Source of the DNA: a virus
Virus record (IMG/VR): IMGVR_UViG_3300014492_000004
Coordinates: 1 to 39,559 of that record
DNA: 39,559 bases
Direction: 5' to 3' (one strand)
In this document: one piece after another, positions 1-39,559 of the stretch
How the letters are laid out: each line of letters opens with the position of its first letter
Position numbering within the stretch: the stretch's first letter is position 1
The notes under the pieces: generated by a model
Databases searched by the model: none
What the model was told of the DNA's origin: nothing
Seen by the model: only the letters and a program-made list of their open reading frames with translations
Translations under genes and position numbers: made by a program

Positions 1-70
1 CGCGTTCTGGAAGTGGGCGGCAGCGCCGGAAAACCGACCGACTGCAATCCAGCGCAAGGACTGGGATCGC
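1..70. repeat. Terminal direct repeat, left copy
   Basis: Bases 1-70 are identical to bases 39490-39559. The ERF-like reading frame that enters the right end continues in phase through this copy to its stop at 121. That makes a circular assembly overlap, from a circularly permuted or circular genome, the simplest explanation. A true short terminal repeat cannot be excluded. Confidence 0.95.
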
Positions 71-121
71 ATCAGCAGCGAGTTACGGCGACAGGTGAAG
101 GCATCGGGAGGTGGAAAGTGA
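2..121 (+). CDS. erf: ERF-family recombinase, C-terminal end
   Basis: This is the last part of the gene that begins at 38828. The frame begins at base 2 (AFWKWAAAPENR...), matches the right-end translation, and adds 16 residues beyond the repeat (from ISSELRR...) to the TGA at 119-121. The whole protein is about 260 residues. The next gene starts on a GTG that overlaps this stop (GTGA), which suggests translational coupling. Confidence 0.85.
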   Translation, partial: AFWKWAAAPENRPTAIQRKDWDRISSELRRQVKASGGGK

Positions 122-354
122 CCGAGGTCATCTACCTGGTGCGCATGGTGGCACGAGAACTCGCAAGGCAAGAGCGTGAGCGAAAGGACGCCCAAGAGGC
201 GCAGGAAAAGCGCGAGGCCGACAAGAAGCTGCGGGCAAAGGTACGCGCCGAGATCATATCTGACTTAGTTAGGGTGAACGTTAACAGCTCAGTAGAAGGG
301 ATCTCGGACGCCATCTTGGCTGGCCTCGTGCGCCATGTAAAGGTGGTGTTCTGA
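118..354 (+). CDS. Small charged helical protein
   Basis: This 78-residue protein is of unknown function. The GTG start at 118 overlaps the stop of the ERF gene, and a GGGAGG ribosome site lies 5-6 bases upstream. Residues 12-45 are rich in Arg, Lys, Glu and Ala (RELARQERERKD, EKREADKKLRAK) and probably form a long charged helix or coiled coil; the C-terminal part is more hydrophobic. The stop overlaps the ATG of the exonuclease gene (TGATG). A position between an annealing protein and an exonuclease suggests a recombination accessory, but that is context only. Confidence 0.7.
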   Translation: MTEVIYLVRMVARELARQERERKDAQEAQEKREADKKLRAKVRAEIISDLVRVNVNSSVEGISDAILAGLVRHVKVVF

Positions 355-1079
355 TGCCGAACTACCGCTACGATCTAGCGCAGGGCACGGAAGCCTGGAT
401 GGAGGCGCGGTTGGGAATCCCTACGGCGTCGGAGTTCGACCGCATCATCACGCCGGCCAAACTCCAACTCGCCAGCGCCAGCACGAAGTACATGCACCTC
501 AAGCTGGCCGAGTGGATGATGGGCGCACCGCTGGAGGCGTTCGTGTCGCCGTGGATGGAGCGCGGGGCGGCGCTCGAAGCGGAGGCTGTGCGTTACTACG
601 AGATGGAGCGCGACGTCGAGACCGCCAAGGTCGGACTGGTCACCACCGAAGACGGCATGATTGGTGCCAGTCCGGATCGGCTGGTGAGAGCGGACGGTCT
701 GCTCGAGCAGAAGTGCCCAGCGCTCGAAACGCACGTCGGCTACCTGCTTGACCCGGCTTCCCTAGTCGCAGAGTACCGCCTTCAGGTGCAGGGGCAACTG
801 TGGGTCTGCCAACGCGAGTGGTGTGACATGCAGAGCTACTACCCCGGTTTCCCGAGCGTCATTGTCCGGGTATATCGCGAGCAGAAGGTCCAGGACGCGC
901 TGTCCATCCACATCCCTACCTTCGTCGCCGACATGCTGGGGGTGCGCGTTAAACTGCTGGCGCAGTACGGCGAGCTCCGGCGCGAGCGGATCGGCGTGGC
1001 GAAGGCCGCCGAGATCCTGGAGTCCCGGCGCGCTGCGCACGACGAGTGGATGGATTCGCCGGTGGGAGGTGTGGTGTGA
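354..1079 (+). CDS. YqaJ-like phage exonuclease
   Basis: The 241-residue protein is likely the 5'-3' dsDNA exonuclease partner of the ERF annealing protein, equivalent in role to lambda Exo with Bet. Visible features match the YqaJ/lambda-exonuclease fold. They are the N-terminal W-x-E-x-R-x-G-I-P-T-A-S-x-F block (residues 15-28), an acidic ERG site (69-71), the ASPDRL motif with D108, E118-x-K120 and the later QVQGQLW helix (145-151). These would form the metal-binding PD-(D/E)XK core. Upstream it overlaps a small gene and downstream it overlaps another, so it sits inside a coupled recombination operon. The length is normal for the family. Confidence 0.88.
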   Translation: MPNYRYDLAQGTEAWMEARLGIPTASEFDRIITPAKLQLASASTKYMHLKLAEWMMGAPLEAFVSPWMERGAALEAEAVRYYEMERDVETAKVGLVTTEDGMIGASPDRLVRADGLLEQKCPALETHVGYLLDPASLVAEYRLQVQGQLWVCQREWCDMQSYYPGFPSVIVRVYREQKVQDALSIHIPTFVADMLGVRVKLLAQYGELRRERIGVAKAAEILESRRAAHDEWMDSPVGGVV

Positions 1080-1336
1080 TTTCCGAAGCTGTCTTGATCG
1101 AGAGATGCGCGCGCCTTCGGATGCTAGAGGGGGCTATCGAGGATGTCGACGCCTATCTCGCAGCGCGACAGCAGTTCCACGAGGAACGCGATGGGGAGTA
1201 TCACAAGAAAAAAGAGCAGCGCATTGTCAATCTGCGCTCCAAATTGGAGAGAGCTTCCGAGGCAGCGGCGGAAGATTACCGGCTGCTGATCGAGGAATTG
1301 CGCGAAACACAGGACGCACTCAGGAGTATCGAATGA
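1076..1336 (+). CDS. Coiled-coil small protein
   Basis: This 86-residue protein is not recognised. I chose the GTG at 1076, which overlaps the exonuclease stop (GTGA) and follows a GGGAGG ribosome site. Nearly the whole chain is helix-prone and charged (ARQQFHEERDGEYHKKKEQR, then KLERASEAAAEDYRLLIEEL), as in dimeric coiled-coil accessory proteins. The stop overlaps the ATG of the next gene (ATGA). A structural or regulatory role in the recombination cluster is possible but not shown. Confidence 0.72.
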   Translation: MISEAVLIERCARLRMLEGAIEDVDAYLAARQQFHEERDGEYHKKKEQRIVNLRSKLERASEAAAEDYRLLIEELRETQDALRSIE

Positions 1337-1614
1337 GCTCCGACACCGGCCTCGACATCGGCCGTCGAGTAAAGGCGAAGCGAATCGCCGCGGCCATCCG
1401 AAGCCTGGGCGGTGGCGCCCACGAGGCGCGGCAACTGTCGGACGCTGAGTGGTTGCTCGCGGATAAACTATCGCGCCAGCAGACAGGCATGGGCGTGGTA
1501 CGCGTTGGGAAGGCAGACAAGCCACCTTCCGATGTCACCCGCGCCCTGGTGATCGAGATCCTGTCGCGACCGGACGACAGCCCGCGGGACTGTGATGTCC
1601 CGCCGGAGCGATAA
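1333..1614 (+). CDS. Hypothetical basic protein
   Basis: This 93-residue protein has no family I recognise. The ATG at 1333 overlaps the previous stop, and AGGAG lies six bases upstream. The N-terminal half is basic and helical (GRRVKAKRIAAAIRSLGGGA); the C-terminus is acidic and proline-containing. It is the last gene of the ERF-exonuclease block before a 61-base gap that contains an inverted repeat. The basic N-terminus could contact nucleic acid, which is inference. Confidence 0.65.
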   Translation: MSSDTGLDIGRRVKAKRIAAAIRSLGGGAHEARQLSDAEWLLADKLSRQQTGMGVVRVGKADKPPSDVTRALVIEILSRPDDSPRDCDVPPER

Positions 1615-1623
1615 CTATCGCGT

Positions 1624-1641
1624 ATCGGGTTAATTCCCGAT
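1624..1641 (+). other. Intergenic inverted repeat
   Basis: ATCGGG (1624-1629) and CCCGAT (1636-1641) are separated by TTAATT and followed by TTTCCCC. It is the only intergenic structure between the recombination block and the following small genes. It could be a weak terminator or an operator. The stem is only six base pairs and the T-run is short. Confidence 0.4.
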
Positions 1642-1675
1642 TTCCCCAGAGCGCGGAAAGGATCAGTATAGAGAC

Positions 1676-1930
1676 ATGCCAAACGAAACAATTCCAGACC
1701 GAGCAAGCGACAGCGGACCGGAGCAGGACCCGCCGATGGATTGGCGCGACTACATCGACGTCGCCCGCGACGCCGCGCTGAGGGCGGCACGGGCGGAGCA
1801 GGACGAAGCTGGCGCGCGCTGCCGACCGGAGTGGAAGAACAGGGCGCGCATCCGGCACATAGAAGATGCCATCGCAGCGCTGCAAGAGGCCAAGGAGTTG
1901 CTGTCAAGCGCGCCGCGTCAACGCTACTAA
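1676..1930 (+). CDS. Hypothetical helical protein
   Basis: This 84-residue acidic protein is of unknown function. The N-terminus is polar and disordered-looking (NETIPDRASDSGPEQD). From the DWRDYIDVARDAALRAARAEQ segment onward it is mostly helix, ending in an AIAALQEAKELL amphipathic stretch. The start follows a poor ribosome site (AGAGAC), so the exact start is less certain than for its neighbours. It is separated from the upstream gene by 61 bases and from the downstream gene by 22. Confidence 0.6.
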   Translation: MPNETIPDRASDSGPEQDPPMDWRDYIDVARDAALRAARAEQDEAGARCRPEWKNRARIRHIEDAIAALQEAKELLSSAPRQRY

Positions 1931-1952
1931 GTCTCAAACGGAGGATGGAAAC

Positions 1953-2099
1953 ATGCCGATAGCCAGCCAGCAGGAAGCCGCACTGGTCGCCCGCATGGCA
2001 GAGCGCGCCATCGAGGATGAGCAGTGGATGTGGGTCATGTTGTGCGCCGGCTGCACGGAGTCAGAGATCCGCTCGGCCATGAAAGGAGAATCGAATTGA
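1953..2099 (+). CDS. Small hypothetical protein
   Basis: This 48-residue protein starts at ATG 1953 after a strong GGAGG at 1940-1944. The sequence is helical and acidic, with two cysteines near WVMLCAGCTESEI. The stop overlaps the TTG of the next gene. C-x2-C alone does not define a metal site. No function is assigned. Confidence 0.6.
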   Translation: MPIASQQEAALVARMAERAIEDEQWMWVMLCAGCTESEIRSAMKGESN

Positions 2100-2311
2100 C
2101 CGATCAACTACCACCGCTTAACGGGATCGCGCGAAAGAAGCGCTCGGACGCCGGGGTCCTGCGAAAGTCCAGTATGGACACTTTCGCGGACCTGTTCCGC
2201 AGGATGGCGAAGTCTGAGCAATCGACGGCGCTCGAAGTCCTGCGCCAGATTCAACGGCTCGCGCTACCAGGCGAGCCACAGGAGGCCCAGAAGGATGATG
2301 TCAATGTCTGA
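2096..2311 (+). CDS. Small hypothetical protein (TTG start)
   Basis: I read this 71-residue protein from TTG 2096, which overlaps the previous stop and lies eight bases after AGGAGA. It has a basic middle (ARKKRSDAGVLRKS) followed by a helix (TFADLFRRMAKSEQSTALEVL). The 3' end overlaps the start of the membrane protein that follows. The family is unknown. The start choice rests on the overlap and the ribosome site. Confidence 0.55.
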   Translation: MTDQLPPLNGIARKKRSDAGVLRKSSMDTFADLFRRMAKSEQSTALEVLRQIQRLALPGEPQEAQKDDVNV

Positions 2312-2576
2312 TAAACGAATGCTCAAGCGCATGGGAATCACCGCGCTTGACGCCGCCTCCGACCCGCATCACGAGTGCCTGGTCCGCTGGCTGGAGGAGC
2401 GCGAGAAGCGCTGCACGGCTGAGGCCTCACTCGTGCAGAACGCGCAGGCGTACCAGACGATCATGGAGCGCGCCGACGTGCTGGCCGAGCGCTGGAGGCT
2501 CAAGGCGTGGTGCTTCGGCGTGCTGGCGGCCGTAATCTTCGTGCTGTCGGCGATACTGCTGGTGTTGCGCAGATGA
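2295..2576 (+). CDS. C-terminal single-span membrane protein
   Basis: The protein is 93 residues from ATG 2295, but ATG 2298 or 2304 is equally possible because AAGG is at 2290-2293. The first 65 residues are soluble and charged. Residues 71-91 (CFGVLAAVIFVLSAILLVL) form one strong transmembrane helix ending in RR, giving a tail-anchored inner-membrane topology. The stop overlaps the ATG of a 35-residue gene. It may be a membrane-associated early factor; a lysis role is unlikely from its early-operon position. Confidence 0.68.
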   Translation: MMSMSDKRMLKRMGITALDAASDPHHECLVRWLEEREKRCTAEASLVQNAQAYQTIMERADVLAERWRLKAWCFGVLAAVIFVLSAILLVLRR

Positions 2577-2680
2577 TCCGACGGTGGTGGTGCCGAATTT
2601 GGCACCGCTCCCCCATGTGGCCAATGCACGGCCAGTGGGAATGCCGAAGGTGTGGTTGTAGATTTCCGAGTAGTTACTAA
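2573..2680 (+). CDS. 35-residue zinc-knuckle protein
   Basis: The ATG at 2573 overlaps the previous stop (ATGA). The peptide has C7, H11, then C24, C27 and C29, with the pattern IWHRSPMWPMHGQW followed by ECRRCGCRFP. It resembles tiny phage proteins with an HxPMxPxHGxYxCxxC pattern that probably fold around one zinc ion. The residue pattern is visible, but the family resemblance is from memory. It is too short for default gene callers but fits the coupled operon. Confidence 0.6.
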   Translation: MIRRWWCRIWHRSPMWPMHGQWECRRCGCRFPSSY

Positions 2681-2691
2681 GGAGAACTGAC

Positions 2692-2937
2692 ATGCCAAGA
2701 CTCTGCCGAATCGCCGAGAATTTCTTAACTTACCGATCTGAGGTAATTCCCCAAGACGCTCCGCCAGTGCAGATCGAGGAATGCCGTCGCGCATTCTTCG
2801 CTGGTGCCGTGGCGCTCTACTTACTTGTGTTGGCTGGGTTATCGCCAAACCCAGGGGTCACGCCTGAAGATATGTCTTTCATGGCAGATGTCGACGCCGA
2901 ATTGACAGCGTTTCTGAAGAGCGTGACAAGCCGATGA
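2692..2937 (+). CDS. Hypothetical protein
   Basis: This 81-residue protein starts at ATG 2692, eight bases after an AAGGAG ribosome site. A hydrophobic stretch at residues 35-50 (FFAGAVALYLLVLAGL) could be a membrane helix or the core of a small helical fold. The C-terminal half is acidic (TPEDMSFMADVDAELTAF). Its stop overlaps the ATG of the RusA-like gene, so the two are probably co-translated. Confidence 0.65.
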   Translation: MPRLCRIAENFLTYRSEVIPQDAPPVQIEECRRAFFAGAVALYLLVLAGLSPNPGVTPEDMSFMADVDAELTAFLKSVTSR

Positions 2938-3383
2938 TTTCCGTGCCGCGGTTCGTAATCCGAAACGCGCCCCGATCCAAGAAGAACTCGCCGCGTATCG
3001 TCAACATCGGACCCATGTGCCGGGTGTGCGGCCGGCGCGGCGGATTTCCCAAGGTCCTGCCGTCGCTCGCGTTTGAGGAGTGGCAGTCCGACGCGATCCG
3101 GCAGTGCATGCTGATCAAGCCGAAGTTGATCGCGGCCGGCGTCGAACTTCCCATCGTGCATCCCATCGGCATCGAGGCGCTGTTCTACCTGGCGCCCACG
3201 AAGGCGGGCGCTATGCGCCTCGACTGCCCCGACCTGTCCAACCTCATGGAGGCCGTCGCCGACATGCTCCAGGAGGCTGGAATCATCAAGGACGACCGTT
3301 TGATCAAGGACTGGGATGGGAGCCGACGTTTGCTCGGCGAGCCACGCGTCGAAATATTCATCGAAATCCTGAGGGGATCGTGA
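2934..3383 (+). CDS. rusA: RusA-like Holliday junction resolvase
   Basis: The 149-residue protein is likely a RusA-family endonuclease that resolves recombination or replication junctions before packaging. RusA hallmarks are visible: an N-terminal basic PRSKKNSPRI segment (13-22), the acidic DCPDLSNLMEAVADMLQEAG block (97-116) with D97/D100, N103 and D110, and the following IIKDDRLI (D120/D121). A short CRVCGRRGG loop at 29-37 is an addition to the basic family outline. The stop overlaps the GTG of the methyltransferase. Its place between recombination and replication genes fits the usual context. Confidence 0.85.
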   Translation: MISVPRFVIRNAPRSKKNSPRIVNIGPMCRVCGRRGGFPKVLPSLAFEEWQSDAIRQCMLIKPKLIAAGVELPIVHPIGIEALFYLAPTKAGAMRLDCPDLSNLMEAVADMLQEAGIIKDDRLIKDWDGSRRLLGEPRVEIFIEILRGS

Positions 3384-4261
3384 GTAAGCCGCTGTGCATC
3401 GACATCTACTCGGGGCTCGGAGGCTGGTCGGAAGGATTCCTGGCTGAGGGATACGAATGCGTTGGATTCGACATCGAACGGCACGTTTACGACGATCAGC
3501 GATACCCAGGGCAACTCGTCTTGCAGGATGCTCTCACGCTCCACGGCAAGCAATTCCGCGATGCTGCCGTCATCGTCGCTTCGCCGCCCTGCCAAGAGTA
3601 CTCTTACATGGCCTTGCCCTGGTCGCGCGGAAAGCAGATCGCGGCGGCGCTGAGGGGGCAAGGATCATTTCCCGATGGCTACACGGGATCGCGGACCATC
3701 CCGCAACTGACGGCATTATTTGCTGCCTGTTTCCGCATCCAGCGGGAAGCGTGCGAAGCTGCCGGCCGTCATATCCCGATGGTGGTCGAAAACGTGAAGG
3801 GCGCGCAGCCGTGGGTGGGCAAAGCGCGGGCGAACTTCGGGAGCTTCTACTTCTGGGGCGACGTGGCGATGGTGGGCGGGCAGGTGGTCGCAGGGCGTCC
3901 GCAGTTCGGGGAGACCGTGAAGGCACCGCGGCGGCCAATGAAGCACAATCCTGACGGCACGGAGCATCCGCAGGGATCGTGGTTTGCCATTGCAGATTCG
4001 AAGGAACGCGGGGCGAAAGTTCCCGGTATCAGCTTCAGCGGGTACGGAGAGCCGGGATACAAAGCGCAAGGTTTCAACGTGACAGCAGCGCAGCGATACC
4101 GGGAACGCGGCAATCCTGGCGGATCATTCCAGACAGCGGCGGTGAATGGCGTAAAGCTTGGTCCGGACTGCGACGGTTCCGCCCGCAAGGCCGCAAGCGC
4201 CCAAATCGCCAAGATCCCCTTTCCCCTCAGTTCGTACATTGCGCGGGCGTTCCGGCCATGA
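3380..4261 (+). CDS. DNA (cytosine-5) methyltransferase
   Basis: The 293-residue protein starts at GTG 3380, overlapping the RusA stop. Motif I is at residues 8-15 (DIYSGLGG), motif IV is SPPCQ with the catalytic Cys at 71, and motif VI is ENV at 137-139. The C-terminal FPLSSYIARAF resembles motif X. It therefore transfers a methyl group from S-adenosylmethionine to cytosine C5. It is on the short side for the family, so the target-recognition region between motifs VIII and IX must be compact. No restriction endonuclease gene is nearby, so self-protection against host restriction is the likely purpose. Confidence 0.9.
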   Translation: MSKPLCIDIYSGLGGWSEGFLAEGYECVGFDIERHVYDDQRYPGQLVLQDALTLHGKQFRDAAVIVASPPCQEYSYMALPWSRGKQIAAALRGQGSFPDGYTGSRTIPQLTALFAACFRIQREACEAAGRHIPMVVENVKGAQPWVGKARANFGSFYFWGDVAMVGGQVVAGRPQFGETVKAPRRPMKHNPDGTEHPQGSWFAIADSKERGAKVPGISFSGYGEPGYKAQGFNVTAAQRYRERGNPGGSFQTAAVNGVKLGPDCDGSARKAASAQIAKIPFPLSSYIARAFRP

Positions 4262-4320
4262 CGAACGCCGAGAAAGATCGCGAGTGGGCAGCAACCCGCC
4301 GCGGCGGTGATTTCCGTTGA
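4258..4320 (+). CDS. Possible 20-residue peptide
   Basis: ATG 4258 overlaps the methyltransferase stop (ATGA) and opens a 20-codon frame (MTNAEKDREWAATRRGGDFR). The overlap matches the style of this operon, but no homology can be claimed. The next promoter begins inside its stop region. Confidence 0.3.
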   Translation: MTNAEKDREWAATRRGGDFR

Positions 4321-4345
4321 TCCGCTGGGTGCGGCGCGGTAGAAT
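4317..4345 (+). promoter_or_regulatory. Sigma-70-like promoter of the replication gene
   Basis: TTGATC (4317-4322) and TAGAAT (4340-4345) are separated by exactly 17 bases. Transcription would start near 4352 and run through a roughly 108-base leader to the initiator gene at 4460. It is the best consensus-type promoter I see on the plus strand. Confidence 0.65.
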
Positions 4346-4360
4346 GGATGTGCGAGAAAT

Positions 4361-4438
4361 GGACGGCGGCTCGCTACCGCAGTCCGGTTGGGCTCGGCAG
4401 GGGCTTCTCATCGGGCCGCCTGCCGGACCAACCACTTT
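4361..4438 (+). promoter_or_regulatory. Structured leader with two hairpins, attenuator-like
   Basis: Hairpin 1 pairs GGAC and GCGG (4361-4369) with CCGC and GTCC (ending near 4384). Hairpin 2 pairs GGTTGG (4386-4391) with CCAACC (4428-4433) and GGCAGG (4396-4401) with CCTGCC (4419-4424). It is followed by ACTTTTC, as in an intrinsic terminator. The element lies between the promoter and the replication gene, so it could set how much message reaches that gene. A two-hairpin antitermination element is an alternative. Confidence 0.5.
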
Positions 4439-4459
4439 TCGTGAAACGATGAGGACAAT

Positions 4460-5299
4460 TTGAGCGATAGCAACGGCGACAAGCCAGCTTCCGACAAGAA
4501 AGCTCCCGGATTCTGGTTCTACACGGCGGACTACGAAAAGGACGTCCAAATCCTCTCTCTGGCGGCACAGGGACTGTGGGGACGGATGCTCTGCTGGATG
4601 AGCGACAACGAGGATCACCGCGGGTTCTGCGAGGCCGCCAACGGGGTACCATTACCCCTGGACGCCATCGCCGCCAAAGTTGGAAGATCTAAGTCAGAAG
4701 TAAAGCGCTGTTTGGAAGAGATGGAACGCTTCGGAATTTTCTCGCGAGACGACCGTGGTTGCATCTATAGTCGCAGAATGGCTAGGGATACGCACATTTC
4801 GGAGGTCCGTAAGGCAGCGGCAAAATCGCGGCATGAAACCGAGAAGCGGGCGGCCAACGGTCAGTTTGCTGGAGGTTTTGCACCAGCAAAACCGGATTTT
4901 GCACCAGCAAAAGTGCCTGCAAAAGGGATGCAAAAACCGACCGTTACGGCTTCGGTTCCGGTTTCGGTTTCTACAGCAGCAACAGAAGCGCTGCTGCCGG
5001 TGGAACTTCGACCGCAAACGGAATACCCGGAGACTCTGCGCGTGATCCGTGAGCACGACGCAAGCTGTGATCCGTTCTTCGTGCAGCGCCTAGCCGACGA
5101 GAGCGCGCGCCAGATTATCAGCGACCCGGTGGCGCAAAACTGGACGATGGAGAAACAACGAAAGGCCGTGAGCGACCCCGTGTTGGCAAAGTGCTGCAGG
5201 GAGGTGTACGCCACTCCGCGCAAGAAACCACCTGGTACCGGACTGTTACTAGTGACGGTACCGAGAATTCTGATTGGAGGAAAACTGAATTATGTCTGA
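4460..5299 (+). CDS. Replication initiator (DUF1376-like N-terminus)
   Basis: The 279-residue protein is read from TTG 4460, five bases after GAGG. Residues 15-110 resemble the winged-helix N-terminal domain of phage replisome organisers: FWFYTADYEKDVQILSL, then GLWGRMLCWM and a KVGRSKSEVKRCLEEME recognition-type helix. A low-complexity linker (about 130-175) is encoded by repeated DNA that may be the origin. The C-terminal part is probably helicase- or loader-contacting, by analogy with lambda O; this is inference. It has its own promoter and leader, and the following gene begins inside its 3' end. Confidence 0.68.
   Translation: MSDSNGDKPASDKKAPGFWFYTADYEKDVQILSLAAQGLWGRMLCWMSDNEDHRGFCEAANGVPLPLDAIAAKVGRSKSEVKRCLEEMERFGIFSRDDRGCIYSRRMARDTHISEVRKAAAKSRHETEKRAANGQFAGGFAPAKPDFAPAKVPAKGMQKPTVTASVPVSVSTAATEALLPVELRPQTEYPETLRVIREHDASCDPFFVQRLADESARQIISDPVAQNWTMEKQRKAVSDPVLAKCCREVYATPRKKPPGTGLLLVTVPRILIGGKLNYV
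4876..4934 (+). repeat. Palindromic repeats in the initiator gene, candidate origin
   Basis: The 16-base palindrome TTTTGCACCAGCAAAA occurs at 4876-4891 and again at 4897-4912, a 21-base period, or two helical turns. Partial copies with TGCAAAA follow at 4918-4924 and about 4930. A GGTTCCGGTTTCGGTTTC repeat is just downstream. Iterons inside the initiator gene recall the lambda O gene origin. The repeats also encode the APAK-type linker of the protein, so part of the repetition could reflect protein low complexity. Confidence 0.5.
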
Positions 5300-5840
5300 C
5301 TGGGACGATGACGAGAAAAAAGAAGAAACGCCGACTCCGGAGGATTTATGTCGACAGGCATTCTCTCGCTGCTCTAACTGGCCAGAAGATCGGCTAGGGC
5401 AACAAGGTCTATTTCACGGGCTGTATCAGGCATCTGAGCGCTTTTCAATAAGCCAGGAAGATCTGATTGCCCGATGTCGGGAGCAATCGGCATTTTGCCC
5501 TACCGATCACGATTTGATGCTGATCGGAGCGGAACTGTTCAAACTTAGGGAGGATGCGAAAGAGGCCGCGCGTGATCGACATGCCGAATGGCGGGCGCAA
5601 TATGGACCGGCTCAGAAGGTTCCAGTGACGGGCATGTCCGGCAAATGTCTTTGTGGTTGCGGTCGGGATTGGAGCGAGATATTAGCGACTGCGCAAGATC
5701 GTCAAAAGAAACTCTGGGACGGGCTGCGAGCGCACTTCCAACCCGTCAAAGGTAAATGGCCGTCGTATCGCGACATGGCTCCAATCGCACGCAAGTTGGG
5801 ATTTGAAGCAGAAGCGCACGCCTGGGAGACATACGCATGA
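5292..5840 (+). CDS. Hypothetical protein downstream of initiator
   Basis: This 182-residue protein is of unknown function. The ATG at 5292 overlaps the end of the initiator gene and follows TTGGAGG. A central block (SISQEDLIARCREQ, then FCPTDHDLMLIGAEL) is helical, and a CLCGCG motif near residue 116 could bind metal. Position alone suggests a replication partner such as a helicase loader, as lambda P follows O, but no Walker motif or DnaC signature is visible. The stop overlaps the next ATG. Confidence 0.7.
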   Translation: MSDWDDDEKKEETPTPEDLCRQAFSRCSNWPEDRLGQQGLFHGLYQASERFSISQEDLIARCREQSAFCPTDHDLMLIGAELFKLREDAKEAARDRHAEWRAQYGPAQKVPVTGMSGKCLCGCGRDWSEILATAQDRQKKLWDGLRAHFQPVKGKWPSYRDMAPIARKLGFEAEAHAWETYA

Positions 5841-6058
5841 CTCGCCCGTCCGACCTGACGCGCCGGGACAACGAGCGGGAACTCGAGCGGCGCATGGTCC
5901 GCGCAGCGCTGTGCGTCCAGCCGAAGCGCGTGTCGACGCTCACCGGCGCCCAGGTATTCTGGCGGTCGGAAATCACTCCGGCCGACGTGCGCACCGGCCG
6001 CGAGTACGAGCGGGCGGCCATCGCGGCGGCAGAGCGCGAAGCGAGGAGAAAAGCATGA
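5837..6058 (+). CDS. Small basic hypothetical protein
   Basis: This 73-residue protein overlaps its upstream and downstream neighbours by ATGA. It is very rich in Arg and Glu (RRDNERELERRMVRAA at the start, YERAAIAAAEREARRKA at the end), with a less charged middle. A helical DNA- or protein-binding role is possible. The family is unknown. Confidence 0.62.
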   Translation: MTRPSDLTRRDNERELERRMVRAALCVQPKRVSTLTGAQVFWRSEITPADVRTGREYERAAIAAAEREARRKA

Positions 6059-6219
6059 TGTGGCTCGTATATTTTGAGGACCAAGACGTGCAGCCAGAGC
6101 TTTTTACCGAACGCTCGGCGGCGATTGCCAGATATCGCGCATGCCTGGAAAATTGGGCGTGCCATCTGTTCATGCAGATTGAGAGCATCGAGTGCGAAGC
6201 GGCGAGGCAAAGTCGATAG
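6055..6219 (+). CDS. Small hypothetical protein
   Basis: This 54-residue protein is read from ATG 6055 (an ATG at 6058 is also possible), with AGGAG seven bases upstream and overlap with the previous stop. It begins MMWLVYFEDQDVQ, a beta-like start, and continues with a helix (SAAIARYRACLENWACHLFM). The family is unknown, but it is well placed in the coupled series. Confidence 0.55.
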   Translation: MMWLVYFEDQDVQPELFTERSAAIARYRACLENWACHLFMQIESIECEAARQSR

Positions 6220-6253
6220 GCGGAATCATCGTTCTCACAGGAAAGGCGAAAGC

Positions 6254-6379
6254 ATGAGAGAGCACGAGGTATACGAGACATTCTGCCGGCGCTGCCTGCG
6301 CAAGTTCGAGGCTCCGAAACTCGACGCCGCACTGAAGGCCGTCGAGGAGCATGAGCGCGAATGCCTGGAGACCAAATGA
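6254..6379 (+). CDS. 41-residue zinc-finger-like protein
   Basis: ATG 6254 follows an AAAGG site. The peptide has an FCRRC pair (C11 and C14), followed by a helix and H33-x3-C37 (EEHERECLE). This C2HC arrangement would fit a single zinc finger, so a small nucleic-acid or protein adaptor is likely. It is the last well-supported gene of the early arm. Confidence 0.58.
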   Translation: MREHEVYETFCRRCLRKFEAPKLDAALKAVEEHERECLETK

Positions 6380-6450
6380 CGCGCGCCGAGTACGTCGCGG
6401 AGAAAGCGGAACAGACTACTGCTTCACCGTCGGCCCCGCCTGCACTGTAG
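6376..6450 (+). CDS. Possible 24-residue peptide at operon end
   Basis: ATG 6376 overlaps the previous stop and reads 24 codons to TAG 6448-6450. The end overlaps the 3' end of the opposing beta-helix gene by 35 bases, so the two arms converge tail to tail here. No clear bidirectional terminator is visible at the junction. Confidence 0.25.
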   Translation: MTRAEYVAEKAEQTTASPSAPPAL

Positions 6451-7888
6451 GCCCAGATCGTACGCCACCGGAGGGAGGGGGGACGTACTGATAGGCTCCG
6501 ATGTCCCAGGGGCCGGAGGAGGGGCGCGAGATGCCTGCTAGGTCGCTGTCCAACGGGATGATACTTAGGGGGGTCAGGTTCTGTGCTGCCCCAATAGCCG
6601 GAGATCCTACCCCTAGCGTATATACCCCAGTCAGAAGCGGGTTTAGCACGATACTATGCGAACCCTCCGTCGCATCGTTACCCCCCGCTGCATACCAGTC
6701 GTTATAGTCGCTTAGGGAGATTGTCCCAGCCGAATTGTAATAGGCCAAAGAGCACTGAGATCCCGTATTGTTTTCTCCCGCCAGTACAGCTCCTTGATTC
6801 ATGATGCAGCGACCTTTTGAGGAAGGCTGATAAACGAAGGTATTGTTGTAGATGCTGACAGCCGGGTTTCCTCCGTTGGCCTTGGCGATTATTTGGGCAT
6901 TCGATGGCGCGTCTATTGTCGAAGAATTTACGAAAAGGTTGTTGAAGACGACCGTTCCGTCATAGGAAGCGTGGGAGCCACTACCGTTGCCCTCTGAATC
7001 GAGGAAAATATTTCCGGTCATGAATACACCGACATCCCCATAAAAGTAGTTACTGTAAACCTGAAGGCCCGCAATCCACGCCGTGTCATTGTTGATGATT
7101 ACGAATACTCCATTGTGGTGAAAATCGTTCTGGGCTGGATTGTCCCAATTTGCCCAATCGTGACAGACATTGTTATGGATCAGCATTCCAGTTGAACTGG
7201 AAGATGCGTTGCGGTCGGAGGTTGTAAAGCACCAGTTATTGTTGTAGCCAAGGTTATGGTCAATCTCTCCACCGGACTGAGTGTTTAAGTAATCAATAGA
7301 AATCCCCTGCTTCATATCGTGAACCATAGAATTGGTCACACGGTCATTGCTCCCCCAGAGATGTATCCCGTCTCCAAAACCATTTGAATCGTTGGTGGTC
7401 TTGACGTATAGATTGATGGCAGCCAAATTCTTCACAATGGAGTTGTTCGTTGGCTGTCCACAGACTGCATCGGTATCGACGGTGGCGTTGTTTGTGCTAT
7501 TGACGTTCGTATTGGCGACGTACCCATTGTAATTTGTGGGGCTGATCGACCCGGCTGTACCCCCGTCAACTACCACCCAATCGAAGTTGGAGAAATTTAC
7601 AACACATACAGTACCCCAAGAGGCTTGGGACATGCTTGCCCCAGGCTCGAATATGAGCTGCGTGGGGTTGCCGCTCGCACCGCTTGCTCCGATGCTGACT
7701 TGGCTCGTTATGTTCCCGCACAGATGCACGTTGTTGCCAGCGCCCCAATCGGATGAGGACAAGGATGAAACGGCCCGAGCGTTAGCGCAGTTAGTCCCGG
7801 TGTTGCTGCCAGCCGAGGTCTGGGCCACATACGCGTCGGCAGCGAATGATAAATAAGACGAAACTACTAGAAGTAGGATACACCGCAT
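6416..7888 (-). CDS. Signal-peptide right-handed beta-helix protein
   Basis: The 490-residue protein has an N-terminal Sec signal (MRCILLLVVSSYLSFA, likely cut after ADA near residue 19). The body is asparagine/glycine-rich with repeated short strands typical of a parallel beta-helix: DGIHLWGSNDRVTNSMVHDM, IHNNVCHDW, VYSNYFYGDVGVFMTGN and FNNLFVNSS. The C-terminal DIGAYQY resembles the DIGAYEY end of secreted beta-helix proteins. It is the last gene of the late arm, after two other appendage-like genes. A polysaccharide-binding or -cleaving role is likely; catalytic residues cannot be assigned. Whether it is virion-borne or exported alone is open. Confidence 0.75.
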   Translation of the reverse strand: MRCILLLVVSSYLSFAADAYVAQTSAGSNTGTNCANARAVSSLSSSDWGAGNNVHLCGNITSQVSIGASGASGNPTQLIFEPGASMSQASWGTVCVVNFSNFDWVVVDGGTAGSISPTNYNGYVANTNVNSTNNATVDTDAVCGQPTNNSIVKNLAAINLYVKTTNDSNGFGDGIHLWGSNDRVTNSMVHDMKQGISIDYLNTQSGGEIDHNLGYNNNWCFTTSDRNASSSSTGMLIHNNVCHDWANWDNPAQNDFHHNGVFVIINNDTAWIAGLQVYSNYFYGDVGVFMTGNIFLDSEGNGSGSHASYDGTVVFNNLFVNSSTIDAPSNAQIIAKANGGNPAVSIYNNTFVYQPSSKGRCIMNQGAVLAGENNTGSQCSLAYYNSAGTISLSDYNDWYAAGGNDATEGSHSIVLNPLLTGVYTLGVGSPAIGAAQNLTPLSIIPLDSDLAGISRPSSGPWDIGAYQYVPPPSGGVRSGPTVQAGPTVKQ

Positions 7889-7892
7889 CGTG

Positions 7893-8639
7893 CTACTGCC
7901 CCTTGATCGCTACGGAAGCGCCGCACCAGTCGGTCGTAGATGCTGGATTGGTGGCTGTTACCGCGTAATTTCCGGCTGAAGTTGCAGACAGGTTATACCC
8001 TTCAGAGGAAATATAACCAGCATCCGCATAGATGGAAACCCAAGGGGTTGTATAAGTCTGAGTCCCGGAGGTTGAAAAATCCGTCCACCCTGCCAGCAGA
8101 AATTCGTTCCCTTTTGAGACAGACAGAGAAGTCAAACTCATCGCGGAGGTTGCGCTTCCCGTGTTACATCCCTCCGAGTGTACGTCTACTAGGGGAGTTG
8201 TGACGTTGTGCAGTTGTATCGCCGTAAGTCCTTTGTGGGTGAGCGCAGAACTAATTGTAAGTGTGACAAGATCTGTAGAATTTAGAGCCGTCACGGGAGC
8301 CGTAAACATCTCAACATATGACCCGCCAGATTTACCAGCTAAGGACACCCCGGTGAATACGTTCCCCGCGGTGTCTGAAACTGAGCCGGTGACCCCCGCG
8401 CTAAAGTCCCAATACGCAAACACGACAATCGCATCACCTGTCACCAGAGTGTCAAAGTGCCCTGTGGATATACACGTAGTGCCGCTGGCATTGCAGGTTA
8501 GATTAGCCACCGTGTACGCACCCACCCACGACGGCTGATTTGTCCATTTAGCCACCGTCGAGAATGGCAGCGTTGGCACATACTGCGGCCAGAACATCAG
8601 CAGCAGGTGAGCGAGGAATTTGGAGATGAGAGGTGTCAT
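7893..8639 (-). CDS. Beta-rich appendage or exported protein
   Basis: The 248-residue protein is read from ATG 8639, which overlaps the stop of the upstream fibre gene and lies seven bases after GGAGGG. The first 30 residues are hydrophobic (LISKFLAHLLLMFWPQYV) and could be an uncleaved anchor or a poor signal peptide. The rest is Ser/Thr/Gly-rich beta sequence (GDAIVVFAYWDF, NVFTGVSLAGKSGGSYVEMF, WCGASVAIKG). This looks like one or two jelly-roll or Ig-like domains, as in carbohydrate-binding phage proteins. Function is inferred only from composition and context. Confidence 0.62.
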   Translation of the reverse strand: MTPLISKFLAHLLLMFWPQYVPTLPFSTVAKWTNQPSWVGAYTVANLTCNASGTTCISTGHFDTLVTGDAIVVFAYWDFSAGVTGSVSDTAGNVFTGVSLAGKSGGSYVEMFTAPVTALNSTDLVTLTISSALTHKGLTAIQLHNVTTPLVDVHSEGCNTGSATSAMSLTSLSVSKGNEFLLAGWTDFSTSGTQTYTTPWVSIYADAGYISSEGYNLSATSAGNYAVTATNPASTTDWCGASVAIKGQ

Positions 8640-10168
8640 CGCACTACCCTCCAATTAATGGTTAAAGCTCCAGGGGTGATAATCCCGGTGCTCCAGTTAC
8701 ACACATCGAAGTTAACATTGCCACTGGTCGGATAGGCCGCGATACTGAGACCTCCCGTTGTCGCTGGGACATAGCCCGTAACCGCCTTGATTGACGCATT
8801 GGGGTTCCAGATTATCGAATCGGTCGAGACTACGTTTGTTGCTGTGGTCGTGACGACCGTAGCACAGGCTGTAGAAGCGATGGAGGAAGTACCAAGGGCT
8901 GATGTCCCGCTGGCGATGGTCGTGGTGAGGCCACCTGCCGCCGATAGGTTGTTACCGATGGCTGTCACTACCCCCGTGCCGGTGGTCGTAGTGGCTGATG
9001 CTTGACTCCCCGATCCAATAACCACTGCACCACTCGTTAATGATGCGGCACTGGTTACGCACGTAGTACAGGTGATTGTGCCCGTTGCTGTGATCGTGCC
9101 GCCACCGATTGGTCCAGTCGTGGCAATGCTAGTTACTGTGCCGGTAGGTAGCGCTCCCCCGTCCTGCAATAGGCTACCGTTCGTTCCGTTGAATGTCGCG
9201 ACGTGCCCGCTTGTTGCGCTTGCAGGTCCCATCACAACCGGGATGCTGCCGCCCGATGTCATCCACTCAGGACCGGAGAGAGTCGATAGCGCACACAGGA
9301 ATCCAGCGCCAGCCGGGACTGTGCCAGAGCATGTTCCCGTCCCAAATCCATCCAGACCTGCCGTACCCGTGAACCATGCAGACGCTGGAGGGCTAGTGCC
9401 TGTGGACACGCTGGTCGCGGTCGCTGCGCCGAGAACTGGGGCCACCAGGGTTTTATTCGATAATGTCTGCGTGGCAGTCGTGCCCACAACCTGCTGTGCA
9501 ATCGCTGCGGGGTCGTAGGTGGACGTGTTCATGTTGCCGCTGCCTGAACCGCCGCCGATAGTCGCCCAAGTACAAGAACCGCCAGAGCATGCGCAGCCGG
9601 ACAGCTGCCCGGCGCCCGTTCCAGTTCCGTTGTTGAAGTTGAGCGGTTGTGGCGGCACGCAAACCCCACTCGGGTTAGTCGTCACATTCACCAGCGCCGT
9701 GGTCACCTGCGTTCCCGTGTAGGGATTCGGAACGAGGTAAATGAGCACCTGGCCCGTAGCGCTGGCTACGGACTGCCCGCTGACATTCAGCGTCAAAGTG
9801 CCGCTCAAAATCTGCGGTGGGCTGATGAGCGATACCTTAGATGTCGTGGAACTGAGAGTGCTCCCCGCGCCGGCCAACACGTCAACCGATGCCGTGTTCG
9901 TCACAGTGACGCTGTAGCCGTTTGTGGGGGCCGTCGTCGCGCCGGGGATGAATTCGCCCTCATAGATTAGATAGCCTTGAAGTTGGGCCTGTTGGATGAG
10001 CGCCGCGGCCGCCGTGGCTGGTACGGACCCCGTGGAAGCATCTCCGGTCCACGCATAGGTGAGCACCCACACGGGTACTGCCGTAGGCGTGAGGGGCGCC
10101 AGCGTGACGTTTACGGTGCCAGCGGCGAAGGCGCACGAGGACATCAGGAACAGAAGGAGTTTTTTCAT
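8636..10168 (-). CDS. Tail fibre with Sec signal peptide
   Basis: The 510-residue protein begins with MKKLLLFLMSSCAFA, a canonical signal peptide cut before AGTVNV. Residues 20-165 match, at lower identity, the N-terminal domain of both tailspikes: WVLTYAWTGDAS, GYSVTVTNTASVDVLAGA, GTLTLNVSGQSVASATG. Two phage-fibre hallmarks follow: TATQTLSNKTLVAPVLGAAT (about 231-250) and GHVATFNGTNGSLLQDGG. The C-terminal half is Ser/Thr/Gly-rich beta fibre. The signal peptide on a protein with fibre repeats is unusual. It overlaps the next gene by ATGA. Confidence 0.78.
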   Translation of the reverse strand: MKKLLLFLMSSCAFAAGTVNVTLAPLTPTAVPVWVLTYAWTGDASTGSVPATAAAALIQQAQLQGYLIYEGEFIPGATTAPTNGYSVTVTNTASVDVLAGAGSTLSSTTSKVSLISPPQILSGTLTLNVSGQSVASATGQVLIYLVPNPYTGTQVTTALVNVTTNPSGVCVPPQPLNFNNGTGTGAGQLSGCACSGGSCTWATIGGGSGSGNMNTSTYDPAAIAQQVVGTTATQTLSNKTLVAPVLGAATATSVSTGTSPPASAWFTGTAGLDGFGTGTCSGTVPAGAGFLCALSTLSGPEWMTSGGSIPVVMGPASATSGHVATFNGTNGSLLQDGGALPTGTVTSIATTGPIGGGTITATGTITCTTCVTSAASLTSGAVVIGSGSQASATTTTGTGVVTAIGNNLSAAGGLTTTIASGTSALGTSSIASTACATVVTTTATNVVSTDSIIWNPNASIKAVTGYVPATTGGLSIAAYPTSGNVNFDVCNWSTGIITPGALTINWRVVR

Positions 10169-10213
10169 TTTGGGACGCCTCCGGTCAATTGGGATTGCAC
10201 GTCTTTGGCGAGC

Positions 10214-10300
10214 TTAGTCAGCGCCGCAGCGGAACCAAGCGCGTCTACGCCACCAGAATGCGGAGGTGGCTACCATGGTCAAGATTGTTAGTATTTTCAT
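10214..10300 (-). CDS. 28-residue membrane peptide
   Basis: ATG 10300 overlaps the stop of the upstream ejection-protein gene (ATGA), with AGGA just ahead. The peptide has a short hydrophobic segment (ILTILTMVATSAFWW) followed by RRRAWFR, giving an inward-positive single-span or surface helix. It could be a coupling peptide or a tiny lysis regulator. The evidence is the overlap and composition only. Confidence 0.4.
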   Translation of the reverse strand: MKILTILTMVATSAFWWRRRAWFRCGAD

Positions 10301-11805
10301 TTTCCTGTCACTTTTGGTGCCGATTTCCACATATTGTCCAAGTATTCTCTGAGCATTAACATCGTTTCCGGCGATCGCAGAGAGGCTGGGGATACCCCGG
10401 CAGAAACCGAGACTCTGTCCATCATGTCCGGGCTCAGCTTATCTACGTCCTCTGTGGTCATGCCGGCACGTTTGAACTGCGTGGCCATAGTCTTTGCCCA
10501 GCGCCCACGGTTTCCCCCTACGATATCTTCGACCTTCGAACCTTGTGCGATGTCCGAAGATGGACTGGCATCCTCTCTTGCTATTCCCATATTATCTGCC
10601 GCCTGGTTGCGGTACTTGGCGCGGCGCTGTTCGGCAGAGGCGAGCTTGTCAAGATCATTCAGAGTGCCGGACTGCTGCATCTCGTCTTTGAGTGCCTGTG
10701 CCAGCGTGGCCGGATTTTGCGCAGTGGTGACTTGCGCTTCAGCCGGCGCCGCTTGTGCCCCCTGTGATGCCGGCTCAGGTGGCGGTGGGGCGGCGGCGGC
10801 CGCTGGCGCTACGGGGCTCGGTTGCGGCGCGGGGGCTTCCGGTTGCTGTGCGATCTTCCGCACGAGCGCCTGCTGATCTGCGGTGAGTATTTGGAAATTC
10901 TTCGCGCCGAGGGATTTCGCGATGGCGTTCAAGTGCGCGACGTCTTCCACCGGAGCCGCGGCGGCTGTCTGCGGGACGACATCATCAGCGGTCATCGGGA
11001 CTTGGGTATCGGCTGCAAACCCTGGGCCGGCAATATTCGGGCCAATCGGCGCGGCCCGCGGCGTGGGCGGCGGCTGCTGGAAGTCCGCGAAATCCGCGGC
11101 GGTGGCAATATTGGGCGCCACCTCCGGCACCATCGCGTCCCGGTACGCTTTCACGCCCTTGGTGATTCCCGCGCCGATCTGCCGCACTGCCGGGTACTGC
11201 ACCCCGATCCGCACCGGCCATTCCATGCCAGGAACTACTTTGGACAGAGCTTCGCCAGCGAGAGCCTTTCCAGCGCCGGCCGCCACATCCCCTCCGCCGG
11301 CCCGGATTCCCGCTCCCACGGCACCCGCCGCGTCCGTCTCCCCGAGCGCGGGCAGCATCGCCATTCCTGCGGTGCCAACGAGCCGGCCCGCAGCTCCCGC
11401 GTAGTTTCCCTCCGAGGCATCCTGGACCGCTGGCGCAACGGCTGCCCCGGCTAATCTACCCACAGGTCCCTCTGTTGTATACTTGGCCGCCAGCATGGCC
11501 GCTTCCTTCATTTTCCCCTTGCTGGCAAAATCCGCGATCTGCTTGAGATCTTCCACGCCAATGCCTTGCTTTAGCATGCCCGAGATGGTGTCCAGCGGGT
11601 GCATGATCGCTTGCCCGATTCCGCCGAGCGTGGATTCGTACAAGCCGGTACCGAACCGCGAAGCAGCGCCTCCCCCTTTGTCCCCGGATTTCTGCGCAGA
11701 CAGCCACTCTTGCGGGTCCTGGAGCGTTGGAGATGGTCCAGAGCCTCCGTTCGCCCGTAGCCACTGCTGCGGGTCTGTGAGCGTGATTTGCTGAGGATCG
11801 GCCAT
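10297..11805 (-). CDS. Large ejection or internal virion protein
   Basis: The 502-residue protein starts at ATG 11805, overlapping the upstream stop. It has an N-terminal pair of DPQ-W repeats (LTDPQQWLRANG and LQDPQEWLSAQK). A long glycine/alanine segment (100-200) with several apolar stretches could insert in membranes. A Pro/Ala/Gln linker (about 295-355) and a helical C-terminus complete it. Composition and place, after two other Ala/Gln-rich genes behind the hub gene, match the P22 gp7-gp20-gp16 ejection set, with this one as the gp16-like candidate. The assignment is by synteny, not clear homology. Confidence 0.6.
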   Translation of the reverse strand: MADPQQITLTDPQQWLRANGGSGPSPTLQDPQEWLSAQKSGDKGGGAASRFGTGLYESTLGGIGQAIMHPLDTISGMLKQGIGVEDLKQIADFASKGKMKEAAMLAAKYTTEGPVGRLAGAAVAPAVQDASEGNYAGAAGRLVGTAGMAMLPALGETDAAGAVGAGIRAGGGDVAAGAGKALAGEALSKVVPGMEWPVRIGVQYPAVRQIGAGITKGVKAYRDAMVPEVAPNIATAADFADFQQPPPTPRAAPIGPNIAGPGFAADTQVPMTADDVVPQTAAAAPVEDVAHLNAIAKSLGAKNFQILTADQQALVRKIAQQPEAPAPQPSPVAPAAAAAPPPPEPASQGAQAAPAEAQVTTAQNPATLAQALKDEMQQSGTLNDLDKLASAEQRRAKYRNQAADNMGIAREDASPSSDIAQGSKVEDIVGGNRGRWAKTMATQFKRAGMTTEDVDKLSPDMMDRVSVSAGVSPASLRSPETMLMLREYLDNMWKSAPKVTGK

Positions 11806-13577
11806 TACTCTATCCTGTTACCCGCCGCGGTAATCGCTTTCGTAGCTGCGTCATCGCTGATCCCGTGCGCCACGGCGTAATCGTGGACCTTCCCTTTTGG
11901 GAACGGTGGCGGGAACGGTAACGGTTCCTTTTGGAGCGTTCCGGCCTGCTGCGGATACGTCTTCTGCAGGGCTTCCACTGTGGCGTTATGCTGTCCCGCC
12001 GCGCCGTTGGCGATGGTCGCCAAGTACGGCTTGATTTGCTTGATAGTGCCGGCTGTCAACGGAACTCCAGTAGCAAGGCTCTTGGCTTCAGCCAAAAGAC
12101 CCTCGCCAGCGCTCGACATCCCGGCGTTATTCTGCGCCGCTCCCATGCGCTTGATGTCTTGGGCGGCGTTGGTGAATTCCGGGACCATCGCCTGGAGTTG
12201 CTTGCCTGCGAGGGTCCCGCCGTTTTCGGACAGGTCTACCACGTTCCCGATGGTCTTCGCGGTGGAAAGCGCCTTCTGATAGGCAGACAGCGAATCGAAG
12301 TACTCCTTGTGTGCGACGTCTCCCTGTTGGAGAGAGTCGCGGAGCCGCTCGCTGGAGGCCGCGAGAGCCTGTTCAATCGGAGCTGTAGCCTTCTTGTTGG
12401 CGAGGACTTGCGCCGTATCGGCGGACTGAACGGTCGGGCTCGTCTTCATGCCGATTTCGGCGGCGTGCGCGGTGGCTTCCTTGACCACATTGAGCGCGGC
12501 ATCCGGCCCTCCGTAGCGCATGGCCACGTTGTAATTCTCTTTGTAAGCCGAGTTGGCATCCGGGTCAAGTTGCGCCGGGAGTACGCGGTCTATCGGGTGG
12601 ACGCCGGTAGGGTTAGTCTGGAAGTCGGACACAGCCTGTTTCATCGCCGCGGCCTTCTGTTGCGTGATTTCGGATTGCGCCTGCACTCCGGGCGTTTCTG
12701 CCTTCGTTTTCGCGGCGTTGGCGTTGGCATTGGCGGTTTCGGATTGGGTTTTCGCCTGATCCAACAACGCCTTGTGCAGTACCGTCTGGCCGAGCACTTG
12801 GTGGAGCGCGTTATCGTCGGTCGGATCAATCTTCCAGTTCACGTCCGGCGCTTCCCGCTGAAGGCGCGGCATTTGCTGTGCGAAAACGGACGCTCGCTGT
12901 TCAGGTGGCAGCGCTAACAGGTTCTGCACCGTGCTCGCCGCCAGTTCGCGCTGGCCCTCTTCCTGCGATAGTTGCTCTTTAGAAAGGTCCGCCGCGGCTT
13001 TGCGGGATGAAATAATCTGGTTTATCGCGTTGAAAATTGGCTCGGTACCGCGGCCTCCACCCGCATAGTACTGCTGCATGAGCGAGTTCGGGTCCAGGAA
13101 CGTTGACCCAGTAACCGGATTCGCGCCAGCTACACTCCCCGCCGGCGGACCTCCGGCTCCGGGCGCGAACCCAGGTGTGGCAATAGCGGGTGTTCCACGT
13201 GGAACAGCAGGAACGCCAGCATTTCCGGGGTCAATCGGCGTCCGCCGTTGCAATCCGTTTGGATTATTTGGATCTGCCGGAGAAACAGAATACTGCGGAG
13301 GTGCAGCCGGCGGCGTGCCAGCCGCCGGAGTCGCCGGAGGTACCGAACTGACCGCATTTTGCGCCTGCCTCCCGGCCGCCGCGAAGATCGAAGCAAGAGC
13401 GGCCTGGTCTTGGATTTGCTGCTGTGCCCGCTGGTTGGCAAGGATCTGTCCTTGCGTGGCCGCGCCGGTCTGCGCCGTCTGAGCCTGGGTACCTGCAATC
13501 GTGGCCGCGCGCTGCTGGTTTCCGAGCACGAAGCCGGTCGGGTTGTAGTTGGCGAGTAGATCGTTAATGCTTCCCAT
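11805..13577 (-). CDS. Ejection protein, gp20-like
   Basis: The 590-residue protein is rich in Gln, Ala and Asn with long helices: residues 20-75 (AGTQAQTAQTGAATQGQILA and onward) and again at 275-310 (KTQSETANANANAAKTKAET). A Pro-rich linker separates them (80-160). Such alanine/glutamine helical proteins without Cys are typical of virion proteins ejected ahead of DNA in P22-like phages. It lies between the gp7-like and gp16-like genes in transcription order, and its stop overlaps the next start. No enzymatic motif is visible. Confidence 0.6.
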   Translation of the reverse strand: MGSINDLLANYNPTGFVLGNQQRAATIAGTQAQTAQTGAATQGQILANQRAQQQIQDQAALASIFAAAGRQAQNAVSSVPPATPAAGTPPAAPPQYSVSPADPNNPNGLQRRTPIDPGNAGVPAVPRGTPAIATPGFAPGAGGPPAGSVAGANPVTGSTFLDPNSLMQQYYAGGGRGTEPIFNAINQIISSRKAAADLSKEQLSQEEGQRELAASTVQNLLALPPEQRASVFAQQMPRLQREAPDVNWKIDPTDDNALHQVLGQTVLHKALLDQAKTQSETANANANAAKTKAETPGVQAQSEITQQKAAAMKQAVSDFQTNPTGVHPIDRVLPAQLDPDANSAYKENYNVAMRYGGPDAALNVVKEATAHAAEIGMKTSPTVQSADTAQVLANKKATAPIEQALAASSERLRDSLQQGDVAHKEYFDSLSAYQKALSTAKTIGNVVDLSENGGTLAGKQLQAMVPEFTNAAQDIKRMGAAQNNAGMSSAGEGLLAEAKSLATGVPLTAGTIKQIKPYLATIANGAAGQHNATVEALQKTYPQQAGTLQKEPLPFPPPFPKGKVHDYAVAHGISDDAATKAITAAGNRIE

Positions 13578-13582
13578 TTATC

Positions 13583-14443
13583 TCACGGCAGGCCCGCTAG
13601 TAGGCTGCCTATGTCTCCTCCCAGGTTAGCGATGCTGTTTCCCTCCCCCAGCGTTCCAGCGGCTTGCGCATTGCCGGCACCGACTGCGAAGTTGCCGGCA
13701 GTGGCTGCGCCCTGCAAGCCGAGTTGACCCGAGCTTGTCGCACCCTGGACTCCCAGTCCTGCCAAATACTGCTGCAAAGTCGCGTTCGTTCCAGCCGCTC
13801 CGGTCAGGTTTGAGGATTCCAGTCCGGTAATTCCAGCGGTTGCGCCCGCGTTAATGCCCGTCGCCGTATTCCCCGAGTTGATGAGCGTCGAGAGGTTTGA
13901 CAGCGTGGCGTTCTGGTTCGTCTGGAAGGCCGACTGCGCCTGATTGAACAGGTTTCCGTAGTCCGTCTGCGCCAACTGCTGACCGTAATTTTCCAGTCCG
14001 ACGAGGGTATTCGAAGAATTTCCGAGGCCCTGCGCGGCGGCCGAATTCTGAATCGCGTTCGTTCCACTGGCGAGCTGGAACTGATAACCCGGAGTGGCTT
14101 CGGCCTGCGCCAACGTGGGAGCGGTGAACTGTGGGTTGCTCGCTGCGTACTGCGAGAGTTGGTCTGCCGCGGAACCGCCGGCCGCGATGGTCGGGTTGGT
14201 GTCGTTCTGGATACCTCCCAGCGCCTGTGACAGCGTGGCGTTCGCGCCGCCGGCCGCGGCTGTGACCCCTTGCCCCGCTTGGTTTACGGCTGCCGTGCCA
14301 GTCCCGACGGCGCTTGCAATCCCCGCCTGCCCGGCATTGGTAGCGTTCGTTACCCCGTGTTCAGCGTTGATGTTTCCGGTAGCCGCCTGGTTGCCGGCCT
14401 TGTTGCTATCGAAAATCCCAACGATGTCGCTAAATATGGACAC
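13583..14443 (-). CDS. Ejection protein, gp7-like
   Basis: The 286-residue protein starts at GTG 14443. It begins MSIFSDIVGIFDSNKAGNQA and is then nearly all Ala, Gly, Asn, Gln, Ser and Thr, with an ATPGYQFQLASGTNAIQ stretch near 112. That motif recurs in gp7-like DNA-transfer proteins of podoviruses, from memory. The protein would be packaged inside the head and ejected into the cell envelope. It follows a small hairpin with a GAGA loop placed directly after the upstream stop. Confidence 0.68.
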   Translation of the reverse strand: MSIFSDIVGIFDSNKAGNQAATGNINAEHGVTNATNAGQAGIASAVGTGTAAVNQAGQGVTAAAGGANATLSQALGGIQNDTNPTIAAGGSAADQLSQYAASNPQFTAPTLAQAEATPGYQFQLASGTNAIQNSAAAQGLGNSSNTLVGLENYGQQLAQTDYGNLFNQAQSAFQTNQNATLSNLSTLINSGNTATGINAGATAGITGLESSNLTGAAGTNATLQQYLAGLGVQGATSSGQLGLQGAATAGNFAVGAGNAQAAGTLGEGNSIANLGGDIGSLLAGLP

Positions 14444-14455
14444 TCAGCCCCCCGC

Positions 14456-14469
14456 GCGTCTCTCGACGC
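14456..14469 (-). promoter_or_regulatory. GNRA-loop hairpin ahead of gp7-like gene
   Basis: The minus-strand RNA reads GCGUC-GAGA-GACGC: a five-pair stem closed on a GNRA tetraloop. It fills the 26-base gap between the upstream stop and the GTG start, next to a G-run that may act as the ribosome site. Confidence 0.55.
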
Positions 14470-15171
14470 TCAAGCTACCTTCAAAACGTAAACCTTCAAA
14501 TCGTATGATACGGTACCTGCTCCGGCTGCGGATACTGCCGCCGTCACGTCTGCCACGCCGTCTGGGCTCACTCCTACTACCAGGGTGGCCACTCCAGTGC
14601 TCGTCAAAGGCCCAAATACATCAATAACCGCTCCTCCCTTCGGATCGGTGTATGCCAGCGCCCCATTGAGGGTTTTCACTCCGGTTATCGCCGCCGCCAG
14701 ATTGATCACTGCGACATATTCGCCGGCCGGCAGAGGAGCCGCCACGCGTCTGACGCTCGTGGGCACCAAGGCGGCGGTCTGGCCGAGCTTCACCAGAGAG
14801 GCATATGCCAAGAGAAATGCCGTGGGGTCCTGCCATGCCGGAGCGGTCGCCGTGGCGCCGGTCCCCGTGGAAGTGAGAACCTCCAGAGTGGCGGTCGTAT
14901 TCCCTGCCAGCCGCACCGCCGTCGGGGTAGCGTTCTCGTACACGAGATCTCCCAGCGTGGTCATGGGGTTGACGAAAGCAGAGGCGATGAATGCCGACAG
15001 CGTAGAGTAGATCGCGTTGAACCACTGCCCCCAGGAGACCGCGATGTTTGCCGCAGGCAGCGGTTGCGCCGGCCGGTTTTCGAACGGCACTCCGAACTGA
15101 TCCGCGCCGGTAGAGCCAATCGGCGTATTCAGCGGGGGCGGCCCAAGTCCGGAATTGGCTGGAGATCCCAT
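14470..15171 (-). CDS. Tail fibre- or needle-like structural protein
   Basis: The 233-residue protein follows the hub gene with no gap. The N-terminal 60 residues are proline-rich with a helix around SWGQWFNAIYSTLSAFIAS. Residues 68-115 carry the phage-fibre phrase PMTTLGDLVYENATPTAVRL followed by GNTTATLEVLTSTGTG and APAWQD. The C-terminal 80 residues are a compact beta domain (AGEYVAVINLAAAI, GAVIDVFGPL, TVSYDLKVYVLKVA). No P22 gp26 needle is otherwise seen, so this could fill that position; that is inference. Confidence 0.6.
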   Translation of the reverse strand: MGSPANSGLGPPPLNTPIGSTGADQFGVPFENRPAQPLPAANIAVSWGQWFNAIYSTLSAFIASAFVNPMTTLGDLVYENATPTAVRLAGNTTATLEVLTSTGTGATATAPAWQDPTAFLLAYASLVKLGQTAALVPTSVRRVAAPLPAGEYVAVINLAAAITGVKTLNGALAYTDPKGGAVIDVFGPLTSTGVATLVVGVSPDGVADVTAAVSAAGAGTVSYDLKVYVLKVA

Positions 15172-16683
15172 CTATGCGTCCTCTGTCGGGGGGCCGGTGT
15201 TGTCGCAGTCCAGCAGCCCCTGCGCGATCCGCACCAGTTGCGTGCTGCTCGTGATGTTCACCTGGAGCCGCATGTCACGTGAGCGACCCATTTGGTTGGT
15301 GAAATAGCGCGTTCCCCACGGCGCCCCGCTCGGCCCTCCCTGGTTCGCCGCTTGCTTCATTGCCCGCGCCTGGGTGCCGAAGTTCCGGCCGCCGTCGTTC
15401 GACCAGTTCAGCGTGGCCGCCGCGGTGCCGATGTCACAATCGAGTTCGAAGCGGTCGAAGGTATGCACGAGGTTATCGCGGAACACGGGGCCGCTCTGCC
15501 GGGTGTAGGTGATGGCGGTACCGGCGTCAGATGGCGTGATGATTTGCTGGGTATAGAGGGCGTTGCTGCCAATGTCGCCAACGAAGGTCCCTCCACTCAA
15601 CGTTCCGAACTGCGGAATCGAAGCAACCCCAGTAATTGGTACCGGTCCAGCATAGGCGCGCTCATGCCAGAGCCCAGTGGTGAGGTCGTAGCACAAGTGG
15701 ATCAATCCGTTAACGGCAAAGTTCAGGACTGAAAGGCAATAGAATGTGTGTCCTGCTTCCTGATATGGATAAGCCCAAGCGGACGGAATGCCAACCGAAG
15801 CACTGGCATATTGAAGTAGAAATTCGATTGACGCATTACTCACCCGAACTGGGTTAAGTCCCTGCATCATGTAGACTTGCGGGCAACCATTGGGGTCGCC
15901 CCCTAGAAACATCAGGCAATTGTAGAACTTAACAAGGGAATGCGGAGCCACGAGACCCAGACCGATTTGCCCGCCGTTAACGCGCGAGAACGGGAAACCG
16001 GCTGCATTCCCGGCGTCATACCAGATTTCAAGAGTACTCTGACCGAATATGTACAGGAGACCATTCAGCCATTCCAAGCCGTTCACAAGGTCACTGGCAC
16101 CCGAGCGGATGACATAAGCTGGCAATGGACCGGGCAAAGGGGTCCAGTTGGTTGCGTCTCCGAAAGCCGATGCGTTGATCTGGTTTGGGTTGCCAGCATT
16201 CACAAGAGACGCGCCGGTAGCCACTGCTATTTGAAATCCATCAGCGTAAGTCATAGCGGTAGCGTTGAACTGCGGAGTGAGCGTGGCGACGTCGAAGATT
16301 TTACTCTGGGAACTGTCCAGCATCATTAACTGGAAGGCAGCCGATCCCGCGTTCTGCGCGAACTTTATCGGACCTGTCGATCCTCCTCCGAAGCTGCCGA
16401 AGTCAGTGACGACTCCTCCAGTGGTGGAAACTTCATAGACGTGGGTCCCGGCAGCAGCGAACAGCCGCCGATTGCCCGCCCACAGTCCGCCGCGAAGAAT
16501 AGGACCGGTAGGGAGTCCCGATCCAAACGCAAAAAGCCCCGGACGTCCCGTGAGCATCAACTGCGATTTACTGTCGCCCAGGCCAGCTTCAGGGTAGAGG
16601 TTTATTGACCGCTGCGAGTCGAGTACCGGCGAGGGTAGCAGGTAAGTCGGGCCGGTGAACTGAAAATTTGGGACACGAGGCAC
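15172..16683 (-). CDS. Packaged-DNA stabilisation hub, gp10-like
   Basis: I chose GTG 16683, just past the upstream stop and preceded by GAGG, giving 503 residues; a GTG at 16728 would add 15. The protein matches the P22 gp10 pattern: N-terminal VPNFQFTGPTYLLPSPVLDS and RSINLYPEAG, then beta-rich repeats (GLWAGNRRLFAAAGTHVYEV, LEWLNGLLYIFGQSTLEIWY). The C-terminus reads HTFDRFELDCDIG and GRSRDMRLQVNI. In P22 this protein plugs the head-tail channel below the adaptor ring. The gp4-like gene lies directly upstream. Confidence 0.82.
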   Translation of the reverse strand: MPRVPNFQFTGPTYLLPSPVLDSQRSINLYPEAGLGDSKSQLMLTGRPGLFAFGSGLPTGPILRGGLWAGNRRLFAAAGTHVYEVSTTGGVVTDFGSFGGGSTGPIKFAQNAGSAAFQLMMLDSSQSKIFDVATLTPQFNATAMTYADGFQIAVATGASLVNAGNPNQINASAFGDATNWTPLPGPLPAYVIRSGASDLVNGLEWLNGLLYIFGQSTLEIWYDAGNAAGFPFSRVNGGQIGLGLVAPHSLVKFYNCLMFLGGDPNGCPQVYMMQGLNPVRVSNASIEFLLQYASASVGIPSAWAYPYQEAGHTFYCLSVLNFAVNGLIHLCYDLTTGLWHERAYAGPVPITGVASIPQFGTLSGGTFVGDIGSNALYTQQIITPSDAGTAITYTRQSGPVFRDNLVHTFDRFELDCDIGTAAATLNWSNDGGRNFGTQARAMKQAANQGGPSGAPWGTRYFTNQMGRSRDMRLQVNITSSTQLVRIAQGLLDCDNTGPPTEDA

Positions 16684-16685
16684 AT

Positions 16686-17489
16686 TTACCTCATTGACCT
16701 TCCGGTCGTCCCCAGGAGCCAGTTCCACCCGCGGTTGGTGTTCGAAGTTCCGCAGTACGCCGGGTCGCCTCGCATCTCGGGGTCGGGAGCGTTGTCGGAC
16801 TTCACGAGCTCCATTGATTCGATGGCCTGGCGCTTCACATCCTCGAGCGCCGCTTCACTCACCTGCCAGTCGATGCGCCCCATCTTGTTGTACAGCTTCA
16901 TCATGGGCGCGATGTTGACCGCGAGATTCTTGCGAATCATGCGCTCGTAGCCGGGAGGGAAGCTGTAAACCGTCGTCAGGTCCACGAACGATGTGAATGG
17001 CATCGTTAACGACGTGTAGAGTTCGATCTGGTCGGAGTTCAGATCGCCAGGCCAGATCAGGATTGTCCCGGCGCCGGTCGCGGTGAAGTCCTTCACGTAG
17101 TACAACGTGAGCGGCAGAGCGTTGGGCAGGTTCTGAATCCCGATGTCACTCCATCGATCGACGTTAACGATGTTCATCGGAATGCGTAACACGGGGTTAA
17201 CGGTGGTCAGGACGAGGTTTGCATCCCGAATCAGGTTGGGCCGCGGGCCAGTCCAGTTCGGCGTGGTCTCATTGGGGCCGATGGTGTACGTCTGCTGTGA
17301 ACCATTCAGCGGGTACAGAGCGGCAGGATAGCAATAGGCCATCAGTTCATCAATCAGCCACGCATCGAGCATCTGATTGGCTTCCGTGCGGATGTCTTGC
17401 AGCACGTCCGTGCTCGTAGTCTGGCCGGGACGCAGGTTCCCGATGTCGCGGAGGGCCTGATACGCGAGATTGGTTAGAGACTGGCTCAC
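16686..17489 (-). CDS. Head-tail adaptor, gp4-like
   Basis: The 267-residue protein begins with a helical MSQSLTNLAYQALRDIGNLR and EANQMLDAWLIDELM, as in gp4-like tail accessory factors that ring the portal. A beta middle follows (PLNGSQQTYTIGPNETTPNW, IPMNIVNVDRWSDIGI, LPLTLYYVKDFTATGAGTIL). A second helical part carries PPGYERMIRKNLAVNIAPMM and a helix beginning SEAALEDVKRQAIESMELVK. Its start overlaps the hydrolase stop and its stop precedes the hub gene, the order found in P22-like genomes. Confidence 0.78.
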   Translation of the reverse strand: MSQSLTNLAYQALRDIGNLRPGQTTSTDVLQDIRTEANQMLDAWLIDELMAYCYPAALYPLNGSQQTYTIGPNETTPNWTGPRPNLIRDANLVLTTVNPVLRIPMNIVNVDRWSDIGIQNLPNALPLTLYYVKDFTATGAGTILIWPGDLNSDQIELYTSLTMPFTSFVDLTTVYSFPPGYERMIRKNLAVNIAPMMKLYNKMGRIDWQVSEAALEDVKRQAIESMELVKSDNAPDPEMRGDPAYCGTSNTNRGWNWLLGTTGRSMR

Positions 17490-17854
17490 AGTTTATAGAA
17501 CCTCAACCGGCCAATCGCCACAGTGAACAGCTTCGGATCAGCCCAACTGGGAGCCGTTATGGAACTGTCGAAGTACGCCGTCGCGCCGCCGGTAGGGTCT
17601 GTCGGATCGAGATTGGCGATGTATTGCGCCTGCTGGTACTGGACATCTCCGGGCTTCGGATACAGCTTCCGCTGCGGGTCGAGGCTATTCCAACACGAGA
17701 ACTGGTAGGGCTGTAGGCAGACTTGCTCTGGGTCGGAAGGCCATCCCTCGCGGCCCGCCAGCGCCCGATTCATGATGACGTGATAGACGCCGGTCATGCC
17801 AGCCATGCCCTCGCCGCGCGCCTCTCGCCAGATTGTGATTCCGAGGATATCCAC
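17486..17854 (-). CDS. SleB-like cell-wall hydrolase
   Basis: The 122-residue protein is read from GTG 17854, directly after the upstream stop and five bases after GGGGAG. It matches the Hydrolase_2 (SleB/CwlJ) core: WREARGEGMAGMTGV (9-23), VIMNRALAG, PYQFSCWN and ATAYFD...PSWA...FTVAIGRLRFYK. The glutamate in ARGE (E15) is the probable catalytic acid. No signal peptide is present. Lying among adaptor genes, it could be a virion-associated lysozyme that opens peptidoglycan during DNA entry, or the endolysin. Confidence 0.82.
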   Translation of the reverse strand: MDILGITIWREARGEGMAGMTGVYHVIMNRALAGREGWPSDPEQVCLQPYQFSCWNSLDPQRKLYPKPGDVQYQQAQYIANLDPTDPTGGATAYFDSSITAPSWADPKLFTVAIGRLRFYKL

Positions 17855-17855
17855 G

Positions 17856-18119
17856 CTACTCCCCGACTTGTTTGAGAAGTTCCAGGATGCGCGCAATCTC
17901 GGGATTCGTGTCGAGCAAATATTCCAATTCGTCCAGAGCCCCTAGATTACGCGCGAATTCCCGAGCGCGTCTTCGCTGCATGTTCAAACGATCCCGGAGC
18001 CCCGCTGCTTTAGCGTCAGAATCTGTGGTTTGGTAATTTGCTCCACAAAGTCCCGCGCTTTCCTGCTTCTCCTTTTCCCGTATCTCGTCTAATTTGTTGA
18101 TTGCGTGTTTTTCGTTCAC
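17856..18119 (-). CDS. Hypothetical helical protein
   Basis: This 87-residue protein starts at GTG 18119 after AAGGAGAGG. It is strongly charged and helical (NKLDEIREKEKQESA, RDRLNMQRRRAREFARNLG, PEIARILELLKQVGE) with a single cysteine. It sits between two virion-adaptor genes, so a chaperone or assembly role is conceivable. The family is unknown. Confidence 0.6.
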   Translation of the reverse strand: MNEKHAINKLDEIREKEKQESAGLCGANYQTTDSDAKAAGLRDRLNMQRRRAREFARNLGALDELEYLLDTNPEIARILELLKQVGE

Positions 18120-18154
18120 GTTTTTATCCTCTCCTTAAACTGCCGGAATGTCCA

Positions 18155-18823
18155 CTACTCGACCCCTTCAGCCGGCGGCGTCGGCGCGTTGGCCGGAACT
18201 CCCGGCGGCTGCACAAGCGCCTGACCAGCCGTACCTGGAATCGGGACGCGATTAGGCACTGGGAAGGCCGCGGCGCGCGCCTCCTTGGCATCCGCGACGA
18301 GCGAGGCGGAAGGCGTAACTCCGAACCAACCGGCGATCTCAATGCCCATCGCGGTCTTGAGAGCGCGCGCCACTCCTGCGGGCAGCGTCAGCGCCGTGGT
18401 AGCGTCCACGAACTGCGGAACGCTGGATCCTGTGAACGTCGGGGCCGTGAACGACGCGGCCGTGTAAGTCGGAGGCGTGAAGGTGCCCTCGGTGTAAGTT
18501 CCGCCCGAAAGCGTAAATGCAGTGGCCAGAGGAGACGCAAAAAGATTCTGCTCGGAAAGGGTCACGGAACCGTCTTTTGCTTGGCGGGTAACGAGGGGGG
18601 CCGCCTCACGCGACATCTTATCTATCAGGAGCTGGAGCGCTTTGCTCTGCTCGTTTATCAGGATCTGAACGGCCATGGTTTGCTCGTTCGTCCAGTTCGC
18701 CAGCAGATCGTTGGCAATTGCGAGGCAGTCGGTGATTTGCTGGGAGGAAAGGGCTTCCCCTGAGTCCAGGACGGTCAGCCATTGGGCCGCCGCCGTCGCA
18801 ACTTGCGTGAGGCTATAGGACAC
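18155..18823 (-). CDS. Second adaptor-like protein
   Basis: The 222-residue protein starts at GTG 18823 after AAAGGG. Its layout parallels the gp4-like protein: an N-terminal helical part (LSSQQITDCLAIANDLLANW), a hydrophobic turn (FASPLATAFTLSGGTYTEGT), a Thr/Pro strand region, and a PAGVARALKTAMGIEIAGWF helix. The last segment corresponds in position to PPGYERMIRKNLAVNIAPMM in the other adaptor. It may be a portal-proximal connector. Similarity to the other adaptor is by layout, not strong identity. Confidence 0.55.
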   Translation of the reverse strand: MSYSLTQVATAAAQWLTVLDSGEALSSQQITDCLAIANDLLANWTNEQTMAVQILINEQSKALQLLIDKMSREAAPLVTRQAKDGSVTLSEQNLFASPLATAFTLSGGTYTEGTFTPPTYTAASFTAPTFTGSSVPQFVDATTALTLPAGVARALKTAMGIEIAGWFGVTPSASLVADAKEARAAAFPVPNRVPIPGTAGQALVQPPGVPANAPTPPAEGVE

Positions 18824-18843
18824 AGGTTAGGCCCTTTCTGACA

Positions 18844-19443
18844 CTACGCGGTAACGGGTTCTTCCTTGCGCTTCCCGCTCCCGCCCTTGGAGTCCAGCGC
18901 GCGGTTGGCTTGCTCCAGTGCACCCCGGAGCCGCGCAATCTCTTCGTTGGGGTCGACGTATTCCGCTTCAGGGAGAGGCGCGATTTCATCGAGTCTGTCC
19001 ACCCAAGGGCCACATCCGACCGGGGGCTTCTGCGCCTTGAGTTTCTTTTCGTCCTCGGCAGTCTTGACCAGCCGCTCCTCGACGAAAGCATTGTTGATTA
19101 TTGTCGGGGAAGCCACTTCCATGCGCTCGGCAAATTTGTCTGCCATGTTGCGCCGGAAGACGTACTTCGGGTGGGTTTTCAGGATGTACTTTTCCTGATA
19201 TCCCATCGCGACCAACGCCGTTTCTTCCTCTTCCTTGTACGCCTGGCGCATTTCCAGCTCGGCGTGGTACATGTCCTTCGGGTACCCGTTGTTCTTGGAA
19301 CGCATCATCTCGTGCAGGCGGATGCCGAGAATGACTGGGTTTTTGGTCTTCGGGGCTTCGCGAGCATCGCGAAGGAATCGGTCGCACTCCGCTTGGCTCA
19401 TGGTCTGTTGGCCGGTTGGCCGCATCTCGAATCCTTCGGACAT
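18844..19443 (-). CDS. Hypothetical virion-region protein
   Basis: This 199-residue protein starts at ATG 19443, overlapping the upstream stop (TAATG) with AAGGAGG ahead. It is helical and charged through residues 10-110 (QAECDRFLRDAREAPKTKNP, EMRQAYKEEEETALVAMGYQ). It then has a proline-containing middle (KPPVGCGPWVDRL) and a coiled-coil end (NEEIARLRGALEQANRALDS). The position between coat and adaptor genes suggests head completion or assembly. No family is recognised. Confidence 0.62.
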   Translation of the reverse strand: MSEGFEMRPTGQQTMSQAECDRFLRDAREAPKTKNPVILGIRLHEMMRSKNNGYPKDMYHAELEMRQAYKEEEETALVAMGYQEKYILKTHPKYVFRRNMADKFAERMEVASPTIINNAFVEERLVKTAEDEKKLKAQKPPVGCGPWVDRLDEIAPLPEAEYVDPNEEIARLRGALEQANRALDSKGGSGKRKEEPVTA

Positions 19444-19772
19444 TACAGAACCTCCTTTTTGACCATCGTCGGGCCAAGATCAACTTTGGTCCCAGTTCGC
19501 GGGAATGGGCCGGAGAGAGTTTCAGGGTCGAACTTCCAACCATCGGCCAGCATTACCTTTTGCTCGTCTTCGTTTCCCGCTACCTGGTGAACGTGCTTGG
19601 GGAACTCCTGTGGGATGTACTCTAACCCGTAGCCGGTTGGATTGCCGTCCTTGTCGAACATGGCTTCGCGCACCGCGGGTTCGCCGTAAACGATCTTGGG
19701 CGGGAGGGTCGCATGGTACAGATGGACTTCTTTGGTTGCTATTCCTTGGGGCATTCTCTTCTTGCCTTTCAT
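19443..19772 (-). CDS. Hypothetical virion-region protein
   Basis: I use ATG 19772 (109 residues: MKGKKRMPQGIATKEVHLYH...); an in-frame TTG at 19814 would add 14 residues but lacks a ribosome site. The sequence is soluble and beta-leaning (LPPKIVYGEPAVREAMFD, GYGLEYIPQEFPKHVHQV, EQKVMLADGWKFDPETL). A nine-base-pair hairpin containing GGAGG lies immediately before the ATG, which would limit ribosome access. The gene is coupled to its downstream neighbour by TAATG. It may be a decoration or head-completion protein. Confidence 0.58.
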   Translation of the reverse strand: MKGKKRMPQGIATKEVHLYHATLPPKIVYGEPAVREAMFDKDGNPTGYGLEYIPQEFPKHVHQVAGNEDEQKVMLADGWKFDPETLSGPFPRTGTKVDLGPTMVKKEVL

Positions 19773-19795
19773 GGAGGCCGGGATAACCGGCCTCC
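19773..19795 (-). promoter_or_regulatory. Perfect hairpin sequestering GGAGG before ATG 19772
   Basis: On the minus strand GGAGGCCGG (from 19795) pairs perfectly with CCGGCCTCC around the loop TTATC and is followed at once by ATG. It could hide the ribosome site, end transcription partially, or protect the upstream message. There is no T-run after it, so a simple intrinsic terminator is less likely. Confidence 0.5.
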
Positions 19796-19815
19796 CTTTG
19801 ATCTCGAAGTGCAAA

Positions 19816-20862
19816 CTAGTAAACCATCATGAACGGCCCGTACAGCGTGGTGAACGTTGTAGTGGGCGTAATCGCGGTTACGGTGCCGAAAACGCCAGCG
19901 GCTTTTTTGACCGTACCCATGAGAGTCGGCGCGCCGCCTGTTTTGTAGGCGGTGAACGTGTCTGTCGTCCCGTTGCCTTGCAACCCGATGAAATAGGTGG
20001 CCGGGCCAACGAGATTGACTGTAGCGGTCCATGCGGCGCACTGGTATAGCGATGCGCCCGAGGTGGTGACGCCAGCTAGGGCAGTAGTGGCGACGACCGC
20101 GCCGGTGGCATCCCAAATAGCGAAAAGCCACTTGTCCGTTCCGACCGTGGCGCCGTTGAGCACGCACGCGCCGGTAGAGGTAAAGGAATTGGGAATTTGG
20201 ATTTGGGTAGCCCATTCCACGCCCGCGATATCCGTTACCGCAGTGCCGGCGATGCTGTTGGAAAGCGTGGTAAAGGCCGTGTACGGGTTCACGTTCGTTA
20301 CGGGACCTTGAGCTTCCCCAAGAGTCGTTGTGGACCAATACCCGGACACGCAATTAGCCAAACCACCGGAGAAATCCGAGTTATTCGGCCCGTAGACGAT
20401 GACGGGCAGGGAATACTGTACGGAAGCGGTACAAGTGCCGCTAGGCACGTTCGGGGTAAAAATGCCACCGGAGAACGGGTGCGAGTTATCGCCGCTCCCG
20501 GTTGCAACGTTTCCGACCCATAAAGTAGCGTTGACGGAGTGGCCGTAATTCGCCGAAGTCCCAAGCTGCCCGCGCTTGACGTTGTAGCAGGTGCTGGAAG
20601 ATCCGGCGGAAACTACTTGCGCGACCTCCTTGTCCACGAACAAGTAAGAGCCGACAGCGTTCGCCGAGAGAGACGGCAGGACTACGCCGGTCGCCGAAGT
20701 CAGGCACCATTGGCTCTGGCTGGCTACATTTCCGCCGCCTGCCAGAACAGCCACGGAAAGGGTAGTACTGGTGGTGGTCAACTGCGCTTGCGCCGGGACG
20801 ATTCCGAGCAAAGCCGCTGCCACCAGAGATGCGATTCGAATTAAGTTTTTCATGATGTTCAT
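19816..20862 (-). CDS. Exported protein next to coat gene
   Basis: The 348-residue protein is read from ATG 20862, seven bases after AGGAG; an internal ATG follows three codons later. It starts with a clear Sec signal (MKNLIRIASLVAAALLGIVPAQA, cut before QLTTTS). The mature part is Thr/Ser/Gly-rich beta sequence with seven or so cysteines (SSSTCYNVKRGQLG, VPSGTCTASVQYSLP, SLYQCAAWTATVNLV), which suits disulphides formed outside the cytoplasm. It lies 22 bases after the coat gene, where decoration proteins are common. The signal peptide argues for export instead, or for an unusual assembly route. Confidence 0.72.
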   Translation of the reverse strand: MNIMKNLIRIASLVAAALLGIVPAQAQLTTTSTTLSVAVLAGGGNVASQSQWCLTSATGVVLPSLSANAVGSYLFVDKEVAQVVSAGSSSTCYNVKRGQLGTSANYGHSVNATLWVGNVATGSGDNSHPFSGGIFTPNVPSGTCTASVQYSLPVIVYGPNNSDFSGGLANCVSGYWSTTTLGEAQGPVTNVNPYTAFTTLSNSIAGTAVTDIAGVEWATQIQIPNSFTSTGACVLNGATVGTDKWLFAIWDATGAVVATTALAGVTTSGASLYQCAAWTATVNLVGPATYFIGLQGNGTTDTFTAYKTGGAPTLMGTVKKAAGVFGTVTAITPTTTFTTLYGPFMMVY

Positions 20863-20884
20863 GGTTTTTCTCCTGTCGGCGTCG

Positions 20885-22147
20885 TTAGCTGATTGCGATG
20901 CGGACAGATCCCTCCGAGTACAGCGGGGCGATGCCATAATAGACATCGGTGCGGTTGGTGAACATGTCGCGCACGGAATCGAACATGCGGACGAAACGGA
21001 TGGAGACGCCGATCTCTTTGGACCGCGCTTCCATCGCCATGTCGACGCCTTCCGGCACGTCTCCGGGGAAGGACACGAAGGCATGCGCCTGGCGAGTCCA
21101 TAAGATGCCCTGTGCGGTGGACACGCCAGCAAGTGCGGATTGTCCGCCCGCCGCGGTGTTGTAGACGTTAACCAGGGCGCCAGCTCCCGGCGAGTTGGTA
21201 ACGTTCTGGAACTGTCCGGAAGGAACGATGGCCGGCAGGATCTGGACCGTCCCGGTACCGCCCGCGCTGGTCATGTTCTGCTGAACGACGAACTGCTGAA
21301 GCGCACCGGTCGACGTGCGGTTCTGCGGGTTTACCGCGAACACTCCGGCGAAGCTGATAATGTCGCCAACCAAGAAGTAGTTGGTTACACTTCCGAGCCC
21401 GTTGAGGTTGATAGCGGAACCGGTCTGGCCACCGCCGACTACCGCGGGAGTGCCTCCGAGTGCGCCGATTACCTGCACCGGGGCGTTCTGGTCTACCATC
21501 CAGTCGAGAGACAAGGCGTTGTCAATCTGCCCGGTCTTCCACTGTTTAGTGAGAGAATCCTTGGGATTGTAGAACTGTTTGGTGTAGGTGTTCCAACCAG
21601 TTCGCGCGTTGGAGTTGATGACCAAGTTACGGGCGCGGCGGAATTTCGCCTTGTCCAGGGGGAAGCCCATCTCATCGAGCTTTTGGGAAGCCTGCGAATA
21701 GATGTTGAAGGCGTCCGTACCGCCCAGTCCCGGCGTGGTGCCTGGGGTTCCGACGAAGTTCGCCGTGTTTATCATCATCGTATTGAGCGCCCTGAAATCC
21801 AGCAGGTTGCTCAACGCGGTCATGTACGGGTCAAGGTATCGGTCCTGGAAGTCGTCGAGGCTGAGAAACTTTTCCGAGGTCGAAAACTCGAAGTCGATAC
21901 CCGACTGTTGATTGATGGTTACCGGAACTTCCGTGTCTATCATCGCCTGCGGGGAGTATGCCTGCCCGTCGCGCGCGATCGCTCGTGGCGGCTTGCGGAC
22001 AAATATCGTATCTCCGATCTTGCCGCCCTTCTTGCCAAACTCCTGGTCTAGGTCGCGGTACATGTTCGGCACCACAACGCAATTGTTTTCCAGGACTTCC
22101 AGTTTGGCGTAGGTGATTTCCTGCCGCGTCAAATACTGGTTTGCCAA
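20885..22147 (-). CDS. Major capsid protein, P22 coat family
   Basis: The 420-residue protein is read from TTG 22147, seven bases after AGAGGG. The N-terminal ITYAKLEVLENNCVVVPNMY and KKGGKIGDTIFVRKPPRA resemble the P22 gp5 HK97-fold entry region. Residues about 240-340 form the inserted I-domain: VGDIISFAGVFAVNPQNR, LQQFVVQQNM, VQILPAIVPSGQFQNVTNSP. The end includes AHAFVSFPGDVPEGVDM and IRFVRMFDSVRDM. It forms the icosahedral head with the scaffold encoded just upstream. A hairpin with a GUGA loop precedes its ribosome site. Confidence 0.88.
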   Translation of the reverse strand: MANQYLTRQEITYAKLEVLENNCVVVPNMYRDLDQEFGKKGGKIGDTIFVRKPPRAIARDGQAYSPQAMIDTEVPVTINQQSGIDFEFSTSEKFLSLDDFQDRYLDPYMTALSNLLDFRALNTMMINTANFVGTPGTTPGLGGTDAFNIYSQASQKLDEMGFPLDKAKFRRARNLVINSNARTGWNTYTKQFYNPKDSLTKQWKTGQIDNALSLDWMVDQNAPVQVIGALGGTPAVVGGGQTGSAINLNGLGSVTNYFLVGDIISFAGVFAVNPQNRTSTGALQQFVVQQNMTSAGGTGTVQILPAIVPSGQFQNVTNSPGAGALVNVYNTAAGGQSALAGVSTAQGILWTRQAHAFVSFPGDVPEGVDMAMEARSKEIGVSIRFVRMFDSVRDMFTNRTDVYYGIAPLYSEGSVRIAIS

Positions 22148-22160
22148 TGCTTTGCCCTCT

Positions 22161-22174
22161 CCGCTTCACAGCGG
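22161..22174 (-). promoter_or_regulatory. GNRA-loop hairpin ahead of coat gene
   Basis: The minus-strand RNA reads CCGCU-GUGA-AGCGG. The stem lies in the gap between the scaffold stop and the coat start, immediately upstream of AGAGGG. Confidence 0.55.
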
Positions 22175-22177
22175 TGG

Positions 22178-23140
22178 TTATCCGTGGCGAATCTTTTTGA
22201 ATTCTTCGAAATCGTCGGCTTCGGCAGTGCTCTTTTTGGGAGGCGGCTCGATACCGTTCAGTTGCCGGCCAGGGGGCGCGGCCTTCGACACGGGGGTCCG
22301 TAACTTTTCAGGAGGAGTGTCGGATCGGCCGGCGGCCGGAGTGCGCAGCGTGTACCCGATTATGGCCATTTGCATGAGCCGTGCATCGTCGCTGGCCAGC
22401 CCGCGAATCCTATCTGCCTCGGCGGGGTTTCCGGCCAGGTGATAGTAGACGTCGGCAGCGTTGTCGATCTCCAAGAGAGCCTTTTGTATATTCGGGAGGG
22501 ATAGCCCGACAGCCAGATTTCCGGCCTTTTCATCGAAGTCCGCATATTTCGCGCGGGCTTCTACCATTCGCCGGGTAATGGTCTGTTTGGTGGTTTCCTG
22601 AGCGACGCGCTGCTTTTCAACAGCGGACCTCTGCTCGATCTTCCACCCGGCGCGATCCACGAGATAATCCTCGTACATCTTGCCTGGTGCCGATCCGTCG
22701 TAATCCTTGGCTTTCGGCCCATCGTCGGCTTGCGCAGTTGCTGGGGCGGCCTGAGTTGCTGGCGCGGCGGCTGCTGGCTCGGTTGCCGGTTTGCGAGTCC
22801 GGTATTCCTGCAATTCTTTTTCGAGCTTGTCGAAGCGTTCGTTGGACTGCTGCTCCCAGGTCTTACGGAGGATCGCGTCGGCCTCCCCGTGCTTCCCGTT
22901 GGCGCGTAACTGCGCGATGCGGGATTCAAGGGTGCGCTCTCCCTTTGGCTTCTCTTCTTTTTCCTGAGTTTTGGGTTTCGCGGTTTCCGAATCCGCGACA
23001 GTTTCGGATGCCTTTGCGCTGGCGGGCGAGGGCGGCTCTTTGGGTTCGGCGGCCGGTTCCGACGCTTTGCGATGCTGTTCCCGCAGAGCTTTGAACTCTT
23101 CGGGGCTGGACGCTTCGCTAAGCGGCTTCAGTTCTTCCAT
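22178..23140 (-). CDS. Scaffolding protein
   Basis: The 320-residue protein is read from ATG 23140, five bases after GGAG; a GTG two codons earlier is possible. It is highly charged and low-complexity for its first 150 residues (EPAAEPKEPPSPASAKASET, KTQEKEEKPKGERTLESRIA). Helices follow (KTWEQQSNERFDKLEKELQE). The C-terminus is DDFEEFKKIRHG, recalling the basic coat-binding helix at the end of P22 gp8. Directly upstream of the coat gene, it fits the internal scaffold. It is the first gene after a promoter and a noncoding stretch. Confidence 0.82.
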   Translation of the reverse strand: MEELKPLSEASSPEEFKALREQHRKASEPAAEPKEPPSPASAKASETVADSETAKPKTQEKEEKPKGERTLESRIAQLRANGKHGEADAILRKTWEQQSNERFDKLEKELQEYRTRKPATEPAAAAPATQAAPATAQADDGPKAKDYDGSAPGKMYEDYLVDRAGWKIEQRSAVEKQRVAQETTKQTITRRMVEARAKYADFDEKAGNLAVGLSLPNIQKALLEIDNAADVYYHLAGNPAEADRIRGLASDDARLMQMAIIGYTLRTPAAGRSDTPPEKLRTPVSKAAPPGRQLNGIEPPPKKSTAEADDFEEFKKIRHG

Positions 23141-23151
23141 TTTCACTCCGC

Positions 23152-23165
23152 GCGTCTCACGACGC
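23152..23165 (-). promoter_or_regulatory. GNRA-loop hairpin ahead of scaffold gene
   Basis: The minus-strand RNA reads GCGUC-GUGA-GACGC, ending three bases before the GGAG ribosome site of the scaffold gene. The stem sequence is the same as in the hairpin ahead of the gp7-like gene. Confidence 0.55.
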
Positions 23166-23204
23166 TCGACTCACCTTTTTAACGAGTTGGCGGTCTCAGT
23201 GGGA

Positions 23205-23231
23205 ATAATAGCACAATTCTGGAAACGTCAA
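23205..23231 (-). promoter_or_regulatory. Late promoter for scaffold-coat unit
   Basis: On the minus strand TTGACG (23231-23226) and TATTAT (23210-23205) are 15 bases apart, with TGC directly before the -10 (TGCTATTAT, an extended -10). The same GTGCTATTAT block occurs at about 32626 and 36450. Transcription would begin about 58 bases before the scaffold ATG. Confidence 0.6.
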
Positions 23232-23674
23232 ATGGGAGGGAGATTTATTCGAGACCATAGGAGGCGCATTCCCTGCTCATATTCATGCACAAGGAGGATT
23301 ATCTGCTGGAACTGCCCCGTGGTCTCCTACTGCCTTATGGTGCGCCTCTCGGCGTGAGCTTCGACCGGGGCGTATGCGCCTGTGCTGCATCTACCAGCAG
23401 CCCGTTGCCCGGATTTCGACAGTATTCGACGGTTCGCTACAGTATGGGATTGCGACGGTTGATTAACGCTTGTGCCAGAGGCCCGTTGCACGCGGCGCAA
23501 GACTCCCGCCGCACCTCGAAGAGTGAGAGCAGAGGGATACTGCATTGATTTGGGCCTCGGATTGGATTGGGCTGTAATCATTCCCTCTGTCAAGGGTTGC
23601 GGTTGGGCGAGTGTGACAGCACCCGCCCTGGGGACCGCAAAAGGTTTCGAACGAATTCAGGATATCACAAACGC
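23232..23674. other. Noncoding stretch between tailspike and scaffold units
   Basis: I see no gene I can support here. Open frames exist on both strands but have odd composition and no convincing ribosome site. The minus strand has imperfect repeats (AACCGTCG and ATACTGT pairs near 23425-23475) and a distant eight-base inverted repeat (CAGAGGGA with TCCCTCTG, about 23536-23604). It may be leader DNA, a small RNA gene or degraded sequence. Confidence 0.5.
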
Positions 23675-23717
23675 AAAAAGGCCGGAAGCCCATTTCTGGG
23701 AATCCGGCCTCTTTTCC
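23675..23717 (-). terminator. Intrinsic terminator after tailspike unit, possibly bidirectional
   Basis: The stem pairs AGGCCGGA (23679-23686) with TCCGGCCT (23703-23710), with an inner CCCA/TGGG pair around TTTC. On the minus strand it is followed by TTTTTGCG; on the plus strand by CTTTTCC. It ends the portal-tailspike transcript before the scaffold promoter. Confidence 0.8.
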
Positions 23718-23737
23718 TTCGTAAGAATGTGCGGGGC

Positions 23738-23806
23738 TTAACTCTTCGCGCTCGGCGTGGCTGCGGGCGGCGTGACCGCGCCAGCATAAAGACTACCTGC
23801 GATTGT
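23738..23806 (-). pseudogene. Possible remnant of a structural-protein C-terminus
   Basis: The minus strand reads TIAGSLYAGAVTPPAATPSA then KS and TAA, directly before the terminator and directly after an in-frame TAG at 23807-23809. The same frame upstream of the TAG reads YPLTWQPAEP. There is no proper start. It looks like the end of a lost gene, but it is short enough to be chance. Confidence 0.3.
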
Positions 23807-23870
23807 CTATGGCTCAGCCGGTTGCCATGTTAGTGGGTAACTCCTAAGGCTTTTTATTATTACATTAATA

Positions 23871-26222
23871 TTATTGACTCATATCCAACCATACAGAACC
23901 ATTATACAAAAGGGAAATTACTGATCCAGAGGGATAACCAGTAGCAATATTATTTGCCGGATTAAGATGGGATTTGATTGCTACTGCACTTCCTCCACCT
24001 AGAGCAAAGGTGTTCGCCCCAGCCTGGAGGGTGTGAGCCAGTAAGATCTGCACCTGCATACCTGTCACCGCTTGCTGAGACAGCAGTATCAGGCTGGAGA
24101 ATCTGCCAACTATAGCATTGTTGGCTCCTGTTTCGGACGCAATGAAATTGATCGCCGGGCTCTGGACGGTAGCCGCCGTCGAGAAATTTCCCAAGTAATC
24201 TATATATCCTTTAGCCGTATAAGCACAAGATGGGCAACCGCTTACGTAGCGCCATTGCCAATTGCCACCAACTGTATAATTGTCCGAGTAACGATTGCCG
24301 CCGTTCTCTGATTCGGTGGCTATATTAGTCCCGTCAGTAAGTGTCTCTAATCCGTTGATCTTAAAACCTACATAATTATTCGTGTAGTCCTGGTAAGCTC
24401 CTCGCAGACCTCCAGCAGGGAAAGATGTCTTCCATCCTTGTGTGGCGGACACGTAGTTGTAATTGTTTCCAGTTATGACGTGAAGATCATCTTGGGCGAT
24501 AGAGATAGCGGTCGAATATTGTCCGGGAACCTGCGCAAGAAACTGATTTCCTATTGCGATAAGCTGTGCAGATCCTCCTCCGGCCTGCCGAATATCGATG
24601 AATTTAGATCCGAATGAAGATAGGCCCGGTGGCGTTACGTGATTGTTCATGAGGCTGATAACTAGTTCATTCGTATTCACGTCGCTCGCTTGGACGAGAA
24701 ACGGGACCGTCCCTCCTAAAAGCATTCCATCCAGGGTAATATGAGTCAGCCCTGAAAAATCATTGTCGATGTATACCGGCGTGGCTGATACGGACGCAGA
24801 AATGTACCCTCCATGAACCGCGAGTAAGCCACGGCTGAAATAGATTGCATACGGAACGATGCTACCGCCTTCGCTGAAACTGGAGTTAGTAACGTCCACG
24901 AGATGATAGCCCGCGCCACTGAATGTGGAAGAGTCCATATTGATCCCCCAAGACTCGAAGTCCCACTGGGAGATTTTTGTAAAACTTCCGGTGCCGTCCG
25001 CTCCAGCTACGAAGTTGAAGCATTGATACAAATAGCAGAGACCTTGTTCAAATTTTTGATCGTCAGCCCGCCCTACCTGTATGCCCACAACGCCAGCGTT
25101 AAATAGCCAATTAGACCCGATGTTTCCGAAGGGCCACAGATGAATTGCCCGAAAATAATTAGAGTCCAAAGATCCGTCAATGGAGATTCCTATGTCGTAA
25201 GCTGAAATGTCCAGATTCTCAAAATGACTACGGCCCGTATAGGCTTGCCATGCGCTACTGGCATAAGTTCCTTTGTAGCTTATTCCGTCCCAAGCACTCA
25301 CAATCGCAACGTTTTGAACATTAGCATCCAGTGTGTCATTCAGGTTGAGACCTGTCCAATGGGCAAGCAGCGTGCGGTTGGCGACCCCGAAGTTTTGAGG
25401 GAATACAATTTGAAAGTCTCGGAAGGATGGGCCAGCGATATTTTCGACCGGCTGGCCGCTGGAGCCACAGTCGGTATTGAACACCGCCGCAGTTGGATCA
25501 CTAGATGTTTGAGGAAAAGATGTTGTAGGCGCAATTATACTTCCCCGTCCAATTCCCACAACACTAGAATATTGCCAATTGGAACAAAGTGTTATTTTAC
25601 TACTAACTTTAAACGAACCAATTGGAATAAGAATTTCACCATTAACAGCTTCTGCTGCAGTTGCTGCCGCTTGAATAGCAACTGTAGAGTCCGCCACTCC
25701 GGTCGGATCGGCTCCGTATGTGCGTACGTCGAAAACCGGAGGATTCGTCATCGTCACCCAATTTGCAGGTACCGAAAGCGGGCCAGTGAATCCGAGTATA
25801 GGAGTGGAGGAAAGAAACACAAATACGGTTCCCTGTGAGTTCGCGACGGAGTTTCCGGTAAGCACGAGGGAGAAATTTCCTTGAATCGGTGGGGCTAACG
25901 CCGAGAATGCTTGGGCGGTAGAACCCAGATTTACAGCTGCCCCGGCAAGCGCGTCCACGCCGGCCGAATCGGTAATCCTCACCGAATAACCGGCAGTTGG
26001 CGATGGCGTACCCGGTACCGTTTCTACCTGGGTGATGAAATACCCGTTGCAGCAACCTTGCAGTTTGGCTGGAGTCACAGGCACAGACCCATTGCTGCCG
26101 GCGGTCCAATTGAAGGCCAATACCCAATTGCCGGACGTGCCGAGTTGCGAGATGGTCTGCTGTACTCCGGCCGCGCCGAACGCCGTACCGGCTAGAAAGA
26201 CCGCGAGTAGTGCCTTCTTCAT
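23871..26222 (-). CDS. Tailspike with Sec signal peptide and beta-helix
   Basis: The 783-residue protein starts at ATG 26222 after AGGAGGT. It begins with signal peptide MKKALLAVFLAGTAFG, then an N-terminal domain (about 18-160) nearly identical at its start to the next spike (GVQQTISQLGTSGNWVLAFN). At about 165 comes the pectate-lyase-type phrase DVRTYGADPTGVADSTVAIQ, which opens a right-handed beta-helix spanning most of the chain (IDGSLDSNYFRAIHLWPFGN, VDVTNSSFSEGGSI). The C-terminus is a small beta domain. It probably binds and may cut host surface glycans. It is the last gene before the terminator and differs from the second spike after the shared N-terminus. Confidence 0.85.
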   Translation of the reverse strand: MKKALLAVFLAGTAFGAAGVQQTISQLGTSGNWVLAFNWTAGSNGSVPVTPAKLQGCCNGYFITQVETVPGTPSPTAGYSVRITDSAGVDALAGAAVNLGSTAQAFSALAPPIQGNFSLVLTGNSVANSQGTVFVFLSSTPILGFTGPLSVPANWVTMTNPPVFDVRTYGADPTGVADSTVAIQAAATAAEAVNGEILIPIGSFKVSSKITLCSNWQYSSVVGIGRGSIIAPTTSFPQTSSDPTAAVFNTDCGSSGQPVENIAGPSFRDFQIVFPQNFGVANRTLLAHWTGLNLNDTLDANVQNVAIVSAWDGISYKGTYASSAWQAYTGRSHFENLDISAYDIGISIDGSLDSNYFRAIHLWPFGNIGSNWLFNAGVVGIQVGRADDQKFEQGLCYLYQCFNFVAGADGTGSFTKISQWDFESWGINMDSSTFSGAGYHLVDVTNSSFSEGGSIVPYAIYFSRGLLAVHGGYISASVSATPVYIDNDFSGLTHITLDGMLLGGTVPFLVQASDVNTNELVISLMNNHVTPPGLSSFGSKFIDIRQAGGGSAQLIAIGNQFLAQVPGQYSTAISIAQDDLHVITGNNYNYVSATQGWKTSFPAGGLRGAYQDYTNNYVGFKINGLETLTDGTNIATESENGGNRYSDNYTVGGNWQWRYVSGCPSCAYTAKGYIDYLGNFSTAATVQSPAINFIASETGANNAIVGRFSSLILLSQQAVTGMQVQILLAHTLQAGANTFALGGGSAVAIKSHLNPANNIATGYPSGSVISLLYNGSVWLDMSQ

Positions 26223-26301
26223 TGAATACCTCCTGGCGCGGGCTGGAGTGCTGCCTGTTGCGCCATCTGCTGCTGGTGCTGCATCCCCGTGACGTGCTCC
26301 A
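26132..26301 (-). repeat. Duplicated portal-end/spike-start segment, copy 1
   Basis: This 170-base segment matches 28731-28900 with two mismatches (26192 and 26288). It covers the first 30 or so codons of the spike, its ribosome site and the last codons of a portal fragment. Similarity continues rightward for another roughly 107 bases, with more than 20 mismatches. Confidence 0.92.
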
Positions 26302-26425
26302 CCGCATCCGTGGCTTCCGCCAGGTGGGTAACAACCGCATCATGGCTGTGGTCCATTTGCTTCTCAATCATGGCCTTGATGAGCTTGATTTTCTCCACGT
26401 CCACCTTGAGTACCACTCGTTTCAT
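26219..26425 (-). CDS. Portal C-terminal fragment gene (duplicate)
   Basis: The 68 codons from ATG 26425 encode a protein matching the last 60 residues of the portal (KVDVEKIKLIKAMIEKQMDH ... GMQHQQQMAQQAALQPAPGG) with only three changes (I/L, K/R, A/S). Most of the DNA differences from the portal gene are at third codon positions, so the peptide was selected somewhere. It begins just after the second spike's stop and its own stop overlaps the first spike's ATG (ATGA). It may be a recombination scar from another phage's portal, or a kept leader that delivers ribosomes to the spike. A start at 26446 is also possible. Confidence 0.6.
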   Translation of the reverse strand: MKRVVLKVDVEKIKLIKAMIEKQMDHSHDAVVTHLAEATDAVEHVTGMQHQQQMAQQAALQPAPGGIQ

Positions 26426-26430
26426 TCGGC

Positions 26431-28821
26431 TCACCATGGATTGCAACTGTAAACGAAAAAATGGCCATTGGCCGATGTAAAAGCGTTGAAACTGGCAGAG
26501 GTGGCGCTGAACCCAACATTAGGTAGAAAGGTTCCAGTCGTGGTGTCAGTAAGCGTGCAAGCGTATCCTCTCGCCGACGGCAAATTCCCCAGAGTTAGCG
26601 TACAGGTAGACTGCCCGGACTGGAACGTCCCGGACTGACTGAGGGAGCTGTACCCAACATTGGTCACCGTCCCACATCCCCCGAAAGTCGGCGCTCCAAC
26701 CCCCGTAGGGATCAACTGGTAATACCCATTCAGCGCCACGAACGGCTTAGTGAATCCCCACCCGTTAAAGTAATTGTCGTTGACCCAATTGTTACTATCC
26801 CCGCCGCCTCCCGTGTCGAAGAGAATAGCGGTCCCGGTGTTGCTGCCGATCGGCGGGAAGTAGTTCCCTACCGCCATAACTTTACCGCCGTCATGGTTGT
26901 AGATGGCGGGTATCAGGTAGTTGGTCGATGTAGAAGAATTCAGAATAATGTTGTCGTTGAAAAGCAGATCTCCAGGGATTACATTGCTGACGATCTGCCA
27001 CGAGCCACCCTGCCCCAGAAGGAACGTTACATTGGTGATTCCCAAGACACCGTTGTTGGAGAATAGTGGAGTTTCAGTGGAAAATACCACCCCGGTTTGC
27101 GTGCCGGCGGTCGACGTAAGGGTGATGGATATGTTGGAATTCCACGTCTGGATGGTATAGGGTAGGCCATTTATCAGGACCTGCCCCCCCGCAGCAAGCC
27201 CGGCAAAGTTCAGCAACCCAGATACGTATGACACCGCCGTTCCGGCCGTATTTACAATTCCGGTGTTAATCGCGTTCGAGATCAACCCGGACGAAATATT
27301 CAGAGTCCCATTTACTGTGAGAGTCGCCACCTGGCCAAACCCCAGTTTCCACACTCCGCTTGCCACTGAAAGCTGACCACAGTTCAGCTTAATCACCCCA
27401 TTAGCCGTATCTACCATCAGGCTCGAAACTGTTGCAAAAGTACAACTTCCACGCCCGTATGTCGGGTCATACTCGAAGTCCATCGTCACGGGGAAATTGG
27501 AGTTTTTGAAATTGGTCATCGCGAGATCATACAGCCCCGCCGTCCATAGAGCTGTCCCATGGGCGCCCCAAATCTGACCTTGGTTCCCGGTCATGTCGTG
27601 CGGATAGAACTGGTAGTTAGACAACGTTTCTTCGTTGTCCGATCCGTTCATCACAATCCCGTAGTTGAAGGCGGAAATCTCGATATTTGACAGCCTCACC
27701 TGAGTGCCGATTTCGACGAAAACCCAATTGCCGCCTGACACTGGACTTGTGGTCCCGCTGCACCCTCCCGTGGCGCACACGTATGTGATGCTAGCAACGG
27801 AGGCGAAAGCCCCGGCTGCATACGTATTGCCAGAAACCCAAGCCGGGGCTACCCCGTTTGGATGGATGCTGATTCCGGTCATAGCCTGGGTGATCTTGAC
27901 GCTGTCAATGGAGGCATAGTCGCACCCATAATAATCACCGCAAGCAATTCCTGGAGGAAAGTTTACCAGTGAGGCGTAGTTGGTCGTATCCGTGTTCTGG
28001 AAACGGATAGAGATGTCTCGGACCTTAGGAACACCTGGGCACAGATCACTTGTAATGGGGCAATTTGCATCCATTGCGTAGTTCAATACAAGCACGCCAA
28101 CCGCCGACAGATTGAACGACGGCGGCACTAGTATTACAGATCCTTGCCCATCGAAGACGATCGACCCCGTGCCGATGCAGGCATCAGTGAATTTGTATGT
28201 GCCGTAGGGGAACAGTACCGTGCCATTACCCATGGCTTGCGCCGCGGCGGCCGCGGAGTTACACGCGACCGTCGAGGACGAGACACCCGTGGGATCGCCG
28301 CCGAACACCCTGATGTCTACCACCGGGGAATTCGTCAGACTCAACCAATTCGTAGCTGCGGTATTGATAGCGGCCACGTTGACAGTCCTCTGTTTGGCGA
28401 TAAAAACGTATACCGTACCGGTCGCACTGGGTACCGAATTACCGGACAGCGAAAGCGTGAACGTTCCCTGAATGGGAGCCGCCGTTGTCGCCGCCGAGAA
28501 TCCTTGAGACAAAGTGTTACTCAGGGAAGACGCGGCCGAACCAAGCATATCGACTCCGGCCGAGTCCAGGATCTTGACGGAATAGCCCACAGTGGGTGCC
28601 ACCGCCGCGCCTGGGACAGTTTCCACCTGCACGACGTAGTACCCGTTACAGCAGCCTTGGAGCTCCGCTACCGTATTCGGTACGTTCCCGCTTCCGTCTG
28701 CCGTCCAGTTGTAGGCGAGCACCCAATTCCCGGACGTGCCGAGTTGCGAGATGGTCTGCTGTACTCCGGCCGCGCCGAACGCCGTACCGGATAGAAAGAC
28801 CGCGAGTAGTGCCTTCTTCAT
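26431..28821 (-). CDS. Second tailspike with Sec signal peptide
   Basis: The 796-residue protein starts at ATG 28821, inside the portal stop. The N-terminus repeats that of the first spike (MKKALLAVFLSGTAFG signal, then GVQQTISQLGTSGNWVLAYN). At about 168 it has VDIRVFGGDPTGVSSSTV, which opens a beta-helix. The rest is unrelated in detail to the first spike. It contains a carbohydrate-binding-like insert with the phrase YVCATGGCSGTTSPVSGG (about 335-352). The C-terminal 60 residues (STCTLTLGNLPSARGYACTL ... HFFVYSCNPW) have paired cysteines. Two different receptor-binding spikes suggest a broader or variable host-surface range. Confidence 0.85.
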   Translation of the reverse strand: MKKALLAVFLSGTAFGAAGVQQTISQLGTSGNWVLAYNWTADGSGNVPNTVAELQGCCNGYYVVQVETVPGAAVAPTVGYSVKILDSAGVDMLGSAASSLSNTLSQGFSAATTAAPIQGTFTLSLSGNSVPSATGTVYVFIAKQRTVNVAAINTAATNWLSLTNSPVVDIRVFGGDPTGVSSSTVACNSAAAAAQAMGNGTVLFPYGTYKFTDACIGTGSIVFDGQGSVILVPPSFNLSAVGVLVLNYAMDANCPITSDLCPGVPKVRDISIRFQNTDTTNYASLVNFPPGIACGDYYGCDYASIDSVKITQAMTGISIHPNGVAPAWVSGNTYAAGAFASVASITYVCATGGCSGTTSPVSGGNWVFVEIGTQVRLSNIEISAFNYGIVMNGSDNEETLSNYQFYPHDMTGNQGQIWGAHGTALWTAGLYDLAMTNFKNSNFPVTMDFEYDPTYGRGSCTFATVSSLMVDTANGVIKLNCGQLSVASGVWKLGFGQVATLTVNGTLNISSGLISNAINTGIVNTAGTAVSYVSGLLNFAGLAAGGQVLINGLPYTIQTWNSNISITLTSTAGTQTGVVFSTETPLFSNNGVLGITNVTFLLGQGGSWQIVSNVIPGDLLFNDNIILNSSTSTNYLIPAIYNHDGGKVMAVGNYFPPIGSNTGTAILFDTGGGGDSNNWVNDNYFNGWGFTKPFVALNGYYQLIPTGVGAPTFGGCGTVTNVGYSSLSQSGTFQSGQSTCTLTLGNLPSARGYACTLTDTTTGTFLPNVGFSATSASFNAFTSANGHFFVYSCNPW

Positions 28822-28900
28822 TGAATACCTCCTGGCGCGGGCTGGAGTGCTGCCTGTTGCGCCATCTGCTGCTGGTGCTGCATCCCTGTGACGTGCTCCA
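28731..28900 (-). repeat. Duplicated portal-end/spike-start segment, copy 2
   Basis: This is the partner of 26132-26301, offset by 2599 bases. Here the portal part belongs to the intact portal gene and the spike part to the second spike. Confidence 0.92.
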
Positions 28901-30929
28901 CTGCGTCCGTAGCTTCCGCCAGGTGCGTGACCACGGCATCGTGCGAGTGATCCATCTGTTTTTCGATCATGGACCGAATCAGCTTTAGTTTCTCCACGTC
29001 CACCTTGCCCTGCGTCTCGATGCTCTTGGTCTGGAGCTTCAGTGCCACCTGCTGCAAAAGCTGTTTGGCCTGCTGAAGTTGTTGAGTCAGCACCGCGTTC
29101 TGCTGCTGTAGTTGCGCTGGGTTAACCCCGCCCTTCTTGGCCTGCAAAGCTTGCTGAATCTGCGGCGGCATGGCAAGCTCTGCGATCTCGGCCAGGTCTT
29201 CGTACCCACGGAGCCGGAATATCGTCGGCAGGTAGAGCACGGCAAGCTGGGGGTCGGACTGCACTAACGATGTGAGGAAGTCGTCTTCCTCGTCCACCTT
29301 GGCCGCATAGGATTTCCCGGCTTGGATGATGACACCGTAGTCTCCGTCGTCGATCTTGATATGCGGCTGGCCCTCGTATCCCGGCACCTCGGGATTCACG
29401 CCGGGCTCCATATCCATCGTGATTGGCACGGTCTGGGATTGCCGCTGGTCTTCCTTCATGACCTTCCAGATCCGCGGCGTGTCGGCCAGCGAAAGCATGA
29501 GGTCAATCCCCACGCGGCCGGTATGCCACATAGCCTGTAGTCCGTTATCCTCGTAGTGAAAATTGGCCAGGGAGGTCTGCTGCGATCGGCGCTCTACGGC
29601 GATCCCTGACAGGTCGGCTTGCGATGGCTTGGTTACCGTGTCGACGTATCCGATAGCGCCCTTGAGCGCGTCAATACCCTGTGCCGTTGCTTCGGTCGAA
29701 CCCTGAATCATCGGCTCCGCATTGGCTCTTTCTGGGGGGGGCGCCAGGTTGCCTTGGATTGTGACAGGCTCGGCCTCGAGATAATAGTGCCGGCGGCCGT
29801 CGCGCCACTTCTTGTCCTTGAACTGGCCCTTCGTCCCGAGCCAAAGCGCGTCGTTAACGTCGGCCATGCGCGTTGCGGTCTTGGACATCCCAACGTTAAT
29901 GAATTGCTGTGGATCTCGAGCGTAACGCACCGCAGACACGTAACGTCGCTTTCCGTTACTGATTCTCTCCAGACCAAGCGTGGGGATGATGCCGATCCAT
30001 TCGGAAGCCCAAATCGACTCTTCGAGGCGTTTTTGACCATCTACGATGTCACGATGGACAATCCGCTCCGTCACCGGCCATGAGCGCGCCGGCTCGTCGC
30101 CTTCCATCAAGTCTTCGTCGGCCACTTCGGAGCCATCGGCCAATTGGTGCATCTTGGTTTCGACCTTCTCGACCCACCAATAGACGGCGACCCATACTGT
30201 GTCCTCGTCGCCCCATTCGTTGAGTTCCTCGCCGTCGGGGAACGGGAACGGAACGGCCTCGTAACCGGGGAATGCGCGCTCAAACTCTCCACGCTTATAG
30301 CGCTTGCGCTTGAAGGCATATTCGGCGTCGGAGTAGTCGAGTTCCTGAACGGCCGGGTCGAAATAGACGCTGAGAGGGTCGGGAACTCGCTTTAGCCGCG
30401 GCTCCTGGAGCCCCTTTCGACCGACGTACTCACAGGTCCACTCGACGTACCCGAACCCGCCAGAAGCCGCGTAAGCCTGGGCGCAGTCAAAGGCCAGGTC
30501 AGCGTGACTTTCGTAGAGGACATGGCGGAATTTACCCTCGATTATCTCGGCGGTCTGCGGGTTGCCCTCATCGCCCGCCGATACCTTGGGCTGTGGCCTG
30601 TCCTGGCGCGCCTGGTTTACAATCTGGTTTATCAGCGGATTTAGGCGGTCCATCGTTAGCGCCGGCACCCAGTCGGCGTCACGATTCTGCTTCACCACCG
30701 GGTCCCACTGATCGCTCGGGTCGCCGGACACGAAACGCAGATCCTCACGGAAGTCCTTGCGAGGGATCTCCCACCCAGTGCGGGCCGCCTCGAAGCGGTC
30801 GCGCATGGTCTGCATGTACTTTTCTTGGTCTTTCGTGGTTTTCTGGGAGGTTTTCTTTTCGGGAGGGGACTCGGGCCGCTGGATATTGTACGGCTGCGTG
30901 CCCGAGTTGGCGTAGGTGTTACGGCTCAT
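28818..30929 (-). CDS. Portal protein, P22 gp1-like
   Basis: The 703-residue protein forms the dodecameric vertex for DNA packaging and exit. The N-terminal region has TMRDRFEAARTGWEIPRKDF and ALTMDRLNPLINQIVNQARQ. The wing and stem region includes DPLSVYFDPAVQELDYSDAE, RKRYKRGEFERAFPG and a glutamine-rich helical C-terminus (LQQQNAVLTQQLQQAKQLLQ) that in P22 forms the internal barrel. Length and order agree with P22-type portals. The last 60 residues are duplicated before the first spike. A strong hairpin with a GUGA loop precedes the start. Confidence 0.88.
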   Translation of the reverse strand: MSRNTYANSGTQPYNIQRPESPPEKKTSQKTTKDQEKYMQTMRDRFEAARTGWEIPRKDFREDLRFVSGDPSDQWDPVVKQNRDADWVPALTMDRLNPLINQIVNQARQDRPQPKVSAGDEGNPQTAEIIEGKFRHVLYESHADLAFDCAQAYAASGGFGYVEWTCEYVGRKGLQEPRLKRVPDPLSVYFDPAVQELDYSDAEYAFKRKRYKRGEFERAFPGYEAVPFPFPDGEELNEWGDEDTVWVAVYWWVEKVETKMHQLADGSEVADEDLMEGDEPARSWPVTERIVHRDIVDGQKRLEESIWASEWIGIIPTLGLERISNGKRRYVSAVRYARDPQQFINVGMSKTATRMADVNDALWLGTKGQFKDKKWRDGRRHYYLEAEPVTIQGNLAPPPERANAEPMIQGSTEATAQGIDALKGAIGYVDTVTKPSQADLSGIAVERRSQQTSLANFHYEDNGLQAMWHTGRVGIDLMLSLADTPRIWKVMKEDQRQSQTVPITMDMEPGVNPEVPGYEGQPHIKIDDGDYGVIIQAGKSYAAKVDEEDDFLTSLVQSDPQLAVLYLPTIFRLRGYEDLAEIAELAMPPQIQQALQAKKGGVNPAQLQQQNAVLTQQLQQAKQLLQQVALKLQTKSIETQGKVDVEKLKLIRSMIEKQMDHSHDAVVTHLAEATDAVEHVTGMQHQQQMAQQAALQPAPGGIQ

Positions 30930-30936
30930 TCAATTT

Positions 30937-30971
30937 GCGGCCCGAAACCGTCTCACGACGGGTCGGGCCGC
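30937..30971 (-). promoter_or_regulatory. Long hairpin with GNRA loop ahead of portal gene
   Basis: Nine outer pairs (GCGGCCCGA with TCGGGCCGC) and five inner pairs (CCGTC with GACGG) close on GUGA in the minus-strand RNA. No T-run follows, so it is unlikely to be a terminator. It sits eight bases from the portal ATG and resembles the shorter hairpins at 14456, 22161 and 23152. Confidence 0.65.
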
Positions 30972-30983
30972 CCTGCGAAAACC

Positions 30984-31271
30984 TTATTCCTCGTCGGCCG
31001 CCGTCTCGCGGTTGGGCTCGTCGTCTTCCTTATCCGTTCCAGATGGGAAGCAATGCCCCATGACCGCCGCAAGGTGCTCTTGCGCGTGCTTCATGGTCGG
31101 GTGGATGGCTTCCTCCATCTCGTGATCCTCCATCGGGCCGCCGCCCTGCCCGCCGCGCTTATACTTCATGTGCGTTTCGGACACGAGGCCGCCGTCGGCT
31201 CCGGTCGCGGGCCTGAACTCCATGCCCACTACTTCTCCCTTGCGGGATCTGCTGCTCGAATTACCGGCCAT
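30984..31271 (-). CDS. Hypothetical polar protein
   Basis: This 95-residue protein starts at ATG 31271 after GGGAGAAAAT. It is Gly/Glu/His-rich and probably disordered (GGQGGGPMEDHEMEEAIHPT), with a helix around MKHAQEHLAAVMGH and an acidic tail ending in ADEE. It is the last gene before the portal. An assembly role is possible; no family is recognised. Confidence 0.6.
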   Translation of the reverse strand: MAGNSSSRSRKGEVVGMEFRPATGADGGLVSETHMKYKRGGQGGGPMEDHEMEEAIHPTMKHAQEHLAAVMGHCFPSGTDKEDDEPNRETAADEE

Positions 31272-31380
31272 ATTTTCTCCCGTCCTTAATCGCTGCTACG
31301 GCGTACGCGAACACTATCACGACACAGAGGCCAGCGCCGAGGCCGAGCACGATACCCCAGAGCTTCTCGATTATCGGCAT
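31261..31380 (-). CDS. 39-residue single-span membrane protein
   Basis: ATG 31380 overlaps the upstream stop (TAATG). The peptide has one strong membrane helix (GIVLGLGAGLCVVIVFAYAV, residues 9-28) and a positive tail (IKDGRKYGR). It overlaps the next start by 11 bases. It could be a pinholin-like or regulator peptide, but the gene neighbourhood (chaperonin, portal) gives no lysis context. Confidence 0.58.
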   Translation of the reverse strand: MPIIEKLWGIVLGLGAGLCVVIVFAYAVAAIKDGRKYGR

Positions 31381-31856
31381 TATGCGGCCTCCAGCGGAAC
31401 TTGTTCGTTATCCAGAACGCACAGGACGTGCTGCTCCTCGTGGCAGATAGTGTACTCCTTCCCATTGATAATGACGTCGTTGGCCGGGATTCGCGGGTAG
31501 AGGATAATGTCCCCCGGCTTGACGCCCATCTCACAGCGCCCAACCTCTCCGGTTGACTCCAGATCTCCTCCGCACTCGAAGCATCGCCACGCGCGCCCGG
31601 CGACCCGCTGCGCCTCGGCGCCACACTGCACACACTTGGCGAATATGATCCGGTCGCCCGGGCCGACGGCCAGCACGCGGCCGCGGCGAATGCCCCGCGG
31701 CCTATCCGCGCGCCAGCGGCCGTCGCCAGTCATGTGCATCCCGGACTTGCGAACGGTTTCAGTCTCGGGGACGTGCTCGACGAGGCAGAAGTCTTGAAGG
31801 TGCTTCAGCTTCTCAATCGCGGCCGTGATGTTGCGGTACCCTTCTTCCCAGGCCAT
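31380..31856 (-). CDS. GroES-like co-chaperonin with zinc ribbon
   Basis: The 158-residue protein has GroES-like elements: an N-terminal strand LQDFCLVEHVPETETVRKSG, a mobile-loop-like stretch (about 38-55), then GIRRGRVLAVGPGD. The chain resumes with GVKPGDIILYPRIPANDVII and ends with YTICHEEQHVLCVLDNE. Between the two halves (about 72-110) lies an insertion with C75-x2-C78 and C92-x2-C95, a zinc-ribbon pattern. T4 gp31 is a phage GroES analogue that helps fold the capsid protein, so a similar role here is plausible. ATG 31856 overlaps the upstream stop. The insertion is the odd part. Confidence 0.72.
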   Translation of the reverse strand: MAWEEGYRNITAAIEKLKHLQDFCLVEHVPETETVRKSGMHMTGDGRWRADRPRGIRRGRVLAVGPGDRIIFAKCVQCGAEAQRVAGRAWRCFECGGDLESTGEVGRCEMGVKPGDIILYPRIPANDVIINGKEYTICHEEQHVLCVLDNEQVPLEAA

Positions 31857-32191
31857 TAGCCCCCCCCCAAAGGAATAATCAGGTCATCATCCACCGGAAG
31901 CCGGGAAACGTTTTGGTATGGGCCTCGGCTAATCGGATGAGGAAAGAATGACCCTGACCCGCCCCCGACCGCCACGAACTGTTTCAGAAGGGAGGTTTCT
32001 TCGAGGTTCTGTGGATTAATGCTGTACACTCCCGAGATCGTGAACAGGTCACCAACTGCCAATTTTTCGATTCGGTTGACCAGAGGCACCGGCACCGGCG
32101 TGGGAATTGCCTTCGGCAGAACCTTGGCAAGCAGCGGGGCCGCCGCCGCGCCAGCAAATAGGCCGAATAGTCCTCGACGGCTGAGTTTCAT
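31856..32191 (-). CDS. Tat-signal protein with coat I-domain-like segment
   Basis: The 111-residue protein is read from ATG 32191, six bases after GGAGG. Residues 1-35 look like a twin-arginine signal (KLSRRGLFGLFAGAAAAPLL). Residues 45-105 match the phage's own coat I-domain block. Here it reads VGDLFTISGVYSINPQN, LLKQFVAVGG and GPYQNVSRLP; in the coat it reads VGDIISFAGVFAVNPQN, LQQFVVQQNM and GQFQNVTNSP. So a single domain akin to the surface-exposed part of the capsid appears to be exported folded. The role is unknown; a receptor decoy, decoration or superinfection effect are options. Confidence 0.7.
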   Translation of the reverse strand: MKLSRRGLFGLFAGAAAAPLLAKVLPKAIPTPVPVPLVNRIEKLAVGDLFTISGVYSINPQNLEETSLLKQFVAVGGGSGSFFPHPISRGPYQNVSRLPVDDDLIIPLGGG

Positions 32192-32355
32192 ATTTCCCTC
32201 CCAAACTCCAGCGTGTAGGACTTCGCCAGCTTGTCCGCGATCCGGGGATTCGGAAGGAAGTCGAGTAGTACCGCGCCGGCCTTTTGGCCAGGGAATCCGT
32301 ACATCACCCGCCACCACTTCTCATTTCGCGCGTTTCCGTCGGCCCAGTAGATCAT
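32188..32355 (-). CDS. 55-residue hypothetical protein
   Basis: ATG 32355 opens a frame ending at a TGA that overlaps the next ATG. It reads MIYWADGNARNEKWWRVMYG, then a helical PRIADKLAKSYTLEFG. The ribosome site is weak, but overlap with both neighbours and normal amino-acid use support it. No function can be assigned. Confidence 0.5.
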   Translation of the reverse strand: MIYWADGNARNEKWWRVMYGFPGQKAGAVLLDFLPNPRIADKLAKSYTLEFGREI

Positions 32356-32359
32356 CAGG

Positions 32360-32614
32360 TTAGCAGTGCTTCAGCTTGCCCATGTGAGAGGCAGCGTTGC
32401 GAACGTTGGAGTGCTCGCCGAGCTTGCGATCCGCTTTCGCGTCGATCGTTGACTCGGTGGATTTGGAGATTCGCCCCGACCGTTCGGCTTGGGTCGCGCG
32501 GGCCTTCGCGTTCGCCGCGTGACTCTTATCGGGCATTGGGAATTTGCGCTCGCCGGGCATCCCGAAAGAGGACGCGGGCAGCTTGTTCCGATTTTTAGAA
32601 GTGAGTTTCGCCAT
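32360..32614 (-). CDS. Small basic conserved phage-type protein
   Basis: The 84-residue protein is read from ATG 32614. It has the KLPASSFGMPGERKFPMPDK phrase and an alanine/lysine helix (SHAANAKARATQAER). That combination recurs in small phage proteins of unknown function, from memory. The start lies only about three bases downstream of the expected transcription start of the promoter at 32624, and no ribosome site precedes it, so the message may be leaderless. It is the first gene of a unit that runs to the tailspikes. Confidence 0.65.
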   Translation of the reverse strand: MAKLTSKNRNKLPASSFGMPGERKFPMPDKSHAANAKARATQAERSGRISKSTESTIDAKADRKLGEHSNVRNAASHMGKLKHC

Positions 32615-32623
32615 ACTGTGCGA

Positions 32624-32632
32624 ATAATAGCA
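32624..32632 (-). promoter_or_regulatory. Extended -10 promoter, leaderless start
   Basis: TGCTATTAT on the minus strand (TATTAT at 32629-32624), embedded in GTGCTATTATTCGCAC, matches the block before the scaffold gene. ATG 32614 is ten bases downstream of the -10 end. No good -35 is visible, as expected for an extended -10. Confidence 0.5.
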
Positions 32633-32639
32633 CGTTACG

Positions 32640-32942
32640 TCACTTGGCGAGCAAATGCCCAACGTTCAGCAGCCCATTCGCATGCAGAAACTGCAAAGCT
32701 ATCAGGACACCGAGGCCAATATACATCTTTTTTTGCATGTCGTTCGACTCCTTTCTGAGCCCCTCGAGGTCCTTCTCCAGGGCGTCGACGCGCGTCGGAA
32801 TGGACTCTAGCGGCCCTACCCGCCTGTCCAAAAGGTCAACGCGCCCTGGCTGGCCGTTACCTACTAGGCTTCGCATTTGTACTTCCAGCGCCACAATTCG
32901 GCCGCCGTGCTCCTCGCATTGACCATCCTGGTTATCTCGCAT
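32640..32942 (-). CDS. Coiled-coil membrane protein, XhlA-like
   Basis: The 100-residue protein has a long heptad-like region (LDRRVGPLESIPTRVDALEK, DLEGLRKESNDMQKKM) followed by one hydrophobic segment at 74-87 (YIGLGVLIALQFLH). This build resembles XhlA/hemolysin-type phage lysis accessories, with a soluble coiled coil and a C-terminal anchor. It starts two bases after the stop of the two-span membrane gene, forming a likely membrane or lysis pair. The assignment is by architecture only. Confidence 0.58.
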   Translation of the reverse strand: MRDNQDGQCEEHGGRIVALEVQMRSLVGNGQPGRVDLLDRRVGPLESIPTRVDALEKDLEGLRKESNDMQKKMYIGLGVLIALQFLHANGLLNVGHLLAK

Positions 32943-32943
32943 A

Positions 32944-33135
32944 TCACTGCTTGCGTGTTCCCCCCGTCACATCCGAATCTTTTCCCGCGATCCCCATGGC
33001 TGCGAGTCCTCCGGAAAGCACAAATCCGGCCGTGATGGACAGCCACTTCGGAACAACTACTCCAGATCCGACGAGAGCAAGGACTAGCCCGGCGCCAGAC
33101 GTAATGCAGCCGCTGACGGTAGTTTTCCAATTCAT
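32944..33135 (-). CDS. Small two-span membrane protein, holin candidate
   Basis: The 63-residue protein has two hydrophobic segments (VSGCITSGAGLVLALVG, 7-23, and SITAGFVLSGGLAAMGIAG, 33-51) and a charged GKDSDVTGGTRKQ end. The size and hairpin topology suit a class II-like holin. Similar sequences with a GKD-x-x-VTGG tail occur in phages as unknown proteins, from memory. The upstream TGATATTCT could be an extended -10, but it is close to the ATG. Confidence 0.55.
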   Translation of the reverse strand: MNWKTTVSGCITSGAGLVLALVGSGVVVPKWLSITAGFVLSGGLAAMGIAGKDSDVTGGTRKQ

Positions 33136-33147
33136 GAGTGAAGAATA

Positions 33148-33339
33148 TCACGATTCCGCGGATTGCCGACCGCGACGCCAGTTAATCGCTTCCCGCAGTT
33201 CCTTTTTGGCCTGCTCTAAACTGCGCCGCCAAGCTGGCATCTCTTTCGGCTCGATCTCACCGGGAGAGCCAATCCACCGTTCCGGCTGCGATCTGATCCT
33301 TTCTACGTTTTCCGTTAACCAACGCACGTCGTTTATCAT
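33148..33339 (-). CDS. Small charged protein
   Basis: This 63-residue protein is helical and charged (VRWLTENVERIRSQPERWIG, RRSLEQAKKELREAINWRRG). It starts at ATG 33339, with no clear ribosome site, 22 bases after the upstream stop. Unknown function; could be a regulator or a packaging accessory because it lies close behind terL. Confidence 0.52.
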   Translation of the reverse strand: MINDVRWLTENVERIRSQPERWIGSPGEIEPKEMPAWRRSLEQAKKELREAINWRRGRQSAES

Positions 33340-33361
33340 ATCTGTATGTCGTCGTCTCGGG

Positions 33362-33703
33362 CTACCGCTTGATTATCGGGCCGAATCTCCAAGCGTTGCT
33401 GGAAAGGGGATTCTTCGGTGGGTGTTTCTCGTAATGCGATCCGGTCAGCCACCATCTACCCTTTGAGTCTAGTTTGGCCACTTCCCATTCTGGAGGTCCA
33501 GAGGGCTCATTGAGTCTAACCCAGTAGAATCCAGGTAAAGACGGTTCTCCATTGCCGAATTCGGCCAGCATCTCGCTGGTGACAGTCACCATTTTCGCTG
33601 GGGGGCGAATAAATTGAGGGCTGGTTATTATCTCAATAGTGTCTCCCAAGCGGTACCCATGCGCATGCCATTTTTTAACTGCCTCTCGTTCCATTTCCGT
33701 CAT
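33362..33703 (-). CDS. Hypothetical phage protein with Trp-rich end
   Basis: The 113-residue protein is read from ATG 33703, which overlaps the terminase stop (ATGA) and follows AAAGGGG. The N-terminal part is helical; the second half (GFYWVRLNEPSGPPEWEVAK and GRWWLTGSHY) is beta-rich with a spread of Trp. It resembles small phage proteins of unknown function with a YWV...WEVA...RWWLTG pattern. No enzymatic motif. Confidence 0.6.
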   Translation of the reverse strand: MTEMEREAVKKWHAHGYRLGDTIEIITSPQFIRPPAKMVTVTSEMLAEFGNGEPSLPGFYWVRLNEPSGPPEWEVAKLDSKGRWWLTGSHYEKHPPKNPLSSNAWRFGPIIKR

Positions 33704-35196
33704 CGCATCCACCCCTTTCCTCCAAACCGGTCGTGCCCGCGCTCGTCGTCGCTGCTGCTCGATTGTAGCGCGACCGGCGCCGCGAAGGTGAGGGCCAGCG
33801 CGTCTCCGTCATCGGGCGAAGGTGCGCCGCGCTTTTGCATCTCCAATTTGCTCTCCAGCACGAGTTTATTACTCTTGTTCATGTGAAATCCAGGAGACGT
33901 TAGGTCGATTTCGAGTTTAATGTCGTTCGGGTCGATAGACCCGCGAGCCAGCCATTCTTTCATGGCGTTCCACATGTAGGCCCTCTGGTTCTCCTGGTGG
34001 ATATCCGGCGATCGGCCTCCAAAGTTGACCTCCTGGATGTTATCGAATCCGAGGGTGTGAAGGCGCTCCACGATAGGCGATCCGAACGCGGAGTCGGCGA
34101 ACATCATCGCGACTTTGTGAGAGGGCCGTTCGTCTCGGAGGATTTGAGCGAGTCTACCAATGAGAGCCGGCCGGTCGATAGCCGAGCCAGGAATTCTGAT
34201 CGGACTCGGCACGAAAACTCCAGGTACCGCTGATAGTCCTCGGCGGAATCGCAGAACATGCCAGGCAGCCCCTCCTCCGGAGACATCGAAGCCAGCAACG
34301 AGGGGCTCATCGTCTAGCGGAGTGACGGTGCGTAGTTGGGCCCCCGCGACCAGATCTTTGCCGATGAACTGCGATTCGTCCTGTTGCGGGGCAAGCCCAC
34401 GGACACGGACGCGCACAAAGTCGGAGTCCTCGCCGTAATCCTGTATCCACTCCGCGATGGTCTGCTTGTTCGAGATCTTCGAATCGCGGCTGTCAATTGA
34501 TCCGTAGTTCCACCTGTGCCGGCGGCTGCCGAAGTTGATCTCGTAGAACCGTCCCGAGTTGCGCGTCGGGTTTCCGAACACGAATATCATCGGCTCCCCG
34601 TCAGTCAGTCCGCCCTCGGCCACGTCGTAAATTGCGTCAGGGATCGCGCTTCCCTCGTCGAACACGTAATAGCTGGTCGAGGTCTTGGCGTGCTGTCCGG
34701 CGAACGCTTCCGAGTTCTCCTCGTTGGAGCTTTGGCACGCCACGAACCAAGATTCCGGCCGCGCCTTGTGGCGCATGGCCGCTGTGCCGATGTCCCAGGA
34801 CTTGGCAGTGGGAGCCAGCTTTGCCCATCGGCGCACGGCTGCCCAGGTCTTGGTTTCAAGCTGTGTGAAGGTGTTTGCGGTGACGGTGCCCTGAGAGTCC
34901 TCCCGGGTGTCTTTGATCCAATTAACGAGCCACGCGGCCAGCGTGGATTTGCCAATGTCGTGACCGCTGGCGCGCGTCAGGCGAATCGGCGCTACTGCGG
35001 TATGTCCGTCAAATCGGCGATGGCGAACCTCGCGGCCGATCTCTTGGAGAACCTTAGTCTGCCACTTATCTGGGCCTTCGCTGCCGGCCAACTCCCCAGC
35101 ACCCCACGGGAACATATCCAGCACGTACCCCAGCGGGTCATCGTAGTAGTTGGCGAGCTCGGCGGCCATCCGGGCGCCTGGTGATTCCGCGGTCAT
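33700..35196 (-). CDS. terL: Terminase large subunit
   Basis: The 498-residue ATPase-nuclease packages DNA into the prohead through the portal. The Walker A-type loop is SGHDIGKST (77-85) and Walker B is YYVFDE (176-181). A coupling motif VFGNPTRNSGRF follows. The nuclease half has VAGFDVSGGGAAW, MMFADSAFGSPIVERL and LKLEIDLTSPGFHM, whose acids likely hold metal. Length and order are normal. ATG 35196 overlaps the upstream stop and the stop overlaps the next ATG. The unique GHDIGKS variant replaces the usual GxGKS form. Confidence 0.88.
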   Translation of the reverse strand: MTAESPGARMAAELANYYDDPLGYVLDMFPWGAGELAGSEGPDKWQTKVLQEIGREVRHRRFDGHTAVAPIRLTRASGHDIGKSTLAAWLVNWIKDTREDSQGTVTANTFTQLETKTWAAVRRWAKLAPTAKSWDIGTAAMRHKARPESWFVACQSSNEENSEAFAGQHAKTSTSYYVFDEGSAIPDAIYDVAEGGLTDGEPMIFVFGNPTRNSGRFYEINFGSRRHRWNYGSIDSRDSKISNKQTIAEWIQDYGEDSDFVRVRVRGLAPQQDESQFIGKDLVAGAQLRTVTPLDDEPLVAGFDVSGGGAAWHVLRFRRGLSAVPGVFVPSPIRIPGSAIDRPALIGRLAQILRDERPSHKVAMMFADSAFGSPIVERLHTLGFDNIQEVNFGGRSPDIHQENQRAYMWNAMKEWLARGSIDPNDIKLEIDLTSPGFHMNKSNKLVLESKLEMQKRGAPSPDDGDALALTFAAPVALQSSSSDDERGHDRFGGKGWMR

Positions 35197-35447
35197 TTCC
35201 TGGGAGGAATGACGAGTTCGAGGCCCCCATTCGTCATCAAGATCTCGGTTCCGTTGATCCGGTCGAGCAGTCCGTGGAGTATGTCGCCGAGGTTGGCAGT
35301 GGCACCGGATAGCACGACCTGAAGCGCCGCTGAGACTCCTTGCAGAACTGGCTTAATTTGCGCTAGCGCCTCGGCCTCGTCGCCGGCGATCGCGGCGGCC
35401 AGCCGGTCAATCGCCTCGTCGATCGTCTTTTGGCTCTCTACGTCCAT
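35193..35447 (-). CDS. Small helical protein upstream of terL
   Basis: This 84-residue acidic protein is helical (KTIDEAIDRLAAAIAGDEAE, GVSAALQVVLSGATANLGDI) with a short beta end (GLELVIPPRK). It starts two bases after the predicted outer-membrane protein and overlaps terL by ATGA. A packaging-accessory role is possible. Unknown family. Confidence 0.6.
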   Translation of the reverse strand: MDVESQKTIDEAIDRLAAAIAGDEAEALAQIKPVLQGVSAALQVVLSGATANLGDILHGLLDRINGTEILMTNGGLELVIPPRK

Positions 35448-35448
35448 T

Positions 35449-36021
35449 TCAAAAGGCCAACCCTACGAAGATTCCTACCAGCGGCTTGACGTTCTGGGTA
35501 CTCACGCTGTTGAGGTCGTAATCCACATCGAGCACGCAGTTAACGAGAGAAGTCTTCGAGAATGTGCGGCATACGCGCCAGGTGGCACCCAGGCCGCCCT
35601 GAATATTCGCTAGCAGGCTTGACCCAGTGATAGAAGTGGGGATTGACGTGGCGCCCGCGGCGGCCGTCGCGTGGAATATCAAGTTTCCGGCGGACGTGCT
35701 TTTGAGAAAGTACCGCGCGCCGAATCTCAGCGCGGCGCTGGATGTAGTGGCACTCCGCGGGGTCGCGTCGATGCTCATGACCGCCCATAATCCCTGTGCT
35801 GTACCGGGCGTGGGAGTCGAGCTGGCCTGGGTCACGCGCACGCCAAAATTGGTCGTCTCCGTCAAGGTAGCGTCGTAATAACTCCACCGGATGCCGGTAT
35901 TCGAGAAGTACGTCGGGCCAGTGGGAGTGGTTGTCTGCGCGAGGGCAGCGCTCAGGCAGAACAGGACCGCGGCGCCCCTCCGACAGAGCGCCACGAGTGA
36001 GGAGAAGCACTTTACAGACAT
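35449..36021 (-). CDS. Predicted outer-membrane beta-barrel protein
   Basis: The 190-residue protein has a signal peptide (RRGAAVLFCLSAALA, cut before QTTTPTGP near 29). The mature part of about 162 residues alternates polar and apolar residues in strands (YFSNTGIRWSYYDATL, FGVRVTQA, ALRFGARYFL, VLDVDYDL). It ends VGIFVGLAF; a terminal Phe is the usual BAM-complex signal of barrels. Size fits an eight-strand OmpX/Lom-type barrel. Lom-like phage proteins alter the host surface, so blocking reinfection is plausible. It has its own extended -10 promoter. Confidence 0.62.
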   Translation of the reverse strand: MSVKCFSSLVALCRRGAAVLFCLSAALAQTTTPTGPTYFSNTGIRWSYYDATLTETTNFGVRVTQASSTPTPGTAQGLWAVMSIDATPRSATTSSAALRFGARYFLKSTSAGNLIFHATAAAGATSIPTSITGSSLLANIQGGLGATWRVCRTFSKTSLVNCVLDVDYDLNSVSTQNVKPLVGIFVGLAF

Positions 36022-36047
36022 TGGGCTAATCGTACACCCGAGAGGGG

Positions 36048-36056
36048 ATTATTGCA
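36048..36056 (-). promoter_or_regulatory. Extended -10 promoter before OMP gene
   Basis: TGCAATAAT on the minus strand (AATAAT at 36053-36048) resembles the TGCTATTAT blocks elsewhere in the late arm and lies 27 bases before ATG 36021. The -35 is poor. Confidence 0.42.
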
Positions 36057-36117
36057 AGATTAACGAATATCCAGAAATACTACGTGCAACCGGATGGTGC
36101 CAGTTCAGGCTGCCCAG

Positions 36118-36429
36118 CTAGCGAGCCACCAGGTCTTTAGCAACTCTAAGCCCTTTTTCCGTTAGATAATAGGTTCTGAGTTCCGAGAGCGGGTGCGGCT
36201 TCTCGTAGACCAAACCGTCCGCCCGCAGCAAAGAAAGGGCATCAAAAAAGCTCGCGGCGTGCTCTTGGCTCGTCGCGTTGCGGCGAACACAGTTCCGACT
36301 GTTAGATCGGCACACTGACTCGAACAGCCCCGCCGAATGAAGCGGCACTGACACAAGCGCAGTCAGCACGCTCGTTTGCCACTCGGACTCCAAATCATTT
36401 GTATTCATCGACATACTGTGATGGCGCAT
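36118..36429 (-). CDS. Winged-helix regulator candidate
   Basis: The 103-residue protein is read from ATG 36429, preceded by AGGA six bases upstream and just inside the expected transcript; longer starts at 36444 or 36456 would precede the transcription start. The C-terminal half (SFFDALSLLRADGLVYEKPH, then LRTYYLTEKGLRVAKDL) resembles the recognition helix and wing of MarR/PadR-type regulators. The N-terminal half is polar. It has its own promoter and lies between terS and the structural genes, so it may control late or lysogenic functions. Confidence 0.58.
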   Translation of the reverse strand: MRHHSMSMNTNDLESEWQTSVLTALVSVPLHSAGLFESVCRSNSRNCVRRNATSQEHAASFFDALSLLRADGLVYEKPHPLSELRTYYLTEKGLRVAKDLVAR

Positions 36430-36446
36430 TCTGGTCCTAGGCATGG

Positions 36447-36455
36447 ATAATAGCA
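36447..36455 (-). promoter_or_regulatory. Extended -10 promoter before regulator gene
   Basis: TGCTATTAT on the minus strand (TATTAT at 36452-36447) in GGTGCTATTATCCATG. It is the third copy of the late-arm motif. Transcription would start near 36440, 11 bases ahead of ATG 36429. Confidence 0.5.
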
Positions 36456-36480
36456 CCTTTCATCGACCGCGACGAATCAC

Positions 36481-36699
36481 TCAACTTCTTGGACGCATAC
36501 CGTAATGGAACGTGGATTGCGGCGGATGGCCGTTGTTGTGTGCCTCCCACTGTTTCAAGCATCCCCGCCACGTTTCGGGTAGCCGTCTATCTCCGCCGCC
36601 GAACTTGGATCGCTGCACCACGCAAGTCCGCTGAAAATCTGAGGGGCAGGCGTGGACTTTGGCGCGCCCCTTACCGCCGGCGATGCAGGCAGGGCACGT
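36481..36699 (-). pseudogene. Cys-rich frame without a normal start
   Basis: The minus strand has a 72-codon open frame ending at TGA 36481-36483 and bounded upstream by TAA at 36700-36702. It reads TCPACIAGGKGRAKVHACPS, then DFQRTCVVQRSKFGG and RRLPETWRGCLKQWEAHNNG. The composition looks like a real zinc-binding protein (C-x2-C, further Cys and His). The only near starts are internal GTGs. GAGGAG lies upstream, but in the wrong phase for this frame. A one-base frameshift or decay of a small gene would explain it. Confidence 0.35.
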
Positions 36700-36701
36700 T
36701 T

Positions 36702-36930
36702 AGCCACTCCTCACGGCGCCGGAAACCAATCCGGCTTACCCGCCCCACACTGAGTATATCAGTAGCCTGTTCCGCTAATGAGGATTCCCGCCAGTATTAA
36801 TTCGGTAAATACCGCTTGCAGCCGATCTTCGATTTCGCTACAATCGCGGGTTCGCGCGACTCACCCGGAAGGAGTGTAATACCGATTGGTCTTTCTCCGG
36901 CGCAATCCGCCGACGCGACCGACGCTCCGC
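36702..36930. other. Gap after terS, no supported gene
   Basis: I see no credible minus-strand gene here. It holds a GCCGGA/TCCGGC hairpin near 36720 and a promoter-like pair on the plus strand at 36816-36844. Confidence 0.45.
36816..36844 (+). promoter_or_regulatory. Promoter-like pair pointing into terS antisense
   Basis: TTGCAG (36816-36821) and TACAAT (36839-36844) are 17 bases apart on the plus strand, followed by AAGGAG at about 36869. The downstream sense frame is only the complement of terS. It may drive an antisense RNA, or be chance. Confidence 0.4.
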
Positions 36931-37533
36931 TTACGTGCTTCGTCCCTCATCCGGGGCCGGCAGTTCCTTCGGCAGCCTGGCCAACCTCTCCGCACGCTTC
37001 GCCCGCAGTACGTCGGCGTCGATCACTGTCGATACCGTGGCGTCGATGTTAAGTCGGTCGCCGTACTTGTCTGGACGGAGCTTCGACAGCAGCCATTTGC
37101 GCGTGTCGATCTGTAGCCGGCTGCGTTCGACCATATCCCCGGTCACGACTTTAACCTCTTCGACTTTTTCCGCTTCCGCGCCGGCGCACATGTCTGATCC
37201 ATCCTCGCTGTGTCGCCATCGGCGAATCCACCGCAGATCTTTTCCGCACAGCGAGCAGGCTCGGGAGATCTCCTTGCGCTCTGTCTTATCGCCAGGCCGG
37301 CACTCGTCAGCGAGCGCGATTATTTCGTCAGCCAGAACATCCAAACCTTCCGCTCTCGCGCGCGCGTATCGCTCTGAAAACAAAGCATCCTTTACGGCCC
37401 AGCCAATTACCGTGGTCGATGCAGGCATGTGGTCATCGAGGCAGATGTGGCGCAGGGTTTCGCCGGCTGCAAGACGCGCGCATATCTCGTCGGATATATC
37501 AGGGGTGTAGAGCGATGGTCGGCCGGCTGTCAT
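36931..37533 (-). CDS. terS: Terminase small subunit with zinc-ribbon insertion
   Basis: The 200-residue protein starts at ATG 37533. The N-terminal RPSLYTPDISDEICARLAAG and GETLRHICLDDHMPAS, then TVIGWAVKDALF, form the DNA-binding helices of this TerS family. The oligomerisation part is SRLQIDTRKWLLSKLRPDKY (138-157), which is very typical. Between them, at about 85-125, an insertion has C93-x2-C96, H108 and C116, a possible zinc site. The protein recognises the packaging start and feeds DNA to TerL. It is separated from terL by about 1.7 kb, with a regulator and an OMP gene in between. Confidence 0.82.
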   Translation of the reverse strand: MTAGRPSLYTPDISDEICARLAAGETLRHICLDDHMPASTTVIGWAVKDALFSERYARARAEGLDVLADEIIALADECRPGDKTERKEISRACSLCGKDLRWIRRWRHSEDGSDMCAGAEAEKVEEVKVVTGDMVERSRLQIDTRKWLLSKLRPDKYGDRLNIDATVSTVIDADVLRAKRAERLARLPKELPAPDEGRST

Positions 37534-37643
37534 GCTCCGATTTTATCCCAAAATACAGGATTTACCCGATTGCTCCAGCACCCGGAAAGTCGCATACTGG
37601 TCATGTAAGCAAAAAGGCCGCTACCAACGGCCAGGAGAATAAA
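37534..37643. promoter_or_regulatory. Divergent control region between early and late arms
   Basis: The late terS gene and the early gene at 37644 diverge from this 110-base gap. On the plus strand TTGCTC (37570-37575) and CATACT (37593-37598) are 17 bases apart. GGCCG/CGGCC (37616-37632) forms a hairpin just ahead of the AGGAG of the plus gene. On the minus strand it is followed by TTTTT, so it can stop leftward transcripts before terS. The minus promoter of terS is not clear; a GGGATAAAAT stretch is the candidate. Confidence 0.45.
37616..37632 (-). terminator. Small hairpin with T-run on minus strand
   Basis: GGCCG and CGGCC pair around a seven-base loop, with TTTTT next on the minus strand. 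It would end leftward read-through, while on the plus strand it lies in the leader of the first early gene. Confidence 0.4.
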
Positions 37644-37829
37644 ATGGCACAAATGAAGAAAACAACTCATGGGACCATCCAGGAAGACTGGCGGCCAGAT
37701 GGATACGTATATCTGACGCGCGCTTGGGAATCTCGCAAAATTGCTTCCGGGGCGGCCGTTACGCTGCTCAACGTGAGGCGCAATGACGGGCTTACTGAAG
37801 CCGAATTGCTATGGATTCACGCGCGCTAA
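37644..37829 (+). CDS. Small basic protein, first early gene
   Basis: The 61-residue protein is read from ATG 37644, six bases after AGGAG. The sequence (MAQMKKTTHGTIQEDWRPDG, YVYLTRAWESRKIAS) has a beta start and helical end. Being first in the rightward arm it may be an immediate-early factor. Unknown family. Confidence 0.6.
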   Translation: MAQMKKTTHGTIQEDWRPDGYVYLTRAWESRKIASGAAVTLLNVRRNDGLTEAELLWIHAR

Positions 37830-37942
37830 CCCCTCTGCCGCGTGATACGCCGGATGCCGGCCTCCTCGCGTGGCGCAGCCTCTCGGGTGGTACCGGGCAC
37901 GGGGAGTAGGCAAGCTCCCCACACTTCACAAGGAGAAATCAA
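37830..37942 (+). other. Leader gap with hairpin
   Basis: This gap contains GGGGAG (37901-37906) paired with CTCCCC (37915-37920) just before the AAGGAG of the next gene. I see no gene. The hairpin could protect the message or tune translation. Confidence 0.4.
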
Positions 37943-38344
37943 ATGAGCAGAGCGGAAGAGATCCAAGAATGGCACGCGAGATTGGCGAAAGACGCTCGGG
38001 AAGCCGATGAACACGAGGACATGGAAATCGAAAACCGGAAAGAACGCGAAGCGCGGCGGTGGGCGGAAATTGAAGAGACTTACGGCCAAGAGGCGCGATC
38101 TGGCGATGCTGTGGCTCAGTACACGGGAGAGGAACTTGCTGCTCTGGACGGCGAATACCAGACCACAGAAGTCCTGCTCTATGTAGCAGGCAGCGACGTT
38201 GACGGATGGATTATCACGTCGGATGACGTGTACGCGGATGGCGAGAAAACTACGGATGGTGGCATCAATCAGGCTGGCGAGAGCGTCTACACCACAGCCG
38301 ATACAGCGCGCGAAGCGGCGATTAAGTTCGCGGGGACGAAATAG
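37943..38344 (+). CDS. Hypothetical acidic protein
   Basis: The 133-residue protein starts after AAGGAG. The first half is a highly charged helix (EIQEWHARLAKDAREADEHE, MEIENRKEREARRWAEIEET). The second half is beta-like (VLLYVAGSDVDGWIITSDDV) and ends in a helix. It may bind another phage protein. Unknown family, part of the early arm. Confidence 0.65.
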   Translation: MSRAEEIQEWHARLAKDAREADEHEDMEIENRKEREARRWAEIEETYGQEARSGDAVAQYTGEELAALDGEYQTTEVLLYVAGSDVDGWIITSDDVYADGEKTTDGGINQAGESVYTTADTAREAAIKFAGTK

Positions 38345-38376
38345 AGCAGGAGCATAAGATTCACAAGGAGATACCA

Positions 38377-38841
38377 ATGTTTCAGCCGTTTTCGTGTAAT
38401 TACCATGCGAGCCAGGTCGAAGACTGCCCAATGTTCATCGAGGCGAATGAGCCAGTGAGCGATGGAGTGCCGTACTACACGCTTCGTTTCGCATATGGCG
38501 ATCTGACTATCTTCCTGAGCGACGAGCAGCGCCGCCAGTTGCTCGACGTCCTCAGCAGCGCGCCGCCGCTCGATGCGCTTACCTTCGACCAATTGCGCGA
38601 GGACGAGGCTCGCATGCCATCTATGACTCGTGATGGTGCAGTGCGCGAAGGTGACCCGGCCCCCGACCCGGTAGCTCCAATCTTCGCGGCTGCACAGCAT
38701 GCAGCGCGCAACGCCGGAGTCGCCGAGCCGCTGCGCGGCGTACTCAATGCCATCTCGCCGGAGGTGCCGCACTTGCGCCGCTACATGAGCGAGTGCGCCA
38801 GCGGCCTTTGGCGCGTAGGAGGTCCCGATGCCGAGTTCTGA
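38377..38841 (+). CDS. Hypothetical protein upstream of erf
   Basis: The 154-residue protein follows AAGGAG and overlaps the start of the recombinase gene by 14 bases. Beta-rich N-terminal (YYTLRFAYGDLTIFLSD) and then helical parts (EQRRQLLDVLSSAPPLDALT; PLRGVLNAISPEVPHLRRYM). A recombination accessory is possible from context. Family unknown. Confidence 0.65.
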   Translation: MFQPFSCNYHASQVEDCPMFIEANEPVSDGVPYYTLRFAYGDLTIFLSDEQRRQLLDVLSSAPPLDALTFDQLREDEARMPSMTRDGAVREGDPAPDPVAPIFAAAQHAARNAGVAEPLRGVLNAISPEVPHLRRYMSECASGLWRVGGPDAEF

Positions 38842-39559
38842 CCTGGCTCGGGTTACCAATGAGGGCGAGGTGTCCGTGCAGCGCGAGCCGACGCCCATGG
38901 AGATGATAGCGGCGATCATCTCCAACCCGAACATTCCGATCGAGCGCTTGTCGGCCGCGATGGACCTGCACGCGCGCATGGAATCCCGCGAGGCAGAGAA
39001 AGCATTCAATCGAGATTTCGCCGCGGCGACCATCGAAATGCCGCTCGTGGTCAAGCGCGGCAAGAAGGACATGACGCGCAAAGGAGAGCAGGCTGGCAGC
39101 GGCGGCGTGATCCCCTATGAGACGTACGAGGACCTCGATGCGGCAATCAGGCCAGTGGAGTCCAAGTACGGTTTCGCGCGATCATTCTCGACGCGTATCT
39201 CGGACAAGGGGACCGGAGTCATCCTGGTCCTCACCCTCACTCACCGCGACGGCCACAGCAAGACATCGGAGAGATACTGCCCGCCGGACACTGGACCGGG
39301 CCGCAACGATACGCAAGCCATCGCCAGCGGCGAAAGTTACGGCCGCCGCTACCTCAGCAAGAGCATGTGGAATATTGTGACGGTCGGTGCGGACGACGAC
39401 GGCGACTCCGCGGATCCGATCAGCGATGAGCAGGCTGCCGATATCGACCAGTGGCTATCGATTCTGGCGATGGAACCGAAGCGACTAGCCGCGTTCTGGA
39501 AGTGGGCGGCAGCGCCGGAAAACCGACCGACTGCAATCCAGCGCAAGGACTGGGATCGC
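38828..39559 (+). CDS. erf: ERF-family single-strand annealing protein
   Basis: The visible 244 residues start at ATG 38828; 16 more follow across the join. Hallmarks of the ERF superfamily: an N-terminal helix (LSAAMDLHARMESREAEKAF), then VIPYETYEDLDAAIRPVESK, GFARSFSTRI, VLTLTHRDGHSKTSERY and the DTQAIASGESYGRRYLSKSM block. The C-terminal part is acidic. ERF proteins of P22-type phages anneal single strands and circularise the genome after entry. It works with the exonuclease at 354. The gene is complete if the ends are joined. Confidence 0.9.
   Translation, partial: MPSSDLARVTNEGEVSVQREPTPMEMIAAIISNPNIPIERLSAAMDLHARMESREAEKAFNRDFAAATIEMPLVVKRGKKDMTRKGEQAGSGGVIPYETYEDLDAAIRPVESKYGFARSFSTRISDKGTGVILVLTLTHRDGHSKTSERYCPPDTGPGRNDTQAIASGESYGRRYLSKSMWNIVTVGADDDGDSADPISDEQAADIDQWLSILAMEPKRLAAFWKWAAAPENRPTAIQRKDWDR
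39490..39559. repeat. Terminal direct repeat, right copy
   Basis: These 70 bases are identical to bases 1-70. They lie within the recombinase gene, which reads through the join without a break. Confidence 0.95.

Follow-up and report, generated by a model that had tools for sequence, protein, structure and literature searches.

Sec-type signal peptides and paired cysteines in putative virion appendages of a P22-like podovirus

The assembly of tailed phages is generally taken to be a cytoplasmic process. In phage P22, the tailspike and decoration proteins are cytoplasmic, and P22 tailspikes—together with several decoration proteins—can bind to finished heads in vitro. A high affinity for capsid-like particles is likewise reported for the T5 decoration protein pb10 (PMC10766600). 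Phage proteins that do pass through the host Sec system include endolysins (fOg44 Lys44 and the SAR endolysins; PMC6116005), the lambda membrane protein Lom (PMC12309495), and, among filamentous phages, the M13 virion protein pIII, which is described as carrying a signal sequence (PMC8310372). Benler et al. took a lack of signal peptides in their target proteins to favour an origin from phages (PMC6199706). In the literature searched, which covered few subscription journals, we found no tailed phage reported to send its virion appendages through Sec, and no tailed-phage precedent for the attachment of exported appendages across a membrane.

The sequence of interest (hereafter, the window) is the whole of a 39.6 kb IMG/VR virus record (39,559 nucleotides), representing a P22-like soil podovirus known from a metagenomic contig. 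Profile matches reveal a P22-type coat (PF11651, E 1.3e-21, above the cut-off) and portal (phrog_156, E 7e-82), and family searches add a head closure protein (Hc3), an ejection-type protein and an endolysin. A GroES-like co-chaperonin (phrog_3188) is encoded at 31380–31856 on the minus strand, and is annotated likewise in phages PBR31 and DSL-LC05. Among annotated phages, the best twenty coat matches (e.g., Xanthomonas phage PBR31) are 28–35% identical, and the hosts of phages with related coats are mainly Gram-negative bacteria. Closer coats are found in viral contigs: L002 and L003 (98% identity), L004 (81%), L009 (62–63%), L010 and L005 (61% each), and L006–L008 (54–55%). A broader coat alignment (A2) was too divergent for use in scans. 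One contig with a 99% identical coat (L091, PLUZ01000383.1) has been binned as Methylocapsa sp., and another relative, L092, as Bryobacterales. These two host hints conflict, and binning is weak evidence for phage contigs.

An initial annotation of the window proposed that five genes of the structural arm begin with Sec-type signal peptides. All five open reading frames were recovered on the minus strand at their annotated positions (Table 1), and a rule-based caller—which, on 17 known signal peptides of E. coli, recovered 16—called a signal peptide at the start of each. A sixth signal peptide gene lies beside the terminase module; its signal is good, but there is no clear Shine-Dalgarno sequence at its ATG. 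Each of the six N-termini combines a positively charged n-region, a hydrophobic core, and small residues at positions -3 and -1. The ATG of all five original genes is preceded by a Shine-Dalgarno sequence (AGGAGG, CAGGAG, GGAGG or AGGGG). Translation from a later start that skips the hydrophobic segment, the counter-explanation raised at the outset, finds no candidate in these genes: none of the downstream in-frame starts within 70 codons has a Shine-Dalgarno sequence. The protein encoded at 7893–8639 is possibly exported as well.

Table 1. Features of the window. SP, signal peptide; a slash marks the predicted cut, accurate to within a few residues.
Feature	Coordinates	Strand	SP and N-terminus	Mature Cys	Remarks
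Protein 3' of the fibre, 490 aa	6416..7888	-	~7841-7888; MRCILLLVVSSYLSFA/ADAY	8	
Protein between fibre and 6416, 248 aa	7893..8639	-	hydrophobic, not called SP		4 Cys
Fibre-like protein, 510 aa	8636..10168	-	~10124-10168; MKKLLLFLMSSCAFA/AGTV	10	shared N-terminal domain
Capsid-decoration-like or head-fibre protein directly after coat gene, 348 aa	19816..20862	-	20785-20862 (cut PAQA/QLTT); MNIMKNLIRIASLVAAALLGIVPAQA/QLTT	6	
Major coat protein, P22 type	20885..22147	-			PF11651; reference for synteny and coat tree
Spike-like protein 2, 783 aa	23871..26222	-	~26172-26222; MKKALLAVFLAGTAFGA/AGVQ	8	shared N-terminal domain; PF12708
Spike-like protein 1, 796 aa	26431..28821	-	~28771-28821 (residues 1-17); MKKALLAVFLSGTAFGA/AGVQ	16	shared N-terminal domain ~18-140
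Portal protein, P22 type	28818..30929	-	without SP		phrog_156
Tat-like signal fused to piece like coat insertion region	31856..32191	-	MKLSRRGLFGLFAGAAAAPLLA		38% over 61 aa, E 2e-10
Terminase-like protein	33700..35196	-			PHROG phrog_5902; served to fetch relatives
Additional SP protein beside terminase module, 190 aa	35449..36021	-	~35938-36021 (AALA/QTTT)	2	

Signal peptides occur in these genomes at a frequency above chance: they were called in 41 of 1781 open reading frames from the window and fetched loci, versus 1 of 654 internal ATG positions with a Shine-Dalgarno sequence. Ten annotated phages with a P22 coat or P22 portal carry signal peptides in 3/303 open reading frames (two of the three being from Acetobacter phage phiAX1) and relatives of the window in 27/345, a contrast that is descriptive because the relatives were picked partly for the signal peptide on their post-coat gene. 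A Tat-like start is also seen in the window, fused to a piece resembling the insertion region of the coat (Table 1). In contig L017, the stretch 8909–9232 likewise opens with a Tat-like start, ahead of sequence that resembles a different part of the coat (IGDTIIVKKPVRF). Tat-like signals were not borne out as a general feature of the relatives checked.

Periplasmic proteins tend to have their cysteines in pairs. The number of cysteines in the mature chain is even in all six signal peptide proteins of the window, and their cysteine density is 1.67 per 100 residues, versus 0.40 in the tested virion, packaging and lysis-module proteins of the window that lack a signal peptide (p=6e-9). Across the window and fetched loci, even and odd mature counts stand at 26:3 for signal peptide proteins (a non-redundant set of complete proteins) versus 554:620 for the remainder (p=4e-6); inclusion of two odd fibres that the caller had missed, and that were found by hand, changes the former to 26:5 (p=7e-5). 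Parity is broken by large fibres, with nine mature cysteines in L010, five in L103, and 23 in L100 (the last from a GTG start). Given the even numbers in the mature chains, the signal peptides look functional, rather than being mere hydrophobic anchors.

The gene directly downstream of the coat gene provides a comparison within a single family. Homologues of this post-coat gene occur in synteny with the coat across many contigs; of 31 members, 22 have a signal peptide and nine do not. Two points of interest emerge from their alignment. Firstly, a conserved cysteine pair, C(T)A...NG.QWLC, is present in 22/22 members with a signal peptide—including the window's—and 0/9 members without (by alignment column the count is 21/22, the L120 pair being shifted by a gap). 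The number of mature cysteines is even in all 22. In L125, which lacks the pair, the cysteines can be seen to be replaced: it reads GAVTAV...NGNQWLRS, versus GACTAS...NGRQWLCS in L086. Secondly, the two groups differ in how they start. Members that carry it begin like MKKLTLLLIVAVLSALALPAVA/QTALTQTLLSAAV, with the mature chain QTALTQTTL, and members that lack it begin with MALTATTLAA (MALTATTL), MSTALTSTTLAA or MANPTQTTLSGA (also given as MSTALTSTTL and MANPTQTTL). In the family alignment, the latter starts coincide with the mature N-terminus of the former chains. The presence of the signal peptide changed at least three times on the post-coat family tree (two changes are forced by well-supported branches), and at least four times on a 20-row coat tree. 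Three phylogenetically independent contrasts are all concordant, a number too small for a significant sign test. In L009, a contig with 63% coat identity to the window, the post-coat protein has neither a signal peptide nor a cysteine, despite the contig bearing signal peptide proteins elsewhere. L100, from the same phage as L009, has signal peptide-like starts on two large fibre-like proteins (4192–7524 and 7529–8473).

The initial annotation had left three options open: (i) export, with attachment taking place in the envelope or once the cell has lysed, (ii) action at the cell surface, and (iii) service of the hydrophobic segment as a virion anchor. The third can now be weighed. If the segment were an uncleaved membrane tether or anchor, kept on the assembled protein, then its co-inheritance with the shared N-terminal domain of the spikes in the window and L002 would be expected. 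However, the segments diverge in sequence yet keep their charge, hydrophobic core and A-x-A/Q site, the homologues without the segment begin at the cut, and the cysteine pair tracks the signal peptide. An anchor is therefore disfavoured—the segment is unconserved in sequence, follows n-, h- and c-region logic up to an A-x-A/Q-like cut, and is absent from homologues—and we consider it distinctly improbable. Export of the signal peptide proteins, on the other hand, is strongly supported by the sequence evidence, because of the cysteine parity, the co-occurrence of signal peptide and cysteine pair, and the homologues that start at the mature N-terminus. This evidence fits both late attachment and action at the cell surface.

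What the post-coat protein may do is suggested by its predicted fold. The AlphaFold model is of moderate confidence (mean pLDDT 62.6); its C-terminal part resembles cyanophage A4 capsid chain 9jwb_Z (Z 14.4 over 181 residues), and its N-terminal module VP1 capsid chain 9in6_M (Z 9.5), the JBD30 baseplate and other tail proteins. Homologues with and without signal peptides match PHROG tail and virion families; a tblastn search of the window and L009 proteins against annotated phages returned no match. The modelled fold matches virion domains, and the position beside the coat gene fits, which makes a role in capsid decoration or as a head fibre probable; a decoration protein would bind to the capsid from outside.

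The remaining appendage candidates are linked by their N-termini. As proposed initially, the fibre-like protein and both spike-like proteins share one N-terminal domain (~120 residues; phmmer E 7e-14 to 3e-72), which also lies behind a signal peptide in L002 and L010. Searches with spike-like protein 1 and the shared domain identified no viral contigs beyond these two, and the sole convincing match in other phages is in Methanosarcina virus MetMV (E 3e-4). In MetMV, an archaeal virus, the related sequence is a separate protein of 141 residues without a signal peptide (L099, 2986–3411). Evidence for phage-type bodies, proposed initially for the fibre and spikes, is strongest for spike-like protein 2, which has a beta-helix body (PF12708 pectate-lyase, residues 164–354, 34.9 bits, cut-off 27) and matches PHROG tail spike phrog_2234 (E 7e-5), and for the post-coat protein, by its fold and the PHROG matches of its homologues. 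The fibre-like protein matched no family, and PF12708 is found in spike-like protein 2 only; spike-like protein 1 has no family match of its own, and matches spike-like protein 2 by phmmer (E 2.8e-72). A structure model of the spike was poor outside residues 18–140 (pLDDT 37.7), and its fold matches, among them cement proteins of Pam1, KHP30/40 and GP4, all have Z below 8 and were not taken as evidence. A 300-nt direct repeat (85%; 26011–26310 and 28610–28909), in which the 3' end of the portal gene and the 5' end of the spike gene are duplicated, makes it probable that tandem duplication gave rise to both spikes.

Family searches with the 6416–7888 and 8636–10168 proteins gave no match, as would be the case if the signal peptide genes were captured from host exoproteins, or joined to the contig by misassembly, and had no relation to the particle. 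Yet a second contig of 23.6 kb has the same gene order and signal peptides, the post-coat signal peptide gene keeps its synteny with the coat across many contigs, and a single N-terminal domain unites three of the window proteins; capture or misassembly is thus a very unlikely explanation.

A more serious competitor is that the proteins are exported without becoming part of the virion: released depolymerases, receptor blockers or anti-superinfection coats would act at or outside the surface of the infected cell. The signal peptide and cysteine evidence fits this too, as do the pectate-lyase-like domain in spike-like protein 2 and a signal peptide-bearing protein annotated as a glucanotransferase in the structural module of phiAX1. 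Moreover, Lom and other phage proteins known to be exported by Sec have their role in the host envelope (PMC12309495). Against this, the post-coat gene has homologues without signal peptides in the same position, and a capsid-chain-like fold; the N-terminal domain common to the fibre and spikes is related to the separate MetMV protein, which has no signal peptide; and signal peptide proteins of the relatives match PHROG families of tail fibres (collagen-like ones included), tail proteins and head closure Hc3. We therefore regard export to a non-virion role as unlikely. What favours attachment to the particle is the post-coat protein, with its fold like that of a capsid protein and the position of its gene.

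We lean slightly towards an explanation in which late virion appendages are exported through Sec, disulfide-bonded in the periplasm, and joined to finished heads at lysis. In this explanation, (i) the decoration or head-fibre protein, the two candidate beta-helix spikes and the fibre would be made as preproteins, (ii) these would be exported via the host Sec system and lose their signal peptides, (iii) disulfide bonds would form in the periplasm, (iv) heads would be assembled and filled in the cytoplasm from coat, portal and head proteins that lack signal peptides, and (v) the appendages would bind to completed heads once lysis breaches the inner membrane. The sequence itself shows intact signal peptides with their ribosome sites, cysteine pairing linked to them, and counterparts without them; Sec export, cleavage, disulfide formation, incorporation into the particle, and when and where attachment happens are what we infer. 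Export need not apply to every appendage, since L092 has signal peptide proteins and yet encodes a spike-like protein (18951–20849) without one. The boldest reading has, in our estimation, about an even chance of being correct: a lineage of tailed phages would assemble its particle in two compartments, with heads forming in the cytoplasm and the disulfide-stabilized parts (decoration proteins, spikes and fibres) in the periplasm until lysis brings them together, and with repeated joint gain or loss of signal peptide and disulfide pair in one virion gene.

The paired orthologues with and without signal peptides make two-compartment assembly testable. The most accessible test case is phiAX1 (L113), in which two structural-module proteins bear signal peptides (18458–19423 and 19427–21352, with four and six mature cysteines, respectively); the annotated start of the second lies downstream of its signal peptide. 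The phage is reported to come from an inducible strain, Acetobacter sp. ATCC 21760, its genome being predicted as an incomplete prophage (PMC8566455), and the main text of that source yielded no virion data for the two proteins. If true, two-compartment assembly would alter how virion proteins are recognized in metagenomes, provide an explanation for disulfides in phage appendages, and pose a direct question for phage biology: how do exported parts locate heads?

The window can be set beside four known systems. It shares with P22-like podoviruses (PF11651 coat, phrog_156 portal) its coat, portal, head-closure-like and ejection-type proteins, but differs in its signal peptides, which the ten annotated phages almost entirely lack. 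The post-coat protein may resemble capsid decoration proteins in its fold, as predicted by the moderate-confidence model with its matches to capsid chains 9jwb_Z and 9in6_M, and in the position of its gene beside the coat; it differs in having a signal peptide and a disulfide-type cysteine pair, the known decoration proteins being, to our knowledge, not described as exported. Sec-exported endolysins and Lom are, as proposed for the window proteins, late phage proteins that use the host Sec system, but their site of action is the host envelope and they form no part of the virion, unlike what is proposed for the window appendages. Finally, the coat proteins of filamentous phages are virion proteins of a different kind of particle: they are unrelated to those of the window, and the particle is extruded at the inner membrane.

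Follow-up and report, generated by a model that had tools for sequence, protein, structure and literature searches.

The 39,559-nucleotide stretch of viral DNA analysed here (hereafter the window) carries a gene for a GroES/Cpn10-type co-chaperonin that probably bears a folded metal ribbon in its roof. More surprising than the ribbon is the swapping of roofs among near-identical phages: as judged from sequence comparison, whole roofs are exchanged at this site of the protein, with the ribbon as one version, and roof type is independent of the coat protein in our sample. The source virus infects bacteria, and the gene lies within a P22-like morphogenesis block (Table 1).

Table 1. Features of the co-chaperonin gene and of the surrounding morphogenesis block, in window coordinates.
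Feature	Position	Strand	Description and evidence
GroES/Cpn10-type co-chaperonin gene	31380..31856	-	158 aa, ATG start; Pfam PF00166, PHROG 3188, AF2 model
N-terminal barrel half	31656..31811	-	Residues 16-67, mobile loop included; phmmer against 1lep (M. leprae Cpn10) residues 4-48
Mobile-loop equivalent	31692..31766	-	Residues 31-55; low-pLDDT AF2 blocks; alignment to the mobile-loop motif in other GroES
Roof insert	31536..31655	-	Residues 68-107, C4 zinc-ribbon-like; strands E68-75, E81-85, E99-108 (DSSP of AF2 model)
First putative zinc knuckle	31623..31634	-	C75-x2-C78(-G); both Cys invariant in alignment with ribbon-bearing homologues
Second putative zinc knuckle	31572..31583	-	C92-x2-C95(-G); both Cys invariant in alignment with ribbon-bearing homologues
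C-terminal barrel half	31413..31535	-	Residues 108-148; Pfam Cpn10 positions 53-91 = residues 107-146
P22-type coat protein, assumed main folding client	20885..22147	-	Pfam P22_CoatProtein E 1.3e-21; PHROG 283 major head protein E 1.9e-55
Head scaffolding protein	22178..23146	-	PHROG 8865 E 6.3e-16
Spike-like protein	23871-26222	-	Strand of the GroES gene
P22-type portal protein	28818..30929	-	Pfam P22_portal E 3.2e-109
Probable terminase large subunit	33700..35196	-	Walker-type motifs and position
Terminase small subunit	36931-37533		

The assignment as a GroES-type co-chaperonin, proposed in a first-pass annotation made from the sequence alone, is borne out by profile searches. Pfam PF00166 (Cpn10) matches the window protein in two stretches (E 2.6e-8, 34.2 bits against a curated cut-off of 21.1), PHROG 3188 ('co-chaperonin GroES') matches it with an E value of 1.9e-6, and in the phmmer alignment with M. 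leprae Cpn10 (1lep) the second half of the protein comprises residues 107-147. The two sequences from which the annotation had recognized the barrel halves, RGRVLAVGPG and VKPGDIILYP, fall at residues 58-67 and 112-121 and leave about 44 residues between them; the halves are indeed split in the roof hairpin by an insert with two C-x2-C pairs. In barrel, strand order, mobile-loop position and profile the protein resembles bacterial GroES and mitochondrial Hsp10, whereas their roof hairpin of about 13 residues gives way here to some 40 residues that contain two CxxC pairs, and the N terminus has an extra stretch compared with bacterial GroES. A hairpin of ordinary length is thus absent from the window protein, but it is not needed for membership of the Cpn10 family, since T4 gp31 also lacks it (PMC6318259).

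As predicted by AF2 for the monomer, the window protein adopts the GroES β barrel and no competing fold was obtained. The model superposes on 3nx6 with a Z score of 11.8 and an rmsd of 1.4 over 75 residues, and it matches GroES from GroEL complexes with Z 9.5-11.2. The model of a ribbon-bearing homologue, L004, is likewise a GroES barrel (Z 12.9, rmsd 1.3 over 75 residues against 3nx6). T4 gp31 is matched with Z 7.3-7.4. Mean pLDDT is 78.9 for the window protein and 81.0 for L004. The input alignment had 29 rows, mostly ordinary GroES, with the insert covered by three sequences only, and because of this composition the barrel prediction is not independent evidence. L004 also exceeds the Pfam Cpn10 cut-off, as does L172, a relative without the ribbon.

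In both models confidence is low at the mobile loop. The annotation had named a loop incompatible with GroEL as a refuting result; none was obtained, and a mobile-loop-like stretch is present at the expected place. Its motif, SGMHMTG, is atypical (compare GGIVL), and near relatives have the canonical ASGLVIP. A further candidate motif, H139-E-E-Q-H143, was considered as an HEXXH-like metalloprotease signature and rejected; it belongs to the last barrel strand and reads REEQH in L172.

The insert proper measures 40 residues (68-107) in the alignments, which corrects the earlier estimate of about 38. It resembles a C4 zinc ribbon both in its conserved Cys and in its predicted strands: in the models of the window protein and of L004, extra strands in the roof carry the two knuckles, with three strands around them, and the ribbon region of L004 reaches pLDDT values >90 with the topology of the window model. 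A CxxC..CxxC pattern did not occur in any of 200,000 random 40-mers of ordinary composition, and arose in 0.36% of shuffles of the insert's own residues. Matches of the insert to known ribbons are weak (eS27, E about 0.1; Zn_ribbon_LapB, E 0.12; MCM ribbon, Z 2.1). Binding of a metal by the roof ribbon, presumably zinc, is inferred.

The ribbon is known from three contigs of two lineages, the window included. The two relatives, L001 (91% identical) and L004 (37-38%), both encode the protein upstream of a similar portal gene, and all four Cys are found at homologous positions in both, invariant across the two lineages. Between the window protein and L004 the insert is the least conserved part (10/40 residues identical, compared with 26/41 in the C-terminal half), so that in this alignment the metal-site pattern is kept while the rest of the insert drifts. 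Between the window and L001 the insert is the only unchanged part, with nucleotide differences at 0/120 positions versus 20/330 in the barrel (Fisher p 0.003). With about 3 synonymous and 17 non-synonymous differences in this pair, dN/dS is uninformative; these counts would also fit recombination or uneven sequence quality. A tblastn search with the window protein gave no match in 50,697 phage records or 72,556 plasmids, one scan of bacterial genomes with a three-sequence profile returned ordinary GroES only, and 398 genomes of one phylum held no match joining barrel and ribbon; a cellular GroES with such a roof may occur elsewhere. In a portal-led search of viral contigs, the fetched portals (about 30% identical), those of L003 and L004 apart, had no adjacent GroES gene detectable by the family HMM.

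In the window the GroES gene sits between the probable large terminase and portal genes, in a block that also holds the spike, scaffold and coat genes; the name large terminase is provisional because its best PHROG (5902) is unannotated. Neither the window nor any of five relatives gave a Cpn60 (GroEL) match, although these records may be incomplete; the lid would thus need the GroEL of the host. The start codon of the GroES gene is preceded by a nine-G run at 31857-31870 (eight G in L001), which may be an unusually long ribosome-binding site or a site of slippage, and overlaps the stop codon (TAATG) of a 153-aa ORF on the same strand (31856-32317, minus). Read from an internal Met, this ORF starts with the Tat-signal-like sequence MKLSRRGLFGLFAGAAAAPLLAKVLP; its residues 88-141 match residues 260-320 of the phage's own coat protein (BLASTP 5e-10), and the coat-like part is cut short in the L001 counterpart. 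A small conserved ORF between the GroES and portal genes (30984-31271, minus), with the pattern EFxPATGG..SxTHMxxKRGGQGGGP, recurs in L001 (2040-2318) and L004 (4265-4528) and has no family match in PHROG or Pfam.

A pattern search and two profile scans showed that five other contigs, L172, L175, L176, L203 and L204, also carry this gene; in the barrel and roof comparison L201 stands for L176 and L202 for L175 (L202 being the same gene as L175:3983-4516). The gene order terminase-GroES-portal can be read directly in L172, L175 and L176, and the motifs PxNDVxIxG and EEQHVLAIL are common to the window protein and all five relatives. The ribbon is absent from each of them, and their roofs are nevertheless longer than the ordinary 13 residues: L172 has VGQFATLADGQRLVET, with a close variant in L175, L176 has MRWPLGQVPNMKLPPGSESRFVGHHFELT, and L203 has EEYDSELMFDGAHRVVNL, with a close variant in L204. 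L175, L176 and L203 thus combine a near-identical barrel protein with three unrelated roofs; those of L175 and L203 are equal in length and share 6/24 residues. Barrels of L176, L175, L203 and L204 differ from one another by 18-26 synonymous versus 1-2.5 non-synonymous changes (pN/pS about 0.02-0.04), a ratio that indicates strong purifying selection on the barrel sequence. The mobile loop, known as the contact to GroEL, hardly varies in L175, L176 and L203. Identity between L175 and L203 (contigs L214/L215) rises from about 90% upstream to 99% downstream; the change occurs at the GroES gene or just after it and suggests a nearby recombination event. The L175 protein ends in a Cys-rich tail (..KCGCCASCERECAMDI), which the near-identical L176 and L203 proteins lack.

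Other phage GroES proteins, for example those of PHROG 3188, belong to the same family, and most of those fetched have 13-residue roofs: in the parsed sequences the roof ranges from 8 to 14 residues, and the remaining ones showed no Cys pair. The phage GroES encoded upstream of a terminase-like gene at L190:3968-4372 is more distant and contains a single CxxC in its roof (SAKCGECGKAKNPYPM), which could bind a metal between subunits.

In this sample the coat protein does not predict the type of roof. The coat is 100% identical in L175, L176 and L203, and their morphogenesis block is 98-99% identical over the 8 kb that follow the GroES gene downstream; a tie between roof and coat was therefore rejected, and within these 8 kb no other virion gene showed a marked difference between L175 and L203. 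Near-identical barrels and identical coats joined to unrelated roofs are what identifies the roof as a swap site. This independence argues against tuning of coat folding and favours either an outward interface or mere tolerance of the loop.

The first-pass annotation had pointed to T4 gp31 as a lid that adapts the chaperonin cage to the folding of the coat, and had suggested that the insert could change cage height or cofactor contacts, two effects that are conjectural. In such a scheme seven ribbons that seal the dome or line its inside would improve the folding of a particular client, chiefly the coat protein. The position of the GroES gene among head genes is in line with this, as are the precedent of gp31, a phage lid adapted to a large coat protein (PMC6318259), and the coats of ribbon-bearing phages, whose identity to the coats of relatives lacking the ribbon is only about 56-60%. 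Identical coats beneath three different roofs nevertheless weaken the proposal, and the gp31 analogy runs the opposite way, as gp31 has a longer mobile loop and no roof loops at all (PMC6318259). The window protein shares with gp31 (PDB 1g31) the nature of a phage-encoded GroES-fold lid and is expected to use host GroEL, but it is not of the gp31 type: its roof is enlarged rather than absent, the structural match is distant (Z 7.4), and the phage is P22-like, not T4-like. We thus regard chamber tuning as unlikely.

We judge it equally improbable that the roof is simply a tolerant loop, in which any insert sparing the barrel would persist and the ribbon would be carried along neutrally. Roof length and sequence do vary freely among near-identical phages, while purifying selection on their barrel is strong. 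Retention of the four Cys in L004 despite divergence of the remaining insert speaks against pure tolerance, however, and so do the unchanged insert in the comparison with L001 and the 13-residue roof that ordinary phage GroES mostly keep over a wide range.

Much less probable still is that the Cys pairs serve metal storage, metal delivery or redox sensing instead of structure, a possibility raised by Helicobacter pylori GroES (HspA), whose C-terminal His/Cys domain handles nickel and forms disulfides (PMC5116745), and by the unrelated Cys-rich tail of L175: CxxCG...CxxCG without His is the usual pattern of a structural ribbon, the added metal-binding part of HspA is C-terminal whereas the putative C4 ribbon occupies the roof, and no metal-handling gene is found nearby among the genes scanned. 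That the gene no longer encodes a co-chaperonin but a component of the virion or the packaging machinery built on the GroES fold, in which the ribbon mediates interactions, is similarly remote; the atypical mobile-loop motif and the location between terminase and portal would fit, but near relatives keep the canonical mobile loop and the similarity of the barrel to GroES is high.

Zinc alcohol dehydrogenases, to whose superfamily there are weak structural matches, likewise have a zinc lobe inserted in a GroES-like barrel. There the structural-zinc lobe follows the VRPGDKV strand and is not in the roof, and these enzymes do not form sevenfold lids.

Because homology, fold and genomic context agree, we favour a product that acts as a GroES-like subunit of a sevenfold lid on host GroEL and, like T4 gp31, would aid the folding of phage structural proteins. 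In the window lineage the conserved Cys and the models point to replacement of the roof β-hairpin by a C4 zinc ribbon, so that in the closed lid seven ribbons would surround the apical hole as a crown. Heptamer formation, binding to GroEL and the function of the crown are inferred here. Tentatively, the most likely function of the roof is an outward one, as a docking or shielding surface that may meet something other than the coat, for example a host factor; we prefer it because roof type ignores the coat while the mobile loop stays constant. A more specific version of this outward role is conceivable though doubtful, namely that the roof acts as a cassette of hypervariable sequence. Phages alike in barrel, mobile loop and coat would then exchange whole roofs (hairpins of 16-18 residues, a loop of 29 residues and, among more distant members, the C4 zinc ribbon) because the top of the lid faces a changing partner, for example a factor of the host or one of its defences that recognizes the phage lid.

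To our knowledge, no metal domain has previously been known at the top of a chaperonin cage. The literature searched, which did not extend to the work on virioplankton chaperonins by Marine et al. 2017, contained no report of a ribbon in a GroES roof.

The roof of GroES is usually regarded as a passive plug. If it is a cassette in these phages, the co-chaperonin would have a second, outward function apart from folding. Exchange of the roof as a unit, on a constant barrel and with a constant coat, provides natural variants for probing what the roof does, and the zinc-ribbon version could act as a fixed point of attachment on the lid of GroEL.

Follow-up and report, generated by a model that had tools for sequence, protein, structure and literature searches.

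The window, the whole 39,559-nt stretch of DNA analysed here, is a 39.6-kb virus record of a P22-like phage that encodes a coat protein, a portal, a scaffold and a probable large terminase. The coat was called through Pfam P22_CoatProtein, the portal through P22_portal and the scaffold through PHROG, while an unnamed PHROG is the sole match of the probable large terminase. The intact coat gene lies on the minus strand at 20885..22147 (P22_CoatProtein 75.5 bits, 4.7e-21; PHROG 283 major head protein), as does the portal gene at 28818..30929 (P22_portal 3e-109). About 1 kb upstream of the portal gene, among the head genes and in the interval between the terminase (TerL-like) and portal genes, sits an open reading frame of 111 codons (P0001; 31856..32191, minus strand), whose product is MKLSRRGLFGLFAGAAAAPLLAKVLPKAIPTPVPVPLVNRIEKLAVGDLFTISGVYSINPQNLEETSLLKQFVAVGGGSGSFFPHPISRGPYQNVSRLPVDDDLIIPLGGG. 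An earlier reading made from the letters alone (hereafter, the sequence-only reading) had given this gene its exact coordinates and left the strand unstated; the start codon ATG occupies 32191-32189 and the stop codon TAA 31858-31856, both on the minus strand.

The product falls into three parts, all encoded on the minus strand: a twin-arginine-like leader (aa 1-26, MKLSRRGLFGLFAGAAAAPLLAKVLP; 32114..32191) with the motif SRRGLF at aa 4-9, a proline-rich linker (aa 27-41; 32069..32113) and a block homologous to the coat I-domain (aa 42-109; 31865..32068). A Shine-Dalgarno-like GGGAGGG (32196..32202, minus strand) upstream of the ATG makes a good ribosome-binding site. On either side the gene overlaps its neighbours on the same strand: a 55-aa open reading frame (32188..32355) runs into its start (ATGA), and a GroES-like co-chaperonin gene with a zinc-ribbon-like insert (31380..31856; Pfam Cpn10 34.2 bits, cut-off 21.1) begins within its stop (TAATG). 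Contig scans returned relatives of these two neighbours from a single sister contig, L003. The zinc-ribbon-like insertion has the form CxxC...CxxC, and a related phage encodes such a co-chaperonin as well (L004:6877-7407). Just before the stop codon lies a G9 tract (31860..31868, minus strand; C9 on the plus strand; G8 in L003), the longest G/C homopolymer of the window and a possible slippage site beside the start of the GroES-like gene.

Compared with the coat protein of its own phage by BLASTP, the product shares 38% identity over 61 aa (E 2e-10), corresponding in the sequence alignment to coat residues 260-320 (21188..21370, minus strand). A profile of 79 coats scored it at 59-60 bits over profile positions 251-326 (59 bits for the block itself), as against a maximum of 3.7 bits among 2,080 shuffled tails of leader genes; such a profile search had been proposed in the sequence-only reading. 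A tblastn search of 50,697 phage records returned 34 matches, the best at E 1e-5, and every one lay in a coat or major head protein. These three results rule out chance similarity and, with coats as the sole matches in that collection, the block is not a generic motif of many proteins either. Since a profile of the aligned coat segment matches the solved I-domains or coats of CUS-3 (6mnt, E 4e-8), Sf6 and P22, the segment can be identified as the I-domain, bearing out the initial observation that the block lines up with this part of the coat.

The product shares with the P22-type I-domain (P22 gp5, CUS-3, Sf6; PDB 6mnt, 2m5s) the succession VGDxFTI..GVY..NPQN...LxQFV...QNV and, as far as the model described below goes, possibly the fold, but it differs in standing behind an export-type leader, outside any HK97-fold coat, rather than being inserted in an A-domain. 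It is also incomplete: the first strand or strands and about eight residues after QFV are absent, so that of the proposed “stand-alone capsid-like domain” the homology holds and the wholeness does not. When viral and genome contigs were scanned directly for close relatives, none was reported, although L003, missed by one of these scans, carries the gene; filtering of the low-complexity leader probably explains the omission. Apart from P0001, the short-frame I-domain matches within the best 80 viral-contig loci were coats, mostly cut at contig ends. P0001 is a real coding gene that joins a twin-arginine-type leader, in the same reading frame, to a truncated coat I-domain, and we hold the architecture of leader, linker and shortened I-domain with high confidence.

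An AlphaFold model left the leader and linker disordered (pLDDT below 50 at aa 7-41) and placed three strands within blocks of pLDDT 74-92 over aa 41-110, compared with the six-stranded beta-barrel of the P22-type I-domain. In a Foldseek search with this model, the top 18 PDB matches were all P22-like coats, the first being the CUS-3 I-domain (6mnt, TM 0.48); structure prediction had been suggested as a check in the sequence-only reading. Because the alignment that fed the model consists mostly of coat sequences, the fold match serves as a consistency check and not as independent proof.

With regard to the leader, its peak hydropathy is 1.9, as compared with 2.3-2.6 for the Sec-type N-termini of the same phage. 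It resembles Tat signal peptides in its S-R-R-x-hydrophobic motif, its mild, Ala-rich core and the basic residue that follows. However, the Tat model PF10518 matched neither P0001 nor the window record even at E 10, an NCBIfam scan, in which any curated Tat model of that collection would have been included, gave no hit at E 10, and several related leaders matched PF10518 only below its cut-off. The Tat signal initially proposed therefore stands as a twin-arginine motif with a mild hydrophobic core, unmatched by curated Tat models. Taken together, these features make export of the product plausible, and we lean slightly towards a membrane or periplasmic location, as judged from sequence.

The leader gene recurs in the sister phage L003 (IMG/VR contig 3300014838_000080, a 23.6-kb record), whose portal is 97% identical to that of the window. 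The L003 version encodes 71 aa with the same leader and flanks, the adjoining 55-aa frame and GroES-like gene being 98% and 92% identical, respectively. Across the 78 nt of leader DNA the two phages differ at two positions and the leader protein is identical, whereas the middle of the gene, comprising linker and tail, has been replaced. The L003 tail matches coat profile positions 97-125 at 21-22 bits (best of 1,000 shuffles, 0.2), then continues with LAVGDVFSI, the equivalent of the first strand of the P0001 block, and stops. The body of the I-domain has been lost at a sharp break leading into the G-tract, and no second I-domain copy, the coat aside, was found in the 23.6-kb record. As L003 has lost most of the I-domain while keeping the leader, the I-domain body is dispensable, and the earlier description of the copy as “old and kept” is half right: the leader has been retained, but of the I-domain just the first strand. 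An ancestral fusion of the leader with a miniature coat may have eroded differently in the two phages.

These differences bear on whether the gene is a decaying relic, that is, a coat fragment duplicated or captured, fused by illegitimate recombination, under no selection and on its way to being lost. The L003 allele, with its abrupt loss of the I-domain body, would fit such a history, as would the presence in the window of another partial duplication, a copy of the portal 3′ end. Nevertheless, the open frame, the ribosome-binding site and the start and stop overlaps with both neighbours have been maintained in the window phage and in L003, a distant phage harbours a second member of the family, and leader genes contain no independent out-of-frame virion debris that we could see (below). 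We consider a relic unlikely.

The second member, T104 (157 aa; L104:2254-2724, minus strand), emerged from scanning viral contigs with the leader DNA and belongs to a distant P22-like phage, L104, thereby providing the homologue that the sequence-only reading had suggested looking for in P22-like phages. Its I-domain is likewise stand-alone, yet fuller than that of P0001 (coat profile 233-323, 60 bits). T104 matches the coat of its own phage over 117 aa (E 1e-13) and P0001 at E 8e-11, and the first structural match of its model is again the CUS-3 I-domain. In an I-domain tree it groups with P0001 (support 0.84) and with neither phage's own coat; long-branch attraction may be the source of this grouping. 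The gene lies between gp4- and gp10-like genes on the strand opposite its neighbours. L104 additionally contains a second small open reading frame with I-domain-like motifs (L104:695-931, minus strand; VGDIFTIAGRHV ... LVLQRFIVTA), for which a search of the phage database gave no meaningful match.

To determine what else the leader is joined to, viral contigs were scanned with leader DNA alone, using patterns chosen after P0001 had been seen and dropping antisense or internal pattern matches. The scans returned at least 41 distinct tail clusters, a few of which are perhaps not genes. Among the matches listed, about 11 of the 41 tails match virion proteins and about 30 have no recognised virion match. 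Coat tails comprise those of the window phage and L003, that of L104, and a coat C-terminus in L195 (14.5 bits; shuffles ≤3.7). Other head proteins are represented by a T4-type Gp23 (L094, 35.1 bits, above the Pfam cut-off of 24.4), a major head N-terminus (L141) and the major head family phrog_9953 (L179, 6e-4). Portal tails occur in L138 (15.3 bits) and L101 (12.0 bits; shuffles ≤2.4 for both), and the remaining pieces derive from a phrog_673 scaffold (L261, 3.5e-5), a minor tail protein (L268) and a tail collar (L248, 1e-7). Some tails are composite, with a coat piece stitched to a portal piece in L101 and coat pieces in swapped order in L195.

The parent genes checked in these records encode structural proteins of the head, the portal or the tail. 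For seven tails an intact counterpart was found within the record itself at E<1e-3, in each case in the sense, true reading frame, though short matches near this threshold are individually weak. With the window excluded, such matches occurred for 6 of 35 leader genes, as compared with 1 among 229 further small genes (Fisher p 2.3e-5). These controls came from nine of the records and were not matched for a leader, and several records are fragments; the single control paralogue is the portal duplication of the window. Antisense matches of leader tails proved to be shadows of in-frame ones, and independent out-of-frame virion matches at E<1e-3 were not seen, which disfavours random recombination debris; ancient out-of-frame captures would easily be missed, given that matches were sought at the protein level. 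The tails have diverged deeply from all coats sampled and their frames nevertheless remain open, which points to coding constraint. We conclude that fusions of this type of leader with fragments of a phage's own virion proteins, chiefly the major head protein and the portal, probably form a recurrent class. No description of phage proteins joining an export-type leader to the phage's own virion or capsid fragments was found in the literature, and the best reading is that these fusions constitute a so far undescribed, mosaic class.

Several candidates were set aside. The leaders found in L095 and L096 are parts of unrelated proteins, a borderline same-record match in G032 (E 0.002) was left out of the count, and a 198-aa protein of L199 (L199:13449, minus strand; 6.0 bits to the coat profile, no PHROG match) was not counted. 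The L199 protein nevertheless resembles a condensed coat, from N-terminal motifs through to a C-terminal RFDMIYG. The leader proteins of L146 and L270 have in common a DPERxLWVxGAKTISIP motif directly after the leader and are perhaps a separate subfamily.

Leaders are alike across this set while tails differ in nearly every phage, a pattern that gives rise to the strongest rival explanation: function would reside in the leader, a small peptide secreted or lodged in the membrane, and the tails would be evolutionarily labile and repeatedly rebuilt from in-frame virion pieces that would not need the original function of their source genes. This accords with a leader that is identical in the window phage and L003 next to a replaced linker and tail, with pieces that are short and at times stitched from two genes or reordered, and with the many tails of no recognised origin. 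Against it stand the sense frame of all same-record matches at E<1e-3, the retention of conserved coat columns (23 of 37 in P0001 and 21 of 37 in T104) and the convergence of unrelated phages on head proteins. On balance, we regard a working leader with labile tails as possible but rather improbable.

The position of the gene varies as well. In L101 it comes immediately before the portal gene, and in G015 it sits between the coat and portal genes; in G003 it is encoded on the opposite strand, flanked by gp4- and gp10-like genes, and in L094 about 50 kb separate it from the capsid gene. This variation is relevant to a role as a head-assembly accessory, with the leader anchoring a coat piece at the inner membrane so as to tether or nucleate procapsids, perhaps together with the adjacent GroES-like co-chaperonin. 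In the window the location among head genes and the overlap with the GroES-like gene would suit this role, and on a published coat domain map several pieces (P-domain 97-125, I-domain, Gp23 112-175) come from assembly-relevant coat regions (PMC9965877). The positions in G003 and L094 do not suit it, however, and collar and minor tail pieces are misfits. Like a relic, an assembly tether is among the less likely rivals, and we consider it very improbable.

The reading we prefer, to which we assign a probability of roughly 0.45 as a whole, is that of an in-frame fusion, one of a recurrent class, that yields a membrane-targeted mimic of the phage's own virion proteins. Guided by its leader, the product would reach the inner membrane or pass through it, leaving a folded part of the coat surface at a distance from capsid assembly, where it could act as a mimic. 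The sequence-only reading had itself put forward a decoy, decoration of the host surface or a part in head assembly as possible roles. Translation, export, folding and any decoy role of the P0001 product are inferred. If it is a mimic, its likeliest job would be that of a decoy for whatever would otherwise bind the coat, for example a host sensor of head proteins or some membrane or periplasmic factor. A decoy is attractive because a number of bacterial defence systems detect capsid, portal, terminase or tail-tube proteins (PMC10286901), but we view this role as doubtful, and the broader proposal that self-mimics serve many unrelated phages as decoys, sequestered at the membrane or exported, against defence systems that sense capsid and portal is, if anything, more speculative still. 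Were the proteins decoys, they would represent a counter-defence strategy against capsid- or portal-sensing systems; were they leader peptides with disposable tails, they would illustrate gene birth from virion parts. That the fusions recur over P22-type, T4-type and other capsid families, in every case in frame, suggests repeated selection for delivering pieces of the capsid to the membrane or the periplasm.

Among known phage proteins, two groups invite comparison. Capsid paralogues and decoration proteins such as T4 gp24 and phage L Dec are accessory proteins related to or bound to the head, and the fusions resemble them in being head-related accessories; to our knowledge, however, no such protein carries an export leader or is a patchwork of fragments. 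Membrane or exported morons, such as superinfection-exclusion proteins, are similar in being small late-region genes with variable genome positions and, as predicted for the fusions, membrane targeting. We know of no phage moron built from the phage's own head proteins, and a literature search for morons or superinfection-exclusion proteins of this origin found no such paper. The overlap of P0001 with both neighbouring genes also argues against moron-like autonomy, with its own promoter and terminator.

Two further observations concern the window itself. The duplicated portal 3′ end (26222-26437 versus 28821-29006, both minus strand; 95% over 62 aa) lies before the second of two fibre-like genes whose first 40 aa are nearly alike, indicating that portal end and fibre were duplicated together in tandem. 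Moreover, Sec-type signal peptides (for example, MKKALLAVFLAGTAFGAAG and MKKLLLFLMSSCAFAAG) open several large fibre-like or beta-helix-like and other proteins of the window (23871-26222, 26431-28821, 8636-10168, 6416-7888, 35449-36021 and ~19816-20750, all minus strand), Sec-type N-termini being unusual in tail proteins.
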